Assembly (NCBI RefSeq): GCF_900188435.1
Contig: NZ_FYFA01000001.1
Location: 620,001-684,000, forward strand
Length of the DNA stretch: 64,000 nt
Direction: 5' to 3'
Source of the DNA: Marinobacter sp. es.048
GTDB taxonomy: Bacteria > Pseudomonadota > Gammaproteobacteria > Pseudomonadales > Oleiphilaceae
The position numbers and the translations under genes were made by a program. The notes under the pieces were generated by a model, which ran no database searches, had not been told where the DNA came from, and saw only the letters and a program-made list of their open reading frames with translations. This document shows, one piece after another, positions 1 to 64,000 of this stretch (positions are counted from its first letter, which is position 1; each line of letters begins with the position of its first letter).

Positions 1-18
1 AACGCTTGGGAGGATACT

Positions 19-474
19 ATGCGCTGCGTTCTCAGACTGGTTCTGGTGGCATCAACCCTGTTGTTCGCCATGCTCACCCATGCCGCAGATGGACTGGTCG
101 CGGTCAAAAGCAGTCACGATGTCAAAGCCACTGCGGACAAACTCGAGTCTGTGCTGAAAGAGAAGGGCATGACGGTCATGGCCCGCGTCAATCATCAGCA
201 GGGCGCGGAAAAAGCCGGGCTGGAGTTGCGTCCGACCGAAGTGGTTATTTTCGGCAACCCCAAAGTCGGTACACCGCTGATGCAGTGCACCCAGAGTGTC
301 GCCATTGATCTGCCCCAGAAGGCCCTGATCTGGGAGGATGCCAACGGTGATGTCTGGCTGGGGTACAACGACCCGCAATACCTCAAGAGCCGCCATGGCA
401 TTGAAGGATGCGATGAGGTGCTCGGAAAAGTGAGCGGCGCACTGGGTAATTTTGCCAAAGCGGCAACCCGGTAG
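19..474 (+). CDS. Secreted DUF302 family protein
   Basis: A 151-residue protein with a cleavable-looking signal peptide (hydrophobic residues 4-20, then a THAADG junction near residue 23). The mature part matches my recall of the DUF302 fold: an opening strand (GLVAVKSSHDVKATADKL), a helix, a TEVVIFGNPKVGTPLMQ strand-loop block and a conserved ALIWEDANGDVWLGYN block. DUF302 proteins are small periplasmic or cytosolic proteins of unknown function, sometimes near redox genes. The start has a strong ribosome binding site (GGGAGG at 8-13). The convergent neighbour is a TlpA-type thioredoxin, which would suit a periplasmic redox setting, but that link is inference. Confidence 0.85.
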   Translation: MRCVLRLVLVASTLLFAMLTHAADGLVAVKSSHDVKATADKLESVLKEKGMTVMARVNHQQGAEKAGLELRPTEVVIFGNPKVGTPLMQCTQSVAIDLPQKALIWEDANGDVWLGYNDPQYLKSRHGIEGCDEVLGKVSGALGNFAKAATR

Positions 475-514
475 ATAAAAATGCCACGCGGCTAACGGGA
501 ACAGCGGGTCTGAT

Positions 515-1330
515 TCACTGGTCGGGTGCCCGGATCTTTTCCAGGCCCCTGGCCAGGGTTGCCCGTGACAGTTCGCCCATGTGGGAATCGATCAGTTCGC
601 CCTGGGCATTGTAGAAAAGCGTTGTTGGCAAGCCATTGCTGCCTACGGCTCGCGCCAGCCGGGCCTGATCGTCCCGGTAAAGGTTGTTCAGGTTCAGGCG
701 GTTTTGCTCAAGAAAGGAACGGATGGTCTCGGGCTGTTCCCGCTGGTTGGCAAACACAAACGCGATATCCGGATAGATCTGCTGGGCTTCTTCCAGCACC
801 GGCATTTCCCGGATGCAGGGTGGGCACCAGGTCGCCCAGAGATTCACCACCAGGGGTTGGCCCGGAGCCAACTGGGACATGTTGATTACTTCACCATTGA
901 GCGAGCGCAGGGTAACGTCCGGCATACCGCGGGCCTGTTGTTCGATCAGTGTAATGGTGCCTGCGGTGCCGGCCCAGAAAAGGGCGCCCGTTAACGCGGC
1001 CGTGGCCAGTGGCTTGCGTTGCGATTTCCTGCGCCACATCAGCAAGCCGGTGAAGACGATGGCGCCGATGACACCCCAGAGCGCATCGAAGCCGCCATCC
1101 CGGATATCAATGATGCCCAGCAGGTCGTTCCGGTAATGCTCGAAGTAGCTGATCACGAAACCGATTCGGGCGCTCAGCATCGCTACCACAAAGATATCGG
1201 CCACCGATCCGGCCACCGGCACCCGATATTTGCGGCCGAGAATCCCTCCAACCAGCAGAGCCAGGCCGAAGGCGATAACCAGGAGCAGGTGGCCGATGGA
1301 CAGGCTCAATGGACCGATACTGACGCTCAT
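515..1330 (-). CDS. Membrane protein with Lgt-like N-terminal domain fused to a TlpA-type thioredoxin
   Basis: A 271-residue protein. Residues 10-125 hold about four membrane segments, with a block (ARIGFVISYFEHY, then RDGGFDALWGVIGAI) that resembles the core of prolipoprotein diacylglyceryl transferase (Lgt). Residues 135-268 are a TlpA/ResA-like thioredoxin domain with the active site WCPPC (Cys169 and Cys172) and a downstream cis-Pro region (GLPTT). It is probably a periplasm-facing thiol reductase tethered by the Lgt-like part; whether that part has transferase activity cannot be told. I chose the ATG at 1330 rather than an upstream in-frame start at 1429 because AAGGAAG lies at the right distance only before 1330 and the extra residues look non-coding. 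Confidence 0.85.
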   Translation of the reverse strand: MSVSIGPLSLSIGHLLLVIAFGLALLVGGILGRKYRVPVAGSVADIFVVAMLSARIGFVISYFEHYRNDLLGIIDIRDGGFDALWGVIGAIVFTGLLMWRRKSQRKPLATAALTGALFWAGTAGTITLIEQQARGMPDVTLRSLNGEVINMSQLAPGQPLVVNLWATWCPPCIREMPVLEEAQQIYPDIAFVFANQREQPETIRSFLEQNRLNLNNLYRDDQARLARAVGSNGLPTTLFYNAQGELIDSHMGELSRATLARGLEKIRAPDQ

Positions 1331-1660
1331 TCCTGTAACTTCCTTATAAATCCGTGTTGGGTTGCGGTGATCAAGACATTCTGACTTGAGGATGTGTGTC
1401 AGGTTCCTTCGGATGCTTATTATAATCACCTATGGCTAATTGGCCGGGCCTCTGTTAATGTGCCCGCATCCTGCCTCTAGGGATTCCGCAATTTAAGGCT
1501 ATAAGCCCGTGCGACCTTTCCATACGACCTGTCAGAGGACGTCACCCCGATAACGGCGCGTGACCGTAGTCGTCTTTTATTCCATGAATGTTCATGGCAT
1601 CTGCCCGCATTCGCCGAAAACGGTGGTCGTGGAGGCAGAATAATCAAGAGTTGATCCAAT
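1331..1660. other. Divergent intergenic region (tlpA-like / rhlE)
   Basis: A 330-base gap between divergent genes. It holds an overlapping two-strand -10-like block around 1416-1427 (TTATTATAAT), which could serve the thioredoxin gene on the minus strand, but I find no good -35 partner. The rhlE side is a long leader with a small dyad (GGCT-ATA-AGCC near 1497-1507). No convincing small gene is visible. Confidence 0.4.
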
Positions 1661-2983
1661 ATGAGTTTTTCTTCACTCGGTTTGTCCGAGCAGCTGGTCC
1701 GTGCCACGTCTGACCAGGGTTATGAAACCCCGTCTCCCATTCAGGCCCAGGCCATTCCCGCTGTGCTTTCTGGCCGGGACGTTATGGCGGCTGCCCAGAC
1801 CGGTACCGGCAAAACCGCCGGCTTTACCTTGCCCTTGCTGCAGCGTCTGGGTGAAAACCCGCGCACCGGCAAAGGCCCCCGTGCCCTGATTCTGACGCCC
1901 ACCCGTGAGCTGGCGGCGCAGGTTCATGACAGCGTGAATCTTTACAGCAAATACATTCCCACCAAGGCCGCCGTGGTCTTCGGTGGTGTGAAAATCAATC
2001 CGCAGATGATGAAGCTGCGCAAAGGCCTGGACGTGCTGGTGGCAACACCCGGCCGTCTGATGGATCTTTACCAGCAGAACGCTGTGCGCTTCAACGAAGT
2101 GGAAATTCTGGTTCTGGACGAAGCCGATCGCATGCTGGACATGGGCTTTATCCGCGACATCCGCAAGATCCTTTCGCTGTTGCCGGCCAAGCGCCAGAAC
2201 CTGCTGTTCTCCGCCACCTTCTCGAACGAGATCCGGACGCTGGCAGAAGGTCTGCTGGACAACCCGGTTCAGGTTGAAGTCGCGGCTCGAAACACCTCTG
2301 CCGAAAACATCAAGCAGTCTGTCTACCCGGTAGATCAGAGCCAGAAAACAGCCCTGTTGAGCAAGCTGGTACGTGATAACAGCTGGGATCAGGTGCTGGT
2401 TTTCACCCGCACCAAGCATGGTGCCAACCGCCTGACCCAGAAGCTGGAGAAGGACGGTATTACCGCCGCTGCCATCCATGGCAACAAGTCACAGGGTGCC
2501 CGTACCCGCGCGCTGGCGGATTTTAAAGCTGGCGAAGTACGTGTTCTGGTGGCGACTGATATCGCCGCCCGTGGTCTGGACATCAAGCAGCTGCCCCAGG
2601 TGGTGAACTTCGAACTGCCCAACGTGCCGGAAGATTACGTGCACCGTATCGGCCGTACCGGCCGTGCCGGTGAAAGTGGTCACGCCCTGTCACTGGTGAG
2701 CGCCGATGAAGGCAGGATGCTGGCCGGCATCGAAAGGCTGATCAAAAAGCAGCTGCCGCGCAGGGAAGTGGAAGGTTTCGAGCCGACCAACAACCTGCCG
2801 CTGAAACCGAAAGCCAAGGCCGACCCCAGCCGCGCCCGTAACCGCAATGGTAACGGCGGCGGCACTGGTCGTCCCGGCGGAAAGCCGAAGAGCTTCGGCG
2901 CCAAGCCGGGTGGTCGCAGCGGTGGCCGTAGCCAGAATGGCAGTGGCCAGCGGAGCCGTCCGGCTCAGCGCCAGAGTGCCTGA
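1661..2983 (+). CDS. rhlE: DEAD-box ATP-dependent RNA helicase RhlE
   Basis: A 440-residue DEAD-box helicase. It has the Q motif ([10 protein letters not shown], 21-30), motif I AQTGTGKT (45-52), Ia PTRELA (80-85), II DEAD (153-156), III SAT (194-196) and a C-terminal RecA-like domain ending in [10 protein letters not shown]. After residue 380 comes a basic tail rich in Gly, Arg and Asn that would bind RNA. The short N-terminus beginning straight at the Q motif and the Gly/Arg tail fit the RhlE group, which remodels RNA in ribosome maturation and RNA decay. The ribosome binding site is weak (AAGAG about ten bases upstream) and a strong hairpin terminator follows the gene. Confidence 0.93.
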
Positions 2984-3004
2984 AGGCTGATTGGCAGTTA
3001 TCAG

Positions 3005-3028
3005 AAACGGAGCTTCGGCTCCGTTTTT
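3005..3028 (+). terminator. Rho-independent terminator of rhlE
   Basis: Perfect 9-bp stem AAACGGAGC / GCTCCGTTT closed by a TTCG tetraloop and ending in a T run (3024-3028), 22 bases after the rhlE stop. Confidence 0.9.
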
Positions 3029-3111
3029 CTGTTTCTGGTGCCCTGACTTTTTGACGGTGGATGCTCTAGTATTCAGGGTCTGAAACCAGTCCGGCCAGGA
3101 TATTCCAACCT

Positions 3112-3588
3112 ATGCATCAATCCAGCTCTTTACGGGCACAGTTGGGCTTGAGCCGACCAACACGGTCCATGGCCGATGGTCAGTTTGTGCTCGCTCTGGT
3201 TGTCGGTTGTCTGATTGGTGTCATGCTCACTGTGCTTGCGGGCGGCAGTGGCTGGCAGGACGCAGACCTGTTGTCGATTCTTTCGCTGGTACTCTGGGCG
3301 CCGATTATCGAGGAGCTGGCGTTTCGTGGGGTGGTGCAGGGCTGGCTGTCGGGTACCTCTATCGGTAAACGCGGTTTTGCTGGTCTGTCATGGGCAAATT
3401 TCATCGCGGCGTTCCTGTTTACCGGTTGGCATCTGGTTTACCGAACCGATCTTATTGCCTGGCTGGTGTTCTTGCCTGCTCTGGTGTTTGGTTATTTTCG
3501 GGACCGGCACGACTCGCTGCTGCCCTGTGTGATTTTGCACGCGGCCTACAACGCTGCCCTGTTGCCGGGTTGGTATCTGGTTTCCTGA
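3112..3588 (+). CDS. mrtJ: CPBP-type (glutamic) intramembrane protease, probable MrtJ of a JDVT-CTERM sorting system
   Basis: A compact 158-residue membrane protein with the three CPBP/Rce1 motifs in order: EExxxR at 67-72 (EELAFR), FxxxH at 103-107 and HxxxN at 143-147, spread over about four hydrophobic segments. These residues form the active site of glutamate-type intramembrane proteases. The converging neighbour at 3650-5935 ends in a Cys-containing tripartite tail that looks like a C-terminal protein-sorting signal, so this enzyme is the obvious candidate to cleave it, as MrtJ is proposed to do for JDVT-CTERM proteins. Family membership is clear; the MrtJ name rests on size, context and memory of the family. 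Confidence 0.75.
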   Translation: MHQSSSLRAQLGLSRPTRSMADGQFVLALVVGCLIGVMLTVLAGGSGWQDADLLSILSLVLWAPIIEELAFRGVVQGWLSGTSIGKRGFAGLSWANFIAAFLFTGWHLVYRTDLIAWLVFLPALVFGYFRDRHDSLLPCVILHAAYNAALLPGWYLVS

Positions 3589-3596
3589 GCGTCATC

Positions 3597-3631
3597 AAAA
3601 AACCCCGGCCTGAATTCAGTGCCGGGGTTTT
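3597..3631. terminator. Bidirectional terminator between convergent genes
   Basis: The stem pairs AAAACCCCGGC with GCCGGGGTTTT around the loop CTGAATTCAGT (itself mostly self-complementary). A/T runs on both sides let it serve both the protease gene and the converging exported-protein gene. Confidence 0.9.
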
Positions 3632-3649
3632 CGTTATTGCCGTTGGGTT

Positions 3650-5935
3650 TTATGACTTGGCTGTGACCTTCCTTACGGTCAGGCCACCAATGGCCAGCGC
3701 AGTCAGAAGGAACAGAGTCGGGTCAAACGGAGCACCCGGGCTGTAGCTGCAGCCGAAGACGGTACCGCCACCGCTGCTGCTGGTTGCGGTTGGGGTGTCG
3801 CCGTCATCACCGCTATCATCGTCGGGTATTTCAATGACTGAAGACTGGCGGAACATGGCATGAGTGCCCCCATCCCGGTTTTCATTCCAGGCCACGAACA
3901 TGTTGTTGCCGGCCGGCGTCATCCGGATCTGGGACTCGAAGGCTTCGACACCCTCAGCCTCACCGGCGAACCGCACGACCGGGGTCACATAGGCGCCCTT
4001 GTCTTCTGCCCGAGCGGCATAGAGGTCCAACTCCTCGGCCTGAACATCACTCCATTCAGAAACGTTGGTCTGAGTACCCCAGGCAATGTAGAACCGGGTC
4101 TTGTCCTGGCACTCCTCCGGGTTGGTCGGACATGCATTTGTGTTGGTGCCTGGTGTCGCAACCAGGCGCGGCTCCCGCACGTTGATGGTGGTGTCGGTGA
4201 TGTTGCTCAGATTGTCTGGAGCAGACCAGGTCCCGGCCGCCGCATCGTAGTGACGGAGGTAGAAGTTGTAGTTCTTGGTGTTGGTGTACAGCAGCTCCGC
4301 CAGCACCGATGTGTAGGTGTAGCCAATGTAGAAATCGTCGCCGCGCAGCTGGGCACGGTGTGCAATGGCGTTCTCCGCATTATTGAAGCTGGTTACATCG
4401 GAGAGTGTGGAAGTGGCGACGTCCGCATTGCTGGTCGCCTGGGCTTCCTCGGTCCGGCTGCTGACATTCAGCGCAGGCTCGTGGCTCAAGCCGCGTGCCT
4501 CCAGGTAATCCGAGGTTGCACAGGTTGCGTCGACGGCTGGGGTCATCTCGGCGGTTGAGAAGCCATTACCATCGGTTACGCCGTTCGCGTTCACAATGCC
4601 GGTGCGCAGCATGATGTCGGACGGTCCACCCTGAGTCTCGTCACCCTCTTTCCAGAAAATACCCAGACGTAGACCACTCGCTGCTCCGGGTTCCTTCTGG
4701 GGCACGAAACGAACACGGCGGGCGTTCTGCAGCGGATCACTGATAATACAGCCTATGGCTTCGTCTGCAGTGTTCGGTTCAGACGTCGACCCTGCCGGTG
4801 CGTTCCAGTCGAAGGTGTGGTAGCGGACAAACTTGCCCTCATCGAGGCCGCCAGAGCCTTTGGTTTCCTCATAGGCCACGATGACCTGGGGGACACCGGT
4901 TGCAGGGGCATCATCGACAGGGGCACCATCGAGCGAGCCATACTGAAGCGCGATGTTGGCACGCGAGGCGCCAGCGATGCCGCTTTCGATCTCTACTCCT
5001 TCTAGATTCTCGATATTTTCGCCAGTAGCGTTCCGAATGATGCCAAAGTTTCCGGAGGCGGTCTGACCGTTATAGTTATCGGTGATACGAACCGGCTCAG
5101 ACCAGATTTGATTCCCCTCTGCAACTTCGTCCTGATCCGCCCAACCTTTATTGGCATAGCTGTACCAGATATCGGTACCCGAGCTGACGTTGGCACCGGA
5201 GGCGCCGTCACCGGGGCCCTCTGCCTCGCCGAGCTGGAGACCGCGGGGATCTTCCTGCCAGGTAATGGCCCATTCGCCGGTTCCCTGACCACGGTGAGCG
5301 TCCTGTTTGGCATCCCGCTCGCCGGAAGACAGGCGAACCGGGTCTGACCACGTCTTGCCGGCATCAAGGCTCGTTACGGTGTAGGTACAGCTGAAGGGGA
5401 TTTCGCGGTTGCCCAGAGTCAGGTAGGTGACACTCCGCTGGGCCTCGCTGTCGCAGTACTTATCCACCCAGGACACAACAACCCGCGAGCCGGCGTTGAA
5501 GATGTTGGGTTTGTCGGAGTCGCCATAAAAAGGCAGTTCTTGCCGGGTCCCATCAGGATCATCGTTAATCTCATAACCATCCCAGTCAGTACTGATGGAG
5601 GTTTTACTGGCGGTTTCGGAGATATTGACCGCGTCGCTCCAATTGGATTCGACGGTGCAATCGAGGCCTGCTTCACAATACCGGGCAAAAATATCCCGGG
5701 CTGGCCGCTCCGCCTGGGCTTTGACGTCGTAAACGGTGTTGCCCTCCGGGTTCAGATAATCCCCGTAAACAGCAACCAGCCGTCCGCTGGTCATCCGCAC
5801 CAGTTTGGTTTTATTGGCGCCGCCATTGGCGCTCAGCTGAACAGTGTCACCAAAGCTCAGCCCTGTCGCTCCCCAGGCCATTCCTGATGTGCCCATCGTG
5901 GTGATCAGTGCGCTGGCAAGAAGTGTTTTTTTCAT
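3650..5935 (-). CDS. Large exported protein with C-terminal sorting tail (choice-of-anchor type, JDVT-CTERM-like)
   Basis: A 761-residue protein with a signal peptide (residues 1-22, cleaved near AWGA). The body is acidic and rich in Asn, Asp and Thr, with Asp-box-like stretches such as SLDAGKTWSDPVRL and repeated W-SDPVR/WSEPVRI motifs, which suggest a sialidase-like beta-propeller surface protein. After a Gly/Ser linker the C-terminus reads GCSYSPGAPFDPTL, then a hydrophobic stretch and RKVTAKS: motif, membrane helix, basic end. That is the layout of CTERM sorting signals processed by a dedicated protease, and a CPBP protease lies next door. The substrate or ligand is unknown. It diverges from a five-haem cytochrome gene over a 196-bp AT-rich promoter region. 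Confidence 0.8.
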   Translation of the reverse strand: MKKTLLASALITTMGTSGMAWGATGLSFGDTVQLSANGGANKTKLVRMTSGRLVAVYGDYLNPEGNTVYDVKAQAERPARDIFARYCEAGLDCTVESNWSDAVNISETASKTSISTDWDGYEINDDPDGTRQELPFYGDSDKPNIFNAGSRVVVSWVDKYCDSEAQRSVTYLTLGNREIPFSCTYTVTSLDAGKTWSDPVRLSSGERDAKQDAHRGQGTGEWAITWQEDPRGLQLGEAEGPGDGASGANVSSGTDIWYSYANKGWADQDEVAEGNQIWSEPVRITDNYNGQTASGNFGIIRNATGENIENLEGVEIESGIAGASRANIALQYGSLDGAPVDDAPATGVPQVIVAYEETKGSGGLDEGKFVRYHTFDWNAPAGSTSEPNTADEAIGCIISDPLQNARRVRFVPQKEPGAASGLRLGIFWKEGDETQGGPSDIMLRTGIVNANGVTDGNGFSTAEMTPAVDATCATSDYLEARGLSHEPALNVSSRTEEAQATSNADVATSTLSDVTSFNNAENAIAHRAQLRGDDFYIGYTYTSVLAELLYTNTKNYNFYLRHYDAAAGTWSAPDNLSNITDTTINVREPRLVATPGTNTNACPTNPEECQDKTRFYIAWGTQTNVSEWSDVQAEELDLYAARAEDKGAYVTPVVRFAGEAEGVEAFESQIRMTPAGNNMFVAWNENRDGGTHAMFRQSSVIEIPDDDSGDDGDTPTATSSSGGGTVFGCSYSPGAPFDPTLFLLTALAIGGLTVRKVTAKS

Positions 5936-6131
5936 CGTTTGAACTCCCGTACCCTAATTGAGATTGCCCAAGGACTGCTTGCAATCAATAATATTTCATT
6001 ATCAGGTTAAAACTTTTTTACACAATTAAACTACCATTTGCGGCTCTATCTGAGCAGTATTTGACGAGCATCAAGATCCGAATTTTGTCTGTGTATCAGT
6101 CTGATTAATCAGGCAAATCCAAGAGGAAACT
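5936..6131. promoter_or_regulatory. AT-rich divergent promoter region
   Basis: A 196-bp gap, clearly more AT-rich than its surroundings, separating the exported-protein gene from the cytochrome gene. It should hold both promoters. A partial dyad (CTGATTAATCAG, 6101-6112) lies about 20 bases upstream of the cytochrome start and could be an operator. The cytochrome gene has the ribosome binding site AAGAGGA. Confidence 0.5.
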
Positions 6132-8060
6132 ATGAAAGTACTCCCCCAAAACGGCCTTTGCCTGCGGCGGTATGTCGCACTTCTGGTGATTTTTTTAACG
6201 GCGTGTGGTGGTGACAGCGATAACTCCGCTGATGCTGCGATTGATGGTGCGGATTCGACGCCGGAGGCGGGATTTGATTTCGAGGATGAGGAAGCCTTGC
6301 CGGAGTTAACGGCCCAGATTGAGCACTGGAGTCCGACCGGCGTTTTCCTGGCGGCGGCGGATTGTGGCCAGTGCCATACTGCCAGTCAGCCCGGTGACAG
6401 CCCCGCCGTGCTGCGGTCGCCAGATATTCCGGTCTCGGCGAATGAGCCTTCTCCTCAGGGTGAGGACATCAGCCCCTTTGCAGACTGGAAAAGTACTGTG
6501 ATGGCGAACGCCTTCACGGATCCTTATTTCCGGGCGAACATGATGCATGAGGCGGAGACATTTCCCCATCTGGCAGGTTTCATTGAGGATAAATGCCTGA
6601 CCTGTCATAGCCCGATGGCCAGAACTCATGCCCATCAGGCGCATACCTCTGAGGAGCCCCTTCTGGTTTTTGATCAGAGTTGTCTGCTGAGCGACGGCTG
6701 TTACCGGGTGGATCAGGCTCTGGAAGACCCCCATGCCCGAGAGGGTGTCAGTTGTACCGCCTGCCACCAGATAACCGATTCCGTCATGGATGGGAATGCC
6801 TACCCCGACGGCGTTCATTCCGGGGATTATGAGATCCCTGCAGAGGGTGATCCGGGGGCCTTCACGATCCATGGGCCTTACCAGAACCCCCAGGGACAGG
6901 CGATGTGGAATCAGGTCGGTTTTACACCGGCTTTTAGTCAGCATATGTCGGACTCCCGGCACTGCGCGACCTGCCATGAATTGTATACCCCGACCATCGA
7001 GATGGAGACGGATCAGCCCAACGGCGAGGATTTCCCCGAACAGACGCCCTACACAGAATGGGCCAACGGTGATTTCGGGCCCAATGGCAGCAACACACGG
7101 TCCTGTCAGCAGTGCCATATGGCGCGGGAAGAGATCAGTGAGGACTTCCTGACCCGTCTGGCGGTAAGGCCGAGCGGGTCGGTAAACGCCAATTGGCCCG
7201 AGAGGCAGCCTTACTCGCCTCATGTCATGCTTGGCGGTAATACCTGGTTGCTCGAAACCCTGGAGCTGTTCAGAGAGGAGCTCGGTCGCGGCAATATCAA
7301 TGAGGCAGGGGAATTCGCGGCTACGGCAGAGTTGACGCGGGAGTTCCTTAAAACGGCCGCATCGTTATCAATAACCGGACAGACATTCGGGGCCGGCGAG
7401 TTGGCCTTTGATTTGACCATTCAGAACGAAAGCGGTCACAAACTGCCCACCAGTTTCCCCTCCCGGAGAATGTGGGTCGGAACCCGGATTACCGATGCCA
7501 GCGGCAACGTCGTGTTTACCAGCGGGCTCCCGGATGAGTCTTATCGTTTGCCAATGGATGCGGTGTTTACTTCGGAAGCCTGTCTGGCCGCGAAGAAGAC
7601 CTCCGATTTTGATTCCTCGGTCTGCTATCAGCCTCATATGAGAGAAGTGGTCTCTGAACAGGATGTACCGGTCTACGAGGCTGTATTGGGCTCAACGACC
7701 GGGGAAATCACCCATATTCTGCTCTATGCAGCCAACTACCTGAAGGATAATCGGATCCCGCCCCGGGGATTTGATGTTGCGTCGGTGCCCGTGGATGTCC
7801 GTCCAGTCGGTTTGAATGGCGACGATGATTTCAACGCCGATGACGCAGGTCAGGACACGATTCGTTACCGGATTCCGATTCGGGCCGATGCGGCATTGCC
7901 GTTACAGGTGGAAACGACCCTTTACTATCAGTCTATCCGTCCCACGTTTACTGACGGTTTGCACGGTGAACACGAGTGGGTTGACGAGTTCCAGACGATT
8001 GCGAGGCTGAATCCACCGCCCGCCGAGGTGATGGCCGAGCTCAGCTTCGAAGTTCAGTAG
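6132..8060 (+). CDS. Five-haem c-type cytochrome lipoprotein
   Basis: A 642-residue protein with a lipoprotein signal peptide (lipobox LTAC, Cys25), an acidic linker, and five CXXCH haem-binding motifs at 78-82, 155-159, 208-212, 278-282 and 325-329. Extra His residues in the same region could be distal ligands. The spacing recalls cytochrome c-554/NrfB-like multihaem domains. Residues 360-640 lack haem motifs and look like a beta-rich domain. It is probably anchored to a membrane facing the periplasm or outside and carries electrons; donor and acceptor are unknown. It is divergent from the CTERM-tailed protein, so the two products may act together. Confidence 0.85.
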   Translation: MKVLPQNGLCLRRYVALLVIFLTACGGDSDNSADAAIDGADSTPEAGFDFEDEEALPELTAQIEHWSPTGVFLAAADCGQCHTASQPGDSPAVLRSPDIPVSANEPSPQGEDISPFADWKSTVMANAFTDPYFRANMMHEAETFPHLAGFIEDKCLTCHSPMARTHAHQAHTSEEPLLVFDQSCLLSDGCYRVDQALEDPHAREGVSCTACHQITDSVMDGNAYPDGVHSGDYEIPAEGDPGAFTIHGPYQNPQGQAMWNQVGFTPAFSQHMSDSRHCATCHELYTPTIEMETDQPNGEDFPEQTPYTEWANGDFGPNGSNTRSCQQCHMAREEISEDFLTRLAVRPSGSVNANWPERQPYSPHVMLGGNTWLLETLELFREELGRGNINEAGEFAATAELTREFLKTAASLSITGQTFGAGELAFDLTIQNESGHKLPTSFPSRRMWVGTRITDASGNVVFTSGLPDESYRLPMDAVFTSEACLAAKKTSDFDSSVCYQPHMREVVSEQDVPVYEAVLGSTTGEITHILLYAANYLKDNRIPPRGFDVASVPVDVRPVGLNGDDDFNADDAGQDTIRYRIPIRADAALPLQVETTLYYQSIRPTFTDGLHGEHEWVDEFQTIARLNPPPAEVMAELSFEVQ

Positions 8061-8111
8061 GATCTGACGGCAGGCTCAGGGAAGAGCTGTTCAAGGACTG
8101 GGGTTATACAT

Positions 8112-8140
8112 ATAAAAAGGCGGGGCCGGAGAAGCCCCGC
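8112..8140 (-). terminator. Terminator of ompW
   Basis: On the minus strand a GCGGGGC / GCCCCGC stem (8120-8126 with 8134-8140) is followed by CTTTTTAT, a rho-independent layout downstream of ompW. A second stem, CCGCCAG / CTGGCGG (8158-8164 with 8182-8188), lies between it and the ompW stop. Confidence 0.75.
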
Positions 8141-8199
8141 ATAGGAAAACGCACCTTCCGCCAGCCAACAGACCGTGGCGACTGGCGGAGGCACGGGGA

Positions 8200-8913
8200 T
8201 CAGAACTTGTAGGTGAAACCTACCATGTAGACCATGGGGTCGATTTCGACTTCAAACTCGTCTGTCTGGGCGAGGTAGTTGCCTGCACCGTCATAGACCT
8301 TAACGGTGGCGTCAGTATTGATGTCCGCCCACCAGATTGCCGCGTTCAGGCCGAAGTTTTCGCTAAGCATGTAGTCCATGCCCAGTTCAAGAGCGACCCC
8401 GACGCTGTCATCTAGCTCAAGTTCGCTAGAGGCAACACCCAGTGCACCATTCAGGTTGTCTGTGGTTTTTTCTTCAAAGAAGGTGGTGTAATTAACGCCA
8501 ATGCCAGCATACGGCTGAAAGGCTGCCGAACTGTGCATAGGGAAATACTGAAAGGTGATTGTTGGCGGAAGATGTTTGGTTTCGCCAAGTTTTACGTCAC
8601 TTGAGATGTCGCCGCCACCGTTAATGTCGTGCTTGAAAGGCGTCGCACCAAGGACACCGATACCGACGTGGTTGGCAACCATGTATGTAGCACGGATACC
8701 CAATTGGGAGTTGGCATCGACAGTTACCTTCGAGTCAACACCCGGGCCCAGAAGTGGAGCTCCACCAACAGTGATTGAATCACTTGAATCGTCCGGTGCT
8801 ACATGAGCAACGCCAGCGCGAAGCACGAAATCACCGGCTTCAAATGCCTGAACAGCGGGAGCAGCAGCCATAACCGCCGCAGCCAGAACACCAAGTTTGA
8901 ATGTACGGGACAT
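8200..8913 (-). CDS. ompW: OmpW family outer membrane protein
   Basis: A 237-residue protein: signal peptide ending near VQAFEA, then an eight-strand barrel pattern ending in aromatic MVYMVGFTYKF, the usual OmpW C-terminus. OmpW/OprG/AlkL proteins form narrow barrels that pass small hydrophobic molecules laterally into the outer membrane. The second of two close ATGs (8913) was chosen because GGAG lies seven bases before it, whereas the ATG at 8919 abuts the GGAG. A candidate FNR/ANR box lies upstream, matching the known oxygen control of ompW/oprG. Confidence 0.92.
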   Translation of the reverse strand: MSRTFKLGVLAAAVMAAAPAVQAFEAGDFVLRAGVAHVAPDDSSDSITVGGAPLLGPGVDSKVTVDANSQLGIRATYMVANHVGIGVLGATPFKHDINGGGDISSDVKLGETKHLPPTITFQYFPMHSSAAFQPYAGIGVNYTTFFEEKTTDNLNGALGVASSELELDDSVGVALELGMDYMLSENFGLNAAIWWADINTDATVKVYDGAGNYLAQTDEFEVEIDPMVYMVGFTYKF

Positions 8914-8974
8914 ATCCATCTCCTTAACCTGAATCGTTGATGACTGCAGATTAATGACATCGGGAAATGGAAAC

Positions 8975-8988
8975 TTGATTTAGCGCAA
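8975..8988. promoter_or_regulatory. Candidate FNR/ANR box upstream of ompW
   Basis: TTGATTTAGCGCAA matches the FNR/ANR consensus TTGAT-N4-ATCAA at eight of ten defined positions and is centred about 68 bases upstream of the ompW start. Anaerobic activation of ompW (E. coli) and oprG (Pseudomonas) by FNR/ANR is known; its use here is inference. Confidence 0.45.
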
Positions 8989-9080
8989 GAATGTCCGGGC
9001 AGGTGAGCGCGTTTGATCAGCGGATTGATTCAACTCAAAAAAACTGACGGTGATTCGATTGCTGCGGTTATTGCGAATAG

Positions 9081-9551
9081 TCAGGCCGAGTTCTTTTTGC
9101 GGACTGGCAGGCTCTCGTCCGGCACAAACACGTCCCGGATGGACAGGGCCTGGCCATCGGCGTCCTGGACTTCTACCGTGTGAATCGGGCGTCCCGTGGC
9201 GCGGTCGCGCAGGTCCAGCGGGGCCTCGTCCGGCGCAGGGTTCCATTTATCCCCCCACTGACGAAGGGCGATAACCACCGGGAAAAGATCCCGGCCTTTT
9301 TCGGTCAGGCGGTATTCGAAGCGTGACCCATGCTCGCCCACATCAACTTTGCGCAGTACCTTATTATCCACCAGCCGAGCCAGGCGATCACACAGGATAT
9401 TCTTGGCAATGCCCAGTTCCTGCTGGAAATCCACGAACCTGCGGGTGCCATACATGGCGTGCAGCACAATCAGGAGGGACCACCAGTCACCCACTTCATT
9501 GAGGGCGCGGGCGACGGAACAGCTGGAGTCATCAAAACGTTTTCTGGCCAT
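9081..9551 (-). CDS. HxlR family transcriptional regulator
   Basis: A 156-residue protein with an HxlR winged-helix domain over residues 10-105: ALNEVGDWWSLLIVLHAMYGTRRF, then the recognition-helix region (GIAKNILCDRLARLV) and the wing (RFEYRLTEKGRDLFPV). A Cys at position 11, just before the domain, is where redox- and quinone-sensing members such as YodB, HypR and QorR carry their reactive thiol. It diverges from an old-yellow-enzyme gene and the 90-bp gap carries regularly spaced direct repeats, so it most likely controls that reductase in response to electrophiles. The C-terminal 50 residues are poorly conserved in my recollection. Confidence 0.88.
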   Translation of the reverse strand: MARKRFDDSSCSVARALNEVGDWWSLLIVLHAMYGTRRFVDFQQELGIAKNILCDRLARLVDNKVLRKVDVGEHGSRFEYRLTEKGRDLFPVVIALRQWGDKWNPAPDEAPLDLRDRATGRPIHTVEVQDADGQALSIRDVFVPDESLPVRKKNSA

Positions 9552-9566
9552 GACCGGAGTGTACCG

Positions 9567-9632
9567 AATAGGGTTGCATTTTAAAACCAGATTTAATAGG
9601 GTTGCTTGACGAAACCAAATTAGTGAGGTTGC
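9567..9632. promoter_or_regulatory. Three direct repeats in the HxlR / OYE promoter
   Basis: AATAGGGTTGC occurs exactly at 9567-9577 and 9595-9605, 28 bases apart, and a shorter GGTTGC (within GAGGTTGC) follows at 9627-9632, 27 bases later. The last lies nine bases before the likely reductase start. B. subtilis HxlR is known to bind two direct repeats of about 25 bp, so these are good candidate operators. Confidence 0.55.
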
Positions 9633-9640
9633 ACACTACC

Positions 9641-10753
9641 ATGAGCATGAATCTTGGCCCGCTTTTCGAACCGTTTGAACTTCACAACCTCAAACTGCGA
9701 AACCGAGTGGCTATGGCGCCCATGACCCGTAACTTCTCGCCGGATGGTGTTCCGGGGGAGGACGTGGTGTCCTATTACCGTCGCCGGGCCGAGGCGGGTG
9801 TTGGCCTGATCATCACCGAAGGCACAACCGTTAATCACCCGGCCGCCAATGGTTATCCAAACGTTCCGGCGTTTCACGGGGCCGAGGCTCTTGAAGGCTG
9901 GAAACACGTTGTTGACGCCGTGCACGAGGCCGGTGGCGCGATTTTCCCGCAGCTCTGGCACGTGGGTTCCGTCAGGAAAGAGGGTACACCGCCGGACCCG
10001 TCGGTTCCCGGCTACAGTCCTTCCGGCCTGTTCGCTCCGGGCAAGCCCAATGGCAAGGCCATGAGCAAAGAAGATATCGAGGACGTTGTCACCGCTTTTG
10101 CTGATGCAGCCCAGGATGCCAAGGCCCTCGGTTTTGACGGTGTCGAGATCCATGGCGCTCATGGTTACCTGCTGGACCAGTTCCTGTGGGAAGGCACCAA
10201 CCAGCGCGATGATGAATACGGCGGCAGTCTGGAAAACCGCCTGCGTTGCGTGGTGGAAATCGTTGAAGCGGTGCGTCACCGGGTTGGCCCGGACTTCCCG
10301 ATCATGCTCAGATTCTCCCAGTGGAAGCAGCAGGATTACGAAGCCAAACTGGTTAGTAGCCCTGAGGAACTCGAACGATTCCTGAAGCCGCTGGTAGAAG
10401 CCGGTGTGGACATTTTCCATGCTTCCACCCGCCGTTTCTGGGAGCCAGAGTTTGAAGGCTCGGATCTGAATCTCGCAGGCTGGACCCAGAAGCTGTCCGG
10501 CAAGCCGACCATGTCCGTGGGCAGTGTAGGGCTGACGGAAGACTTTATCAGCGGCACCTTTGCCAGCAAGCAGGAAGCAGTTGAGAAAGCCGGCATCGAT
10601 GAGCTGGTGGAGCGGATGAATAGCCACGAGTTCGAGCTGATCGCCGTTGGCCGGGCCCTTTTGCAGGATCCCGAGTGGCTGATCAAGGTGAAAGAGGGCC
10701 GCCTGAACGAGGTAGAGTCCTTCGCCAAGAAGTCCCTCGCCAAACTTTATTGA
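9641..10753 (+). CDS. NADH:flavin oxidoreductase, old yellow enzyme family
   Basis: A 370-residue FMN-dependent TIM-barrel reductase. Visible features: the N-terminal phosphate/FMN block (KLRNRVAMAPMTRNFSPDG), GLIITEGT, the PQLWHVG strand, the substrate-binding HGAHGYLLDQFLW (His-x-x-His) and the EYGGSLENR segment. Such enzymes reduce activated C=C bonds, nitro compounds or quinones with NAD(P)H in the cytosol. I placed the start at 9641 (MSMNLGPLF); a start at 9602 would add 13 residues overlapping the promoter repeats. It is divergent from an HxlR regulator, the typical electrophile-response pairing. Substrate unknown. Confidence 0.9.
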   Translation: MSMNLGPLFEPFELHNLKLRNRVAMAPMTRNFSPDGVPGEDVVSYYRRRAEAGVGLIITEGTTVNHPAANGYPNVPAFHGAEALEGWKHVVDAVHEAGGAIFPQLWHVGSVRKEGTPPDPSVPGYSPSGLFAPGKPNGKAMSKEDIEDVVTAFADAAQDAKALGFDGVEIHGAHGYLLDQFLWEGTNQRDDEYGGSLENRLRCVVEIVEAVRHRVGPDFPIMLRFSQWKQQDYEAKLVSSPEELERFLKPLVEAGVDIFHASTRRFWEPEFEGSDLNLAGWTQKLSGKPTMSVGSVGLTEDFISGTFASKQEAVEKAGIDELVERMNSHEFELIAVGRALLQDPEWLIKVKEGRLNEVESFAKKSLAKLY

Positions 10754-10761
10754 TTTTCCCC

Positions 10762-10779
10762 TTCGATCGGACGATCGAA
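10762..10779. repeat. Perfect inverted repeat downstream of the OYE gene
   Basis: TTCGATCG / CGATCGAA separated by two bases, 8 bases after the reductase stop and just before the terminator. It may add a first hairpin to the terminator or be a protein site. Confidence 0.4.
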
Positions 10780-10783
10780 ACCT

Positions 10784-10815
10784 GCCGCAGCGTCTTCGGG
10801 CCTGCGGCTTTTTTT
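10784..10815 (+). terminator. Rho-independent terminator of the OYE gene
   Basis: Perfect 7-bp stem GCCGCAG / CTGCGGC with an 11-base loop, followed by seven T residues. Confidence 0.9.
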
Positions 10816-10870
10816 GTACCCCGAAACCTGTCGTCTTCGTAATCGCGTCTGAACAGAGGCACGTTATGAT

Positions 10871-10885
10871 GGGTGAAATTCACCC
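10871..10885. promoter_or_regulatory. Palindrome GGGTGAA-A-TTCACCC upstream of the BamE-like lipoprotein gene
   Basis: A perfect 7-1-7 palindrome 17 bases before the lipoprotein start, sitting between TATGAT (10865-10870) and TAGTAT (10886-10891), both possible -10 elements. It may be an operator or a 5' hairpin. Confidence 0.4.
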
Positions 10886-10902
10886 TAGTATGAGGGATCA
10901 GT

Positions 10903-11214
10903 ATGTCGATGATTGGTTCAGTTAAAACGCTGTGTGTGGCCCTGGTGATGGCAGCCATGGTGGGCTGTGCGACCGTCGGTAAAGACTTCGCTACCCACAA
11001 TGTGGACCAGATCCAGATTGGCGAAACCACGCGGGCCGATATCCAGGAGATGTTTGGCGAGCCGTGGCGCACCGGAATCGAGGATGGCAAACGCACCTGG
11101 ACTTACGGCAAGTACAAGTGGTCTGCCTTCGGTGATGCGGAAACCACCGACCTGGTGGTGCGGTTCAACCAGGACGGAACCGTATCGTCCTACGTGTACA
11201 ACACCACCGAATAA
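10903..11214 (+). CDS. BamE/SmpA-like outer membrane lipoprotein
   Basis: A 103-residue lipoprotein: hydrophobic signal with lipobox MVGC (Cys22), then a BamE/OmlA-like fold seen in the pattern IQIGETTRADIQEMFGEPW, a WTYGKYK strand and a closing VVRFNQDGTVSSY strand. It resembles BamE but is shorter and not next to bam genes, so it is more likely a paralogue of the wider SmpA/OmlA family than the assembly-complex subunit itself. The converging pntB gene starts its stop codon 30 bases later. Confidence 0.8.
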   Translation: MSMIGSVKTLCVALVMAAMVGCATVGKDFATHNVDQIQIGETTRADIQEMFGEPWRTGIEDGKRTWTYGKYKWSAFGDAETTDLVVRFNQDGTVSSYVYNTTE

Positions 11215-11232
11215 CTTCGCAAGTAAACAGGC

Positions 11233-11254
11233 GCGGGGCTGCCTTCAGCCCCGC
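11233..11254. terminator. GC-rich hairpin between the lipoprotein gene and pntB
   Basis: Perfect 9-bp stem GCGGGGCTG / CAGCCCCGC with a 4-base loop. It overlaps the last codons of pntB and lacks a clear T run on either strand, so termination is only likely. Confidence 0.45.
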
Positions 11255-12636
11255 AAGCCTCCTACCAGCTTATCGATGCTGTCCTTGGCATCGCCGAACA
11301 GCATCCGCGCGTTGTCCTTGAAGAACAGCGGGTTCTCAACGCCGGAATAACCGGTGGCCATGCCCCGCTTGAGGATAACCACCTGGTGGGCCTTCCAGAC
11401 CTCCAGCACCGGCATGCCGGCAATCGGGCTGCCCGGGTCTTCAGCCGCCGCCGGGTTCACCGTGTCGTTGGCACCGATGACCAGCACCACGTCGGTATCC
11501 GGGAAGTCGTCGTTGATCTCGTCCATTTCCAGCACGATGTCATAAGGGACATGGGCTTCTGCCAGCAGCACGTTCATATGCCCCGGCAGTCGACCAGCCA
11601 CCGGATGGATGCCGAAACGCACGTTTACGCCCCGATCCCGAAGTAGCTTGGTCATCTCGCTGACGCCATTCTGAGCCTGGGCCACTGCCATGCCGTAACC
11701 GGGCACGATGATGACCGACTGGGCGTTGCGCAGCTCTTCACAGACATCATCGACACTGGATTCGTGCACCGTCTGGTCGGCATCCGCGACCGCCGAGCTG
11801 CTGCTGGTCTGGCCGAAGCCACCAAGGATCACGCTGATGAATGACCGGTTCATGGCCTTGCACATGATGTAGCTGAGAATGGCACCGCTACTGCCCACCA
11901 GGGCACCAACGACAATCAGCAGATCATTGCCCAGCATGAAGCCGATGGAAGCGGCTGCCCATCCGGAGTAACTGTTCAGCATGGACACCACCACCGGCAT
12001 GTCGGCACCGCCGATGGCCATGATCAGGTGAATGCCGAGGACCGAAGCAATGATGGTCATCAGGATCAGGGCAACAATACCCAGGGCCATGCTTTCAGTG
12101 CCGAGGAACCACGCTCCGAGCAGGACGCACACAATGATCGCTGCCAGGTTCATCAGATGCCGGCCCGGCAGGGTCAGGGCCTTGCTGTCGATGCGACCAT
12201 CGAGTTTGCCGCAGGCCACCAGTGAACCGGTGAAGGTAATGGCACCTATGAAGATACCTACGAAGACTTCCACCAGTTTGATGGTGTGCTCGGCTCCGGA
12301 GGTTTCAATCAGCGGCTCGATGTAGCCTGAAAAGCCGACAAACACGGCTGCCGCGCCCACAAAACTGTGAAGCAGGGCCACCAGTTGCGGCATCTGGGTC
12401 ATTTCCACTTTGTTGGCGATGGCAATGCCGATGCCGGCACCCAGCAACACGGCAACCACGATCGAGACGATGCCGCCATCAACGCTGGCCAGGGTGGCTC
12501 CCACCGCGATGATAATGCCGGCGACCCCGTAGAGATTACCGCGCCGTGCCGATTCCTGGTGGCTGAGGCCACCGAGACTCAGAATAAACAAGATACTTGC
12601 GACCACGTAGGCCACGCTCACCAGTCCTGTGCTCAT
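11245..12636 (-). CDS. pntB: NAD(P) transhydrogenase subunit beta
   Basis: A 463-residue beta subunit with about eight to nine membrane helices over residues 1-260 and a C-terminal NADP(H)-binding domain ([52 protein letters not shown]). With PntA it couples hydride transfer from NADH to NADP+ to inward proton movement across the inner membrane. It starts 12 bases after pntA with a strong ribosome binding site (AGGAGG), so the two genes form one operon. Confidence 0.96.
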
Positions 12637-12648
12637 ATCGGGCGCCTC

Positions 12649-14226
12649 CTACTTGCGGAACATTTTGAGCATGCGATGGGTGACCCGAAAGCCACCGCCC
12701 ACGTTGATGCTGGCTATCAGCACCGCGACAAAGGCCATGATGCCGACGGCTATATTCTCCGCCTGGGCCAGATGCAGAATGGCACCGATCACAATGATGC
12801 CGCTGATGGCGTTGGTAACGCTCATCAGGGGCGTATGCAGGGAAGGGGTGACATTCCAGATCACCTGCCAACCGATAAAGCAGGCCAGCACGAACACGGT
12901 GAAGTTTTGCAGGAAGCTCTCTGGCGCGTGGGCGCCGACTCCGTAGAGTGCCAGGGCCGTAACCACCAGAAGAACGCCTTTACCGATCAGGCTGCGGCGG
13001 TCTGCGTCTTTCTTGGCGGCGGCTTTTGCTTCGGCTGACGGCTCCTCGGTGCCCGGTGCGGGTTTGGGACTGACCGGCGATTCCGGTTTTGGTGGTGGCC
13101 AGGTGATGTCTTCCTCGTGCACCACCGTCAAGCCACGGATGACCTCGTCTTCCATATTGACGAGCGGCGTGCCGTCTTTCTCAGGTGTCAGCTCGGTGAG
13201 CAGATGCACCAGGTTTGTGGCGTACAGATCACTCGCCACCTTGGCCATCCGGCTGGGTAGATCGGTATAACCGATCAGGGTAACGCCATGATGATGAGCC
13301 ACCTTGCCGGGTTCGGTGAGTTCGCAGTTACCGCCCCGCTCGGAAGCCAGATCGACAATCACGCTACCGGGCTTCATGGATTTCACCATGGCAGCGGTGA
13401 TCAGTTTTGGTGCCGGTTTACCGGGAATCAGGGCGGTAGTGATGATGATATCCACTTCTTCCGCCTGCTCCGCAAACAGCGCCATCTCCGCCTTGATGAA
13501 CTCGTCGCTCATCTGTTTGGCGTAACCGCCGCTGCCGCTGCCATCCTCGTCATCGAAGTCCAGAACCAGGAACTCCGCCCCCATGCTCTCGACCTGTTCT
13601 TTCACCTCCAGACGCGTATCGAAAGCCCGAACGATGGCGCCCATGCTGTTGGCGGCGCCAATGGCCGCGAGGCCCGCCACCCCGGCACCGATCACCATGA
13701 TTTTTGCGGGTGGGACTTTGCCTGCGGCTGTGACCTGCCCGGTAAAGAAACGCCCGAAGTGATTCGCGGCCTCGATCACCGCCCGATAGCCGGCAATGTT
13801 GGCCATGGCACTCAGGGCGTCCATCTTCTGGGCGCGGCTGATGCGGGGCAGGCTATCGATGGCGAAAGACGTGATCTTTCTGGCAGCCAGCTTTTCGAGC
13901 AGTTCCGGACTCTGGGCCGGCCAGATATAGCTGACCAAAAATGCCCCTTCCTTCATCAGATCTGCTTCATGTTTGCCCAGTGCCGGATTCTCCATGGGCG
14001 CCCGGACCTTCAGGATAAAGTCGGCTTCTTTCCAGAGAGAGCCGGTGTCGGCTGCGATGGCGGCGCCCACCTTTTCATAGGCGGCATCGGAGTAGTTCGC
14101 CGCCTCGCCGGCGCCGCCTTCGACGACTACCTCGTAGCCAAGCCCGATTAATTTATGAACAGAGGGTGGCGTGGCGGCCACCCGCCTCTCGTCCTCAAAG
14201 ATTTCCTTGGGGATACCGATTTTCAT
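12649..14226 (-). CDS. pntA: NAD(P) transhydrogenase subunit alpha
   Basis: A 525-residue full-length alpha subunit. The N-terminus has the alanine-dehydrogenase-like domain ([20 protein letters not shown]) and NAD-binding segment ([17 protein letters not shown], then [17 protein letters not shown]). A Pro/Glu/Ala-rich linker near 390-410 leads to four C-terminal membrane helices. The single-chain form is like the E. coli enzyme rather than the split PntAA/PntAB form. A GGAGG lies before the start. Together with PntB it supplies NADPH. Confidence 0.96.
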
Positions 14227-14317
14227 TATTGGTTTGCCTCCGGATTTCCCGATTAATCACTTGTTCTGGTTATTTACATACTAGTGCAGGTTGCCAGATC
14301 TGCCCGAAAAGGGTAAA

Positions 14318-14950
14318 TCAGCTCGGCCGAAGCGCGAGACGTTCGATCTCTGTCTGGGACAGGTGATCAAGCATCGCTCCCCTGAACTGCCGGTTGATGA
14401 AGTGCTCGGTTTCGGTCTGGATGGTTTCCCGCTGCGCAGGTTTCTCTATGTAATCCATGGCCCGGAACAGGATGTAGCGGATGGTCATGCGGGAGATTTC
14501 ATGAATGGTCTCGGGTGGCACAGCGCTTACCAGCTGCCGCTCGATAATATCTTCGGCCATTTCCCGGGTGCTGGCTGCAAGCTGGGATTCCAGCGCCCGG
14601 CGCAGCATCGGGGAAGGGCCGTGGAGTTCCCGGACGGCCACGGTGGTGGCTGCCGGATTGGCCAGGAAATAGCGGTACACAAACGCCACCGTGTCCCGAG
14701 AGGCCTGCTCGGAAGAATTCGCCATCTGCCGCAAATCCCGGACGCCAGCTTTCATCTCTTCGGCAATGTAACCCAGTACCGTCAGACCGAATTCATCCAG
14801 GCTCTTGAAGTGCCGGTAAAACGTATTCGGATTCAGCCCCGCTTCCCGGGCAAGTTCCCGCAGTCCCAGCGACGTCAGGCTCCGGGTTTCGGTAATCAGC
14901 CGAAGCGCAGCCTGGATGAGCTTCAGTTTTCCGCCGGTTATTGCGTTCAT
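14318..14950 (-). CDS. TetR/AcrR family regulator (FabR/DesT-like)
   Basis: A 210-residue repressor. Residues 5-60 form the TetR helix-turn-helix (SLGLRELAREAGLNPNTFYRHFKSLDEFGLTVL), which reads much like FabR/DesT regulators of lipid genes. The C-terminal ligand-binding domain is helical. The start at 14950 has GAGGAAAA upstream; an open frame running to 15088 only reads through the hairpin repeat and should not be annotated. It diverges from a flavin monooxygenase gene and probably controls it. Confidence 0.88.
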   Translation of the reverse strand: MNAITGGKLKLIQAALRLITETRSLTSLGLRELAREAGLNPNTFYRHFKSLDEFGLTVLGYIAEEMKAGVRDLRQMANSSEQASRDTVAFVYRYFLANPAATTVAVRELHGPSPMLRRALESQLAASTREMAEDIIERQLVSAVPPETIHEISRMTIRYILFRAMDYIEKPAQRETIQTETEHFINRQFRGAMLDHLSQTEIERLALRPS

Positions 14951-14972
14951 CTTTTCCTCTGTTTTGGAGGTA

Positions 14973-15080
14973 GGGCCATGTTGGCAGGCGTTCCGAAAAC
15001 CGCTGCAAGTACGTCCCTGTGCGCTTGCTCTCCGCCATCCTTGGCTCCGAGCATTTTCGGAACACCTGCCAACATGGCCC
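14973..15080 (-). repeat. Intergenic long-hairpin element, copy 1
   Basis: Outer stem of 27 bp with one mismatch (14973-14999 with 15054-15080). Read on the minus strand, the core carries the family marks: a GCC-AAGGAT-GGC hairpin, then CAAGCGCACAGGGACGTAC as the second hairpin, then CAGCGG leading into the closing TTTTCGG arm. It lies in the divergent gap between the TetR and monooxygenase genes. Confidence 0.85.
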
Positions 15081-15158
15081 CCGGACATTGGAACAAGCCT
15101 GCCGCCGGGGCCAAGTATCAGTCAACGTAGGCCATTTGCTGCTTCGTTGGTATGCAGC

Positions 15159-15190
15159 TGTCTACCCACCTGTGTATACATGTGTCTACC
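15159..15190. promoter_or_regulatory. Candidate operator/promoter of the flavin monooxygenase
   Basis: Direct repeats TGTCTACC at 15159-15166 and 15183-15190 flank the palindrome TGTATACA (15173-15180), which can also act as a -10 element. It lies 64 bases upstream of the monooxygenase start in the gap shared with the TetR gene. The rest of the 303-bp gap is hairpin copy 1. Confidence 0.4.
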
Positions 15191-15253
15191 GGCCATGATG
15201 ACCCGCCGGACAACAACAGACAAGGCCAGGCAGGCCAACGCAGGAGTGCAGCA

Positions 15254-16837
15254 ATGACACAGAACACACAGATCGCCATCATCGGCACCGGCTTCTCCGG
15301 CCTGGGCATGGCCATCAAACTCAAGGAAGCCGGTTACAACGACTTCGTGATCCTGGAGCAGAGCGACGACATTGGCGGCACCTGGCACCAGAACCACTAC
15401 CCCGGGTGTGCCTGTGATGTGCAGTCGGCGCTCTACTCCTTCTCCTTCGAACAGAACCCGAACTGGAGCCGGATGTATGCCCAGCAGCATGAGATCAAGG
15501 CCTACCTGAAGCACTGCGCCGAGAAATACGGGCTGATCGAGCATATCCGGCTAAACACCTATGTGGCCGGGGCGCGATTTGACGAGAACCACCAGCGGTG
15601 GACCCTTGAAACCTGCGATAGCCCGGCGCTGTGGGCTTACATGCAGGAGAACGGAGTGAAACCGGGTGAACGGTTGGATCGCACCGATAAAAGACTGCCG
15701 GAGTTCAGCTTGTTGACGGTGGACGTCCTGGTGTCCGGGATGGGGGGATTGAGCACGCCGGCCTATCCGGAGATCAAGGGGATTGAATCCTTCACTGGCA
15801 AACGTTTCCACTCCCAGGACTGGGACCATGACTACGATCTGCGCGGCAAGCGGGTGGCGGTGATCGGCACCGGTGCTTCGGCCATCCAGTTTGTTCCGGA
15901 GGTGGCGAAGCAGGCTGCAAGGCTGGACCTTTACCAGCGCACGCCGCCCTGGATTATGCCCAAGCCGGATCGGGCCATCCGGCCGCTGGAAAAGCGGCTG
16001 TTCCGGATGTTCCCGCAAACACTCAATGCCTTCCGGCAGAGTATTTACTGGTCGCTCGAGGCGCGGGTGCTGGGCTTTGTGGGTAACCCCCGTATTCTGA
16101 AGCTGGGTGAACTGCAGGCCCGCCGGCATATTCGCAGCCAGATTCCGGACAAGGCGCTGCGCAAAAAGGTCACCCCGGATTTTCATTTCGGCTGCAAGCG
16201 GGTGCTGATCTCCAACAACTACTATCCGGCGCTGGCACAGGATCATGTGGACGTTGTGACCGAGGGCATCCGTGAGGTCCAGGGCAACACCGTGATCGAC
16301 GGCCAGGGCAACGAGCGGCAGGTGGATTGCATCATCTACGGCACCGGTTTCAGGGCCCAGGACCCGATTCCCGCGGGCATGATCTTTGGGCGACATGGTC
16401 AGGATTTGCTGGATGCCTGGAAGGACGGCGCCGAAGCCTACAAAGGCACCACCCTCAGTGGCTTCCCGAATTTCTTAATGCTGATGGGACCGAACACCGG
16501 CCTCGGCCACAGCTCCATGGTGTATATGATTGAAAGTCAGATCCAGTATGTGCTGGATGCCCTCCAACAGATGCACCGGCAGCAATGGAGCAGCATGGAA
16601 GTGAAGCCGGACGCCCAGAGCCGCTACAACGCATCCATTCACGCGAAACTGGGCGACTCCGTGTGGCAAACCGGTTGTAAGAGTTGGTACGTCAACGAAA
16701 ACGGCAAGAACACGACGCTATGGCCGGGCTTTACCTGGCAATTTCGGCATCAGACACGGCGCTTCGACGCAGAGCAGTACCTTTGTAAAGGCACCAGTGA
16801 CAGTGTTGCAGGAGTCGATCCTGCCATGGCCCTCTAG
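15254..16837 (+). CDS. Flavin-containing monooxygenase, Baeyer-Villiger type
   Basis: A 527-residue enzyme with an N-terminal FAD Rossmann motif GTGFSG (11-16), the GGTWHQNHYPGCACD block, the Baeyer-Villiger fingerprint FTGKRFHSQDW (180-190) and a second NADPH-binding motif VIGTGASA (near 203-210). Such enzymes insert oxygen next to ketones or oxidise heteroatoms using NADPH. Residues 130-165 form an insert not usual in the family. The ATG at 15254 has AGGAG at good spacing; an upstream start at 15152 would run through the operator. Substrate unknown; control by the divergent TetR protein is likely. Confidence 0.9.
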   Translation: MTQNTQIAIIGTGFSGLGMAIKLKEAGYNDFVILEQSDDIGGTWHQNHYPGCACDVQSALYSFSFEQNPNWSRMYAQQHEIKAYLKHCAEKYGLIEHIRLNTYVAGARFDENHQRWTLETCDSPALWAYMQENGVKPGERLDRTDKRLPEFSLLTVDVLVSGMGGLSTPAYPEIKGIESFTGKRFHSQDWDHDYDLRGKRVAVIGTGASAIQFVPEVAKQAARLDLYQRTPPWIMPKPDRAIRPLEKRLFRMFPQTLNAFRQSIYWSLEARVLGFVGNPRILKLGELQARRHIRSQIPDKALRKKVTPDFHFGCKRVLISNNYYPALAQDHVDVVTEGIREVQGNTVIDGQGNERQVDCIIYGTGFRAQDPIPAGMIFGRHGQDLLDAWKDGAEAYKGTTLSGFPNFLMLMGPNTGLGHSSMVYMIESQIQYVLDALQQMHRQQWSSMEVKPDAQSRYNASIHAKLGDSVWQTGCKSWYVNENGKNTTLWPGFTWQFRHQTRRFDAEQYLCKGTSDSVAGVDPAMAL

Positions 16838-16953
16838 GATCGGATCAGCGGGGGCATTCAGCCGGCTTTTAACGGTGGATAAGTTGCGTTTTGGCCCGGA
16901 TGGCCAATACTTAAGGCAACGGTCTTGCCGCTCTCGGCCAAGGATGTCCCCCA

Positions 16954-18015
16954 ATGAAGCTGTTTCACTGCGGCCGATGCGCCAACCTGCTGTATTTCGA
17001 AAACAGCTGCTGTACCAGTTGCGGAGCAAGCCTTGGCTTCGCGCCGGATGTTATGGATCTGGTGGCGATCGACCCGAAGGGTAACGATACCTGGGAAGAG
17101 GTCACCGCTGGCGATCAATACCGTCTATGTAGCAACTACCAGAACCAGGGCGCCTGCAACTGGCTGGTGCCCGTCTCTGATTCACACGTCTTCTGTGTTG
17201 CCTGCCGTCTTAATCGCACCATTCCCGATCTGAGCACCTTCCAGAACCATGATCTGTGGGTGCGGCTGGAAAAAGAGAAACGTCGCCTGGTCTACTCACT
17301 GCTGCGCCTCAAGCTACCTTGCGAGCCCCGGCAGGAAGACCAATACGGCCTGAACTTCGATTTTCTGGCCGACCAGCCGGCCATGTTTGATGAACGCGCG
17401 AAGGTAAAAACCGGCCACGCCAATGGCGTGATCACCATGAACATTGCCGAGGCAGACCCGGTGGAACGGGAGCGGATGCGCAGCCAGATGGCCGAGCCCT
17501 ATCGCACTGTTTTGGGGCACTTCCGTCACGAATCGGGCCATTATTACTGGGATCTTCTGGTCCGGTCCGGGCCATGGCTTGGGCCGGTTCGGGAGATGTT
17601 TGGTGACGACACCAGGGACTACAGACAGGCCATGGACCAGCATTACCAGTATGGCCCGCCCGGTGACTGGCAGAGCTGGTACATCAGCGCCTATGCCAGC
17701 AGCCATGCCTGGGAAGATTGGGCCGAGACCTGGGCACATTACCTGCATATGGTGGATACATTAGAGACTGCCTGGCAGTTCGGGATGCGGGTGAACGCCC
17801 GGCAGCGCCCGGTAATGAATAGCGAACCAGACCCTGCGTTTGATCCCTACCAGGCCGACGATTTCGATGCACTGATCAAGCACTGGTTACCCCTGACGCT
17901 TGCGCTCAACAGCCTTAACCGAAGCATGGGGCATGACGATGCCTACCCCTTCGTGCTTGCGGCTCCCGTGGTGGAGAAGCTCCGCCTGGTACACCGAATA
18001 GCTCACGGTGGTTAA
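16954..18015 (+). CDS. Zinc-ribbon and putative zinc metallopeptidase, first gene of the amidoligase operon
   Basis: A 353-residue soluble protein. The N-terminus carries paired cysteines (Cys6/Cys9, Cys19/20/23, later Cys59/68 and Cys81/84) that look like one or two zinc ribbons. HESGH at 192-196 is a zincin-like HExxH motif, followed by YYWDLLV and an SHAWEDWAETWAHYLHM block that would supply further ligands. This matches the Pfam putative zinc-binding metallopeptidase family (PF15887). The stop overlaps an ATG of the next frame (TAATG), and the gene leads a run of ligase and transglutaminase genes, so it may process or remove their product. Its substrate is unknown. Confidence 0.85.
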   Translation: MKLFHCGRCANLLYFENSCCTSCGASLGFAPDVMDLVAIDPKGNDTWEEVTAGDQYRLCSNYQNQGACNWLVPVSDSHVFCVACRLNRTIPDLSTFQNHDLWVRLEKEKRRLVYSLLRLKLPCEPRQEDQYGLNFDFLADQPAMFDERAKVKTGHANGVITMNIAEADPVERERMRSQMAEPYRTVLGHFRHESGHYYWDLLVRSGPWLGPVREMFGDDTRDYRQAMDQHYQYGPPGDWQSWYISAYASSHAWEDWAETWAHYLHMVDTLETAWQFGMRVNARQRPVMNSEPDPAFDPYQADDFDALIKHWLPLTLALNSLNRSMGHDDAYPFVLAAPVVEKLRLVHRIAHGG

Positions 18016-18029
18016 TGAAAGGACCCCAA

Positions 18030-19490
18030 ATGAAAAAGAACAAATCGATTGATTGGAAAAACTACGATCCCAATGACTTCTTCGATGAACTGATTGCCGC
18101 CAAGGGCAAACCCCGGCCTGCGGCCACGGCTATTACCGACTACCTAGGCAACCTTGGTTCCGAAGAGATCCAGGCGCGCCAGCAGGCTGCCGAACTGGCG
18201 ATACTGGAGATGGGGATCAGCTTTACCATCTACAGTGAGGGCGAAAATATCGACCGGGCCTGGCCCTTCGACATCATTCCCCGGGTGATCTCGCTTAGGG
18301 AGTGGGAAACCATTGAGCAGGGCCTGGCGCAGCGGCTGACGGCCCTCAACATGTTCATCAACGATATCTACAACGACCAGAACATCGTCAAGGACAAGGT
18401 GATCCCCAAGTACGTGTTCGCCAACTCCAAGAACTTCCGCGAGCAGTGTCGTGGATTTACGCCGCCATTGGGGGTCTGGGCACACATCTGCGGATCGGAC
18501 CTGGTGCGGGATAAAGACGGTACCGTGTATGTCCTTGAGGACAACTTGAGGGTTCCCTCGGGTGTCTCCTACATGCTGGAAAACCGGCAGCTGACCAAAC
18601 GGGTGTTCCCGGAGCTGTTCGGCAACACCAATATCCTGCCGGTGGATGACTACACCAACCAGCTGTTCGACATGCTGGCGTCAATTTCGCCCCGGCCACA
18701 GGACCACCCGAAAATTGCGGTGCTGACGCCGGGCATTTTCAACTCCGCCTATTTTGAGCATTCCTTCCTGGCTCAGCGCATGGGCGCCGAGCTGGTAGAG
18801 GGGGCCGACCTGGTGGTTGGCGAGGACGACTTTGTCTACATGCGCACCGTCGAGGGGCTTGAGAGGGTGGATGTGATCTATCGCCGCATTGATGACGATT
18901 TCCTGGATCCGGAAGAGTTTCGCGCCGATTCGACTCTGGGCGTACCGGGACTGATGCGGGCCTGGCGCAACGGCAAGGTTGGCCTGGCCAATGCGCCAGG
19001 TGCCGGCGTTGCCGACGACAAGGTCATCTACGCGTTCGTTCCGGACATGATCCGTTACTACCTGGATGAGGAGCCCATCATCCCGAACGTGCCCACCTGG
19101 ATGTGTGTGAACAAGCAGGACCAGGAGTATGTGCTTGAACATCTTGATGAACTGGTCGTCAAACCGGCGAACGAGTCCGGGGGCTACGGCATGCTGGTTG
19201 GGCCGCATTCCACCAAGAAGCAGCGCGCCGAGTTTGCCCGGCTGATCAAGAAGAACCCGCGCAACTACATCGCCCAACCCACATTGAGCCTGTCTGTGGC
19301 TCCCACCCTTTGCGATGAGGGCCTGGCGCCCCGACACCTGGATCTGCGGCCCTTCGTGCTGCAGGGCGTGAGAACCTATGTCACGGCCGGCGGGCTGACA
19401 CGAGTGGCGATGCGAAAAGGCTCCCTGGTGGTGAATTCTTCCCAGGGCGGTGGAAGCAAGGATACCTGGATCGTGGACGAGGAGAATTGA
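18030..19490 (+). CDS. Circularly permuted ATP-grasp protein (type 2), stand-alone
   Basis: A 486-residue protein of the circularly permuted ATP-grasp family (older names DUF404/DUF407). Visible marks: WPFDIIPRVIS, GVWAHICGSDLVRDKDGT and EDNLRVPSGVSYMLENR in the first half, then ELVVKPANESGGYGMLVG and the acidic loop in the second half. The family is predicted to form amide bonds using ATP, but I know of no proven substrate. The ATG at 18030 has AAAGGA six bases before it, better than the overlapping ATG at 18015. It ends two bases before the next start, so translation is coupled. Confidence 0.92.
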   Translation: MKKNKSIDWKNYDPNDFFDELIAAKGKPRPAATAITDYLGNLGSEEIQARQQAAELAILEMGISFTIYSEGENIDRAWPFDIIPRVISLREWETIEQGLAQRLTALNMFINDIYNDQNIVKDKVIPKYVFANSKNFREQCRGFTPPLGVWAHICGSDLVRDKDGTVYVLEDNLRVPSGVSYMLENRQLTKRVFPELFGNTNILPVDDYTNQLFDMLASISPRPQDHPKIAVLTPGIFNSAYFEHSFLAQRMGAELVEGADLVVGEDDFVYMRTVEGLERVDVIYRRIDDDFLDPEEFRADSTLGVPGLMRAWRNGKVGLANAPGAGVADDKVIYAFVPDMIRYYLDEEPIIPNVPTWMCVNKQDQEYVLEHLDELVVKPANESGGYGMLVGPHSTKKQRAEFARLIKKNPRNYIAQPTLSLSVAPTLCDEGLAPRHLDLRPFVLQGVRTYVTAGGLTRVAMRKGSLVVNSSQGGGSKDTWIVDEEN

Positions 19491-19491
19491 T

Positions 19492-20430
19492 GTGCTTTCA
19501 CGTGTAGCGGAACGACTGTACTGGATGGCCAGATATCTTGAGCGGGCCGAGAACAACGCCCGGATGATCATGGCCTTTAATTCCCTGGCGCTGGATATGC
19601 CCCGGGAAACCCAACTGTCCTGGAAGGGGCTGGTGGCGGTGACGGGCATGGGCGCATTGTTCGACCAGCACCACCAACGGGCCGATGAGCGAAATTGCGT
19701 GAAGTTTCTGGTGGCCGACGGCTACAACTCGAGTTCCATAGCTTCCTGCATCAAGGCCGCCCGCGAGAATGTCCGAACCACCCGGGACCAGGTTCCGACC
19801 GACGCCTGGGAGGTGATCAACGAGCTTTACCGGTACATTCTTGAGCATGTAGATCAGGGCGTTGGTAAACGGGCGAGGTACGAATTCCTCAACGAAATCG
19901 TGGGTCGCTGCCAGATGCTCAATGGCTTGCTGGCCGGGTGTATGAGCCACGATGCCGGGTACGATTTTATCCGGGTCGGGCGCAACCTGGAGCGGGCGGA
20001 CATGGCCACGCGGCAGATTGAAGTCGGCGCTTTGCAGTTCCTCGATGGCTGGGATGGCACCGAAACCTACGGCGGGTTGTTGTGGACCAGTGTCCTGCGT
20101 TATCAGAGTGCCTTCCAGATGTACCGTCACAACGTGCGGCGCAAGGTCAGCGGGCCTCTGGTTATTCGCTTCCTGCTGCAGAACGAGCCGTTCCCTCGAT
20201 CGGTACTGCACAGCCTCAGCGAAGTGGCCGGGGCTCTCGGCCGCCTGCCAAGGAACGAGATACCGTTACGCACCGCGTTGCAGGCGGTACGTCACACCCG
20301 GGAGGGCGACGTGGATGCGCTGATCCGCAAGGAAGACGTGATCCTGTTCCTGGAAAAACTGCAGTTGGAAATCGGTGAGCTTCACGACGATATTGCAGAG
20401 ACCTGGTTTCCTGTCTACGAGACAGCCTGA
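19492..20430 (+). CDS. Alpha-E domain protein
   Basis: A 312-residue all-helical alpha-E (DUF403) protein, opening with VLSRVAERLYWMARYLERAENNARM, the family's typical N-terminus. The real start is the GTG at 19492 with GGAG upstream. An in-frame GTG at 19450 would lie inside the preceding ligase gene. The conserved Arg/Glu pairs recur through the chain. Alpha-E proteins nearly always occur beside or fused to circularly permuted ATP-grasp proteins, as here, and are thought to assist them; their chemistry is unknown. Confidence 0.92.
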   Translation: MLSRVAERLYWMARYLERAENNARMIMAFNSLALDMPRETQLSWKGLVAVTGMGALFDQHHQRADERNCVKFLVADGYNSSSIASCIKAARENVRTTRDQVPTDAWEVINELYRYILEHVDQGVGKRARYEFLNEIVGRCQMLNGLLAGCMSHDAGYDFIRVGRNLERADMATRQIEVGALQFLDGWDGTETYGGLLWTSVLRYQSAFQMYRHNVRRKVSGPLVIRFLLQNEPFPRSVLHSLSEVAGALGRLPRNEIPLRTALQAVRHTREGDVDALIRKEDVILFLEKLQLEIGELHDDIAETWFPVYETA

Positions 20431-20464
20431 AACTCCCAATTTTTTCGCCTGCGAGATAGGTTCC

Positions 20465-23400
20465 ATGTCGATTCATGTTGCCCTGAGTCATATCACCCAC
20501 TATCGCTATGAGCGCCCGATCACACTGGGCCCTCAGATAGTTCGTTTGCGGCCCTGTCCGCACGCGCGAACCCGGATCCTGAGCTACTCGCTGAAGGTCG
20601 AGCCCGACGGTTATTTCCTTAACTGGCAACAGGACCCGCAGGCCAATTACCTGGCCCGCCTGGTGTTCCCCGAAAAAACGGGCGAGCTGAAGATCACGGT
20701 GGACCTCGTTGCCGAGATGGCCGTGATCAACCCGTTCGATTTCTTTCTGGAACCCCGGGCAGAGACCATTCCGTTTGACTACGAGGAATGGCAGACGGCA
20801 GAGCTGGCGCCTTATTTACAGAAACTGCCGGAGACACCGGAATTCCGTAAGTGGATGGCCACCATAGACCGCAAGGAAACCCCCAGCGTGGATTTCCTGG
20901 TGGGTGTGAACCAGAGCCTTGCTGACCGTATTGATTACCTGATCCGGATGGAGCCGGGTGTCCAGACCCCGGAGGAAACCCTGAAAAAGGGCTCCGGCTC
21001 CTGTCGGGATTCGACCTGGTTGCTGGTGCAGACGCTCCGGCATCTGGGGCTGGCGGCGCGCTTTGTGTCCGGCTACCTGATTCAGCTCAAGGCTGACCAG
21101 AAAGCACTGGATGGCCCTTCGGGCGCGGAGGAAGACTTCACCGATTTGCACGCCTGGTGCGAAGTCTTTCTGCCGGGCGCCGGTTGGGTGGGGCTGGATC
21201 CGACGTCCGGCCTGTTTGCCGGAGAAGGGCATATCCCGCTGGCCTGCAGCCCGGATCCGTCCTCGGCGGCGCCAATTACCGGCATGGTTGAGGAGTGCGG
21301 GGTCGAATTCGAGCACCAGATGAGCGTCCAGCGCATCTGGGAAGCACCTCGGGTGACCAAACCCTATACCGAGACCCAGTGGCAGCGCATCGTTGGGCTG
21401 GGCCATGACGTCGACCAGCGTCTGACAGAACTGGATGTACGTCTGACTCAGGGCGGTGAGCCTACCTTCGTGGCGAATCACGACCGGGACGAGCCGGAGT
21501 GGAACACCGAGGCCATGGGCCCCACCAAGCGCAAGAAGGCCATCGAGCTCTATCACCGGATGCGGGACCGCTACGGCGCTGGCGGGCTGGTTCATTTCGG
21601 CCAGGGTAAGTGGTATCCGGGAGAGCCGCTGCCCCGATGGTCCCTGAACTGTTACTGGCGCAAGGATGGCGAGCCGATCTGGCGGGACGAGCGCTGGCTG
21701 GCGGATGAGCGCATCGAAGGCAACGCAAGCCCGGAAGATGCTCACAGGTTTTTGTCGGCCTTGGCGAAAGAGCTTGGTGTTGATGAAAAACAGCTGTTCC
21801 CGGGGTTCGAGGATGCTTTTTATTACTTGTGGCGGGAACGACGGCTGCCGGTCAACGTCGATCCTTTCGATGCGAAACTCGAGAATGCCCTGGAGCGCAA
21901 GCAGCTTCAGCAGATTTTCAGCCGGGGCCTGGACGAACCCGTCGGCTACGTGCTCCCCCTGCGTGTCACTGAAAAGGCACAGGCATGGGAAACGGGGCCC
22001 TGGTTCCTGCGCAGCCAGCGCTGTTACCTGATTCCGGGCGGCTCCCCGATGGGCCACCGGCTGCCGCTGGATAGCCAGCCCTGGGTGGAAGAAGCGGATT
22101 ACCCCTGGATCCACGAGCAGGACCCCTTTGCGCCCCGTGGCCCTTTGCCCGGAAAAGAGGAAATCCGGCAATGGAATAGCGGCCAAGCTGGCCAGTCGTC
22201 TCCGGAGGTGGAGCTGCCCAAGAAAGGAAAGTCAGCACCCGAGGTTGTTCGCACCGCCCTGTGCGTGGAGCCCCGGGAAGGCATTCTTCGTATTTTTATG
22301 CCGCCGTTAGAAAAGCTGGAGCCTTACCTTGCCCTGGTTTCCGCCATCGAGAAAACCGCCAAAGAGCTTCAGCAGCCGGTCCTGCTTGAGGGGTATGAGC
22401 CACCCTCGGATCACCGGTTGAGTCATTTCCGCATCACGCCGGACCCCGGGGTGATCGAAGTGAATGTGCAGCCGGTTCGGACCTGGGACGAGCTGGTTGA
22501 ACAGACCGAGACGCTCTACGCGGACGCCTACGAATGCCGTCTCACCTCCGAGAAGTTCATGATGGACGGCCGTCATACCGGCACCGGTGGCGGCAACCAT
22601 TTTGTGCTGGGTTCGCAGAAGGCAGAGGATTCCCCGTTCCTGAGGCGTCCGGATCTGCTGCGCAGTCTGATCAGCTACTGGCATAACCACCCCAGCCTGT
22701 CCTATCTGTTTTCCGGCCTGTTTATTGGCCCCAGTTCCCAGGCGCCGCGGATTGATGAGGCGCGCAACGACCATGTGTTCGAAATGGAACTGGCGTTCCG
22801 GGAGATGGAGCGGTTATGCCCTGTGGGCAAAAAAGTCGCGCCCTGGGTGGTGGACCGCTTGCTCCGGGACCTGCTTACGGACGTGACCGGCAATACCCAC
22901 AGGGCCGAGTTCTGTATCGACAAGCTCTATTCCCCGGACGGCCCGGGTGGGCGTCACGGTCTGCTCGAATTGCGGGCCTTCGAGATGCCACCCCATGCCC
23001 GCATGAGCCTGACCCAGCAATTGCTGCTGCGGGCGCTGGTGGCCCGATTCTGGGAGCAGCCCTACAAACCCAGCGGGCTGGTTCGCTGGGGAACCGAGCT
23101 GCACGACAGGTTCCTGCTACCTCACTATGTCTGGCAGGACTTTGAGGACGTCATCGACGATATGAAGGCCCAGGGTTATCCGCTCGAGAGCGAGTGGTTC
23201 GCGCCCCATTTCGAGTTCCGGTTCCCCCGGATCGGCGATTACAGGGTCAAGGGCATAACCCTTGAGCTGCGCTCGGCTCTGGAGCCCTGGCATGTGACCG
23301 GAGAACACGGCGCGATCGGCGGCACCGCCCGCTACGTGGATTCTTCCCTGGAGCGTTTGCAGGTGAAGGTACGCGGCGCTGCCCCGGATCGTTACCAGAT

Positions 23401-23764
23401 TACCTGCAATCAGGTGCCGCTGCCGCTTCAGCCAACAGGGATGGTGGGTGAATCGGTCGCCGGCGTCCGGTACCGGGCCTGGCAGCCATCCCAGTGCATG
23501 CACCCGACCATTGGCGTGGATGGGCCTTTGGTGTTTGATATCGTGGACACCTGGAACGAACGCAGCCTGGGCGGCTGTGAATATCACGTGACCCACCCCG
23601 GTGGCCGGAATTTCGAGACTTTGCCGGTGAACTCGTTCGAAGCGGAAGGCCGCCGCATGGCGCGCTTCTTCCGTATGGGACACAGCTCGGGGCAACAACC
23701 CCTGCGGCCGGTTCCGGAGCACCGGGAGTTCCCTTTCACCCTGGATCTGCGATATCACAAATAA
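20465..23764 (+). CDS. Transglutaminase-like domain fused to a DUF2126 amidoligase
   Basis: A 1099-residue protein. Residues 1-110 are the beta-rich N-terminal domain typical of bacterial transglutaminase-like proteins. Residues 150-260 hold the core with Cys180 (GSGSCRDSTW), His229 (DLHAWCEVF) and Asp245 (GLDPTSG) as catalytic triad. From about 300 to the end is DUF2126, a predicted glutamine-synthetase-like amidoligase, with QGGEPTFV, DGRHTGTGGGNHFVLGS and CIDKLYSPDGPGGRHG blocks rich in Gly, His and acidic residues. The transglutaminase half could cut or transfer an amide that the amidoligase half forms. The start at 20465 follows the alpha-E gene by 34 bases. Function is predicted only. 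Confidence 0.9.
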   Translation: MSIHVALSHITHYRYERPITLGPQIVRLRPCPHARTRILSYSLKVEPDGYFLNWQQDPQANYLARLVFPEKTGELKITVDLVAEMAVINPFDFFLEPRAETIPFDYEEWQTAELAPYLQKLPETPEFRKWMATIDRKETPSVDFLVGVNQSLADRIDYLIRMEPGVQTPEETLKKGSGSCRDSTWLLVQTLRHLGLAARFVSGYLIQLKADQKALDGPSGAEEDFTDLHAWCEVFLPGAGWVGLDPTSGLFAGEGHIPLACSPDPSSAAPITGMVEECGVEFEHQMSVQRIWEAPRVTKPYTETQWQRIVGLGHDVDQRLTELDVRLTQGGEPTFVANHDRDEPEWNTEAMGPTKRKKAIELYHRMRDRYGAGGLVHFGQGKWYPGEPLPRWSLNCYWRKDGEPIWRDERWLADERIEGNASPEDAHRFLSALAKELGVDEKQLFPGFEDAFYYLWRERRLPVNVDPFDAKLENALERKQLQQIFSRGLDEPVGYVLPLRVTEKAQAWETGPWFLRSQRCYLIPGGSPMGHRLPLDSQPWVEEADYPWIHEQDPFAPRGPLPGKEEIRQWNSGQAGQSSPEVELPKKGKSAPEVVRTALCVEPREGILRIFMPPLEKLEPYLALVSAIEKTAKELQQPVLLEGYEPPSDHRLSHFRITPDPGVIEVNVQPVRTWDELVEQTETLYADAYECRLTSEKFMMDGRHTGTGGGNHFVLGSQKAEDSPFLRRPDLLRSLISYWHNHPSLSYLFSGLFIGPSSQAPRIDEARNDHVFEMELAFREMERLCPVGKKVAPWVVDRLLRDLLTDVTGNTHRAEFCIDKLYSPDGPGGRHGLLELRAFEMPPHARMSLTQQLLLRALVARFWEQPYKPSGLVRWGTELHDRFLLPHYVWQDFEDVIDDMKAQGYPLESEWFAPHFEFRFPRIGDYRVKGITLELRSALEPWHVTGEHGAIGGTARYVDSSLERLQVKVRGAAPDRYQITCNQVPLPLQPTGMVGESVAGVRYRAWQPSQCMHPTIGVDGPLVFDIVDTWNERSLGGCEYHVTHPGGRNFETLPVNSFEAEGRRMARFFRMGHSSGQQPLRPVPEHREFPFTLDLRYHK

Positions 23765-23853
23765 GATGCCTGGACGTGTGGTTTGATGCTGGCTCCGGAG
23801 AGTAGAAAGCGGCTATGCTTCCAGCTCACTGACTAACGGAGCCTGAATTCAAG

Positions 23854-26358
23854 GTGGCGAAGCAGCAAGCAGTTACTGACATCCTCCGCCAGTACCATCC
23901 GGTGCCGGACCGGTTTGATGAGCTTGGCTCCATGGGCTCCGGGCCCAAGTCGCACTGGCGGCCATTGTTGCGCCAGCTGAACCTTGAGTCAGTCGCCGGC
24001 CTCAACCTCAGGGCCCAGGCCGTCTCCAATGCCATTGCCGAAGACGGGGTAACCTACAACGTCTACGAAGATCCCCGCGGCGATACCCGGCCCTGGGAAG
24101 TGGATCTGCTGCCGCTGGTTCTGGGCGCCGATGAGTGGCAATGGCTCTCGAAAGCCGTGGCCCAGCGTGCGGAGCTTCTGGACAGCGTTCTGGCCGATCT
24201 ATATGGCGAGCAATCACTGTTAAAAGAAGGTCTTATGCCGCCGGCCCTCGTCTATGGCCAGGCGGGGTTCCAGTGGCCCTGTCAGGGCATTCGACCTGCC
24301 GGAGGCCGTTTCCTGCATCTGTACGCCGTGGATCTGGCACGGGCGCCGGACGGCGGCTGGTGGGTGATGGCGGACAGAACCCAGGCGCCCTCGGGAGCGG
24401 GCTACGCCCTTCAGAACCGGCTGGTGATTTCCCGGGCGTTCCCGGCGCCATTCCACAACCTGCCGGTAACCAACCTTGCGGAATTCTTCCAGGGTTTCCA
24501 GAACAGCCTGGCAGGCATGTCGCCTGCCGGAACCGAGTCGCCGCTTTGCGTGCTGCTGACCCCGGGCCGGTTTAACGAAACCTATTTTGAGCATGTGTTC
24601 CTTGCCCGTTACCTTGGCCTGCCTCTGGTTGAAGGCCAGGATCTGACCGTGCGCGACGACACCGTCTACCTGAAAACGCTCCAGGGCCTGCGGCGGGTAC
24701 ACGCCATTTATCGCCGGCTGGACGATGGCTTCTGTGATCCGCTGGAACTTCGCGCCGATTCCGTGCTGGGGATTCCCGGGCTTCTGGGAGCGGTGCGGGC
24801 AGGCAAGGTTCTGATGGCAAATGCCCTGGGTTCCGGTGTACTTGAGAGTGCGGCGTTATTCGGGTTTTTGCCGGAGATTTCGAAGAAATTACTGGGCTCG
24901 CCTCTGGCTATGCCGTCGGTGGCGTCCTGGTGGTGTGGTGAGAAACCGGCTCTGGACTATGTCATCGAGCACCTGGACGAGCTGGTCATTAAACCGGCCT
25001 TCGCGAGCATGCGAATGGAGCCGGTGTTCGGTTACCAGGTGAAAGGTGCAGAGCGGGACGCCCTGATCAAGAAGATGCATGCCCATCCCCATGCCTTTGT
25101 CGGCCAGGAGCTCGTCCATCTTTCCCAGGCGCCGGTCTGGAAGGGTGATCCGGATCAGCCGCTGGCAACCCGGTCCATAGGTCTGCGGCTATTCGCGGCT
25201 GCCACGCCTTCAGGGTGGCGGGTGATGCCCGGCGGCCTGACCCGGGTGGCCATGGACGAAGGTGTGGAGGTTATCTCCATGCAACGGGGCGGGCTTTCCA
25301 AGGATACCTGGGTGCAGGCTCGTTACACGGCACCCTCCAAGTCACTGATCAAAAAACGATTGCAGGTTTCGGACCTGCTCGACGGAGAACGGGATACGCC
25401 GTCACGCGTGGGTGAGAACCTTTACTGGATGGGACGGCACTCGGAACGGGTGGAAGGTACGGCGCGGTTGTTGCGCGCCGCTTTCAACCGTTTGTCGGGG
25501 CACGACGAGGCCAGTGAAGAAGCACTGCTCGGGCTGCAGCAGGCTGCCGAGCAGTTCGGCACTCTACCGGAACCTGAAGAGGATGCGGTGCCAGAGCCGC
25601 TTCCAGACATGTTGCTCAAGGCGGTCAGTGATGTGACCTCTCCGGGTTCAATTGCGTCCATTCTCCAGGCGTTGCTGTTCAATGCCAGTCAGGTCCGGGA
25701 TCGGCTGTCCTCCGACAACTGGCACACGCTCAATCGGGTGGGCAAGCCGCTGGCGCCACCACCTAAAACGCCGGACCAGTCGATCCGGGCACTGAATCTG
25801 GTGTTGCTGGATTGCATCTCCCTGGCCGGCTTCGCCATGGATGACATCACGCGGGATGCCAGCTGGGTGTTCCTGGTGATTGGTCGGCGGCTGGAGCGGC
25901 TGGCCAACCTCTGTACGTTGATCTGCGTGCCCCTGTTCAGCGACCGGTTCAGCCGCCATGCGATGCTCGAATGGCTGCTGGAAGTGGCCAACTCGGAAGT
26001 CACCTACCGCACCCGGTACCGTCGGACACCAGAGCTTCTGGGGGTACTCCATACCCTGGTGATAGACGCAAGCAACCCTCATTCGGTGATGTTCCAGCTG
26101 CGCCAGCTGCAGAAGGACCTGCCGGAGATGGGGCGTAAAACCGGGCAGCTGTTTCCGCCGGATCTGAACGAATCGCTGCAGCGGCTGCGAGCGCTTGATC
26201 TGCATCCGTTTGAACGCAAGCGCCCGGACAAAGCCTGTGAAGCCCTGGCGGAGCTATTGTGTGACATCCGGTCGGAGGCCTATCGTGTGTCTGATGAAAT
26301 CCAGCGGCAGTGTTTTATTCACACCCGGTATTCCGACCGGTCTGTGAACCCGGATTGA
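23854..26358 (+). CDS. Circularly permuted ATP-grasp fused to an alpha-E domain
   Basis: An 834-residue fusion. Residues 1-490 repeat the ATP-grasp pattern of the stand-alone ligase upstream (FLHLYAVDLARAPDGG, DRTQAPSGAGYALQNR, ELVIKPAF, GGLTRVAMDEG). Residues 510-830 are an alpha-E domain beginning RVGENLYWMGRHSERVEGTARLL. The ATP-grasp part has drifted at several points: DLVVKPANESGGYG in the paralogue is LVIKPAFASMRMEP here, so the glycine-rich loop is changed and substrate or activity may differ. It starts with GTG, 89 bases after the amidoligase gene. Confidence 0.9.
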   Translation: MAKQQAVTDILRQYHPVPDRFDELGSMGSGPKSHWRPLLRQLNLESVAGLNLRAQAVSNAIAEDGVTYNVYEDPRGDTRPWEVDLLPLVLGADEWQWLSKAVAQRAELLDSVLADLYGEQSLLKEGLMPPALVYGQAGFQWPCQGIRPAGGRFLHLYAVDLARAPDGGWWVMADRTQAPSGAGYALQNRLVISRAFPAPFHNLPVTNLAEFFQGFQNSLAGMSPAGTESPLCVLLTPGRFNETYFEHVFLARYLGLPLVEGQDLTVRDDTVYLKTLQGLRRVHAIYRRLDDGFCDPLELRADSVLGIPGLLGAVRAGKVLMANALGSGVLESAALFGFLPEISKKLLGSPLAMPSVASWWCGEKPALDYVIEHLDELVIKPAFASMRMEPVFGYQVKGAERDALIKKMHAHPHAFVGQELVHLSQAPVWKGDPDQPLATRSIGLRLFAAATPSGWRVMPGGLTRVAMDEGVEVISMQRGGLSKDTWVQARYTAPSKSLIKKRLQVSDLLDGERDTPSRVGENLYWMGRHSERVEGTARLLRAAFNRLSGHDEASEEALLGLQQAAEQFGTLPEPEEDAVPEPLPDMLLKAVSDVTSPGSIASILQALLFNASQVRDRLSSDNWHTLNRVGKPLAPPPKTPDQSIRALNLVLLDCISLAGFAMDDITRDASWVFLVIGRRLERLANLCTLICVPLFSDRFSRHAMLEWLLEVANSEVTYRTRYRRTPELLGVLHTLVIDASNPHSVMFQLRQLQKDLPEMGRKTGQLFPPDLNESLQRLRALDLHPFERKRPDKACEALAELLCDIRSEAYRVSDEIQRQCFIHTRYSDRSVNPD

Positions 26359-26368
26359 GGCGCCTGTC

Positions 26369-27322
26369 ATGACATTTGTCCGTTACCATGTGCGTCATGA
26401 GACCCTATACCAGTACGATCAGGTGGTGGGGGAGTCCCACCATTTGCTGAGGCTCACGCCGCGGGCGTTGCCCTGGCAGCGGAATCTTGAGCATCACCTG
26501 GCGATCTCACCGGAACCCTCCGCAAGGCGTTCCTTCCTGGACTGCTTTGGCAACCGGATTACCAAGATTCATTTCACCGCCGACCACGAGTACCTGGAGA
26601 TCATCAGCGAATTCTGGGTGGAGCTTCGTGAACGTCCGAAGCCCTCGGCAGCCGCTGCAAAAGTTCCCTGGGAAACCGTGCGTGACAGCCTGCGGTACCG
26701 CGCCGATAGGAAGTTCCCGCCGGACCATCTTCAGGCCACGGCGTTCCGGTTTGTCTCCACCAATGTACCCATTGATTCCCAGTACGCCGCCTATGCCCGG
26801 GAGGCGTTTCTTCCGGAGCGCCCGCTGGTGGAGGCGGCCGATGCCCTGATGCGGATGATTCATCGCGATTTTAGCTTCGACGCAACGGCAACGGAAACCT
26901 TCACCCCGGTCGAGCAGGCGTTCAAGGCCCGTCGCGGGGTCTGCCAGGATTTCTCCCATATCATGATTGCCTGCCTGCGCTCGGTGGGGCTGGCCGCGCG
27001 TTACATGAGCGGTTATATCCTGACCCATCCGCCCGAGGGCAAGGAACGACTCGTCGGTGCCGATGCTACCCATGCGTGGGTGGCCGTCTTTGTGCCGGAT
27101 TTTGGTTGGCTGGAACTGGATCCAACCAATGCCCTTAGGCCGGATCTGGAACACATTACCCTCGGCTGGGGCAGGGACTTTTCCGATATCACACCGATGC
27201 GGGGTGTCCTGCTGGGCGGTGGTGGACATGAACCGGAGATTGCCGTGACCGTGGTGCCCGAGGAGGAGTTCGCCTCCCTGTACGGCGACGGCGAAACCTA
27301 TCTGGAAGAACTGTCGACTTAA
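26369..27322 (+). CDS. Stand-alone transglutaminase-like protein
   Basis: A 317-residue protein with the N-terminal beta domain (FVRYHVRHETLYQYDQVV) and a transglutaminase core: Cys192 in GVCQDFSHIMI, His235 in DATHAWVAVF and Asp251 in LELDPTNA. These cysteine peptidase-like proteins cut or transfer amide bonds. It starts 10 bases after the fused ATP-grasp/alpha-E gene and closes the operon. The second module (fused ligase plus free transglutaminase) mirrors the first (free ligase, free alpha-E, fused transglutaminase), so the operon holds two versions of one toolkit. Confidence 0.92.
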   Translation: MTFVRYHVRHETLYQYDQVVGESHHLLRLTPRALPWQRNLEHHLAISPEPSARRSFLDCFGNRITKIHFTADHEYLEIISEFWVELRERPKPSAAAAKVPWETVRDSLRYRADRKFPPDHLQATAFRFVSTNVPIDSQYAAYAREAFLPERPLVEAADALMRMIHRDFSFDATATETFTPVEQAFKARRGVCQDFSHIMIACLRSVGLAARYMSGYILTHPPEGKERLVGADATHAWVAVFVPDFGWLELDPTNALRPDLEHITLGWGRDFSDITPMRGVLLGGGGHEPEIAVTVVPEEEFASLYGDGETYLEELST

Positions 27323-27333
27323 CCGAATCCACC

Positions 27334-27430
27334 CGTCCGGTTGTGGTTGAGCTTATCCATACGTTCACTTCCTTACGGCAGAGTGCCGCGTAGCAAGCTA
27401 TGCTTGCGGGCTTTCGATGGCACCCGGACG
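27334..27430. other. Structured gap between the amidoligase operon and the MarC gene
   Basis: An outer stem CGTCCGG / CCGGACG (27334-27340 with 27424-27430) encloses two hairpins: CGGCA-GAG-TGCCG (27376-27388) and GCAAGC-TAT-GCTTGC (27393-27407). The three-way layout recalls the repeat family elsewhere in the window, but the core sequence does not match it. No T run follows, so it is not an obvious terminator. Confidence 0.45.
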
Positions 27431-27437
27431 ACACGGA

Positions 27438-28061
27438 ATGATTGAAACGTTTTTCTCGACTTACATCAGCAGCACCATTCGCTTCCTGTTCCTGCTGGCG
27501 CCTTTTTTCGTGGTGACCATGTTCCTGGCGCTGACCAGGGGCCTGCCAGCAACCGAGAAGACATCGATTATCCGCCGAGCCTGCGTTTCGGCCTTTTTGA
27601 TGGGCGTGATTCTGTTCTTTGCCGGCCCGCTGTTGTTCAGCGCCATCGGCATTACCCTGAATTCGTTCCGGATTGGTGCCGGTAGTCTGCTGTTCCTGAC
27701 CGCCATCAGCCTGGTGACCAGTGGTACCCGGAATCACGCCACCGGGCTGCCCGATGAAGATCGCGATGACATTGCCGTTGTGCCTCTGGCGATTCCGGTA
27801 ATGATCGGGCCGGCCACCATTGGTGCGATCATGGTGTATGGCGCCGAGCTCAACCGGGTATCCGAAGTGGCAGGCGGGCTCCTCGGGCTGGTGTCCAGCC
27901 TGCTGATCCTCGCGGTGTTGCTGCACCTGTCGGGCTACCTTGAGAAGGTGCTGGGCAAGACCGGCCTGAACATCATGTCCAAGATCAGCGGTCTGATCCT
28001 CTCGGCCATGGCGGCTGAAATCGTGCTGACGGGCATTGCGGGTTTCATTGCCTCCACCTAG
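27438..28061 (+). CDS. MarC family integral membrane protein
   Basis: A 207-residue inner-membrane protein with six hydrophobic segments. The MarC/UPF0056 pattern is visible: an opening helix ending in PFFVV, the middle block DIAVVPLAIPVMIGPATIGAIMVY and the closing KISGLILSAMAAEIVLTGI. MarC proteins have no confirmed function; the old link to multidrug resistance was withdrawn. The start at 27438 is preferred to 27417, since the protein then begins MIETFFSTYI as family members do. Confidence 0.88.
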   Translation: MIETFFSTYISSTIRFLFLLAPFFVVTMFLALTRGLPATEKTSIIRRACVSAFLMGVILFFAGPLLFSAIGITLNSFRIGAGSLLFLTAISLVTSGTRNHATGLPDEDRDDIAVVPLAIPVMIGPATIGAIMVYGAELNRVSEVAGGLLGLVSSLLILAVLLHLSGYLEKVLGKTGLNIMSKISGLILSAMAAEIVLTGIAGFIAST

Positions 28062-28097
28062 AGTATCGCGGGACAGGTTTTCGCTGCAGGGTGTCTG

Positions 28098-28664
28098 ATG
28101 TCTGCCAATACAATTGAACACAATCGCAAACGATACGATTTCTCCGGCGTGGAGTCGGTGTGGCTATTTGGCTATGGCTCGCTGATCTACAAGGTGGATT
28201 TCCCCTTTCTGGAGCAGCGCCCGGCGTCGATTCGCGGGTGGGAAAGGCGGTTCTGGCAGGGTTCCCACGATCATCGGGGCACGCCGGAGGCGCCCGGCCG
28301 CGTGGTTACCTTGGTAGAAAAGCCGAATGCTGTCTGCAAGGGCATTGCCTTTCGGGTATCGCCCAAGGTCTTCGAGCACCTGGATATCCGTGAAAAGAAC
28401 GGCTATCTGCGCCTGAGCATCACGCTCACCTTCGACGATGGCAGCCATGCCGAGGGCCTGGTTTACATTGCCACCGAAGACAACGAAGCCTTCCTGGGCC
28501 ACGCGCCCGATGCGGATATTGCCCGCCAGATCGCCTCTGCCTCAGGCCCCAGTGGCCCGAATGCCGATTATCTTTTGCGCCTCGCAGAGTCCCTGAGGGC
28601 AATGGGTGCGGATTGCCCGCACACCTTTGCCATCGAATCCCACCTGCGTGATGAGTTGAGCTAA
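28098..28664 (+). CDS. ChaC-like gamma-glutamylcyclotransferase
   Basis: A 188-residue protein with the hallmark VWLFGYGSLIYKVDFPF near residues 21-37, a WERRFWQGSHDHRGTPEAPGRVVTL block and a catalytic Glu expected in the AEGLVYIATEDNEAFLG region. ChaC-type enzymes release 5-oxoproline from gamma-glutamyl compounds, chiefly glutathione, in the cytosol. It follows marC by 36 bases on the same strand and lies downstream of the amidoligase operon; a shared gamma-glutamyl theme is possible but unproven. Confidence 0.88.
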   Translation: MSANTIEHNRKRYDFSGVESVWLFGYGSLIYKVDFPFLEQRPASIRGWERRFWQGSHDHRGTPEAPGRVVTLVEKPNAVCKGIAFRVSPKVFEHLDIREKNGYLRLSITLTFDDGSHAEGLVYIATEDNEAFLGHAPDADIARQIASASGPSGPNADYLLRLAESLRAMGADCPHTFAIESHLRDELS

Positions 28665-28739
28665 GTCCGTTTAAGTTTGCTTTAAGGTTCGGGGAGCACA
28701 CTCACCGGACCTTGAATCACACTTATCCCGGAAAATCCC

Positions 28740-30428
28740 ATGGGCTTGTCCTCAAAACCCACTCTTCACGCGCAGCCGTTTGTGCGTAGCGGAACCGGTC
28801 GGTTTCAATGGCCTGCAATCAAACCGCATTGGCTGGTGTTGATCAGCGCCCTTGCACTGACCGCTCTGTATAACGTTCCTTTCTACACCGCCATTGATCG
28901 ATACGTCGGCTTTGATCAGCCGATGCTGATGTTCAAACTCGCGTTTTTGTTGCTGCTGGTCAACCATCTCCTGATCAGCCTGTTTTCGGCACGATTTATC
29001 CTGAAGCCGGTACTGGTGTTTCTGTTTTTGAGTGCAGCGCTCAGTGGGTATTTCATGAACGCGTATGGCGTGCTGATCGACAAGCACATGCTGCAGAACG
29101 TGTTCGAAACCGATGTGCAGGAGGCTCGCGGCCTGCTGAGCCTCGGACTGCTTGTGCACATGGCGCTCTTTTTTGTGATTCCGGTTGTGCTGCTCTTTCT
29201 GGTACGTGTGAGCTGGCCGGCGGGCCTGAAAAGGGTCACTCACTGGTTGGCCCCGATCATTGTTGATATCGCTCTGATTCTGGTACTGGCGTTGACCAGC
29301 TATCAGGAGATGGCTTCAACGTTCCGTAATCACCGCGACATCAAGGATCTTGTGGTGCCGGTGAACAGTGTTGCTGCCCTGGCATCGCTGGGTAGCAAGG
29401 TGGCTGCGGCGCAGTTTCCCCAGGAATACCAGCAGGTGGGGCTGGATGCGACGGTTTCTCTCCCGGTTTCCGATCGCAGCAGACCGAATCTGGTGGTTTT
29501 TGTTCTTGGTGAAACTGCGCGCGCAGACCATTTTGGTCTGAATGGCTATCACCGCAATACCACCCCGGAGCTCAGTAAACTGGCCCGGCAATCGGGCGGA
29601 ACACTGGTCAATTTTCCCGGGGTATCCTCCTGCGGGACCGCAACGGCCTTGTCGGTGCCCTGTATGTTTTCGTGGCTGGGCAGATCGGATTATGATGAAG
29701 CCGTGGCCAAGAACAGTGATAATTTCCTGGATGTCATGACCCGCGCCGGCATTGTCAGTACCTGGCTGGATAATAACTCCGGCTGCAAGGGCATGTGTGA
29801 CCGGATTCCGACCGTTCGTCCGGAGGATACCGACCTCTGCCAGGGCGAGTACTGTGATGATCTGGTGCTGCTGAAGGGTGCCCATCAGCAGCTCGATGCC
29901 GCAGACAACAATGACCATTTCATGGTGCTGCATCAGCTTGGCAGTCACGGTCCCGAATACTACAAGCGCAGCAAACCGGACCAGAAAAAGTTCCTGCCCG
30001 AGTGTCAGAGCAATGAACTGCAGAGCTGTGACCAACAGGCCATTATCAACGCCTACGATGACAGTATTCTGGTAACCGATCGCTTGCTTGGGGAAACCGT
30101 GCGCATGCTGAAATCCATGCAGGCGGATTACAACACTGCCCTTGTGTATGTCTCTGACCATGGTGAGTCACTGGGCGAGGGTGGCATCTACCTGCACGGT
30201 ATTCCCTACATGCTGGCGCCGGAGGCCCAGACCCATGTGCCCATGGTTGTGTGGTTGTCAGACGGTTTCCGGATGGATAACCGGATTGATGCCGAGTGCG
30301 TCAACCGGATCGCATCGCAACCGTTGACCCACGACAACCTGTTCTCCTCCATGCTGGGACTGATGAATGTGAAGACCGAGGCGATCGAGCCGTCGCTCAA
30401 TATTTTCGAGGACTGCAGAACCACCTGA
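28740..30428 (+). CDS. eptA: Phosphoethanolamine transferase (EptA-like)
   Basis: A 562-residue inner-membrane enzyme with five N-terminal membrane helices (residues 30-200) and a periplasmic alkaline-phosphatase-like domain. Metal-binding Glu258 lies in FVLGETARADHFGLNGY, the nucleophile Thr300 in SSCGTATALSVPC, and SDHGESLGEGG near the end supplies further zinc ligands. Paired cysteines fit the disulfides of this family. EptA adds phosphoethanolamine to lipid A, lowering surface charge and giving polymyxin resistance; related enzymes modify other lipopolysaccharide sites, so the exact acceptor is uncertain. No PmrAB-like two-component genes are adjacent. Confidence 0.9.
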   Translation: MGLSSKPTLHAQPFVRSGTGRFQWPAIKPHWLVLISALALTALYNVPFYTAIDRYVGFDQPMLMFKLAFLLLLVNHLLISLFSARFILKPVLVFLFLSAALSGYFMNAYGVLIDKHMLQNVFETDVQEARGLLSLGLLVHMALFFVIPVVLLFLVRVSWPAGLKRVTHWLAPIIVDIALILVLALTSYQEMASTFRNHRDIKDLVVPVNSVAALASLGSKVAAAQFPQEYQQVGLDATVSLPVSDRSRPNLVVFVLGETARADHFGLNGYHRNTTPELSKLARQSGGTLVNFPGVSSCGTATALSVPCMFSWLGRSDYDEAVAKNSDNFLDVMTRAGIVSTWLDNNSGCKGMCDRIPTVRPEDTDLCQGEYCDDLVLLKGAHQQLDAADNNDHFMVLHQLGSHGPEYYKRSKPDQKKFLPECQSNELQSCDQQAIINAYDDSILVTDRLLGETVRMLKSMQADYNTALVYVSDHGESLGEGGIYLHGIPYMLAPEAQTHVPMVVWLSDGFRMDNRIDAECVNRIASQPLTHDNLFSSMLGLMNVKTEAIEPSLNIFEDCRTT

Positions 30429-30577
30429 GGCGCCGAACTTTTTCTTCGTGTTCTGACAGAAAATACGACACTACCGGCTATTCAAACGTCAAGCTGACGG
30501 GGCCTTGCGTAAAGATCCTGCAAAGCCGGCCCCAAGGCACTGACATTCGCTCCCGCTTCGATAATCTGGGTTCAGAG

Positions 30578-30601
30578 GCATCCGGCACTGGGTCCGGATG
30601 C
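30578..30601. other. Hairpin in the eptA / His-rich gene gap
   Basis: GCATCCGG / CCGGATGC 8-bp stem with an 8-base loop in the 207-bp gap after eptA. There is no T run, so it may be a processing or attenuation hairpin ahead of the His-rich gene. Confidence 0.4.
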
Positions 30602-30635
30602 GAGATCTGTCTCTGAGCAGAACGGGAGAATCATC

Positions 30636-31091
30636 ATGAAGCGACTGTTAATCGGAAGCCTGGTAACGGCATTCCTGATGGCATCGGCTCCGGTGATGGC
30701 CGACGACGATGACCGTCGTGGCCATGGCTGGCAACCGCACCATGAGAGGGGAGGTGCGCTACCTCCAGGTCACCAGAAAAAGTTCCTGCAGGCCCACTAC
30801 CGAGACGACCGTCACCATCGGCACCACCAAAAACCACGGCACTACAAGCAGCATAAATGGGACCGAAAGTACCACGATCGCCACAGATACCATGGTGACA
30901 AGCGCGGATGGGGCAAGAAACACAAGCGGGATGTCTATCGCGACAGATACGATCGTCGGCGCGACTGGCACCATCACCATTCGGGCCATTACCGCATCAA
31001 ACTCGGCTATGGTGACGGATTGCCGCCGGAGGCCCGTATCGGTCGGATTATTCACGACACTCACGTGCTAATTGAATCTTCCCGGCACTGA
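30636..31091 (+). CDS. His-rich secreted basic protein
   Basis: A 151-residue protein with a clear signal peptide (cleavage after VMA near residue 22) and an acidic DDDD start of the mature chain. Residues 30-120 are packed with His, Arg, Lys, Asp and Tyr (RDDRHHRHHQKPRHYKQH and similar). The last 30 residues (YRIKLGYGDGLPPEARIGRI) look folded and recall the C-terminus of RcnB-like periplasmic proteins. Metal or surface binding in the periplasm is likely; the role is unknown. An AACGGGAG site precedes the ATG. Its 3' end overlaps the converging EamA gene by 44 bases. Confidence 0.75.
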   Translation: MKRLLIGSLVTAFLMASAPVMADDDDRRGHGWQPHHERGGALPPGHQKKFLQAHYRDDRHHRHHQKPRHYKQHKWDRKYHDRHRYHGDKRGWGKKHKRDVYRDRYDRRRDWHHHHSGHYRIKLGYGDGLPPEARIGRIIHDTHVLIESSRH

Positions 31092-31998
31092 ATGACTCCT
31101 CCTGGTTCCGGCGCACCTGTTGCTCCGGAGCCGGGTTGAATCCCCTTGCCGGCTCCTTGCGCCGGTGCTGCAGACCAATCAGCAGCAGCGGCACCACAAT
31201 CATCAGGCTGCCGGCCAGGAACCACAGGTCGGGCACTTCTCCGAACCAGATCCAGCCAATCCCCACGGCCCAGATCAGACCGGTATATTCGGCGCTGGTG
31301 ACCTGGTTGGCGTCCACTTGGCGGTAGGCCAGCAGTACGGTGATGTTGTAACCGAGAATAAACAGCGCCGAGCCCATGGCACCGATCAGGATGCCAGAAT
31401 CCCATTGGGCGCCTTCCCACCAGGCCAGTGCACCGGCCGCAGGCAGAATCAGCAGGTAGTTCAGGAACAACTTGTGGACGGTGCTCTGCTGTTTCGGCAG
31501 TTTCCGGACCAGCACGGCGTTGATGGCCAGGGCAAAGGCAGAGCCAAGCGCCGCCACGGCCGCCCAGTTGAATTCCACTGGCCGCAGGATGAGCACAATA
31601 CCGGCAAAGCCGCTGAACACAGCGCTGACACTCAGCGGCGTGAGTTTTTCCCGGAACAGGAATACCGAGAGCACCATCACCAGGATGGGCGCGGCGTAGA
31701 ACACGGCGTTGGCGGTCGCCAGCGGGAGGTTGGCCAGGGCGACTACCATGCACAGCAGGCCAGCCAGGTGGATGTGGGCCCGGAAGGTGTGGATTTTCAG
31801 GCCGGCGAACAGGTTTTTCCGGTCCAGTTGCCCGGCCATTGGCAGCAGGAGTGCCAGGGTGATCAGGCAGCGCAGGAAGGCAAACTGGAACACTGGGGCG
31901 CCGGGTTCGAGGAGTTTGATGAACACGTCAGAGATCAATGCCATGGCGTTGCCGATCACCAGCAGCAGGATAGCGCTGTTTACGGTTTTTCCTGACAT
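31048..31998 (-). CDS. EamA/DMT family transporter
   Basis: A 316-residue inner-membrane protein with ten hydrophobic helices in two EamA repeats, typical of drug/metabolite exporters. The C-terminus (from about 285) is a basic, charged tail that overlaps the converging His-rich gene. GAGGAGAAAA before the ATG gives a strong start. It diverges from a LysR gene across hairpin copy 2, so that regulator may control it. Substrate unknown. Confidence 0.9.
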   Translation of the reverse strand: MSGKTVNSAILLLVIGNAMALISDVFIKLLEPGAPVFQFAFLRCLITLALLLPMAGQLDRKNLFAGLKIHTFRAHIHLAGLLCMVVALANLPLATANAVFYAAPILVMVLSVFLFREKLTPLSVSAVFSGFAGIVLILRPVEFNWAAVAALGSAFALAINAVLVRKLPKQQSTVHKLFLNYLLILPAAGALAWWEGAQWDSGILIGAMGSALFILGYNITVLLAYRQVDANQVTSAEYTGLIWAVGIGWIWFGEVPDLWFLAGSLMIVVPLLLIGLQHRRKEPARGFNPAPEQQVRRNQEESFSAGKIQLARECRE

Positions 31999-32044
31999 GT
32001 TTTTCTCCTCAATTCTTCAACTTTGGGTGCATGAGTCCGGTCAC

Positions 32045-32132
32045 GAAATGGCTTCCGAAAACCGCTGCGAGTACATCCATGTACGCTTGCTCTCCGCCTT
32101 CCCTGGCTCCGAGCATTTTCGGAAGCCATTTC
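32045..32132 (-). repeat. Intergenic long-hairpin element, copy 2
   Basis: Perfect 17-bp outer stem (32045-32061 with 32116-32132). On the minus strand the core reads GCC-AGGGAA-GGC, then GCGTACATGGATGTAC in place of the second hairpin and CAGCGGTTTTCGG at the end. It lies in the divergent gap between the EamA and LysR genes. Confidence 0.85.
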
Positions 32133-32226
32133 CTGCCCGGGCTCCCCTAACTGGCTCAGGAATTCTATTTGAGTGCTAATATCCGATAAAATGATCAATA
32201 TTCACGTGCTATTAGAAAATTAGATA

Positions 32227-33186
32227 ATGAAGCTGCCACCCCTGAAAGCCCTGCCTGTCTTCGAAGCCGTTGCCCGTCTCAACAGCTTTTCACTCGCTGC
32301 CGATGAGTTGGCGGTGAGCCAGAGTGCCGTCAGCCATCAGATCAAGCAGCTGGAAACCTACCTGGGCGAGCAGTTGTTCTGGCGCAGTGGACGGACGCTG
32401 TCGCTGACCGATGAGGGCCGGCAGTACCTGGATGCGGTCAGTTCAGCGCTGTTGCAGATTGAGCGGGCCAGTGAGCAGATTCTGGGGCATGAGGAGTCCT
32501 TGCTGAGGCTCTCGGTGTTCAGTTCGTTTGCCGTGCGCTGGCTGGTGCCAAGGTTGCCGGATCTGAAGCGGTTGCATCCTCAGCTGGATCTGGCGCTGGA
32601 GATGAGTAGTGGCAATCCGGTGTTGTCAGACCGGGTTGCAGATTGCTTCATTACCGTTAAGCCTTCTTCGCCGGCATTCAGCTATGAGCTGCTTTACGAG
32701 GAGCGTCTGTTCCCCGTGTGCAGCCAGGATTACTGGCAGAAGATTCGCCGGGAGCTGGCGCTGGAGGAGGTTGCCGGCGACCCGGCATCGGTTTCGTTAA
32801 CGCCGGCGATGATGGCGGAGTTTCCGTTGCTGTCGACCTACAGCATCTATAACCGGCAGGGTGGGGATTGGGAAGCCTGGTATCGTGAAGCGGGCCTGGA
32901 CCTGCCCAAATCCTGCCGTTTACTGCACTCGAGTCATATGCTGCTGTCGCTGGAGGCTGCGCGCTTCCACCAGGGAATTGCGCTGACCAACGACTACATG
33001 CTCAGCACTCGCAAGGATTCCGGTGACTTTGTGCGCTTGCCCTGCCACTCCGTTATGACGGGCGACATTTTTTACTTTGCATGGAAAACCAGCCGTCGCC
33101 GTGAACGAGGGATTCAGCTTCTGCGGCGTTGGCTGGTTTCAGAAGCGATCAATTCAGGATTACGTCCGGAGGAGGTCTCTCAGTAA
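32227..33186 (+). CDS. LysR family regulator (GcvA-like)
   Basis: A 319-residue LysR protein. Its helix-turn-helix covers residues 4-60 (LPVFEAVARLNSFSLAADELAVSQSAVSHQIKQLETYLG), close in pattern to GcvA/AmpR, and an effector-binding domain follows. It diverges from the EamA exporter gene, the usual placement for a LysR target. The last codons overlap the converging trmO gene by 7 bases. Confidence 0.92.
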   Translation: MKLPPLKALPVFEAVARLNSFSLAADELAVSQSAVSHQIKQLETYLGEQLFWRSGRTLSLTDEGRQYLDAVSSALLQIERASEQILGHEESLLRLSVFSSFAVRWLVPRLPDLKRLHPQLDLALEMSSGNPVLSDRVADCFITVKPSSPAFSYELLYEERLFPVCSQDYWQKIRRELALEEVAGDPASVSLTPAMMAEFPLLSTYSIYNRQGGDWEAWYREAGLDLPKSCRLLHSSHMLLSLEAARFHQGIALTNDYMLSTRKDSGDFVRLPCHSVMTGDIFYFAWKTSRRRERGIQLLRRWLVSEAINSGLRPEEVSQ

Positions 33187-33674
33187 ACATTCGCTTTATC
33201 GGGTGCTTTCGGGGTGAAAGCGCAGCGGTCTGGTTTGATGTCCAGCAGCGGTGTGCCGTCCAGACAGTCCAGGCCGCGTACGATCAGCGTTCCTTTTTCT
33301 ATACGAACCAGTTTGACCATGGACGTGCCAATCGGGTTGGGTCGCACCGGGGAGCGCAGGGCGAAGGTGCCGAAGGTCTGGCCGTCGCTTCTGGGGCTTT
33401 GCCGGATCAGGTCCCGGCGGCTCTGGTCGAGCCAGTAAAGCACCTCAATGGTGTCGTAGTCTTCGAGCCCCGCCAGCGCGTTGTGCCAAACAGGGTCCAG
33501 AACCAGCTGGCACTCCGGACCGTCAAGGCGGCCCTGGCGCGGGCAGTCCTTGCGATCGCGCCAGGGGGTATGCATGGTGCCGATGAATCGCAGCGTTGCA
33601 TCGGAGGCCGGTTCAAGTGCCACGGCCTCCTCATTCGGACGCAAATCACCAGGATCGTTCATCGGCTGGCCCAC
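33180..33674 (-). CDS. trmO: TrmO/TsaA-like tRNA N6-methyltransferase
   Basis: A 164-residue protein made of the single TsaA/UPF0066 beta-barrel domain: FIGTMHTPWRDRKDCPRQG, LVLDPVWHNALAGLEDYDTIEVLYWLDQSRRDL, and the SAM-site block FALRSPVRPNPIGTSMVKLV. TrmO methylates N6 of t6A37 in threonine tRNAs using S-adenosylmethionine. The E. coli enzyme has an extra C-terminal domain absent here, so this is the short form. The GTG at 33674 has GAGGAA before it, and the gene starts 13 bases after fadE ends, so the two are probably co-transcribed. Confidence 0.85.
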   Translation of the reverse strand: MGQPMNDPGDLRPNEEAVALEPASDATLRFIGTMHTPWRDRKDCPRQGRLDGPECQLVLDPVWHNALAGLEDYDTIEVLYWLDQSRRDLIRQSPRSDGQTFGTFALRSPVRPNPIGTSMVKLVRIEKGTLIVRGLDCLDGTPLLDIKPDRCAFTPKAPDKANVY

Positions 33675-33687
33675 GCTTTATTCCTCG

Positions 33688-36195
33688 TCATTTCTCTTCT
33701 CTGGGTGGGCGCTCGACCACCTTGCGTTTGCCCTTGGCACAGCGTGAAAGCGCTTTCAGGCCGTCGGCATCGAAGGCATCGACGCGGATCACATCATAGA
33801 GTGCTTCCAGTGCTTCCAGTAGTTTGTCACACTCGTCTGCCTTCACCACGCCCTGGGCACAGGCCCAGTCAACCAGTTCCTTGCGCTGATGCCCCATCAA
33901 CAGGTCAATGCCGCCCAGTTCGTCTTCATCGCGGTTACGCATGGCGTCATGCAGCCGGCTGCGCATGTCCGCTGTCTCGTTGGCCAGCTTGTACGCATTC
34001 AGTACCCGTCCCAGTGGATCCTCGGGATCCATGGTGGTATAGGCGCCGCGGCTGATGCGCTGGCGCACCGGGGTGTCCTTGACGATTGAATCGGCCACTC
34101 TGGCACCGAGTCTGTCATCAGGACCGTTCAGGCCAGTGGCGCCCAGCGGGAACACCAGCAGACGCAGGGGCCAGCGCAGGGCAGGCACCGGGAAGTTGAT
34201 GATGGCTTCGCGCATGGAGCCCTGTAGATCCCTGAGGCAGGTCTGTAGGCACCACTCTACCAGCGGCCGCTGGTCATCCGGGTAACCCTCCTCATGCCAT
34301 TGTTTGATGACGGCAGTGGCGTAATAGAGTTGCACCAGGCAGTCGGCCATGCGCCCTGAGAGGCGTTGCCGGGCCTTGAGGCCACCACCAACGGTCAGCA
34401 GAGTGACGTCAGTCATCAGGGCGAAGGCTGCTGAGAACCGCGCCAGCTGTCGGTAGCTGGACTTGATGTTGCCTTGCCGTGGCACCGATTCGGCCCATCC
34501 CCTGGTCAGTCCCAGCAGCAGGGCCCGAAGGGCATTGCGGGTGGTATGGGCCAGATGCCGGTAGAAGATACCGTCGAACTTCTTCGCTGCCTTGTCCTCG
34601 TCTTCCATGCCCGCGGCTTCGATTTCCTCAACAATGAACGGATGGCAGCGGATGGAACCCTGGCCGAAGATCATCAGGCTCCGGGTAAGGATATTGGCGC
34701 CTTCCACGGTGATCCCGATGGGCACCGCCTGGTAGGCCCGGGCCAGGAAGTTGCGGGGGCCGGTGATCACGCCGCGGCCTGCCACCACATCCATGGCATG
34801 GTTGATGACTTCCCGCATCAGGTCGGTATTGCGATATTTCAGCACCGCGGACGGTACCGAGGGCCGCACGCCACGGTCCAGCATGCCGGAGGTCAGCAGC
34901 CGGGCAGCGTCCATCATGTAGGTGTAGCCTGCGATGGGCTCCAGGGCTTCCTGCACGCCTTCAAACTGACTGATCGTCCGGCCGAACTGTTCCCGGGTGA
35001 AGGCGTAGGAGCCGGTGGCCAGGCTGGCCACCTTGCCGGCACCGGTGCCGAGGGCGGGCAGGGAGATGGAGCGGCCGATAGACAGGCACTCGAGCAGCAT
35101 GGTCCAGCCCTTGCCGAGCATATCCTGGCCGCCGATGACCTGTTCCATGGGAATGAACACTTCGTTGCCCCAGGTAGGACCATTCATGAAGACGGTGTTC
35201 ATGGGCAGGTGGCGGGCACCGGCATTGACGCCGTCGGTGTCCTTCGGCACCAGTACACAGGTCACGCCGATTTCATCCGAATCGCCCAGCAGCTTGTCCG
35301 GATCATAGACCTTGATGGCCAGGCCGATCAGTGTCGCCACCGGGGCAAGGGTGATGTAGCGCTTGTTCCAGGTGACTTTCAGGCCCAGCACTTCCTTGCC
35401 GTTCCATTTGCCCTTGCAGACGATGCCCTTGTCCGGAATGGCGCCGGCGTCGGAGCCGGCCACCGGGGAGGTGAGGGCGAAACAGGGAATCTCGTCGCCG
35501 CCGGCCAGTCTGGGCAGATAATGCTGTTTCTGCTCATCGGTGCCGTAGTGCATCAGCAACTCGCCCGGGCCGAGGGAGTTGGGCACCATCACGGTAACGG
35601 CAGCCGATACGCTCCGGGTGGAAATCTTCATCACGATTTCAGAGTGGGCGGTGTTAGAGAACCCCAGGCCGCCGTCTTCCTTGGGAATCACCAGGCCGAA
35701 AAAACCGTTTTCACGGATAAACTTCCAGACCTTGTCCGGCAGGTCGTACTGCTCGTGGGTGATTTTCCAGTCGTCGAGCATGGCGCAGAGCTTTTCCACC
35801 GGGCCATCCAGGAAGGCCTGTTCCTCGCTGGTGAGGTGCGCCGGCTTGGCGTCAAGCAACTTGTTCCACTTGGGCTTGCCGGAAAAGAGCTCACCGTCCC
35901 AATCGACCGAGCCGGATTTCAGGGCTTCGGCTTCGGTGTCGGAGAGTTTGGGCAGTCGGCTGCGTACCCAGCCGAGCAGCGGACGGCTGAGCTTGTCGAG
36001 ACGCAAGTCGCCAGGGATAACCAGAATCAACGCCAGGGCCAGCAGCACACCGCCGCAGAGAATGCTGATCAGATGCCATTCATCCTGGAACAGGCCCACA
36101 ACGGTCGCAAGGGACATGACGGCAGCGGCTGTGGTGCCGCCGATACCCAGGTAGATCAGCACCAGGGCACTGATCAGCAGGAGAAGAACACTCAT
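33688..36195 (-). CDS. fadE: Acyl-CoA dehydrogenase FadE
   Basis: An 835-residue long-form acyl-CoA dehydrogenase. Residues 1-65 hold two membrane helices, as in E. coli FadE. The FAD dehydrogenase core follows (VIPKEDGGLGFSNTAHSEIV, CFALTSPVAGSDAG, REQFGRTISQFEGVQEAL, GRGVITGPRNFLARAYQAVP). The C-terminal third is the FadE-specific extension. It makes the first oxidation of fatty-acid beta-oxidation at the inner membrane. The ATG at 36195 has GGAGG seven bases before it; an open frame up to 36246 is not needed. Confidence 0.95.
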   Translation of the reverse strand: MSVLLLLISALVLIYLGIGGTTAAAVMSLATVVGLFQDEWHLISILCGGVLLALALILVIPGDLRLDKLSRPLLGWVRSRLPKLSDTEAEALKSGSVDWDGELFSGKPKWNKLLDAKPAHLTSEEQAFLDGPVEKLCAMLDDWKITHEQYDLPDKVWKFIRENGFFGLVIPKEDGGLGFSNTAHSEIVMKISTRSVSAAVTVMVPNSLGPGELLMHYGTDEQKQHYLPRLAGGDEIPCFALTSPVAGSDAGAIPDKGIVCKGKWNGKEVLGLKVTWNKRYITLAPVATLIGLAIKVYDPDKLLGDSDEIGVTCVLVPKDTDGVNAGARHLPMNTVFMNGPTWGNEVFIPMEQVIGGQDMLGKGWTMLLECLSIGRSISLPALGTGAGKVASLATGSYAFTREQFGRTISQFEGVQEALEPIAGYTYMMDAARLLTSGMLDRGVRPSVPSAVLKYRNTDLMREVINHAMDVVAGRGVITGPRNFLARAYQAVPIGITVEGANILTRSLMIFGQGSIRCHPFIVEEIEAAGMEDEDKAAKKFDGIFYRHLAHTTRNALRALLLGLTRGWAESVPRQGNIKSSYRQLARFSAAFALMTDVTLLTVGGGLKARQRLSGRMADCLVQLYYATAVIKQWHEEGYPDDQRPLVEWCLQTCLRDLQGSMREAIINFPVPALRWPLRLLVFPLGATGLNGPDDRLGARVADSIVKDTPVRQRISRGAYTTMDPEDPLGRVLNAYKLANETADMRSRLHDAMRNRDEDELGGIDLLMGHQRKELVDWACAQGVVKADECDKLLEALEALYDVIRVDAFDADGLKALSRCAKGKRKVVERPPREEK

Positions 36196-36413
36196 GGGGA
36201 GACCTCCGTATCGTGAATGCAATTGCTCAGAAGCTGCTTTAACCATCGGTTAAAGTTCAGGCAGTTGCAAGGGCTCGGGGCGTGAGATGTAAAGATTGAT
36301 TGCGGTAATGAAAAGGATTGTCAAAAAACCGGCCTAAAGACTGCATTGATTGATCCAGACTGCCACTTTTTAAGAGCTTATAGGTTCATTTAATAAAAAG
36401 TGTCCGGAGTGGA

Positions 36414-36785
36414 ATGGTGTTTGGTCACCTCACCGTTGCGAAACGCCTAGCCCTTGGTTTTGGACTGATTCTGTCCCTGGTAATTGCTGTCAGTCTGATC
36501 GGTAACCAGCGGGTCGGTTTTATCGACAGGACACTGACCGATGTCGGTGACGGCGCCGCCGTAAAACAACGTTATGCCATCAACGACATGAATGCCCAGA
36601 TCGCCAGTGCCTCGGAAGAGCAGAGCTCCGTCGCGGAAGAGGTCAACCGCAACATCAGCCGCATCCACGACGCCACGGTTGAGACTTCAGCCGGTTCCGA
36701 GCAGGTTGCCGGGGCGAGCCGCGACCTGGCCGTGCTGGCCGGTCAGCTCCGTTCCCTTGTCAGTGTGTTCCGATTTAAAGGCTGA
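36414..36785 (+). pseudogene. Internally deleted methyl-accepting chemotaxis protein remnant
   Basis: A 123-residue frame that joins two ends of a chemoreceptor. Residues 1-57 are the start of an MCP (HLTVAKRLALGFGLILSLVIAVSLIG, then the beginning of a four-helix sensor). From about residue 58 it reads the far C-terminal signalling bundle (DMNAQIASASEEQSSVAEEVNRNIS, ending SLVSVFRF). The missing part, about 400 residues in a normal receptor, includes most of the sensor, the second membrane helix, HAMP and the hairpin tip that binds CheA/CheW. The frame is intact and has a GGAG site, so it may still be translated, but it cannot signal normally. Its end overlaps the converging prenyltransferase gene. 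Confidence 0.75.
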
Positions 36786-37665
36786 TTCCGAAGATCAACA
36801 GCGCCAGGGTTGCCAGCAGCACCGCGACGTTGATGGCGAGGACTGTGTTGAGTTGTCCAGTGTTGTTGATCGCCCCTGGAAGCCTGGTGCTTATCCAGAT
36901 TGCTGCCGGCATCGGGGCAAGAGCGAGGGCCGCCCCGGCCGGCAACCAGCCTATCCAGATCGCCCAGCCGAGAATGCCGTAGCTGCCCATTAGCAGCAGC
37001 CCAACCATGCGGGCAGCGGCCGGCTGGCCCAGGGTAATGACCAGGTGTCGGCGGCCGACCTTCTGGTCTGCCTCGGCATCCGGTATCTGATTGATCAGTA
37101 ATAGCTCGCTAACCATCAGAAGCCCGATGGCGGAAACGGCGAGCGCCGTGGCATCCAGCCGGGCCCCCAGGGCAATCAGACTGCCCAGAATCATCACCGG
37201 ACCGAACCCCAGCCCCGGGGCCAGCAGGCAAATCAGCGGCGAACGGGTAATCCAGCGGGTGTAGGTGAGCACCAGCACCACGCCGGCGGCGCCAAGTACC
37301 AGCATGGGCAGGCCCCGGAGCCAGAGAAAGTAGAGGCCAATGGCGATAACCAGTCCCAGGGTGCCAAAGGCGGCCAGCAAAACCTGCCGGGCGGCTGAGG
37401 GCACTGCCGGCAAGGCACCGCTGCCGCCGGAGAATGGCGTGCGACGGGTAATCAGGTCCAGCCCGGAGGCAAAGTCTTCGTACTCGTTGAGCAGATTGAC
37501 TGCAGCGTGGGCGAGCAGGGCGCCGATCAGAACCAGCAGGGTATTGAGCAGGGCCGGAGGCTCGCCCTGGTGCCAGGCTACAGCCACGCCAAGGCCGGCA
37601 CACAGCGGTGCGAGTAACAGAAAATTGGGGCGGGAGGCGCGCACCACCGCAACGGTTTCAGACAT
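36775..37665 (-). CDS. UbiA family prenyltransferase (MenA-like)
   Basis: A 296-residue inner-membrane protein with eight to nine helices and the two Asp-rich motifs of the UbiA superfamily: NLLNEYEDFASGLD (near 58-71) and QIPDAEADQKVGRRH (near 194-208). The pattern is nearer to MenA-like enzymes than to UbiA itself. No menaquinone or ubiquinone genes are adjacent, so the acceptor is unknown. Confidence 0.85.
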   Translation of the reverse strand: MSETVAVVRASRPNFLLLAPLCAGLGVAVAWHQGEPPALLNTLLVLIGALLAHAAVNLLNEYEDFASGLDLITRRTPFSGGSGALPAVPSAARQVLLAAFGTLGLVIAIGLYFLWLRGLPMLVLGAAGVVLVLTYTRWITRSPLICLLAPGLGFGPVMILGSLIALGARLDATALAVSAIGLLMVSELLLINQIPDAEADQKVGRRHLVITLGQPAAARMVGLLLMGSYGILGWAIWIGWLPAGAALALAPMPAAIWISTRLPGAINNTGQLNTVLAINVAVLLATLALLIFGISL

Positions 37666-37708
37666 CGGGTCCTTCCTCGGCTAACAGAGCGGGTACTGGG
37701 GCAGATGC

Positions 37709-38596
37709 TCAGACGTAGCCGGCGGCAAACACCAGACCGAGCACAACCGGCATAACCACAAGACTGCCCAGATTGCTTAATAATACCAGCGAGGCGACCT
37801 TGTGTGGCTCCTGCCGATACTGTTCCGCCACCATGTAATTGAGCACGGCTGGAGGCAAGGCTGCGAATACCCACAGCGCCGCCACCTGCATCCCGGGAAG
37901 ATCCAGAACGGCAATCATCGGCCACGCCAGGATCAGGCCGCTGGCGGGGCAGGCAATGGCGCCCAGCATGCCCAGTTTCCAGTCACTGAAATCGATATCC
38001 AGCATGCGCACGCCAAGTGCAAAGAGCATCAGCGGGATGCACACGCCACCGAGCATGTTCAGGGTTTCAAGCAGCCATTCCGGTAGGGGCACGCCGCCGA
38101 GATTGACCGAGAGACCGGCAATACTGGCAAAAACGATGGGTAGCTTGAGCCGTTTGATGATCGACGTATGAGGGTCGAGCATGTAAAGCCCCACTGAAAA
38201 GTGCAGCAGCATTTCCACGATAAACAGTACGATCGCCGCCGCCAGGGCCTCATCACCAAACGCCAGTACCAGCAGCGGAATCCCCATGTTGCCGGAATTG
38301 TTGAACATCATCGGCGGCAGGAAGGTTTTCAGGTTCAGCTTCAGAACCCTGGCCAGCGGGTACAGGACAATACCCGATCCGAGCACAACCACGGTGGCCG
38401 CCAGAGCGAGCCGGGCATACTCTTGCAGCGGAGCCTGCTGGTCAGCAAGAACGGCAAAGACCAGCATGGGCACAAACAGTTCCATGTTGAGAACGTTCAG
38501 TCCCTGGATATCGGGTGTCCGATAACGACCATAGAGGGCGCCGCAACCGGCGATGAGGAACACCGGCAACATAGTGGACAGAATCTGGCCAATCAT
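37709..38596 (-). CDS. AEC (auxin efflux carrier) family transporter
   Basis: A 295-residue inner-membrane protein with ten hydrophobic segments in two inverted halves. AEC marks visible are FNNSGNMGIPLLVLAFGDEAL (middle) and the closing HKVASLVLLSNLGSLVVMPVVL. Family members export organic acids or similar anions. The ATG at 38596 has GGAG upstream and opens with MIGQILSTMLPVFLI; the frame continuing to 38767 is rejected. It lies 43 bases after the prenyltransferase start on the same strand and diverges from a PatB-type lyase. Confidence 0.88.
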   Translation of the reverse strand: MIGQILSTMLPVFLIAGCGALYGRYRTPDIQGLNVLNMELFVPMLVFAVLADQQAPLQEYARLALAATVVVLGSGIVLYPLARVLKLNLKTFLPPMMFNNSGNMGIPLLVLAFGDEALAAAIVLFIVEMLLHFSVGLYMLDPHTSIIKRLKLPIVFASIAGLSVNLGGVPLPEWLLETLNMLGGVCIPLMLFALGVRMLDIDFSDWKLGMLGAIACPASGLILAWPMIAVLDLPGMQVAALWVFAALPPAVLNYMVAEQYRQEPHKVASLVLLSNLGSLVVMPVVLGLVFAAGYV

Positions 38597-38807
38597 TGAA
38601 CAGGCTCCGGGAAAGTGTTTGGAAGTTTTTATTGGATAAACCGTTAGGTTCGCAAGTATCGGCCCATCTGGGCAAGTGTTAATCGACGATGTTCGACCAA
38701 AGCCGGAGACCAACACAATGGTTGTGTTCATGCAGATGCTTGCGGTGCCTGGTTGGCCCCACCACAATACCGGTTTGCAATGTTGCTATCTGCTCTGGAG
38801 AGTCCTT

Positions 38808-40013
38808 GTGTCCAGTCCTTTCGATGCCCCGGTTTCCCGTGAGAATACCTGTTCCGTCAAGTTCGACGCCCGCCAGGCAGTTTTTGGCACTGAGGATGTA
38901 GTTCCGGTGTGGGTAGCCGACATGGACTTTGCGGCACCGGAGGCGGTCACCCGTGCGTTGACGGAGCGCGCCCAACATCCCGTTTACGGCTACACCCTGT
39001 TTCCGGACGGCCTTTACCAGTCGATGATTGACTGGTTTGCCCGTCGCCATGGCTGGGAAATCCGGCGTGAGTGGATATTGATGGCGCCCGGCGTGGTGCC
39101 ATCCATCAACGCCGCGTGCATGGCCTACGCCGGCCCCGGCGAGGGTGTGATCATCCAGCCGCCGGTGTACCCGCCGTTCTTCAGTTCGGTGCGTCACAGT
39201 GGCCGGGTGGTGATCGAAAACCCGCTGGTGCCTGAGGATCCGGACACCGGGGACCCCGGCCACTACCGCATGGATCTGGATCACCTTGAGCAGTGTGCCG
39301 CCCGGTCGGATGCTCGAATCCTGCTGCTGTGTTCGCCCCATAACCCGATTGGCCGGGTATGGTCGGAGGAAGAACTGAGGGCGGTGCTGGATATCGCACG
39401 CCGGCACCAGCTGGTGGTGGTGTCCGACGAGATCCATTGCGACCTCGCGTTCCCGGATAAGCCCCGCCACACAATGCTGGCGAACCTGGCCGGCGCCGAA
39501 GACGCACTGGTAACGGCAGTGGCCCCCAGCAAGAGTTTCAATATGCCCGGGCTGGGTTTGTCAGCCCTGGTTATTCCTGACGCGGACCGGCGCAAGGCAA
39601 TGAAGGCTGTGTTCGAATCCATGCATCTGCCGCAGTGCAATCCGTTCAGTATTGCCGGGTTTGAGGCCGGCTATCGCCATGGCAGCCCCTGGCTGGACGA
39701 ACTGATGGATTATCTGCAGGCAAACCGGGACTATGTGGTGGAAGCCGTTGGCCAGCGCCTGCCCGGCATCCGCGTGTCCGCACCCGAGGGTACTTACCTC
39801 ATGTGGCTGGATTGCCGCGAACTGGGCCTGGACGATGCGGGTCTGAAACACTTTTTTGTCCGGGAAGCCGGTGTAGGCATGAACCCCGGTATTTCCTTTG
39901 GCGATCCCGGCAGTGGCTTTATGCGCCTGAACATCGGCTGCACGAGGGCGGTGCTGGAAGAGGTCATCGGCCGCATTGAAGCGGCCTTGAACAGGAACCT
40001 GCCAGATCACTGA
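38808..40013 (+). CDS. PatB/MalY family aminotransferase, probable cystathionine beta-lyase
   Basis: A 401-residue PLP enzyme of fold type I. Marks: VWVADMDFAAPEAV, YGYTLFPDGLY, GVVPSINAACMAYAGPGEGVIIQPPVYPPF, CSPHNPIGRVWSEEEL, VSDEIHCDLAF and the PLP lysine in APSKSFNMPGL. PatB/MalY enzymes cleave the C-S bond of cystathionine or cysteine. A GTG start at 38808 with GGAGAG before it gives the usual family length; the frame back to 38676 adds unlikely residues. It diverges from an AEC transporter. Confidence 0.88.
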   Translation: MSSPFDAPVSRENTCSVKFDARQAVFGTEDVVPVWVADMDFAAPEAVTRALTERAQHPVYGYTLFPDGLYQSMIDWFARRHGWEIRREWILMAPGVVPSINAACMAYAGPGEGVIIQPPVYPPFFSSVRHSGRVVIENPLVPEDPDTGDPGHYRMDLDHLEQCAARSDARILLLCSPHNPIGRVWSEEELRAVLDIARRHQLVVVSDEIHCDLAFPDKPRHTMLANLAGAEDALVTAVAPSKSFNMPGLGLSALVIPDADRRKAMKAVFESMHLPQCNPFSIAGFEAGYRHGSPWLDELMDYLQANRDYVVEAVGQRLPGIRVSAPEGTYLMWLDCRELGLDDAGLKHFFVREAGVGMNPGISFGDPGSGFMRLNIGCTRAVLEEVIGRIEAALNRNLPDH

Positions 40014-40552
40014 TTCTGCAGGGCACAGTGCTCTTCAACCAGTTTCCAGTGAGGGGGCTCGTCCATGTCTGGCATGTCCCCCCGAGTTGGCCCCGTGGCT
40101 TCCCAGATCTGTCCGCCGTGGCTGGCCAGATCGCCCTCTTCGTAGCTTTTTGAAAACAACCATTGTTCCGGCCTTACGCACATTCCGGAGGCGGTTTCGC
40201 CCCGATGTGATTTGCCGTCGGTCTGGTTGAATCCCGGCCGTCCGTCATTCTGTTTATCGCTGCCCTTTGCCCGCTCTCCGCTCTCCGGTCGGTTGCTGCA
40301 GTCGGGCACTGAGTCGAGCTTGATCCAGTCAAACGTGATGCCGGGCTCCAGTCCCTTGTGCATCTCTCTGGATTCGTACCAGTGGCCTTTATGGAAAACC
40401 ACTGCTTCTTCGGGGTAATAATGTTCGGGGTTCCACTTGGCCTTCTCCGGATTGCAGGGTTCTGCCGCAGCCGGTGCCGACAGGCTCGCGGTCAACAGCA
40501 TCAGAATCAGGCAAAAGAAGCCGCGAGCGTTACTGAGAGTGGGTTCAACCAT
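40007..40552 (-). CDS. Secreted protein with two CBM5/12-like repeats
   Basis: A 181-residue protein with signal peptide (residues 12-30, cleavage near AAAEP). The mature chain has two repeats of the carbohydrate-binding module 5/12 type (chitin-binding, ChtBD3-like): WNPEHYYPEEAVVFHKGHWYESREMHKGLEPG and SYEEGDLASHGGQIWEATGPTRGDMPD...HWKLV, linked by a polar stretch. Sugar or chitin binding is inferred from the aromatic pattern; no catalytic domain is present. A strong AAGGAG precedes the ATG, and the start overlaps the end of the upstream EamA gene by 8 bases. Its 3' end overlaps the PatB gene by 7 bases. Confidence 0.75.
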   Translation of the reverse strand: MVEPTLSNARGFFCLILMLLTASLSAPAAAEPCNPEKAKWNPEHYYPEEAVVFHKGHWYESREMHKGLEPGITFDWIKLDSVPDCSNRPESGERAKGSDKQNDGRPGFNQTDGKSHRGETASGMCVRPEQWLFSKSYEEGDLASHGGQIWEATGPTRGDMPDMDEPPHWKLVEEHCALQNQ

Positions 40553-41513
40553 GGGTTTCTCCTTTTGCTTGCTGCTTTGAGAGTGGGTAATTCGTGCGTA
40601 TTCTGGTCTGGGTCGCCAGCACCAGTCCTGCAAGAATCAGCACGCCTCCGATAATGTGAAACAGCCCGAGGGACTCGTCCAGGAAAATGCCCGCAAGAAT
40701 CGAGGCGAAGACGGGCGTCAGGTAAATAAAGATGGCCGCTCGGGCCGGACCAATTCTATGCACACCATGATTCCAGAATCCATAGGCCAGGATCCCCGGG
40801 AAGATCGCGAAATACAGTAACGGGAGTGCGGTGCTCCTGGAAAGTTCGAAGCCACCGGAAAAGAAAAACAGATCGGTCAGGTAGAACGGCAGGACCACCA
40901 GCGTTCCCAGAAGGATCTGCGTGGAGAGAAAGGTCAGCGCAGGGAGTGGCACTGCCTGTCGTCTCAGCAGCACGGAGAACAGGCCCCAGCTGAAAACCGC
41001 CGCCACCATGATCAGATCTCCCGGCTGAGCCTGAAGATTGGTGAGCACCGAGAGATCGCCGCGGGCAATCACGGTAACGATGCCGGTGATGGCCAATGCT
41101 ATACCCAGGGCCTGAATCGGCCGGGTCCGGTCGCCGAGCAGGATCCAGGCAAGCAGAGCCACGAAAATGGGGATGGTGGCATTTATCAGGGCAATATTGG
41201 TAGCGGTGGTTGTGGTGGCCGCCAGGTACAGCAGGGTATTGAACGCTCCCACGCTGAAGGTCGCCAGCGCCAGCATGGAACCGAACCGCTGGCGGATCAC
41301 CTGGCGGTGGTGCCAGATACCCGGCAAGCCGAAAGGCAGCAGGATGGCCAAGGCAATCACCCAGCGCCAGAACGACATGGAGAGCGGCGGGATGTTTTCT
41401 ACCGTGCCCCGGGCGACAACGGCGTTGCCGGCCCAGAACAGCGGAGTAAGAACCAGCCCGATGTAGGCCAGGCCGGGAATTCGTGACAAGGCTCCGGCGT
41501 TCTCGGAAGACAC
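40545..41513 (-). CDS. EamA/DMT family transporter (second)
   Basis: A 322-residue inner-membrane protein with ten helices and two EamA repeats (LTPLFWAGNAVVARGTVENIPPLSMSFWRWVIA opening the first, GDLIMVAAVFSWGLFSVLLRR the second). It is a drug/metabolite-type exporter of unknown substrate, distinct in sequence from the one at 31048-31998. Translationally coupled to the CBM-like secreted protein downstream. Confidence 0.9.
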   Translation of the reverse strand: MSSENAGALSRIPGLAYIGLVLTPLFWAGNAVVARGTVENIPPLSMSFWRWVIALAILLPFGLPGIWHHRQVIRQRFGSMLALATFSVGAFNTLLYLAATTTTATNIALINATIPIFVALLAWILLGDRTRPIQALGIALAITGIVTVIARGDLSVLTNLQAQPGDLIMVAAVFSWGLFSVLLRRQAVPLPALTFLSTQILLGTLVVLPFYLTDLFFFSGGFELSRSTALPLLYFAIFPGILAYGFWNHGVHRIGPARAAIFIYLTPVFASILAGIFLDESLGLFHIIGGVLILAGLVLATQTRIRTNYPLSKQQAKGETHG

Positions 41514-41558
41514 AAAGGCTCCTGTGGGATTGGTGATGCCCGAAAAAAGCCTAGCATA

Positions 41559-42944
41559 CTACTCTCCGGGAACTTCTGCCTCCGTACCAATGTGGTAGGC
41601 GGCGAAGCCGGCCATGACCACCTGGTCCACGGCCATGCCGATAACCCGGCCATCAGTGGTGGACCGGATGGGGTGCTGGGCATTGGTGATCGGATCGGAG
41701 ACATAACCGAGAATTTCTCCTTCTGACACCTCCGCCCCAAGCTCGATTTCGCTGAACAGGATCCCGCCATGGTCCGCGCGTATCCAGTCGGAATCGTAGT
41801 AGACCGGCTCCGGATCGCCCCAGACGAACATACGGGAAATCATGCCCTGGCGTTCCATCAGGCTGGTCAGGCTGTTCACGCCGGCGCTGATCTGGTGTTG
41901 CTGGATGCGATGGGATTCCCCCGCTTCCAGAGTGACGGTGCGAATGCCGGCTTCCACGGCGGCGGTGCGCAGCATGCCCGCAGAACCGGAGCTGTGCACC
42001 ACCGCCATTCGATCAAAGCCGCGGGTAAACTCCGCTACGTCCGGGTTATTCATGTCGGCGCGAAGTTGCGGCAGGTTGGTGCGCTTCAAAGAGCCGGTGT
42101 GGATGTCCACCAGCATGTCGCATTTGCGAATCACGTTCTCGAACAGTGAGTGGGCAATCCGGTCGGCCAGGCTGCCATTGGGGCTGCCCGGGAAATGCCG
42201 GTTGAGATCGCGACGATCGGGCAGATAGCGACTGCCCTGCTGGAACCCCGGCAGGTTCACTATCGGCACGCCGACGACCGTGCCCGAAAGTTTCTCCGGG
42301 TTCAGGTCGTACATGGTCTGGCGGATGATTTCGATGCCGTTCAGCTCATCCCCGTGGACTGCGCCTGTGAGGCACAGGGTTGGGCCGGCGTTAATACCGT
42401 TAACCACCAGTACCGGCGTGGTCTGGGACAGACCGGCAATCTGGATGCCTGGCGTCCAGGCCAGGCGGGTAGACGTGCCGGGCATGACATCGTTGTCGAG
42501 CAGGGTGAATACCTTGCCCTCGCGAATTTCGGGTTGCGGCTCCGGTTCCGTCACCGCTTCGGTTGCCATGTCCTCGGATTCTGCGGCGTCCGCATCGGTA
42601 TCAGCGGGCGCTGAAACCTGTGCCTCCGGTGGCGGTGCAACCTGTTTCAGATCGATATTCGGGGCCACTTTGCGGGAACCGGCTGAGGGTGTATCGATAC
42701 CGGCTCCGCCCCGTGCGGCTTCCGGTTTCCGGGATTTGTGTTTCTGCCCTTTGGTCTGCAAGGGAGCCGACTGCTCAACGTCCTCGACGCTTTCATCCTC
42801 GGCTAGCTCGGCAATCAGCACTTCGGATTTTTTGCTGGCCTTTGCCGAATCTGTTTCGGCCAAAAGCGGTGTCGACAGCCAAGGTATCACCAGGCCGATC
42901 AGCAGGATCCGGGGGGACGGTTTTTTAAGCCGCTCAAACAGCAT
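41559..42944 (-). CDS. Exported succinylglutamate desuccinylase/aspartoacylase family protein
   Basis: A 461-residue protein with an N-terminal signal or anchor (residues 11-29), a long low-complexity charged linker (30-145, rich in Glu, Ala, Lys, Pro) and an M14-like zinc hydrolase domain. Zinc ligands are visible as GAVHGDE (His197, Glu200) and VDIHTG (His282), with LPDRRDLNRHFPG between them. Family enzymes remove acyl groups from amino acids, or glutamate from peptides. Export plus the long linker suggest a periplasmic, perhaps envelope-attached enzyme. Its substrate is unknown. Confidence 0.85.
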   Translation of the reverse strand: MLFERLKKPSPRILLIGLVIPWLSTPLLAETDSAKASKKSEVLIAELAEDESVEDVEQSAPLQTKGQKHKSRKPEAARGGAGIDTPSAGSRKVAPNIDLKQVAPPPEAQVSAPADTDADAAESEDMATEAVTEPEPQPEIREGKVFTLLDNDVMPGTSTRLAWTPGIQIAGLSQTTPVLVVNGINAGPTLCLTGAVHGDELNGIEIIRQTMYDLNPEKLSGTVVGVPIVNLPGFQQGSRYLPDRRDLNRHFPGSPNGSLADRIAHSLFENVIRKCDMLVDIHTGSLKRTNLPQLRADMNNPDVAEFTRGFDRMAVVHSSGSAGMLRTAAVEAGIRTVTLEAGESHRIQQHQISAGVNSLTSLMERQGMISRMFVWGDPEPVYYDSDWIRADHGGILFSEIELGAEVSEGEILGYVSDPITNAQHPIRSTTDGRVIGMAVDQVVMAGFAAYHIGTEAEVPGE

Positions 42945-43135
42945 ATTTCCTCACGGTTCGTCAGTGTGCGCTCAAGGATAGAGTGCCTCTGTCGGTCATG
43001 AATACCGCTGTGACAAAGGTTTAATGCCACTTTCATGAAATGCGGGCAAGTTATAACGAACCCTTTTATACGCGGGGAAAGCGATTAACAATATGGGTGT
43101 TTTGCGAAATCCGGTGTGCTTTCGTTACTCCCGCG

Positions 43136-44773
43136 TTAGCTCTCGTGTATGGCATGCCAGAGGTCGTCCTCCCGGAACGCCCTGTGCTCCGCTTCCAGTT
43201 TCAGCAAATGCGCCAGGGCTGACCGTGCCGCGAGGCCGTGGATGGCCACCGGAACATCATCATAGGCTTTGGCAGTAAGGGCTTTAAGATCCACCGGCGT
43301 AAGGGCTTCCAGCGCACGGGCCACCTTGTGTTCGCGGGAGAGGCGGTGGGTGATGAGGAAATCGATCACCGCTTCAGGATGCCCCATCAGGAACCCGTGT
43401 GCCGGCGCAATGTAACGAACAGACTCGGCCAGCAACTCGTAGAGCGACTCGATGTAGGCCTTCATGTCGCCGTCCGGCGGATTAATCACCACCGTTGAGC
43501 CCTGCATGATGTGGTCACCGGAAAACAGCAGCTTCTGGTCGACCAGTAGAAAGCAAAGGTGGTTCGACGCATGGCCCGGGGTATGCAGCACTTTCAGAAC
43601 CCCGGCTTCGGTAACAATCAGATCGCCGTGCTCCGGCTCGTCGTCGGCCCGGAACGTCTGGTCCTGGCCGGCACCCGGAGGCGCCGGCCAGCCGAACACC
43701 CGACAACCGGTGCGCTCTTTCAGCACAGCGACGGCTGGCGAATGGTCCTGGTGCGTGTGGGTCACCAGAACCTGGTCAATGACGCCACCGGTCACCTCCA
43801 GAATCCGCTCAATGTGCGACTCGTTGGCGGGTCCGGGATCAATCACCGTAAAGCGTTCATGGCCCAGAATGTAAGTGTTGGTACCCGGCCCGGTCATCAT
43901 GCCCGGGTTGGGCGCCGTCAGACGGACGACCCTGGCGGCAACCTCTACCGCCTCACCGGGAATAATCTCCGCCCGTGTGGAACCTTCGCCCTCCGGATCC
44001 AGCTTGGCCGCCTCATCGTAGGCCGGCGCACCCGGTTCCAGCGTCACCGGCTTGCCCTTTTTCATCGCCGGCCAGGGCTTACTTGGATAGGGCTCCGGCG
44101 GATTGGCATGGGCGTAGCGCATCAGCGCCTCAGTGGTGTCGAAATCACTGAGCACCCGCAGCGTCCGGATCGTCGGCAACCCCAGCAAACATTGACCATT
44201 GCGATGATCCTCAAGGGCCTGCTCCGGCCGGATCCAGACATGATCAATGGTTTCGACCCCGTCGTGCCCGGCCAGTTGCCCTTCAGGAGCCGGCGTCACG
44301 AAAAACCGTGTATCGAAACGCCGTGGTGGCCCCGGCGGCGTGATCCAGTGGCCGAGATAGGCCAGCCGGTCCAACGGAATCGCCAGGCCGTGCATTTTAC
44401 ACAGACTGGCCAGGGACAGATCGCCGTCGAACACCGATTTCCGGTCAGCGTGGACCGGATGATCCCCGGCTATGGGATTGCCCTGCTTATCAACGGCAAC
44501 CAGAATGCCGGATTCCTCAAAACACTCCCGAACCGCCGCCAACATATAATCGGCGCCGCCTTCATCAACACTCATGGTCTGGCTGATTTCGGCGTCTGCT
44601 GTCCCGACAATATGCTCCTGGCCGTGAGTTTCATTTTCCTCGACCCTCCCGCCGGGGAACACAAAATAGCCGGGCATAAACACGGCGTCCCAGGTGCGTT
44701 GCAGCAGCAGGACTTCAAGGCCTTCGGCCGTATCACGAACCAGAACGAGTGTGGCAGCAGGGCGAATTTCCAT
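43136..44773 (-). CDS. Nudix hydrolase fused to an LACTB2-like metallo-beta-lactamase-fold hydrolase
   Basis: A 545-residue fusion. Residues 1-220 are a Nudix domain, but the Nudix box is split: GGRVEE (41-46) and RECFEESG (82-89) are separated by an insert of about 35 residues, as in NUDT19-type CoA diphosphatases. Residues 285-540 are a metallo-beta-lactamase domain with HTHQDH (339-344), HTPGHASNH and SGDHIMQG, followed by a C-terminal helical part like LACTB2. Both active sites look intact. The ATG at 44773 with TGGAG is the true start; the frame to 44878 reads through hairpin copy 3. Confidence 0.85.
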   Translation of the reverse strand: MEIRPAATLVLVRDTAEGLEVLLLQRTWDAVFMPGYFVFPGGRVEENETHGQEHIVGTADAEISQTMSVDEGGADYMLAAVRECFEESGILVAVDKQGNPIAGDHPVHADRKSVFDGDLSLASLCKMHGLAIPLDRLAYLGHWITPPGPPRRFDTRFFVTPAPEGQLAGHDGVETIDHVWIRPEQALEDHRNGQCLLGLPTIRTLRVLSDFDTTEALMRYAHANPPEPYPSKPWPAMKKGKPVTLEPGAPAYDEAAKLDPEGEGSTRAEIIPGEAVEVAARVVRLTAPNPGMMTGPGTNTYILGHERFTVIDPGPANESHIERILEVTGGVIDQVLVTHTHQDHSPAVAVLKERTGCRVFGWPAPPGAGQDQTFRADDEPEHGDLIVTEAGVLKVLHTPGHASNHLCFLLVDQKLLFSGDHIMQGSTVVINPPDGDMKAYIESLYELLAESVRYIAPAHGFLMGHPEAVIDFLITHRLSREHKVARALEALTPVDLKALTAKAYDDVPVAIHGLAARSALAHLLKLEAEHRAFREDDLWHAIHES

Positions 44774-44822
44774 AAGACTCCAGATACGTTCGTTATTATT
44801 CAGTGCGCGAACAGAGTACGAA

Positions 44823-44934
44823 CGATGGCTGGGAAAGGCCTTCCAAAACTGTCTGTCGCCACGGATGGCGACAGTCAAGCGTCAGATGGACGTGCCGCCA
44901 GGAGCGTGTTTTGGAAGGCCTTTCCCAGCCGTCG
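44823..44934 (+). repeat. Intergenic long-hairpin element, copy 3
   Basis: A perfect 23-bp outer stem (44827-44849 with 44908-44930), extended by a few more pairs. The core has a CTGTCGCC-ACGGAT-GGCGACAG hairpin (44853-44874), then TCAAGCGTCAGATGGACGTGC, a GGAGCG segment and the closing GTTTTGG arm. It lies in the divergent gap between the Nudix-MBL and thioesterase genes. Confidence 0.9.
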
Positions 44935-45066
44935 CTCCGTCAAAGCTCAAAGCGCCGGTGCACAGAACCAAGATAACCGATTTGAAGGGCAAGATCCCAA
45001 GATGAACACTAAAGTCGAACAGCGTATGATTCGCCCCTATAGCCCCCAGTGAAAACAGGAACCCCC

Positions 45067-45492
45067 GTGGCCCGAATCAAACTCTCCTTCCCGGACGACG
45101 TCTTCTGCTTCGAAACCAGAATGCCCGTCAGAATCACCGACATCAACGGCGCCAACCACCTTGGTAACGACGCCCTGATCTCCATGCTCTCCGAAGCCCG
45201 GGCCCAGTTCCTGGTCAGTTACGGCATCCAGGAAGCCAGCAAGGACGGCACCGGCATTATCGTTACCGACCTGGCCACCATGTACCAGTCCGAGTCCTTC
45301 TTCCCGGAAATGCTGCGCTTTGAAGTGGGTCTGATGGACTTCAACAAGTATGGCGGGGATTTCGTGTTCCGGGTCACCAAGGCCGAGAGCGGCCAGCCCG
45401 TGGCAATGGCGAAGTATGGCTTCGTCTTCTTCAACTACCACCGTAAGGAAGTGGTGCCGGTGCCTGAGAGTTTCCGCTCACGCTTTGCCTGA
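45067..45492 (+). CDS. Hotdog-fold thioesterase
   Basis: A 141-residue protein with the 4HBT-like pattern: RMPVRITDINGANHLGNDALISMLSEARAQFL, where the Asp/His-containing loop and following helix hold the active site, then strands VTDLATMYQSESFF and MAKYGFVFFNYHRKEVVPVP. It probably hydrolyses acyl-CoA or a similar thioester in the cytosol. I favour the GTG at 45067 (CAGGA upstream); a GTG at 45049 would add six residues. The end overlaps the converging MATE gene by 15 bases. Confidence 0.85.
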   Translation: MARIKLSFPDDVFCFETRMPVRITDINGANHLGNDALISMLSEARAQFLVSYGIQEASKDGTGIIVTDLATMYQSESFFPEMLRFEVGLMDFNKYGGDFVFRVTKAESGQPVAMAKYGFVFFNYHRKEVVPVPESFRSRFA

Positions 45493-46815
45493 GGATACTT
45501 CGGCCTTCAGGCGCGTCATGCCGGCACGGTAAAAGCTGTAAGCCATGGCGCCGGCGAACAGATTGCCCACCAGTGCGCCGCTCATAAGCCCGTAGACGCC
45601 GTTGATCTGGCTGCCGATCCAGAGCAGGGGCAGGAAACACAGGAACAGGCGAAGCGTGGACACCAGCAGGGCCCGCATCGCCAGGCCCAGGGCATTGCAC
45701 ACCGACACCATCAGCATGCACACGCCCAGACCGCTGTAACTGAGCGGCACCCGTACCAGATAGCCGGCAAGAACCTCCTGAACATCACTGTCGCTGGAGA
45801 AAAGCTCCGATACCAATCCGGAAGCGACAACCCAGGTGAGGCCAATGGCCAACTGCCAGACCACCACAAACCGGACTGCGAGGCGCACCAGTTTACGGAT
45901 CTGCTCGATATCGCCGGCACCCAGCATGCGGCCAATCATCGGCGGCATCGACATGGTCAGGGCCAACACCACCACGATGGAGAAAAATTCCAGGCGGGTG
46001 CCCAGGCCCCAGGCAGCCACGGCGGCCGAGCCGAAGCCGGCCACCAGGGCTGTTGCCAGCATCGCCGAGACAGCCGGCATCAGCTGGCTCACCATAGCCG
46101 GGGCCATGATGCCATTTAGTTGCTTCAGGGCCTTCCATAGAGCGAGCTCGCGCAGATCAAACCGGACCCAGTGGCGTTTCAGGAGCTTCGGATAGATCAC
46201 CAGGCAGCCAATACCAAAAGAGGTGATGGTTGCCCAGGCAGCGCCGGGCAGTCCCCAGCCGAAAACAAAGATGTAGAGCGGATCCAGGGCGATGTTGGTC
46301 AGGCTTGTGGCCACCATCATGTACCCCGGCAGCTTGGTATCACCGTGGGACCGGCAAACGCTGTAGCCAAAGTACAGGAAGGCCCCGGTCCAGGCGGCCA
46401 TCAGCCAGGGAATCCAGTACTGACGGACGAGTGGCAGCAGTGCATCTTCCGCCCCCAGCGCAGTCATTATGTGACTCTGCAGAAACCACAGGGCCACGCA
46501 GATGACGAACACGAGGCTGCCGCCGACGGTTATGATCAGGCCGCCAAGCCGATAGGCGCGAAGTTCATCGCCGGCACCCAGTGTGCGGGAAACGATCGCC
46601 GTGGTCGCAATACCCAACCCCACCTGAAGGCCGATGATCAGTTGCTGCATCGGCAGGGTGAAGCCCAGCGCCGCCAGCGGATCCCGTCCAAGCTGACCCA
46701 CAAAGGCACTGTCGGCCAGCTGGAAGGTCATCAGGGACAGCACCCCGAAGAGCATGGGCCAGGTCATGCTGTAAAGCTGGCGGGCCAGGGATGGGTTCTG
46801 GGTGGTGGTCTGCAC
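45478..46815 (-). CDS. MATE family efflux transporter
   Basis: A 445-residue inner-membrane protein with twelve hydrophobic segments in two homologous halves. MATE marks visible are the opening MTWPMLFGVLSLMTFQLADSAFVGQLG and the matching PAMVSQLMPAVSAMLATALVAGFGSAAVAAWGLG of the second half. It would export cationic drugs or metabolites using an ion gradient. It starts with GTG at the edge of the gap holding hairpin copy 6. Confidence 0.92.
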   Translation of the reverse strand: MQTTTQNPSLARQLYSMTWPMLFGVLSLMTFQLADSAFVGQLGRDPLAALGFTLPMQQLIIGLQVGLGIATTAIVSRTLGAGDELRAYRLGGLIITVGGSLVFVICVALWFLQSHIMTALGAEDALLPLVRQYWIPWLMAAWTGAFLYFGYSVCRSHGDTKLPGYMMVATSLTNIALDPLYIFVFGWGLPGAAWATITSFGIGCLVIYPKLLKRHWVRFDLRELALWKALKQLNGIMAPAMVSQLMPAVSAMLATALVAGFGSAAVAAWGLGTRLEFFSIVVVLALTMSMPPMIGRMLGAGDIEQIRKLVRLAVRFVVVWQLAIGLTWVVASGLVSELFSSDSDVQEVLAGYLVRVPLSYSGLGVCMLMVSVCNALGLAMRALLVSTLRLFLCFLPLLWIGSQINGVYGLMSGALVGNLFAGAMAYSFYRAGMTRLKAEVSSGKA

Positions 46816-46887
46816 GGGGCGTCAGGGGCCTTCGGTTTGTCTTGGAGGCGAGATTCTAACAGGTCTGGCTTTTGGTGTTAGCAAAGT

Positions 46888-47063
46888 CGCCGGAACGACT
46901 TATCAGGAGACGCCGTGAACCCCGCAAGCGGGTCCTGCCCGCAATCATAGATTGCGGTCGTTCGGCTGCGCATGAAGCGCTGCTTCAAATACGCTTGCCT
47001 CACCCCTGGGGGCTTGGCATTGCCATCCTTGGCAATGCACACTCCTGCTGAGTCGTTCCGGCG
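46888..47063 (-). repeat. Intergenic long-hairpin element, copy 6 (long form)
   Basis: This fills most of the 303-bp gap between the MATE and tpx genes. A perfect 13-bp outer stem (46888-46900 with 47051-47063) continues with CAGGAG / CTCCTG after a short interruption. Inside are a hairpin with GCATTGCC / GGCAATGC arms and the family loop AAGGAT on the minus strand (47017-47038), a CAAGCG segment, and two extra hairpins not seen in the short copies (one perfect, 46939-46957, stem CCGCAATC; one CCCGC / GCGGG near 46920-46932). It is a longer variant of the same family. Confidence 0.75.
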
Positions 47064-47118
47064 CCTTTGCCCAGACCGTTGGTGGTGTTTCCAACTGCCA
47101 GGTTTTGACTTTGAGCTC

Positions 47119-47616
47119 TCAAAGCACCTTCAGCGCTGCATCGTAATCCGGCTCGTCCTTGATCTCACCAACCAGCTGGCTGTGCAGAACCTTGTTGTCT
47201 TCATCCAGTACAACCACCGCCCGGGCGCAGAGACCGGCCAGGGGGCCGTCTTGCATGGCGACGCCGTAGTCCTGCTGGAAGCTGTAGTTCCGGAAGGTTG
47301 ACAGGGTTTCAACGTTTTTCAGACCTTCGGCACCGCAGAATCGGGCGGCTGCGAAGGGCAGATCGGCGGAAACGACAAAGACCACGGTGTTGTCGAGGTT
47401 GCCGGCCTTTTCGTTGAATTTCCGGGTGGAGGCGGCACAGACGCCGGTGTCGATACTGGGAATGATGTTCAGGATTTTGCGTTTGCCGGCCCAGTTATCA
47501 AGTTTCACTTCTTCCAGGCCGCTGTTGGTCAGCGTGAAGGGAGGGGCGGTGTCGCCTGCCTCGAGAAATTTGCCGCTCACGTCAATAGGGTTGCCGTCCA
47601 GGGTTACGTTGCTCAT
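47119..47616 (-). CDS. tpx: Thiol peroxidase
   Basis: A 165-residue atypical two-cysteine peroxiredoxin. The peroxidatic Cys60 lies in [16 protein letters not shown] and the resolving Cys94 in ARFCGAEG, matching Cys61/Cys95 of E. coli Tpx. It reduces alkyl and lipid hydroperoxides using thioredoxin. AAGGAG precedes the ATG. No partner gene is adjacent. Confidence 0.95.
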
Positions 47617-47684
47617 GGGGTACTCCTTGTCGTCTGGTTTAGAGTCTTACGTACTCTGTGTAGACCACTTTGGATGATTTTTCC

Positions 47685-48905
47685 TTAACTGCTGGTTGCG
47701 CTTTGTGGTTCGAAACCTTTGGCAGGATAACGCTGAACCAGCAGCAGATAACAGCCCATGGCAATCGCAGCGCAGGCGGCGATGATGGTGGCCATGACCA
47801 GGGAGGTGCCGTCGTGCAGGTGGCCGACGAGCATGCCGGCAACGGCGGCGACCGCCATCTGTGCGAAGCCGAACAGGGCGGAGGCAGAGCCGGCCATAGT
47901 GGGGAAGTTTGTCAGCGCGCCGGCCATGGTCTGGGGCAGGACCATGCCGGTGCCCATCATGAATAGGGCCTGGGGCAGAATGACTGCCCAGACGTTGAAC
48001 ACTTCGCTCAGTGCCAGCACGGCCATCAGACTCCCTCCAGCCACGGCGATAACCAGGCCACGAACCAGGATCTGGTCGGGCAGCAGGCGTCGGCCAAGAC
48101 GGACGGCTGTCAGGTTACCGATAATGAAGCCGGCCACCATGCAGGCGAAGTAGAGGCCGAACTGCTCGGTTGGCACGCCCAGAAAATCAATCAGTACGAA
48201 CGAGGAACCGGACAGGAAGGCGAACAGGCCGGAGAAGATCAGGGCATTGGTCAGGGTGTAGCCGACGAAGCTGATGTCCTTCGCGATGATTCGATAGTTC
48301 CGCAACAGGCTGCAGAGTTTCAGGGATTGGCGATGCTCCGGACGCATGGGCTCGGGAATCCCGAAGGCCACCACCAACGCCATCACCAGTGCATAGCCAC
48401 CCAGTGCCAGGAACACCGATGACCAGCCGAGGCTGGCGGTCAGCAGACCGCCAATGGTCGGTGCAACTGCCGGCGCCAGAGCCATGATGCTGGCCAGGAT
48501 TGCCAGGATCTTGGCGGCTTCCTGGGGCGTATAGATATCCCGAATCGCCGCCCGTCCCAGAACCGGACCGGCAGAACCGCCAAGCGCTTGCAGAAAACGG
48601 CACAGAATCAGCGTTTCGATGTTCGTCGCCAGGGCACAGCCAATACTGGCAATGGCGAAAAGTACGAAACCGCCAATCATGATCGGTTTGCGACCAAACC
48701 GGTCCGCCAACGGACCGCAAATCAGCTGGGCAATAGCAAAGCCCACCAGATATAGGCTCAAAGTCAGTTGAACCTGATCGGTACCGGTTCCGAAGTCTGA
48801 ACCAATCTGTGGCAGTGCCGGCAAATACATATCTGTTGCCAGCGGCCCAAGAGCCACAGCGGCGGCTAGAAGTATCGTTGTCCAGACACTGGTTAAAGTC
48901 AGCAT
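47685..48905 (-). CDS. Bcr/CflA family MFS drug efflux transporter
   Basis: A 406-residue protein with twelve membrane helices. The Bcr/CflA pattern is visible: LGPLATDMYLPALPQIG in helix 1, GPLADRFGRKPIMIGG (MFS motif A) in loop 2-3 and LGRAAIRDIYTPQEAAK in loop 4-5. It is a proton-driven exporter of drugs or metabolites. AGGAAAA precedes the ATG. A LysR gene lies upstream on the same strand across hairpin copy 4. Confidence 0.92.
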   Translation of the reverse strand: MLTLTSVWTTILLAAAVALGPLATDMYLPALPQIGSDFGTGTDQVQLTLSLYLVGFAIAQLICGPLADRFGRKPIMIGGFVLFAIASIGCALATNIETLILCRFLQALGGSAGPVLGRAAIRDIYTPQEAAKILAILASIMALAPAVAPTIGGLLTASLGWSSVFLALGGYALVMALVVAFGIPEPMRPEHRQSLKLCSLLRNYRIIAKDISFVGYTLTNALIFSGLFAFLSGSSFVLIDFLGVPTEQFGLYFACMVAGFIIGNLTAVRLGRRLLPDQILVRGLVIAVAGGSLMAVLALSEVFNVWAVILPQALFMMGTGMVLPQTMAGALTNFPTMAGSASALFGFAQMAVAAVAGMLVGHLHDGTSLVMATIIAACAAIAMGCYLLLVQRYPAKGFEPQSATSS

Positions 48906-48939
48906 GGTTTTCCTGATGCGTTATCTCAAAGGTCCAACA

Positions 48940-49007
48940 GGCCGGGTCAAGCGTCACAGGGACGTGCCGCAAGGAGCGTGTTTTGGGGAGCCCTGCCCGA
49001 CCCGGCC
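48940..49007 (+). repeat. Intergenic long-hairpin element, copy 4 (5'-deleted)
   Basis: A short copy. It keeps TCAAGCGTCACAGGGACGTGC, CGCAAGGAGCGTGTTTTGG and the 3' arm, but has lost most of the 5' arm and the first inner hairpin. The remaining ends still pair (GGCCGGGTC at 48940-48948 with GACCCGGCC at 48999-49007). It lies between the LysR and Bcr/CflA genes. Confidence 0.75.
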
Positions 49008-49094
49008 GACAAGGGAGTAAACGCAGTCTAGGGCAGAGGCAGAGGGAAGATAACGGCAAGAAGGCTCATACAACCTATGAGCAAAACTGATTGA

Positions 49095-50006
49095 TTAGCT
49101 GTTCAGGCCATTGAGCGTAGCGGCGACGGCATTAACCTGATTACGCAGCCACTTGTGGGCAGGGTCGTTCTGATTGCGGCGATGCCACAACATCAGCAGG
49201 GTAAAGGGTTTGAAATCAAAGGGCAGGGGAACCCAGGCAAAGTCGCGGAGTAAGTGTTTGCTCATGCCTTCCGGCGCCGTGGCGAGCATATCCGTGCCCC
49301 GCAGAAATTCTGGCAGGCCGGAAAAATTAGAGACCGTCACCACATTGCGGCGAACCAGACCGCGGGTATCCATGGCCGTTTCCACCGTTGGCTTCTCCCC
49401 AGTGGCAAACAGCAGGGCAATATGGTCCGCCTTCAGATATTCCGTCAGATCCGCCGGCGGTTTCCGGAATGCGGGATCATAGAACACCACCATCCGATCC
49501 GCCATCAGCCCCCGCTGCATAATATCTGTCGCTTCCGGCGCATGCGGCGAAATAACCAGATCACACACATCCTTTCGCAACAGATCGGCCCGGGGAATGC
49601 CGGACGGAATCACCTGGAGACTGATGCCCGGAGCCTCCCGCCGCAAGGTACGCACCAGCCCGGGCAACAGCAGATCCCGCTGGTAGTCATTGGCAGCAAT
49701 GGTGAACGTGAACTCGGCCGTGGCCGGACTGAACGGCGGGCCTGAGGACAGCGACTGCAGGTCATCCAGAATCTGTCGAATATGCGGCCCGGCCTGAAGA
49801 GCGTAGCGGGTGGGTACGATGCCACGCCCGGATTTTACGAACAGGGGGTCCCCCAGTGCCTGGCGCAGCCGCTCCAGCGTATGGCTCACCGCCGACTGGG
49901 TAACACCCAGCCGAACCGCGGCACGGGACACGCTGCCTTCATCAAGCACCGCCAGAAACGTGCTCAGGGCACGGAAATCCAGGTTGAATGTATCAATCGG
50001 GTTCAT
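49095..50006 (-). CDS. LysR family regulator
   Basis: A 303-residue LysR protein with the N-terminal helix-turn-helix (LSTFLAVLDEGSVSRAAVRLGVTQSAVSHTLERLRQALGDPLFVKSGRGIVPT, residues 14-66) and an effector domain with IPSGIPRADLLRKDVCDLVISP. It lies upstream of, and on the same strand as, the Bcr/CflA exporter gene, which it may regulate. The ribosome binding site is weak. Confidence 0.9.
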   Translation of the reverse strand: MNPIDTFNLDFRALSTFLAVLDEGSVSRAAVRLGVTQSAVSHTLERLRQALGDPLFVKSGRGIVPTRYALQAGPHIRQILDDLQSLSSGPPFSPATAEFTFTIAANDYQRDLLLPGLVRTLRREAPGISLQVIPSGIPRADLLRKDVCDLVISPHAPEATDIMQRGLMADRMVVFYDPAFRKPPADLTEYLKADHIALLFATGEKPTVETAMDTRGLVRRNVVTVSNFSGLPEFLRGTDMLATAPEGMSKHLLRDFAWVPLPFDFKPFTLLMLWHRRNQNDPAHKWLRNQVNAVAATLNGLNS

Positions 50007-50039
50007 GAATGGGAGTGTAACCCGATGTTTGGAGAGGCG

Positions 50040-50513
50040 CTACGGCGCAGCCGTTTCCTGAATGAATGTCTGAACGGCTTCTGCCAGCTCGCTGAACCAG
50101 GGGTTGTAGGTCAGCCGGCTGGTAAACACCGGGCGTTCCGTGTCGTGCCAGGCGCTGAACCAGAGATCTCGCTCCGGCAATTGCCGGCAACCCTCGAGAG
50201 AGATGTTGTTCGGTTCCAGGCATCGTTGCAGCGGCGCGCCCAGGCCATAGAGATCGTTATCCGGCGCAATCAGCAGGGATTGGTGAGAGAACTCCAGGAT
50301 ATTGGCGTCAGGCAGATAGCTGTTCAGAAAACGGATGCGTTTGTCCGCCTGCCTGTCCGGCCAGTTTTTACGGGTGTCCCGAAAAATCATCATGGCATTC
50401 CCGGGATTGGTAAACCGCTCCCGGAACTGAGCGACGAGATAGTCCAGATTGATCACCGAGTCGGCTGTGGTCGCCAGCACCAGCAGAACGAGTAAATTCC
50501 TGAGGATAGTCAT
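50040..50513 (-). pseudogene. Probable C-terminal fragment of an alpha/beta hydrolase
   Basis: A 157-residue frame. The first 18 residues look like a signal peptide, yet LLVLLVLATTADSVINLDYLVAQFRERFTNPGNAMMIF reads like the late strand and acid residue (Asp in ADSVIN) of an alpha/beta hydrolase. DANILEFSHQSLLIAPDNDLYG and RLTYNPWFSELAEAVQTFI then match the C-terminal His region and last helix of that fold in my recollection. The lid, oxyanion and nucleophile (GxSxG) parts are absent and no room remains upstream, since a HAD gene starts 133 bases away. No good ribosome binding site is visible. Alternatively it is a small secreted protein of unknown function. Confidence 0.5.
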
Positions 50514-50646
50514 AGCCGGTGAGTGGCTTTCGCTCCTTTCGACATTAACGTAGTCATCGTTGACTCTGTTGAGTGATCGTTCAAATCCCGATACTGTAAC
50601 CTCAGTACACGACCCCGAACCGCCTTCCGGATGAGGAGCCCCACCG

Positions 50647-51318
50647 ATGACCATGACCCTTGCTTTCGACGTTTACGGAACCCTGGTCGACCCCATGGGC
50701 ATGTCCCGCCTCCTGGCCGAAGATGCCGGCGACAGGGCAGAATCGGTAGCTGCTCTGTGGCGGGAGAAGCAGCTGGAGTTCTCCTTCCGAAAGGGCCTGA
50801 TGAAAGTCTACGAAGACTTCGGTGTCTGCACCCGCCAGGCTCTGCGCTACGCCATGGCCACTCACAAACTGACCCTGTCGGAAGAACGCGAAAATGCCCT
50901 GATGGCGGCTTACCTGTCCCTGCCCGCGTTTGGTGATGCCTTGCCGGCGTTAAAGAGTCTGAAAGTCGAGTATCCGTTGTTCGCATTTTCCAATGGCGGT
51001 TATCCGGCGCTGGAAAAGGTGCTGGGACATAACGATCTGTTGAACCAGTTTGAAGGTCTGGTCTCGGTGGATGACATCAAAAGCTTCAAACCCGATCCCG
51101 CCGTTTACACTTACGCCCGGAGAGCCACTGGTTCCTGGGAAAACCCCCTGTGTCTTGTGTCCAGTAACGCCTGGGATGTAATTGGGGCTCGAGCTGCAGG
51201 ATTACTCGCAATCTGGGTACAAAGGGACCCAGATAAAGTGTTTGAAGATTGGGGTATTCAGCCGTCTGCTGTAATCAAAAGCCTCTCTGAATTACCTTCA
51301 ACGCTGAAGACCCTCTGA
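50647..51318 (+). CDS. Haloacid dehalogenase type II (HAD hydrolase)
   Basis: A 223-residue HAD protein. Motif I is AFDVYGTLVD (Asp8 nucleophile, with Tyr in the position typical of type II 2-haloacid dehalogenases), motif II FAFSNGGYP, the Lys in KSFKPDP and motif IV SSNAWDVIGARAAGL. The SSNAWD form is characteristic of L-2-haloacid dehalogenases. GAGGAG precedes the ATG. The real substrate may be a haloacid or another small organic acid. Confidence 0.88.
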   Translation: MTMTLAFDVYGTLVDPMGMSRLLAEDAGDRAESVAALWREKQLEFSFRKGLMKVYEDFGVCTRQALRYAMATHKLTLSEERENALMAAYLSLPAFGDALPALKSLKVEYPLFAFSNGGYPALEKVLGHNDLLNQFEGLVSVDDIKSFKPDPAVYTYARRATGSWENPLCLVSSNAWDVIGARAAGLLAIWVQRDPDKVFEDWGIQPSAVIKSLSELPSTLKTL

Positions 51319-51330
51319 AGATAGAGGAGG

Positions 51331-51438
51331 CGGGTGTTGGGGAGAGCTTTCCAAAACTGTAGAGGGCCATGGATGGCCCGAAACAAGCGCACAGGGATGT
51401 GCTTGTAGCGTGTTTTGGAAAGCTCTCCCCAACACCTG
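51331..51438 (+). repeat. Intergenic long-hairpin element, copy 5
   Basis: The best-formed copy: a perfect 25-bp outer stem (51333-51357 with 51412-51436) plus two more pairs. Two perfect inner hairpins follow: GGGCCA-TGGA-TGGCCC (51364-51379), and CAAGCGCA / TGTGCTTG (51384-51405; one G-T pair), loop CAGGGA. Then TAGCG leads to the closing GTTTTGG arm. It lies between the converging HAD and PHA-synthase-like genes, where it could also stop transcription. Confidence 0.92.
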
Positions 51439-51462
51439 CCGGTAAACTCCAAGCTCAAAAAC

Positions 51463-52644
51463 TCAGTCCGACCGCAAAGCCAGCCACTCCGCCAACTCCA
51501 GCCAACTCTGACGAGGCGCCTTGCTCCCGGCAAGAATGCCCATATGCCCACCCGGCACAACCCGGAACGTCTTGTCCGTAGAACTCACATGATCCATCAC
51601 CAGCTTGGCTGCACCGGGTGTCACGAGCGTATCGTCGCCGCCGGCAATGGCCAGTAAGTTGGCACTCACATTGTCTAGCCTGGCAATGTCCTCGCCGATC
51701 TGGATCTCACCTTTGGACAGCTGGTTGTCGATCCAGACCCGCACCACCGTGTCCTGAATAATCCCGCCGGGATAGGCCACCATACGGTCCAGGAACGCCG
51801 ACGTGGTCGCATGGTTGGCGACAAACTCCCGGTCACCCAGCCGGATGATCAGCTCCCAGTAACTCATCACACTGGCGGCAGGGTTGGTTAGCTTGAAACC
51901 GATAGTATTGGCCCATCCCGGGGTATGAAACCAGTGAGGTTTCACATCGTGAAGCCGGAACCCGGTCCGTTTCCGGACAAACCCGGCCACGTCCGCCATG
52001 CGCTGGTTCACAAGCCCCAGAATACCGGATGCGTGACTGTCGATCGGTGAGCCCAGCACGATCGCATTGCGCACGTGCTGGTCGTTACTGAGGGCGGAAT
52101 AGAACAGCGTGAACATGCCACCCATGCTCCAGCCATGCAGCGACAACTCCTGTTCCCCGCTGTGCGCCCGAACCCGGTTCAGATAGGCCGGCAACAACTC
52201 GGCCACATAGGTGTGCAGGTTGTAGTGACTGTGCTCACGGGTTGGCATGCCCCAGTCGATCAGGTACACCTCGAACCCCTTCGCCCGCAGAAACCGAACC
52301 AGACTGCGCTGGGGGAACAGATCATAGATCAGCATATTCACCGCCAGGGGCGGTACGATGACAATCGGTGTTTTATGGGACGTTCGCTCAACCGCAATGG
52401 GCTCATCTTCCAGCTCGATGAAATCCTCGGCCAGTGGCGGGTAGTAACGCAGGCTGACCAGCCCGTCGGTATGCAGGGTTTCAAACGGTGTCTGCCCGGC
52501 CTGAACCAGGCTGGCGGCCCGGAACACTCGGTCGAAGGCATTGCCGGCATAAAGGGCCGTTTGGCGGGTAACGCCTGCCGCGCGGTCGGCGGCGGATTTG
52601 AAGAGATTGGGCATGGGCATGTCCATGGAAAATTTGACGCTCAC
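51463..52644 (-). CDS. PHA-synthase-like alpha/beta hydrolase with serine nucleophile
   Basis: A 393-residue protein of the class III PhaC / PHA-depolymerase-like fold: TPIVIVPPLAVNMLIYDLFPQRSLVRFLRAKGFEVYLIDWG, then the nucleophile elbow LHGWSMGGMFTL (Ser173), AGGDDTLV (Asp) and PGGHMG (His). PHA synthases proper use Cys in GxCxG; Ser here points to a hydrolase or a diverged acyltransferase. No phaE, phaR, phaA or phaB genes are nearby. Start uncertain: GTG at 52644 or ATG at 52626. Confidence 0.8.
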   Translation of the reverse strand: MSVKFSMDMPMPNLFKSAADRAAGVTRQTALYAGNAFDRVFRAASLVQAGQTPFETLHTDGLVSLRYYPPLAEDFIELEDEPIAVERTSHKTPIVIVPPLAVNMLIYDLFPQRSLVRFLRAKGFEVYLIDWGMPTREHSHYNLHTYVAELLPAYLNRVRAHSGEQELSLHGWSMGGMFTLFYSALSNDQHVRNAIVLGSPIDSHASGILGLVNQRMADVAGFVRKRTGFRLHDVKPHWFHTPGWANTIGFKLTNPAASVMSYWELIIRLGDREFVANHATTSAFLDRMVAYPGGIIQDTVVRVWIDNQLSKGEIQIGEDIARLDNVSANLLAIAGGDDTLVTPGAAKLVMDHVSSTDKTFRVVPGGHMGILAGSKAPRQSWLELAEWLALRSD

Positions 52645-52834
52645 TATACGGATTACCGAACTTCGATTCTCTTCGGCCAGAAACCGGGATTATCCATGCT
52701 GGGGCGTAAATCACCATGGCAGAAGTGTCCAAACCGTTGGGCAAACCGGTCACTTCAGGCCACTGCCCAATGAGGGCTGTGGTTGATATCATTAGGTCCC
52801 ATTTGGAAAGAACAACCAGAAAAACAGGACCGCC

Positions 52835-53728
52835 ATGCTCAGCTTTCTCCCTGCCCCCGTGATCGGTGTACTCAACTCCATCCTGCTGGGAATCAACACT
52901 CTGTTCTGGTGCATACTGCTCTATATACCGGCCATTCTGAAACTCATCATCCCCATCAAGGGCTTCCGGGTACTCTGCACCCGAGTCATCATCTGGATAG
53001 CTGAGGCCTGGGTCGCCTGCAACACCGGCTGGATGAAGCTTACCCATGGCACAAAATGGGACGTGCAAGGCGCCGAGAATCTCAAGCGGGAAAGCTGGTA
53101 CCTGGTGCTGGCCAATCACCAGAGCTGGGTGGATATATTCGCCATGCAGCGGGTCTTCAATCACCGGGCGCCGTTCCTGAAGTTTTTCCTCAAGCAGCAA
53201 CTGATATGGGTACCCGTCATAGGCCTGGCCTGGTGGGGCCTCGATTTCCCGTTTATGAAGCGTTACACGAGGGAGTATCTGATCAAACACCCGGAGAAAC
53301 GCGGTGAAGATTTGCGGGCAACGCGTCGGGCCTGCGAACAGTTCCGCCACACCCCGGTCAGTGTGATGAACTTCGTTGAAGGGACCCGGTTTACTCAGGC
53401 CAAACACGATAAACAGAAATCTGCCTACAAACACCTGCTGACCCCAAAGGCTGGCGGTGCGGCCTTTGTACTCGACGCCATGGGCGACTCGATCCAGACC
53501 CTGGTAGATGTGACCATTGCCTATCCCGACGGCGCACCCACCTTCTGGGAGTTTATCTGTGGCCGGGTAAAAGAAGTCAAAATGGAAATCCACACCGTTG
53601 ATATCCCGGATCACCTGAAAGGCCGGGACTATTCAACGGATGCTGAGCACCGTCGGAACGTGAAAAACTGGCTGGGAGAGCAGTGGCAGGCCAAGGACGA
53701 GCGGTTGGAGCAGATGCTGGCCCGGTAA
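52835..53728 (+). CDS. PlsC-type acyltransferase (YihG-like)
   Basis: A 297-residue membrane-bound acyltransferase. Two N-terminal hydrophobic segments (residues 5-50) lead to the PlsC domain with the HxxxxD motif NHQSWVD (near 90-96), the FPFMKRYTRE block and FVEGTRFT (near 180). The pattern fits the YihG/YihE-like lysophospholipid acyltransferase group of Proteobacteria, which acylates lysophosphatidic acid or related lipids. AGGA precedes the ATG. Confidence 0.9.
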   Translation: MLSFLPAPVIGVLNSILLGINTLFWCILLYIPAILKLIIPIKGFRVLCTRVIIWIAEAWVACNTGWMKLTHGTKWDVQGAENLKRESWYLVLANHQSWVDIFAMQRVFNHRAPFLKFFLKQQLIWVPVIGLAWWGLDFPFMKRYTREYLIKHPEKRGEDLRATRRACEQFRHTPVSVMNFVEGTRFTQAKHDKQKSAYKHLLTPKAGGAAFVLDAMGDSIQTLVDVTIAYPDGAPTFWEFICGRVKEVKMEIHTVDIPDHLKGRDYSTDAEHRRNVKNWLGEQWQAKDERLEQMLAR

Positions 53729-53738
53729 TTACCGGGCA

Positions 53739-53942
53739 TCAGCTGTCTGAATCATCCTCCACTTCATCTGGATGTTCCTGCTTGTAACGCTCCCACTCTT
53801 CCCAATCGTGAGGCGTTCCCGCATGGGGCCTGCGCAGATGTTTTGCGTGCTCCATGGCGTTGTGGCGGAGACTGTGGTCCCGCTCTTCGTCTTCCTTGTC
53901 GAAACCGTACTTTTTCAGAAACTCATCGGGCGTGATGGGCAT
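53739..53942 (-). CDS. Small acidic protein of unknown function
   Basis: A 67-residue cytosolic protein, charged and rich in Glu, Asp, His and Lys, with a Trp-rich centre (PHDWEEWERYKQEHPDE). I do not recognise a family. GGAGG before the ATG at 53942 supports the start and real expression. It lies between the acyltransferase (10 bases away, converging) and the downstream end of... the RNase II gene, whose stop is 61 bases beyond its start. Confidence 0.65.
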   Translation of the reverse strand: MPITPDEFLKKYGFDKEDEERDHSLRHNAMEHAKHLRRPHAGTPHDWEEWERYKQEHPDEVEDDSDS

Positions 53943-54003
53943 GGCGCACCTCCACCATCGGATCATGTCCTGATTGATACGATGCGCCTGCCTGTGTGGT
54001 TTT

Positions 54004-55989
54004 TCAACCGTTGTCGGAACTCGTCCCGGTCGGGATCTCCCGGGCTTCCACCAGCTTGAAATTGATCTGCCTGCGTTCCTCGTCTACCCCTGCAAAGCTT
54101 ACCGTTACCGGTTGTTCCAGTTGGAAGATGCGTCCGTTCTTGTTGTGGATCAGGCGCAGGGTAACCGGATCAAAGCTGTACTTGCCATCAAGATCCTTGC
54201 AGCTGACGAACCCTTCCAGACCATTGGCATCCAGGCGGACGAAGAAGCCGGCAGGCACGGTGCGGCTGATAACGCCGGGCATGGGTTCTTCGCCGAGGGT
54301 TTTTGCGAAGTCACTCTTGAGCCAGGCTTCCAGACTGTTGGCGGCCTGACGGGCGCGGATCTGAGCAGCTTGCAGGGCCTCCAGCTGATCCTCACTCAAG
54401 GCCTTCATGGGAGTATCCCACAGCGCCGACTTGATCAGCCGGTGCACGTAGAAGTCCGAGAACTTGCGCAGTGGCGAGGTAAAGGTGGTGTAGGCGTCCA
54501 GGCCCATACCATGGTGGGGGGCGGGCTTGAAGCTCAGCTCGGACCGGGCCAGTTGGCGGGACAGTATGGCCTTGACCGGTACCTCGGCTTCCAGGGCGTC
54601 TGTTTCCTTCATCAGTTTGCGGAAGCCCTCGGCCTGATGGGCGTCGACTCCCGAGAGGTGCGGTGCGTGACTGTCGATCAATGCCCGAATGTTTTCGGCG
54701 CGATCATCCCGTAATCCGGGATGCTGGATGAACAGGCCGGCGGTGTGGTTGCTCAGGAAGTCCGCGGCACAGCGGTTGGCAGCGACCATGCACTCTTCCA
54801 CCAGCCGATGGGCTTCATTCTGGATGGACGGTTCGATCAGCCGAATACGCTTGTTTTCGTCCAGCCGGAGGCGGAATTCCGGTCGGTCACCACTCAGCAA
54901 CGCATGCTCGCCGCGCCACTTCCGAAGTGCTGTCGCTGCCTGGTGCAGTTGGTCCAGACTGTTGGCGACGGCGTCCGGCAGTGCCTTGATGTCGTCGTCT
55001 TCACGACCTTCGATCAGATTCGAGACCAGCTCGTAACTGAGCTTGCCCTTGGACTGGATAACCGCCTGATGAAAGCTGTAGTCGCCAAGGCTGCCATCGT
55101 TGTTAACCTGAAGATCGCATACCAGGGCCAGGCGCTTGGCCTCCGGCATCAACGAGCACAGGCGGGTGCTGATGCTGTCTGGCAGCATGGGCAGGGGCTC
55201 GCCCGGGAAATAAATAGCGGTGGCCCGATTGAACGCTTCCTGTTCCGCCGGGCTGTCGGTGTCGATCACAGCGGTCGGATCGGCAATGGCAATCGACAAC
55301 GACCAGCCGGTGGCGTTGGGTTCGGCCAGCAGGGCATCGTCCATGTCCTGGGTGCCCGGACTGTCGATAGTCACGTAGGGGCGATCCGTGCGGTCCTCCC
55401 GCCCGGCTTCCCGGGATTCGATGTCACTGTCACTGAGGCTGTCGGCCTGAGTGCGCACTTCGTCCGGCCAGGTGTCCGCCAGGTCAAAGGTTGCGAGGGT
55501 GAAGGAACGTTCGATGCCCGGTTCCCCGGCCTTGCCGATCACCCGCAACACCTTGGCCTGGCCCTTGCCGTCCTTGATCGGATGTTTGTGGATCTGGCAG
55601 TAGATGTAATCGTCCTGCTGGGCATTCATTCGTTCTTTGGGGGGAATGAAGATCCAGCGGTTGATGCCCGGCGTTTCGGGTACCACGAAATGTCCTTTGC
55701 CTTTTACCAGGTAACGACCCACAAAGGTGTTAAGGCGGGTTTCCAGGAGTTCGTCCACCACGCCCTGGATTTTGCCTTTCTCGACTTCCTGCTCGGTGAC
55801 ATTCACCCGGTCCCCGGGCAGCACCTTCTGCATTTCCTCGGGGGGAAGGAAAACATCCCGGCCCTCGTCGAGCGCTACAAATCCGAAGCGGCCATTGGTG
55901 GCTTTGACGGTACCTGGAAAGACCACCTTGTTGTCCTTGATATCCGATTTCAGCTGGCGCAACTGGCTGAGGGCGTCGGCATTGAGCAT
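54004..55989 (-). CDS. rnb: Exoribonuclease II (RNase II/R family)
   Basis: A 661-residue 3'-5' exoribonuclease. Residues 20-80 and 85-150 are cold-shock-like RNA-binding domains. The RNB catalytic domain carries the metal-binding Asp cluster DSPGTQDMDDAL (near 212-223), and an S1 domain (PGVISRTVPAGFFVRLDANGLEGFV) closes the protein at about 570-650. The size fits RNase II rather than the longer RNase R. It degrades single-stranded RNA processively. Confidence 0.92.
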   Translation of the reverse strand: MLNADALSQLRQLKSDIKDNKVVFPGTVKATNGRFGFVALDEGRDVFLPPEEMQKVLPGDRVNVTEQEVEKGKIQGVVDELLETRLNTFVGRYLVKGKGHFVVPETPGINRWIFIPPKERMNAQQDDYIYCQIHKHPIKDGKGQAKVLRVIGKAGEPGIERSFTLATFDLADTWPDEVRTQADSLSDSDIESREAGREDRTDRPYVTIDSPGTQDMDDALLAEPNATGWSLSIAIADPTAVIDTDSPAEQEAFNRATAIYFPGEPLPMLPDSISTRLCSLMPEAKRLALVCDLQVNNDGSLGDYSFHQAVIQSKGKLSYELVSNLIEGREDDDIKALPDAVANSLDQLHQAATALRKWRGEHALLSGDRPEFRLRLDENKRIRLIEPSIQNEAHRLVEECMVAANRCAADFLSNHTAGLFIQHPGLRDDRAENIRALIDSHAPHLSGVDAHQAEGFRKLMKETDALEAEVPVKAILSRQLARSELSFKPAPHHGMGLDAYTTFTSPLRKFSDFYVHRLIKSALWDTPMKALSEDQLEALQAAQIRARQAANSLEAWLKSDFAKTLGEEPMPGVISRTVPAGFFVRLDANGLEGFVSCKDLDGKYSFDPVTLRLIHNKNGRIFQLEQPVTVSFAGVDEERRQINFKLVEAREIPTGTSSDNG

Positions 55990-56061
55990 GAAGTAACCTG
56001 GCTGGTAAAAAATGAATGATGGGGCGGAGTATAACGGTTATGGCGGTATGAGTCAGACCCG

Positions 56062-57780
56062 TTACGCGGGGTTAATCTCCGGGTCTTCCGAGGTGGTAAT
56101 ACAGACCCGGTTCCGGCCTTCATGCTTGGCTTGATAAAGGGCCCGATCTGCCTGGCGAAGAATGGTGTCGGTGCTGTCACCTGGCAGGGCGAAATAACCT
56201 CCCACACTGACCGTAACCGGCGTTCCGGTTTTCTGGCTTTCCTGTTCCACGGATTCCCGGATTCGAAGTGCGATGCGGCTCAACGTCTCGGGGTCGCAGG
56301 GTGACAGCAGAACCACGAATTCGTCACCACCCCAGCGCCCGGGATGATCGTAGGGGCGCACTCCAGCTTTCAGCCACAGCGCTACCCGGCACAGGATCTG
56401 ATCGCCCGCCTGATGGCCCAGGTTGTCGTTGATACTCTTGAAATGGTCAATGTCCAGCCAGAGTACGCCAAAGCCGGTTTCCTGGCGGCGGGCCCGCTGG
56501 ATTTCCTCATCGAGAACCTCGTCCAGGCCGCGACGGTTTTTCAGACCGGTCAGGGGATCGATCCGGGCCAGTCGGTTCAGTTCATCGGTTCGTTGCGCGA
56601 CTTTTTCTTCGAGTTCCCGGGTAGAGTTGCCCAGGCTCTGAGTCATTTTCTCGAAATGATCGGCCAGCCAGCCGATCTCGTTATCGGGTTTATCCAGCCG
56701 TGGCAGGTCGAAGCTGCCCTCCCGGACTTTTTCCACGGCGTGTTCGAGGCTCATGATGGGCTTGAGAATGCGGGACTGAATAATCAGGTGGAACAACACC
56801 AGTGTGACCAGCAGTGTGCCCAGGAACACGGCCACCAAAGGCCACAGGTAGCTGGTTGGCAGGAGCGTATTGAGGTCGAGAAGGGTGATTTCAAACCAGC
56901 CAATCGCGGGGAGGAAGGCAACTCCCGCTAGATGCTTGCGGCCATCCACGGTCACAAAACCGCTTTCTACCTCGCCAGCCTGGTCTCCGCGCTTTTTCAA
57001 CAGTTGCAGCATTCCGAGGATCTGCTGTTTGTCCTGAGGATCATCGAACAATAGGTCGACCGTGTTCTTCTGACCTTCGGGTTTGATGATGCTGGCGAAG
57101 TCGATGTAGTTCCGGTCACGGTATAGCTGAATGGCGCCGTTGTAGTCCACGAACAGGGTTGTGATGCCCTCCTGGCCGATGTCGACAATATCCTGCAGGA
57201 AAGCGTCCAGACTCAGACCGGTACCGACCATGCCAACAATCTCGCCGGCCTCGTTGCGCATCAACACATCGATCCAGAGCTTGGTGACGCCCAGTTCGGT
57301 ATCCGGATTGACGTTCAGGTGGAAGTCCCGACCTTCATCAATCAGCTGGAAAAACCAGGCGTCGTCGGGTTTTTCTTTATCGAGAACATATCGGAACTGA
57401 CTGCCGGCGTATTCGTTTTCCTCGTTGTTGTAGTAGTAGTGGCCATTCTCAACAAGAGCAACGAAGTAATTGTTGTCCCGGAAATTGGAACGAAAACTCT
57501 CCATCTGGCGGATGGCTTCAGATTCAAGCGCGGCATCATCCGGATTTCTGGCCCAGTCGAGTAATGCCGGAGAGCTGGCCATCTGTTTGGCTAGCCCAAT
57601 CTCCCGTTCCAGGGACTGCAGTAGTCGAGCGCTATCGTAGCGCACCTGTATTTCTGCAACCTGCTGGCCCCAGCGTTCGATGATGTTTTCGGACAGCTCC
57701 CGGTAAGCCAGCCACGAAGCCAGTGAAGCCACAACTATCAGACTGGCGGCCAGACCAAGGATTCGGGTTTTAAGGCTCAA
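56062..57780 (-). CDS. Membrane diguanylate cyclase with periplasmic sensor (dCACHE-like)
   Basis: A 572-residue protein. A first membrane helix (residues 7-28) and a second near 315-340 flank a large periplasmic sensor domain that looks like dCACHE (YFVALVENGHYYYNNEENEY, WIDVLMRNEAGEIVGMVGTGLSL). Then come HAMP, a short coiled coil and a GGDEF domain with the intact signature GRWGGDEFVVL and LWLDIDHFKSIND. It should make cyclic di-GMP in response to an external small molecule. I favour the TTG start at 57780 (GAGAGG upstream, giving a MSLKTRILGLAAS-like start); a GTG at 57831 is possible. Confidence 0.88.
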   Translation of the reverse strand: MSLKTRILGLAASLIVVASLASWLAYRELSENIIERWGQQVAEIQVRYDSARLLQSLEREIGLAKQMASSPALLDWARNPDDAALESEAIRQMESFRSNFRDNNYFVALVENGHYYYNNEENEYAGSQFRYVLDKEKPDDAWFFQLIDEGRDFHLNVNPDTELGVTKLWIDVLMRNEAGEIVGMVGTGLSLDAFLQDIVDIGQEGITTLFVDYNGAIQLYRDRNYIDFASIIKPEGQKNTVDLLFDDPQDKQQILGMLQLLKKRGDQAGEVESGFVTVDGRKHLAGVAFLPAIGWFEITLLDLNTLLPTSYLWPLVAVFLGTLLVTLVLFHLIIQSRILKPIMSLEHAVEKVREGSFDLPRLDKPDNEIGWLADHFEKMTQSLGNSTRELEEKVAQRTDELNRLARIDPLTGLKNRRGLDEVLDEEIQRARRQETGFGVLWLDIDHFKSINDNLGHQAGDQILCRVALWLKAGVRPYDHPGRWGGDEFVVLLSPCDPETLSRIALRIRESVEQESQKTGTPVTVSVGGYFALPGDSTDTILRQADRALYQAKHEGRNRVCITTSEDPEINPA

Positions 57781-57884
57781 CGAGGATCCCTCTCGGTTTT
57801 TCTGGGTTTCTGGGCGCCAATGATAGAACACCGGTTAACCAGAGTGTAGAAAAAACGGACAGGGCGTGGCGAGATTTTGGAGGA

Positions 57885-57921
57885 AAAACGGTCGCAAGGG
57901 CCACATAGCGAAGGCCCTTGC
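57885..57921 (-). terminator. Terminator of the copper operon
   Basis: Perfect 9-bp stem GCAAGGGCC / GGCCCTTGC (57894-57902 with 57913-57921), followed on the minus strand by a GTTTTTCC run a few bases later, just after the DUF411 gene. Confidence 0.8.
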
Positions 57922-57934
57922 TCCTTGATCAATG

Positions 57935-58384
57935 TCAATTGTGCTCGGAAAAGATCCTGGTCTGTCCTGCCTCGTTAAACAGGATGACCTTGTAATGATC
58001 TTGCCGGTCGCCCATCTCCATGCCGGGCGACCCCATGGGCATGCCGGGCACGCTCAGGCCGGTGGCCCGGGGCGCTTCGCTGATCAGACGCTTGATGTCG
58101 TCTGCCGGCACATGACCTTCAATGACGTAATCTCCGACAAAGGCGGTGTGGCAACTGCCAAGACCGGCGATCAGGCCGGCATCGGCCTTGATCCTGCCCA
58201 TGTCGTTGGTTTCGGTTGCTTTCACCTCGAAGCCATTTTCTTCCAGGTGATCGATCCAGTCATCGCAGCAGCCGCAAGTGGGGGATTTGTAGACGTGAAT
58301 ACTCTGGGCCGCGCCCGCAGCCAGCGCCGTGGTGCTGAACCCCAGAGCTGCCATCAGGCCAAAAGCCAGCGTGTGTTTTTTCAT
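57935..58384 (-). CDS. Periplasmic DUF411 metal-binding protein
   Basis: A 149-residue protein with signal peptide (cleavage near ALAAG, residue 22). The DUF411 signature is KSPTCGCCDDWIDHLEENGF (Cys37, Cys39, Cys40), and GSCHTAFVGDYVIEGHVPADDIKRLI adds a fourth Cys. The mature C-terminus is Met-rich (PGMPMGSPGMEMG), suited to Cu(I). DUF411 proteins are usually found in copper or silver resistance clusters, as here. GAGG precedes the ATG. It is the last gene of the merR-copA operon. Confidence 0.92.
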   Translation of the reverse strand: MKKHTLAFGLMAALGFSTTALAAGAAQSIHVYKSPTCGCCDDWIDHLEENGFEVKATETNDMGRIKADAGLIAGLGSCHTAFVGDYVIEGHVPADDIKRLISEAPRATGLSVPGMPMGSPGMEMGDRQDHYKVILFNEAGQTRIFSEHN

Positions 58385-58394
58385 GGCAAGTACC

Positions 58395-58511
58395 TCAGTG
58401 GTGATGTTGATGTTCACGTGAGCCTGTGTCGTCAGAACCGGACAGCCAGAACCACCAGACGATGGCCGCCATCAGGGCGAGTCCTCCAACGTTAACCAGC
58501 AGTGTTTCCAT
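58395..58511 (-). CDS. 38-residue membrane protein between copA and DUF411
   Basis: A short gene encoding [20 protein letters not shown] followed by FWLSGSDDTGSREHQHHH. It has a single membrane helix (residues 5-24) and a C-terminal polar tail ending in His-Gln-His-His-His. Its ATG shares one base with the copA stop codon (TGATG) and has AGGAG at good spacing, so it is translated by coupling to copA. It ends 10 bases before the DUF411 start. The His tail suggests metal handling next to CopA. I cannot name a family. Confidence 0.75.
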   Translation of the reverse strand: METLLVNVGGLALMAAIVWWFWLSGSDDTGSREHQHHH

Positions 58512-61132
58512 CAATTCCGCTCCTGTTGCTGTTTCGGATCACTGTTGCTGTCGTTCTTTTCCGGCCGGTGACTGGTTCGGAACAGCCTCAGACGGTTGGC
58601 GTTCGAGACAACGGTCACGGAAGACAGGGACATGGCGGCACCTGCCAGAATCGGGCTCATCAGTATTCCCCAGACAGGGTAGAGCAGGCCGGCGGCCACC
58701 GGAATACCCATTGTGTTGTATACGAACGCGCCAAACAGGTTCTGGTGAATATTTTTCACCGTGGCCCGGGAAATCTCGATGGCATCGGGCACGCCGTGCA
58801 GGGAACCACGCATCAGAGTGATGCCGGCGCTCTCAATGGCCACATCCGTGCCGGTGCCGATGGCAAAGCCGACGTCCGCCGCTGCCAGGGCCGGAGCATC
58901 GTTGATGCCGTCGCCAACCATGGCGACGATATGGCCCTTGCCGCGCATTTCGCTGACCACCTCGGCCTTGTCTTCGGGCAGCACTTCCGCCCGGTAGTCA
59001 TCGATACCGGCCTTCTTCGCGATGGCCTTCGCGGTGGCGTCGACATCGCCGGTGACCATCATCACCTTGATGCCGGCCTCGTGGAGGCGCTGGATCGCGG
59101 CCTTGGAGTCCGGTTTGATGGCGTCGGCAACACCGATGACTCCCAGGGCCTCGTTACCCAATGCCAGGAAAAGAGGAGTGCCGGCTTCTTCGGTGATCGA
59201 GCGGGCGGCATCGGCCAGATCGTCCAGGGCAATGCCCTGTTCTTCCAGCCAGCGACGGTTGCCCAGTCGCACGGGCTTGCCGTCGAGTTCACCTTGCACG
59301 CCTTTGCCATTCAGGGCTTCAAAACCGGTCACCTTCTCCGGCTCGGCGCTTTCCTCTTCGGCCTTCGCCAGAATGGCCTCAGCCAGAGGGTGTTCGGAGT
59401 GTTGTTCCAGCCCCGCTGCGAGAGCCAGCAGGTGCTGCTCATCCCCGCTGCTGGCGTGAACCCGGGTAACCGCCGGATGGCCTTCGGTGATGGTGCCGGT
59501 TTTATCCAGTATCACCAGGTCCAGCTTGCCAGCGGTCTGAAGGGCATCGCCCTGGCGGATCAGCGCGCCGTATTCCGCGGCCTTGCCAACACCGACCATG
59601 ACCGACATCGGCGTGGCCAGACCCAGAGCGCAGGGACAGGCAATGATCAGCACGGTGGTGGCAGCCACCATCATGTGAACCACGGCCGGTTCCGGCCCGA
59701 CGTTGTACCAGACCAGCGCCGCCGCTACCGCAATCAGCATGACGGTGGGCACGAACACCGACGAAATCTTGTCGGCAAGCCGACCAATGGCGGGCTTGGA
59801 GCCCTGGGCTTTCTTCACCAGTTTGATAATCTGGGCCAGCGCGGTTTCACTGCCTACCCGGGTGGCCTCATAGACGATCGAACCGTGGGTATTCAGGGTG
59901 CCGGCAGAAACCTCATCGCCTTCCGATTTGCTCACCGGCATGGGCTCACCCGTGAGCATGCTCTCATCAATGCGGGTGGAGCCTTCGGCAATCACGCCAT
60001 CGACCGGTAATTTCTCCCCGGGCCTTACCCGGATATGATCGCCCTTGCGAACCTCCTCGACCGGAAGGTCCTGCTCTTCACCATCGCGAATCACCCGCGC
60101 CGTTTTTGCCCGCAGGTCCAGCAACCGGCGAACGGCCTCGGAAGTCTTGCCCTTGGCCCGAAGCTCCAGCGCCTGACCCAGGTTGATCAGGCCGATAATC
60201 ATCGCCGAGGCCTCAAAGTAGACATGACGAGCCATCTCCGGCAGAGCACCGGGAATACTTGCCACGACAATGGAATAGAGCCAGGCGGTGCCGGTACCCA
60301 GGGCAATCAGGGTGTCCATGTTGGCGTTGTGGTGCCGGAAGGCCTTCCAGGCGCCGGTATAAAAATGCCCGCCGGTGGCGGCCATCACGATCAGTGTCAG
60401 CACACCCAGGCCGAGCCAGGTGCCCTGGTTGGCGTCCGTCACCATCATGGTGCCGAAGCCCATGCCCCAGACCATCAGCCCAAGACCCAGGCCCAGACTT
60501 ACCGCCATCTTCACCAGCAGGGTCTTGTACTGCTTCCGGTCTTGCTCCTGCTTGCGATCGTCGGCTTCGTCCTCGTCCTCAATCACGCTGGCGCCATAGC
60601 CGGAACTCTCGACCGCCTTCACCAGCGCCTCGGGATCGGCATCGCCCGTGGCCGTGGCTGTGTTGTCTGCCAGGTTCATGTGGGCATGACTGATACCGGA
60701 GACCGACATCAGGGCCTTCTCAATTGTGTTTACACAGGAGGCACAGGTCGCTCCCGTCACCGACAGATGAATCTGCCCGTTCGCACCGGTTGTCGCTTCA
60801 GAGCCCGTCGGCGCCGAATCTTCTCCGGTTGTCTGATCTTCAGGGTTTTCGATGGAGTCGGCCTTTTCCTTGTTACCTGAAGAACAGCAACTGTCCGGCT
60901 CGGCGCCTTTCTGGAAAGGCTCAGCCGGGTAGCCGGTCTCGGTAACAATACGCGCCGCCTCAGCGGCATCGACACCTTCCGGCAAGGCCACGGTCTGCTT
61001 TTCCAGATCTACCTCGACCAGCCCGGTATCGCCGGTCAATGGTTCCAGTGCGTTGCGAATCTTCTTCGCACAGCCCTGGCACGACGCCCCGGAAATGCTG
61101 AGCGTCGTTTGTAAAACAGGTGTGTCAGTCAT
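58511..61132 (-). CDS. copA: Copper-exporting P1B-type ATPase
   Basis: An 873-residue P-type ATPase. Two N-terminal heavy-metal domains carry CQGC (18-21) and CASC (130-133), joined by a linker with a CysCys pair (82-83) and acidic residues. Then follow the transport-site CPC in [12 protein letters not shown], the phosphorylated Asp in DKTGTITEG and the hinge [10 protein letters not shown]. The last helices read [11 protein letters not shown] and [12 protein letters not shown], the YN and MxxSS pattern of Cu(I)-selective enzymes. It exports Cu(I) from cytosol to periplasm. It lies 6 bases after the MerR gene. Confidence 0.96.
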
Positions 61133-61138
61133 CCAGAA

Positions 61139-61582
61139 TCACCCCTCGTTCTGTTCGTTTGCCCCGCAACAGGGCGCCGGATCATCCCAGTGCTCGATCA
61201 ACCGGCAGATTGTATGGCCATCCGGCGTACCATCCGGCATGTCCTGCCAGGCAGCCAACGCAGCGGTCATCCGCTTGCGCAGCTGCTGCAATTCCCGAAT
61301 TTCCCGCTCAACCTCCGCCAGCCGGTGCTGAAACACATCCCGCACCATCGGACACGGCGAATGATGATCGTCCGCCTGATCCAGAATCTGCCGTATCTCG
61401 GGTAACGAAAATCCCAGCTGTCGGGCCTTGCGGGCAAACCGAAGCCGTCGGAGATCCTCAGCATCGAACTGCTGGTAGTTGTTGTCCGGGTTACGGGTCG
61501 GCTTGAGCAGGTTCTCGCGGGTGTAAAACCGGACCGTATCCGGGTTTACGCCAGCGGCTTCTGCAATCTCTTTAACTTTCAT
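61139..61582 (-). CDS. MerR family metal-responsive regulator of the copper operon
   Basis: A 147-residue MerR protein: winged helix (VKEIAEAAGVNPDTVRFYTRENLLKPTRNPDNNYQQF), long dimerisation helix, then a metal-binding end. Aligned by eye to CueR, residue 77 is Cys (HHSPCPMV), where Cu(I)-sensing CueR has Ser and divalent-metal sensors such as ZntR and PbrR have Cys. Further cysteines are Cys126 (HTICRLIE) and Cys138/139; the usual Cys near 112 is missing (Trp/Gln). It is first in the operon, behind a MerR-type promoter that would make it autoregulated. Confidence 0.9.
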   Translation of the reverse strand: MKVKEIAEAAGVNPDTVRFYTRENLLKPTRNPDNNYQQFDAEDLRRLRFARKARQLGFSLPEIRQILDQADDHHSPCPMVRDVFQHRLAEVEREIRELQQLRKRMTAALAAWQDMPDGTPDGHTICRLIEHWDDPAPCCGANEQNEG

Positions 61583-61638
61583 CGTCTGTTCTCAATTCGG
61601 TTCTGCCTCAACACGGCAAAATCCTTTACATTGAGAAT

Positions 61639-61670
61639 AGCCTAAAACCTGTGAGCAACTCACAGGTCAA
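61639..61670 (-). promoter_or_regulatory. MerR-type promoter and operator of the copper operon
   Basis: On the minus strand TTGACC (-35, 61670-61665) and TAGGCT (-10, 61644-61639) are separated by 20 bp, longer than the normal 17. The spacer holds a perfect dyad, ACCTGTGAG and CTCACAGGT around three bases (61647-61667). Over-long spacers with a central dyad are the mark of MerR-activated promoters, and the elements resemble those of copA/cueR promoters. Confidence 0.85.
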
Positions 61671-61703
61671 AGGTTTTTTGGGGAAGAAGTCTGAGGAGGG
61701 CTA

Positions 61704-62015
61704 TTAATCCCGGGAGCGTAGAAACGTACCGCAGGTCTTGCACTGATCCGGCGCCATCAGCTTCGCCTGCCAGCCAATCTTGTGGCCACAGGCCGGGCAA
61801 GCCAGCTTCAGTTGCAGAACAATAATGGGCGTGATCAGAGCGGCGATCAGAACACCCAGGGGGCCCCAGCTGTCACCGCTGGACAATCCCAGTTGACTGC
61901 TGAACACCAGAATGATGGTAAGCGCCATAAACGCAAAAATGAAATAGTTCCGGTTCCAGCGTTCCCACTGGCGAATCTTCTCGTCCTGTTCCGGAGTCAG
62001 GTATTGCGCAGCCAT
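61704..62015 (-). CDS. Small zinc-ribbon membrane protein of unknown function
   Basis: A 103-residue protein: N-terminal amphipathic helix (YLTPEQDEKIRQWERWNRN), two membrane helices (about 24-42 and 50-70) and a C-terminal zinc ribbon CPACGHKIG...CKTCG. I do not recognise a named family. It lies between the copper operon and a c-di-GMP gene on the same strand; a link to either is unclear. GGTGAG before the ATG is an acceptable ribosome binding site. Confidence 0.75.
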   Translation of the reverse strand: MAAQYLTPEQDEKIRQWERWNRNYFIFAFMALTIILVFSSQLGLSSGDSWGPLGVLIAALITPIIVLQLKLACPACGHKIGWQAKLMAPDQCKTCGTFLRSRD

Positions 62016-62065
62016 AGAATCTCACCTGGAGGATTTATTCGTATCTTGGGGACGGGCCGCGGCAA

Positions 62066-64000
62066 TTACAATCCGGAATCGGCCGTAATGCCTGCCATCA
62101 GAACGCCTGAGGCAAGAGCCTGCTCAAGGTCGGCGACCGGAATCGGTCGGCTGATCAGATACCCCTGGGCGAAGTTGCAACGGTGATTTTTCAGGAAACT
62201 CAGCTGCTCCTCGGTTTCCACACCCTCGGCCACCACCTCAATGCCCAGGTTGTGGGCCAGGTTTATCACCGCCCGGGTGATCACCGCATCGTCATGGCGT
62301 TCGGTGACTTCCGTGATAAACGAGCGGTCGATTTTCAGCAGGTCGACCGGGAAATCCCGCAGGTAACCGAGAGACGAATAGCCGACTCCGAAGTCATCAA
62401 TGGCCAGATGAACACCCAACTGGTGCAGACGGGAGAGTTGATTGCGATTGTGCTCGATATTCTGGATGAAGATCTCTTCGGTGAGCTCGACCTCCAGACG
62501 GTCCGCCGGCACATTCTCCGCTGCCAGGGCTTCTCGAATGTGATCCACCAGGTCTTCGTCGTCCAGCTCCCGGCCCGAGAGATTGACTGCAATGCGCAGG
62601 CCCTCCTGGGGAGTGCCTTTCCATGCCGCCAGCTGCCGACAGGCCGCCATGACTACCCAGCGGCCAATATCGGTGATTCGGCCGCTCTCCTCTGCCAGAG
62701 GGATGAATTCGACTGGCGGCAGAAGACCGCGGCGTGGATGGCGCCAGCGGATCAGCGCCTCGACACTCTGCATTTCACCGGTGTCCAGGTTCAGCTGGGG
62801 CTGATAGAAGAGCACGAATTCGTTGTTGGCGAGGGCCTGGCTCAGATCCTTGTCCAGCTCCAGGCGCATAACTTCCCGTTCCTGCATGCCCTCAGTGTAA
62901 AACTGGTAGGTATTCCTGCCCTGTTCCTTGGCCCGGTAGAGGGCAATGTCTGCGTTACGCAACAGCGTATCCGAGTCCAGACCGCTCTGCGGGTACACCG
63001 CCACGCCCATGGTGGCGGTAATGCTGTGGGACTGCCCCTGAACACTGAAGGGCTGATCAAAGCACTGTTTGATCTGACCCAGCAAGTGAATGATGTCATC
63101 AATGTCATCCACCTGTTGCTGGCAGAACATGAACTCGTCGCCCCCGGAGTAGGCCACCAGCAGCCGTTCGTTACTCAGACGGTTGAGCCGCTCGGACACC
63201 TTGATCAGCAGTTCATCCCCGAACTGGTGGCCGAGGGAGTCGTTGAGCGTCTGGAACCGATCCAGGTCCAGCATCACCAGGGCAACCTGGCGCATCTGAC
63301 GATCGGCAATGTTCAGGGTGTGGGACAGATCTTCCATGAAGAATCGACGATTCGCCAGGCCGGTCAGCGTATCGGTGGATTCCAGACGGGCCAGATCTTT
63401 CTGAATCGCCGTACGTTGCTCAATCTCCTCGTCCAGCTCCCGTCGCGTTTTTAACAATGCCCGATTGCGTTTCAGAATCAACTGAACCAATAGTGTGGTC
63501 AGGCTGGTAAGGACGCCCATGATAAGGAAAGTGAAAAAAGTCAGAGCAGGCCATCGACTGTATTGCTGGTTAACCCAGTTTCGGGACGGGCGCAACACCA
63601 GCTCCCAATCGGTTGCCGGGATATCAACTGTCCTGCGAACCGAAAAGTGCGGGTGAACGGGTAACGATTCGTTGAGTTGGTATTTCAGTTCACCCTGCTC
63701 GTAGAGTTCTATCTGGAATGCGTCGATGACTCTGTTGGTCAGGAGCTGCCGGGCAATCACGTCCATGCGGAAGACTCCGGCAATAAAGCCGTTGTTGTCT
63801 GCACCAGAGTCAACCGGCGCGTAGATAACCATACCCTTGCCGCCTTGATGGAGCTCAATGATGCCGGAGAGATCCAGCTCGCCAGTGCGCTTCGACCGTT
63901 CTAACGCGAGACGGCGCTGCTGGTTAAAGGCCACATTAAAACCAAGAACTTCTTCATTGCCGCTTACGGGTTCCAACCAGCGAATTACGAAGCTGGGATC
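62066..64000 (-). CDS. CHASE-GGDEF-EAL cyclic di-GMP protein, 5' end outside the window
   Basis: At least 645 residues; the frame stays open to the window edge, so the N-terminus is missing. The visible start is a CHASE-type periplasmic sensor (WLEPVSGNEEVLGFNVAFNQQRR, GFIAGVFRMDVIARQLL) followed by a membrane helix (ALTFFTFLIMGVLTSLTTLLVQLIL). The GGDEF domain has SGGDEF and MLDLDRFQTLND intact. The EAL domain has VEALIRWRHP, EVELTEE, DDFGVGYSSLGYL and KIDRSFI, also intact. It could make or break c-di-GMP; the balance cannot be read from sequence. Confidence 0.92.
   Translation of the reverse strand, partial: DPSFVIRWLEPVSGNEEVLGFNVAFNQQRRLALERSKRTGELDLSGIIELHQGGKGMVIYAPVDSGADNNGFIAGVFRMDVIARQLLTNRVIDAFQIELYEQGELKYQLNESLPVHPHFSVRRTVDIPATDWELVLRPSRNWVNQQYSRWPALTFFTFLIMGVLTSLTTLLVQLILKRNRALLKTRRELDEEIEQRTAIQKDLARLESTDTLTGLANRRFFMEDLSHTLNIADRQMRQVALVMLDLDRFQTLNDSLGHQFGDELLIKVSERLNRLSNERLLVAYSGGDEFMFCQQQVDDIDDIIHLLGQIKQCFDQPFSVQGQSHSITATMGVAVYPQSGLDSDTLLRNADIALYRAKEQGRNTYQFYTEGMQEREVMRLELDKDLSQALANNEFVLFYQPQLNLDTGEMQSVEALIRWRHPRRGLLPPVEFIPLAEESGRITDIGRWVVMAACRQLAAWKGTPQEGLRIAVNLSGRELDDEDLVDHIREALAAENVPADRLEVELTEEIFIQNIEHNRNQLSRLHQLGVHLAIDDFGVGYSSLGYLRDFPVDLLKIDRSFITEVTERHDDAVITRAVINLAHNLGIEVVAEGVETEEQLSFLKNHRCNFAQGYLISRPIPVADLEQALASGVLMAGITADSGL

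Follow-up and report, generated by a model that had tools for sequence, protein, structure and literature searches.

The hairpin sites in the window

What is the long hairpin that recurs between genes in this stretch of the Marinobacter sp. es.048 genome, and what keeps its arms paired when their sequence differs from copy to copy? The original prediction placed six such hairpins in the window (the whole stretch of DNA that was analyzed, 64,000 nt), gave them one architecture, and offered a mobile structured element, a nucleoid or repair site, or a transcribed RNA as explanations. We built a covariance model, R1, from 21 copies and searched the window with filters off. The six sites lie where they had been placed.

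Site 1, 14974..15077, minus strand: full copy (R1 94.1 bits), in a divergent gap on the leader side of a TetR-family gene (minus strand; TetR_N)
Site 2, 32036..32139, minus strand: full copy (R1 92.3 bits), in a divergent gap between an EamA transporter gene (minus strand) and a LysR gene (plus strand) (Pfam)
Site 3, 44826..44933, plus strand: full copy (R1 89.1 bits), in a divergent gap
Site 4, 46888..47063, minus strand: degenerate copy with a different repeat within the second hairpin, flanked by MatE and Redoxin genes (both minus strand)
Site 5, 48940..49007, plus strand: deletion derivative, part of the 5' arm and the first hairpin gone
Site 6, 51334..51437, plus strand: full copy (R1 106 bits), in a convergent gap
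Site 6, 51331..51357, plus strand: 5' outer arm (energy fold, letters checked)
Site 6, 51369..51374, plus strand: first hexaloop, ATGGAT (ANGGAN; letters checked)
Site 6, 51393..51398, plus strand: second hexaloop, AGGGAT (ANGGAN; letters checked), left unpaired by the fold
Site 6, 51412..51438, plus strand: 3' outer arm (energy fold, letters checked)

The architecture said to be common to all six is complete at sites 1, 2, 3, and 6. Site 4 retains the arms and parts of the hairpins, with another repeat interrupting the second hairpin, and gave only a weak partial match to R1 (46991-47041, minus strand, 20.5 bits, E = 0.0055). Site 5 gave no match in the R1 search of the window; its orthologs in two relatives, G033 and G009, are full copies (107 bits each). 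Two stem lengths needed correction: the 17 bp given for copy 2 are the unbroken inner pairs, with a mismatched continuation beyond them, and the "copy 5" credited with a 25- to 27-bp stem can only be site 6.

Copy number and orientation

A model search of the genome for further copies bore out the idea of a dispersed family. R1 matched the es.048 genome 62 times at E ≤ 1, a lower bound, as 150 of 2,385 first-look candidates were scored. Removing four opposite-strand mirror matches, one match with an E of 0.54, and one 31.3-bit match outside the examined stretches left at least 56 intergenic copies. More were found across the genus: 19 genus genomes had from 3 to 133 R1 matches each, and the element was present in 18 of the 33 genus spacers examined at the position of site 3. 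In es.048, 19 of the 56 copies lie in convergent gaps and 10 in divergent gaps; in codirectional gaps, 13 are sense versus 14 that are antisense to both neighbors, so orientation to genes is nearly random. A larger, partly orthologous set, in which 209 of 231 copies were classed (14 lay at an edge and 8 far from genes), had 76 sense versus 43 antisense copies. Close pairs of copies were strictly head-to-head (18 of 18).

Evidence for a strand-specific fold

The outer arms have a sequence unique to each copy, yet they are about 98 to 99% paired, in stems with a median of 28 pairs. In the 21-copy alignment, 93.8% of the cells were paired, versus 68.1% in shuffles, none of which reached as high a value in 500 trials; the observation as a whole is thus real beyond chance. 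When the partners were slid, pairing fell to 36.6 to 47.7%. Changes on both sides occurred in 28 of the 36 pairs. Covariation persisted in 116 further copies (in a model-fitted alignment), and paired changes in place were found between orthologous sites at sites 1, 3, and 6; at site 1, a G-C pair is replaced by an A-U pair in G009. Both results uphold the claim of a preserved fold whose arms vary in concert. For the four full window copies, RNA folding gave z-scores of -6.7 to -11.6. Energy folds closed the outer stem in all six sequences tested; the second ANGGAN hairpin was not seen in the folds of sites 1 and 3, nor were the two hairpins in that of L161.

Mispairs distinguished the two strands. 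Read on the ANGGA strand, 231 stems contained 165 G·U and 18 A·C mispairs. The set was drawn from 50 of the 56 es.048 copies (those above 55 bits), 78 copies from relatives, and 113 of the 116 further matches (two long-insert forms and one cut-off copy were left out), 241 in all, of which 232 remained without identical ones and 231 had a stem. The es.048 copies (n = 49) gave 38 G·U and 4 A·C, a bias seen in each of the four gene contexts and on either contig strand; site 3 alone gave 12 and 6. This excess of G·U over A·C fits a strand-specific fold, most simply of RNA, rather than the plain upkeep of a palindrome. A nucleoid or repair site acting only as DNA is unsupported, as the mispair pattern speaks otherwise; a transcribed RNA was rightly listed among the options. 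The interpretation offered at the outset is, overall, supported in part. Counting G·U against A·C is a simple strand test, usable for any palindromic repeat.

Kinship to TwoAYGGAY and the two loops

The original prediction matched the element to no named family, but there is one, Rfam RF01731 (TwoAYGGAY; clan CL00106). The Marinobacter element represents a compact, divergent version of this RNA. Both have a long, poorly conserved outer stem around two AYGGAY-type hairpins; in the Marinobacter element, the two apical loops within the outer stem are not restricted to Y at position 2, which can be any base. Unlike TwoAYGGAY, the element has a shorter core (104 versus 168 model positions) and is dispersed, with its many copies in one genome. 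At the RF01731 gathering cutoff of 43 bits, there was no match in the window; site 6 scored 33.2 bits, below the cutoff, and for sites 1 and 2 the search at E ≤ 1 found nothing. RF01731 matches occurred in 52 of 61 genus genomes versus 0 of 14 controls. Twelve matches, in 8 of the 61 genomes, all other than es.048, were over the cutoff, and 7 of 8 above-cutoff loci were reconfirmed. A second model, R2, called the same place at 10 of 10 RF01731 loci, and each of the 8 RF01731 matches whose coordinates were compared lies at an R1 call on the same strand. TwoAYGGAY was reported as a candidate RNA with no known function (PMC2864571, PMC4333381). Papers naming TwoAYGGAY or RF01731 exist; among the listed titles and abstract openings, none dealt with the dispersed Marinobacter element.

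Two hairpins were found in 220 of 231 copies. With automatic picking, the second loop was ANGGAN in 215 of the 220 and the first loop in 174; many of the 46 other first loops (CGGAGC, n = 33) look as if the wrong hairpin had been picked. The ANGGAN loops are a median of 24 nt apart, start to start (range, 8 to 38; 225 copies). A high-affinity CsrA/RsmA site has been published as an ANGGAX hexaloop on a stem (PMC4005645), and 10 to 63 nt has been given as the range over which CsrA bridges two sites (PMC7652899). In sequence, the element agrees with such a site, having an ANGGAN hexaloop directly on a stem and two sites within bridging range. That TwoAYGGAY is a CsrA-bound RNA was proposed earlier (PMC4333381). 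The sponge RNAs CsrB/CsrC and RsmX/Y/Z likewise present GGA in CsrA/RsmE-type hairpin loops (PMC4005645). They are one RNA with many sites, whereas the element consists of many dispersed two-site copies. They differ also in promoters: upstream of the antisense and convergent es.048 copies the promoter signal was not above shuffles, and upstream of the sense and divergent copies it was slightly above.

Changes at orthologous sites

Copies persist at orthologous gaps, with species nearness judged by the identity of syntenic stretches. The gap of site 2 holds an element with different arms in G033 and G009. Empty sites, for which the original prediction had suggested looking, were found in G039 at sites 2 and 3; the redox-MFS gap, which holds about 187 bp in G033 and G009, is empty in es.048 and G039. 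The difference between G038 and its near relative G054 is rather deletion-like. One core swap between sites was seen, at site 6, and core inversion within the arms was also seen. A similar loop inversion distinguishes G064 from G031 in an unrelated hairpin.

One-arm-like remnants in the empty G039 alleles suggested that the arms derive from the target by inverted duplication. This idea was dropped because the G038-G054 difference looks like a deletion between GGG repeats and because the empty redox-MFS site is without either arm. Whole-unit copy-and-paste was also rejected, as the search found no arm stretch longer than 17 bp shared between es.048 copies. Cores differ in 49 of 49 es.048 copies. 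Arms match those of the nearest paralog at a median identity of 0.72, whereas shuffled arms reach 0.61, which points to remaining position preferences. Inspection of the IS-like units in G129, G253, and G281 yielded nothing firm.

Alternative explanations

The many intergenic copies, their varying number across the genus, and the head-to-head pairs could reflect REP/BIME- or MITE-like mobile DNA, a nonautonomous palindrome served by a transposase in trans and without host function. The redox-MFS insert would fit as well, but it could equally be imported DNA. REP/BIME/REPIN sequences are likewise multicopy intergenic palindromes, and BIMEs are described as alternating in orientation (PMC2817692). 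The element differs from them in its long stem, unique arms, and conserved loops. A search for Y1_Tnp (PF01797) gave 0 matches in the es.048 genome and was positive in 5 of 14 controls, so membership in REP/RAYT, which requires a Y1 (RAYT) transposase, was rejected. The short arm stretches in common, the differing cores, and the retention of arms and fold in place between species also speak against mobile DNA of this kind, which we regard as unlikely, although the copies themselves may be mobile. Quite unlikely, in our judgment, is a single-stranded DNA hairpin for a recombinase, as in integron attC sites, which are strand specific, conserved in the core, and unconstrained in stem sequence. 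A folded DNA strand is compatible with the mispair tolerance, and the core swap and inversions would suit it, but the fold is retained in place at fixed sites and ANGGAN goes unexplained. Moreover, the GTTTTGG/CCAAAAC inner arms are presumably unlike attC boxes.

Template switching during replication could copy arm onto arm without any selected function, giving perfect or near-perfect arms, each of unique sequence, and the inversions in the core and in the unrelated hairpin are in keeping with it. Such a process is blind to strand, so G·U and A·C should be equally common, but they are not; it also leaves the conserved ANGGAN loops unexplained, and we find it very unlikely. Still less probable is a bidirectional terminator or 3'-end stabilizer whose loops are irrelevant. 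In es.048, convergent gaps hold more copies than any other single class, but no T-run followed the stem in the 20 copies inspected, many copies are antisense to both neighbors or in divergent gaps, and a terminator would not need ANGGAN.

Possible role

The element is probably a dispersed, structured RNA of the TwoAYGGAY type that would serve as a docking module for CsrA. A transcript in the ANGGA direction would fold into a long outer helix, free in sequence and constrained to pair, that would hold the two short ANGGAN-hexaloop hairpins about 24 nt apart. A CsrA dimer has two RNA-binding faces, which two such loops suit, and one dimer would therefore dock at each copy. Docking on whichever transcript crosses the gap could titrate CsrA or alter the fate of that transcript. 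Given the promoter results and the near-random orientation to genes, we infer the transcription, CsrA binding, and regulatory effect of the copies from sequence. The core swap between sites and the inversions within arms may explain that orientation. A bolder reading, which we consider speculative and rather doubtful, is that the genome as a whole carries a set of exchangeable RNA cassettes for CsrA docking, in which core swap and inversion, not point mutation, rewire the CsrA network and through which any transcript crossing a gap, in either the sense or the antisense direction, can be tagged for CsrA.

Should dispersed modules that dock CsrA prove real, the level of free CsrA in a cell would depend on transcription between genes and not only on CsrB-like RNAs. 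A direct test of the CsrA idea would be feasible in Marinobacter, given its copy number, the single csrA match in the es.048 genome, and the many natural variants found in the genus. Among genomes of the class, csrA was found in 44 of 45 that bear the element (the search gave no match in G245) versus 31 of 35 without it.

Copies, anatomy, and fold of the element

All six intergenic sites of the original prediction proved to be real elements. The second-hairpin pattern occurs at 20 exact places in the strain's own genome versus none for the reversed pattern. R1, a model built from these 20 places plus site 3, scored four of the window sites at 89 to 106 bits. The genome-wide search proposed at the outset gave 62 R1 matches in the 4.06-Mb genome, counted as at least 56 copies.

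Read on the strand that carries ANGGA in its loops (the ANGGA strand), the element has two outer arms that enclose, in this order, a first hairpin GCC[ANGGAN]GGC, CAAGCG, a second hairpin around CAC[ANGGAN]GTG, and AGCG. The outer arms form a stem of 20 to 34 pairs (median, 28). Conservation among 203 copies extends just beyond the arms, to CtCCaAAGCcaG 3′ of them (LLR of 279 versus ∼31 when shuffled) and to CcaAaGTtnG 5′ of them (133 versus ∼24). Because these flanks can pair, as judged by eye, the entire hairpin is probably longer than drawn. When six sequences were folded by energy, every outer stem closed (z, −6.7 to −11.6). Sites 6 and 2 formed the expected second ANGGAN hairpin, sites 1 and 3 did not, and the core of locus L161 took another fold.

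That the arms change together was borne out: 98.3% of outer-stem cells were paired in a 21-copy alignment built without structure, and 99.0% in a model-fitted 116-copy alignment, in which 34 of 36 pairs had changed on both sides. The fold is also kept at orthologous sites. In the site 3 gap, where 18 of 33 genus spacers have the element, the arms vary widely across species yet pair (484 Watson-Crick, 12 G·U, 6 A·C, and 7 other cells). Several paired changes separate the site 6 copies of the own genome, G033, and G009; at site 1, the own copy and that of G009 differ by one G-C to A-U change and one wobble. At site 2, the arms of the own and G033 copies are different (56% identical) and the cores similar (89%).

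Some elements hold another repeat (hairpins CGCAATC..GATTGCG and GAAGC..GCTTC) within the second hairpin, as at window positions 46888 to 47063 and in L161, from the spacers that separate redox, MFS, and lysR genes in G049. The L243 and L255 matches are 184 to 188 nt long, perhaps owing to the same inserted repeat. L109 (G023) and L110 (G021), from other families of the order, show a subtype, CCCCC[ATGGAT]GGGTT plus an ACGGCGT junction, with the same loops and different stems; own site 4 resembles it.

Kinship with TwoAYGGAY RNA and distribution

The original prediction could match the element to no named family. At Rfam gathering scores this stands, as nothing matched anywhere in the window. 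At an E-value threshold it does not: RF01731 (TwoAYGGAY) was placed on the element in 3 of 6 loci, at 31.4 to 34 bits versus a cutoff of 43, and at 3 of 20 own loci, including site 6 (sites 1 and 2 had no match). RF01731 was found in 52 of 61 genus genomes and in none of 14 controls. The cutoff was exceeded by 12 matches, spread over 8 genus genomes; on repeat scoring of such loci, 7 of 8 again passed and L307 failed. All eight RF01731 matches that we compared with R1 calls (own genome, G001, G017, G029, G033, G038, G042, and G054) shared coordinates and strand, and R2, a second model, detected the element at 10 of 10 RF01731 loci. Kinship is well supported, and we regard the element as a variant of TwoAYGGAY RNA that is dispersed in many copies.

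The class itself and the CsrA idea were already known: in Weinberg 2010 (PMC2864571), the motif is tabulated under human gut, Gammaproteobacteria, and Clostridiales, and Gardner and Eldai (PMC4333381) suggested that it binds CsrA and remarked on its poorly conserved external stem. In literature judged mostly from titles and abstracts, we found no description of a Marinobacter family dispersed in many copies.

A core-pattern scan of public genomes gave mostly Marinobacter among the 80 stretches listed, plus two Vreelandella and two other uncultured Gammaproteobacteria. R1 matched in all 19 genus genomes searched (3 to 133 matches each, mirror matches counted) and in 3 of 10 genomes from other families of the order. 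In a class sample of 276 genomes from 216 genera, R2 matches at E ≤ 1e-6 occurred in 46 genomes (42 genera); scoring covered no more than 14 candidates per genome, so these copy numbers are lower bounds. Most of ten R2-matched or related loci inspected had the same core with other arms.

Strand-specific folding and gene context

If the element were kept purely as a duplex DNA palindrome, G·U and A·C mispairs, which our stem search scores equally, should be equally frequent. On the ANGGA strand, 231 stems (6,459 cells) gave 165 G·U, 18 A·C, and 83 other mispairs; the P value of this test is too good because the set includes orthologs. The own-genome test is safer (49 copies with 38 G·U, 4 A·C, and 31 other; P = 5.7e-8). 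The own G·U:A·C ratio was 9:2 in co-directional sense, 8:0 in antisense, 14:0 in convergent, and 7:2 in divergent copies; split by contig strand, it was 23:2 and 15:2. The skew shows that folding is specific to one strand, most simply that of an RNA, although a folded DNA strand may also produce it.

The main evidence against a simple RNA story comes from orientation and promoters. No copy (0 of 231) lay inside a gene called by a simple purpose-made caller; two own copies overlapped a called gene end by ∼30 nt. As predicted, copies occupy divergent, convergent, and co-directional gaps (own genome: 19 convergent, 14 antisense, 13 sense, and 10 divergent). In the larger set, sense copies were in excess (76 versus 43 antisense; P = 0.003), in part because of orthologs; a further 48 copies were convergent and 42 divergent. 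Upstream promoter scores slightly exceeded those of shuffles in sense and divergent copies, with no excess in antisense and convergent copies. If the element is RNA, many copies must depend on read-through or antisense transcription.

A putative CsrA-docking module

The published CsrA/RsmE site of high affinity consists of an ANGGAX hexaloop seated directly on a stem (PMC4005645), and CsrA can bridge sites 10 to 63 nt apart (PMC7652899). The second loop was ANGGAN in 215 of 220 copies, with positions 2 and 6 varying, and the first, with loops chosen by script, in 174 of 220. Starts of the first two A.GGA motifs were a median of 24 nt apart (range, 8 to 38; 225 copies). The own genome has one csrA match; in the class sample, csrA was present in 44 of 45 element-bearing genomes and in 31 of 35 taken as lacking the element, a co-occurrence that is compatible with a CsrA role and does not discriminate. 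The element is most likely a CsrA-docking module, its transcription, binding, and effect all being predicted.

Rearrangement and turnover

All 18 pairs of copies less than 400 bp apart were arranged head to head, with gaps of 56 to 232 bp. An extra element lies next to site 1 in G033 and G009 (L149 and L154) and is absent from the own genome; in G009, it and the site 1 copy face each other head to head. At site 3, the core is inverted within its arms in G064, G031, G057, and G010. One core swap is indicated at site 6, because the own core shares 96% identity with two other cores of the own genome versus 68 to 70% with ortholog cores, while the arms are 82 to 89% identical to those of orthologs.

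Among 14 genomes inspected at the MFS-lysR gap, G039 retained the arms without the core, and orientation, arms, and near flanks differed between near relatives (G001/G029 and G054/G038). The redox-MFS gap has an R1-marked element in 7 of 34 genomes, all on one strand; it is empty in the own genome and G039. Also in the MFS-lysR gap, near relatives L169 (G064) and L173 (G031) have the loop inverted in a different long hairpin, so loop inversion between palindromic arms may be a general feature here. The left flanks of own copies C1:1016474, C1:1815935, C1:1825055, and C2:615958 share 20 to 30 nt, perhaps another small repeat. In G129, several elements (L345 to L348) are located at the ends of contigs or in inverted order at ∼0.9-kb spacing and thus may be within longer repeats.
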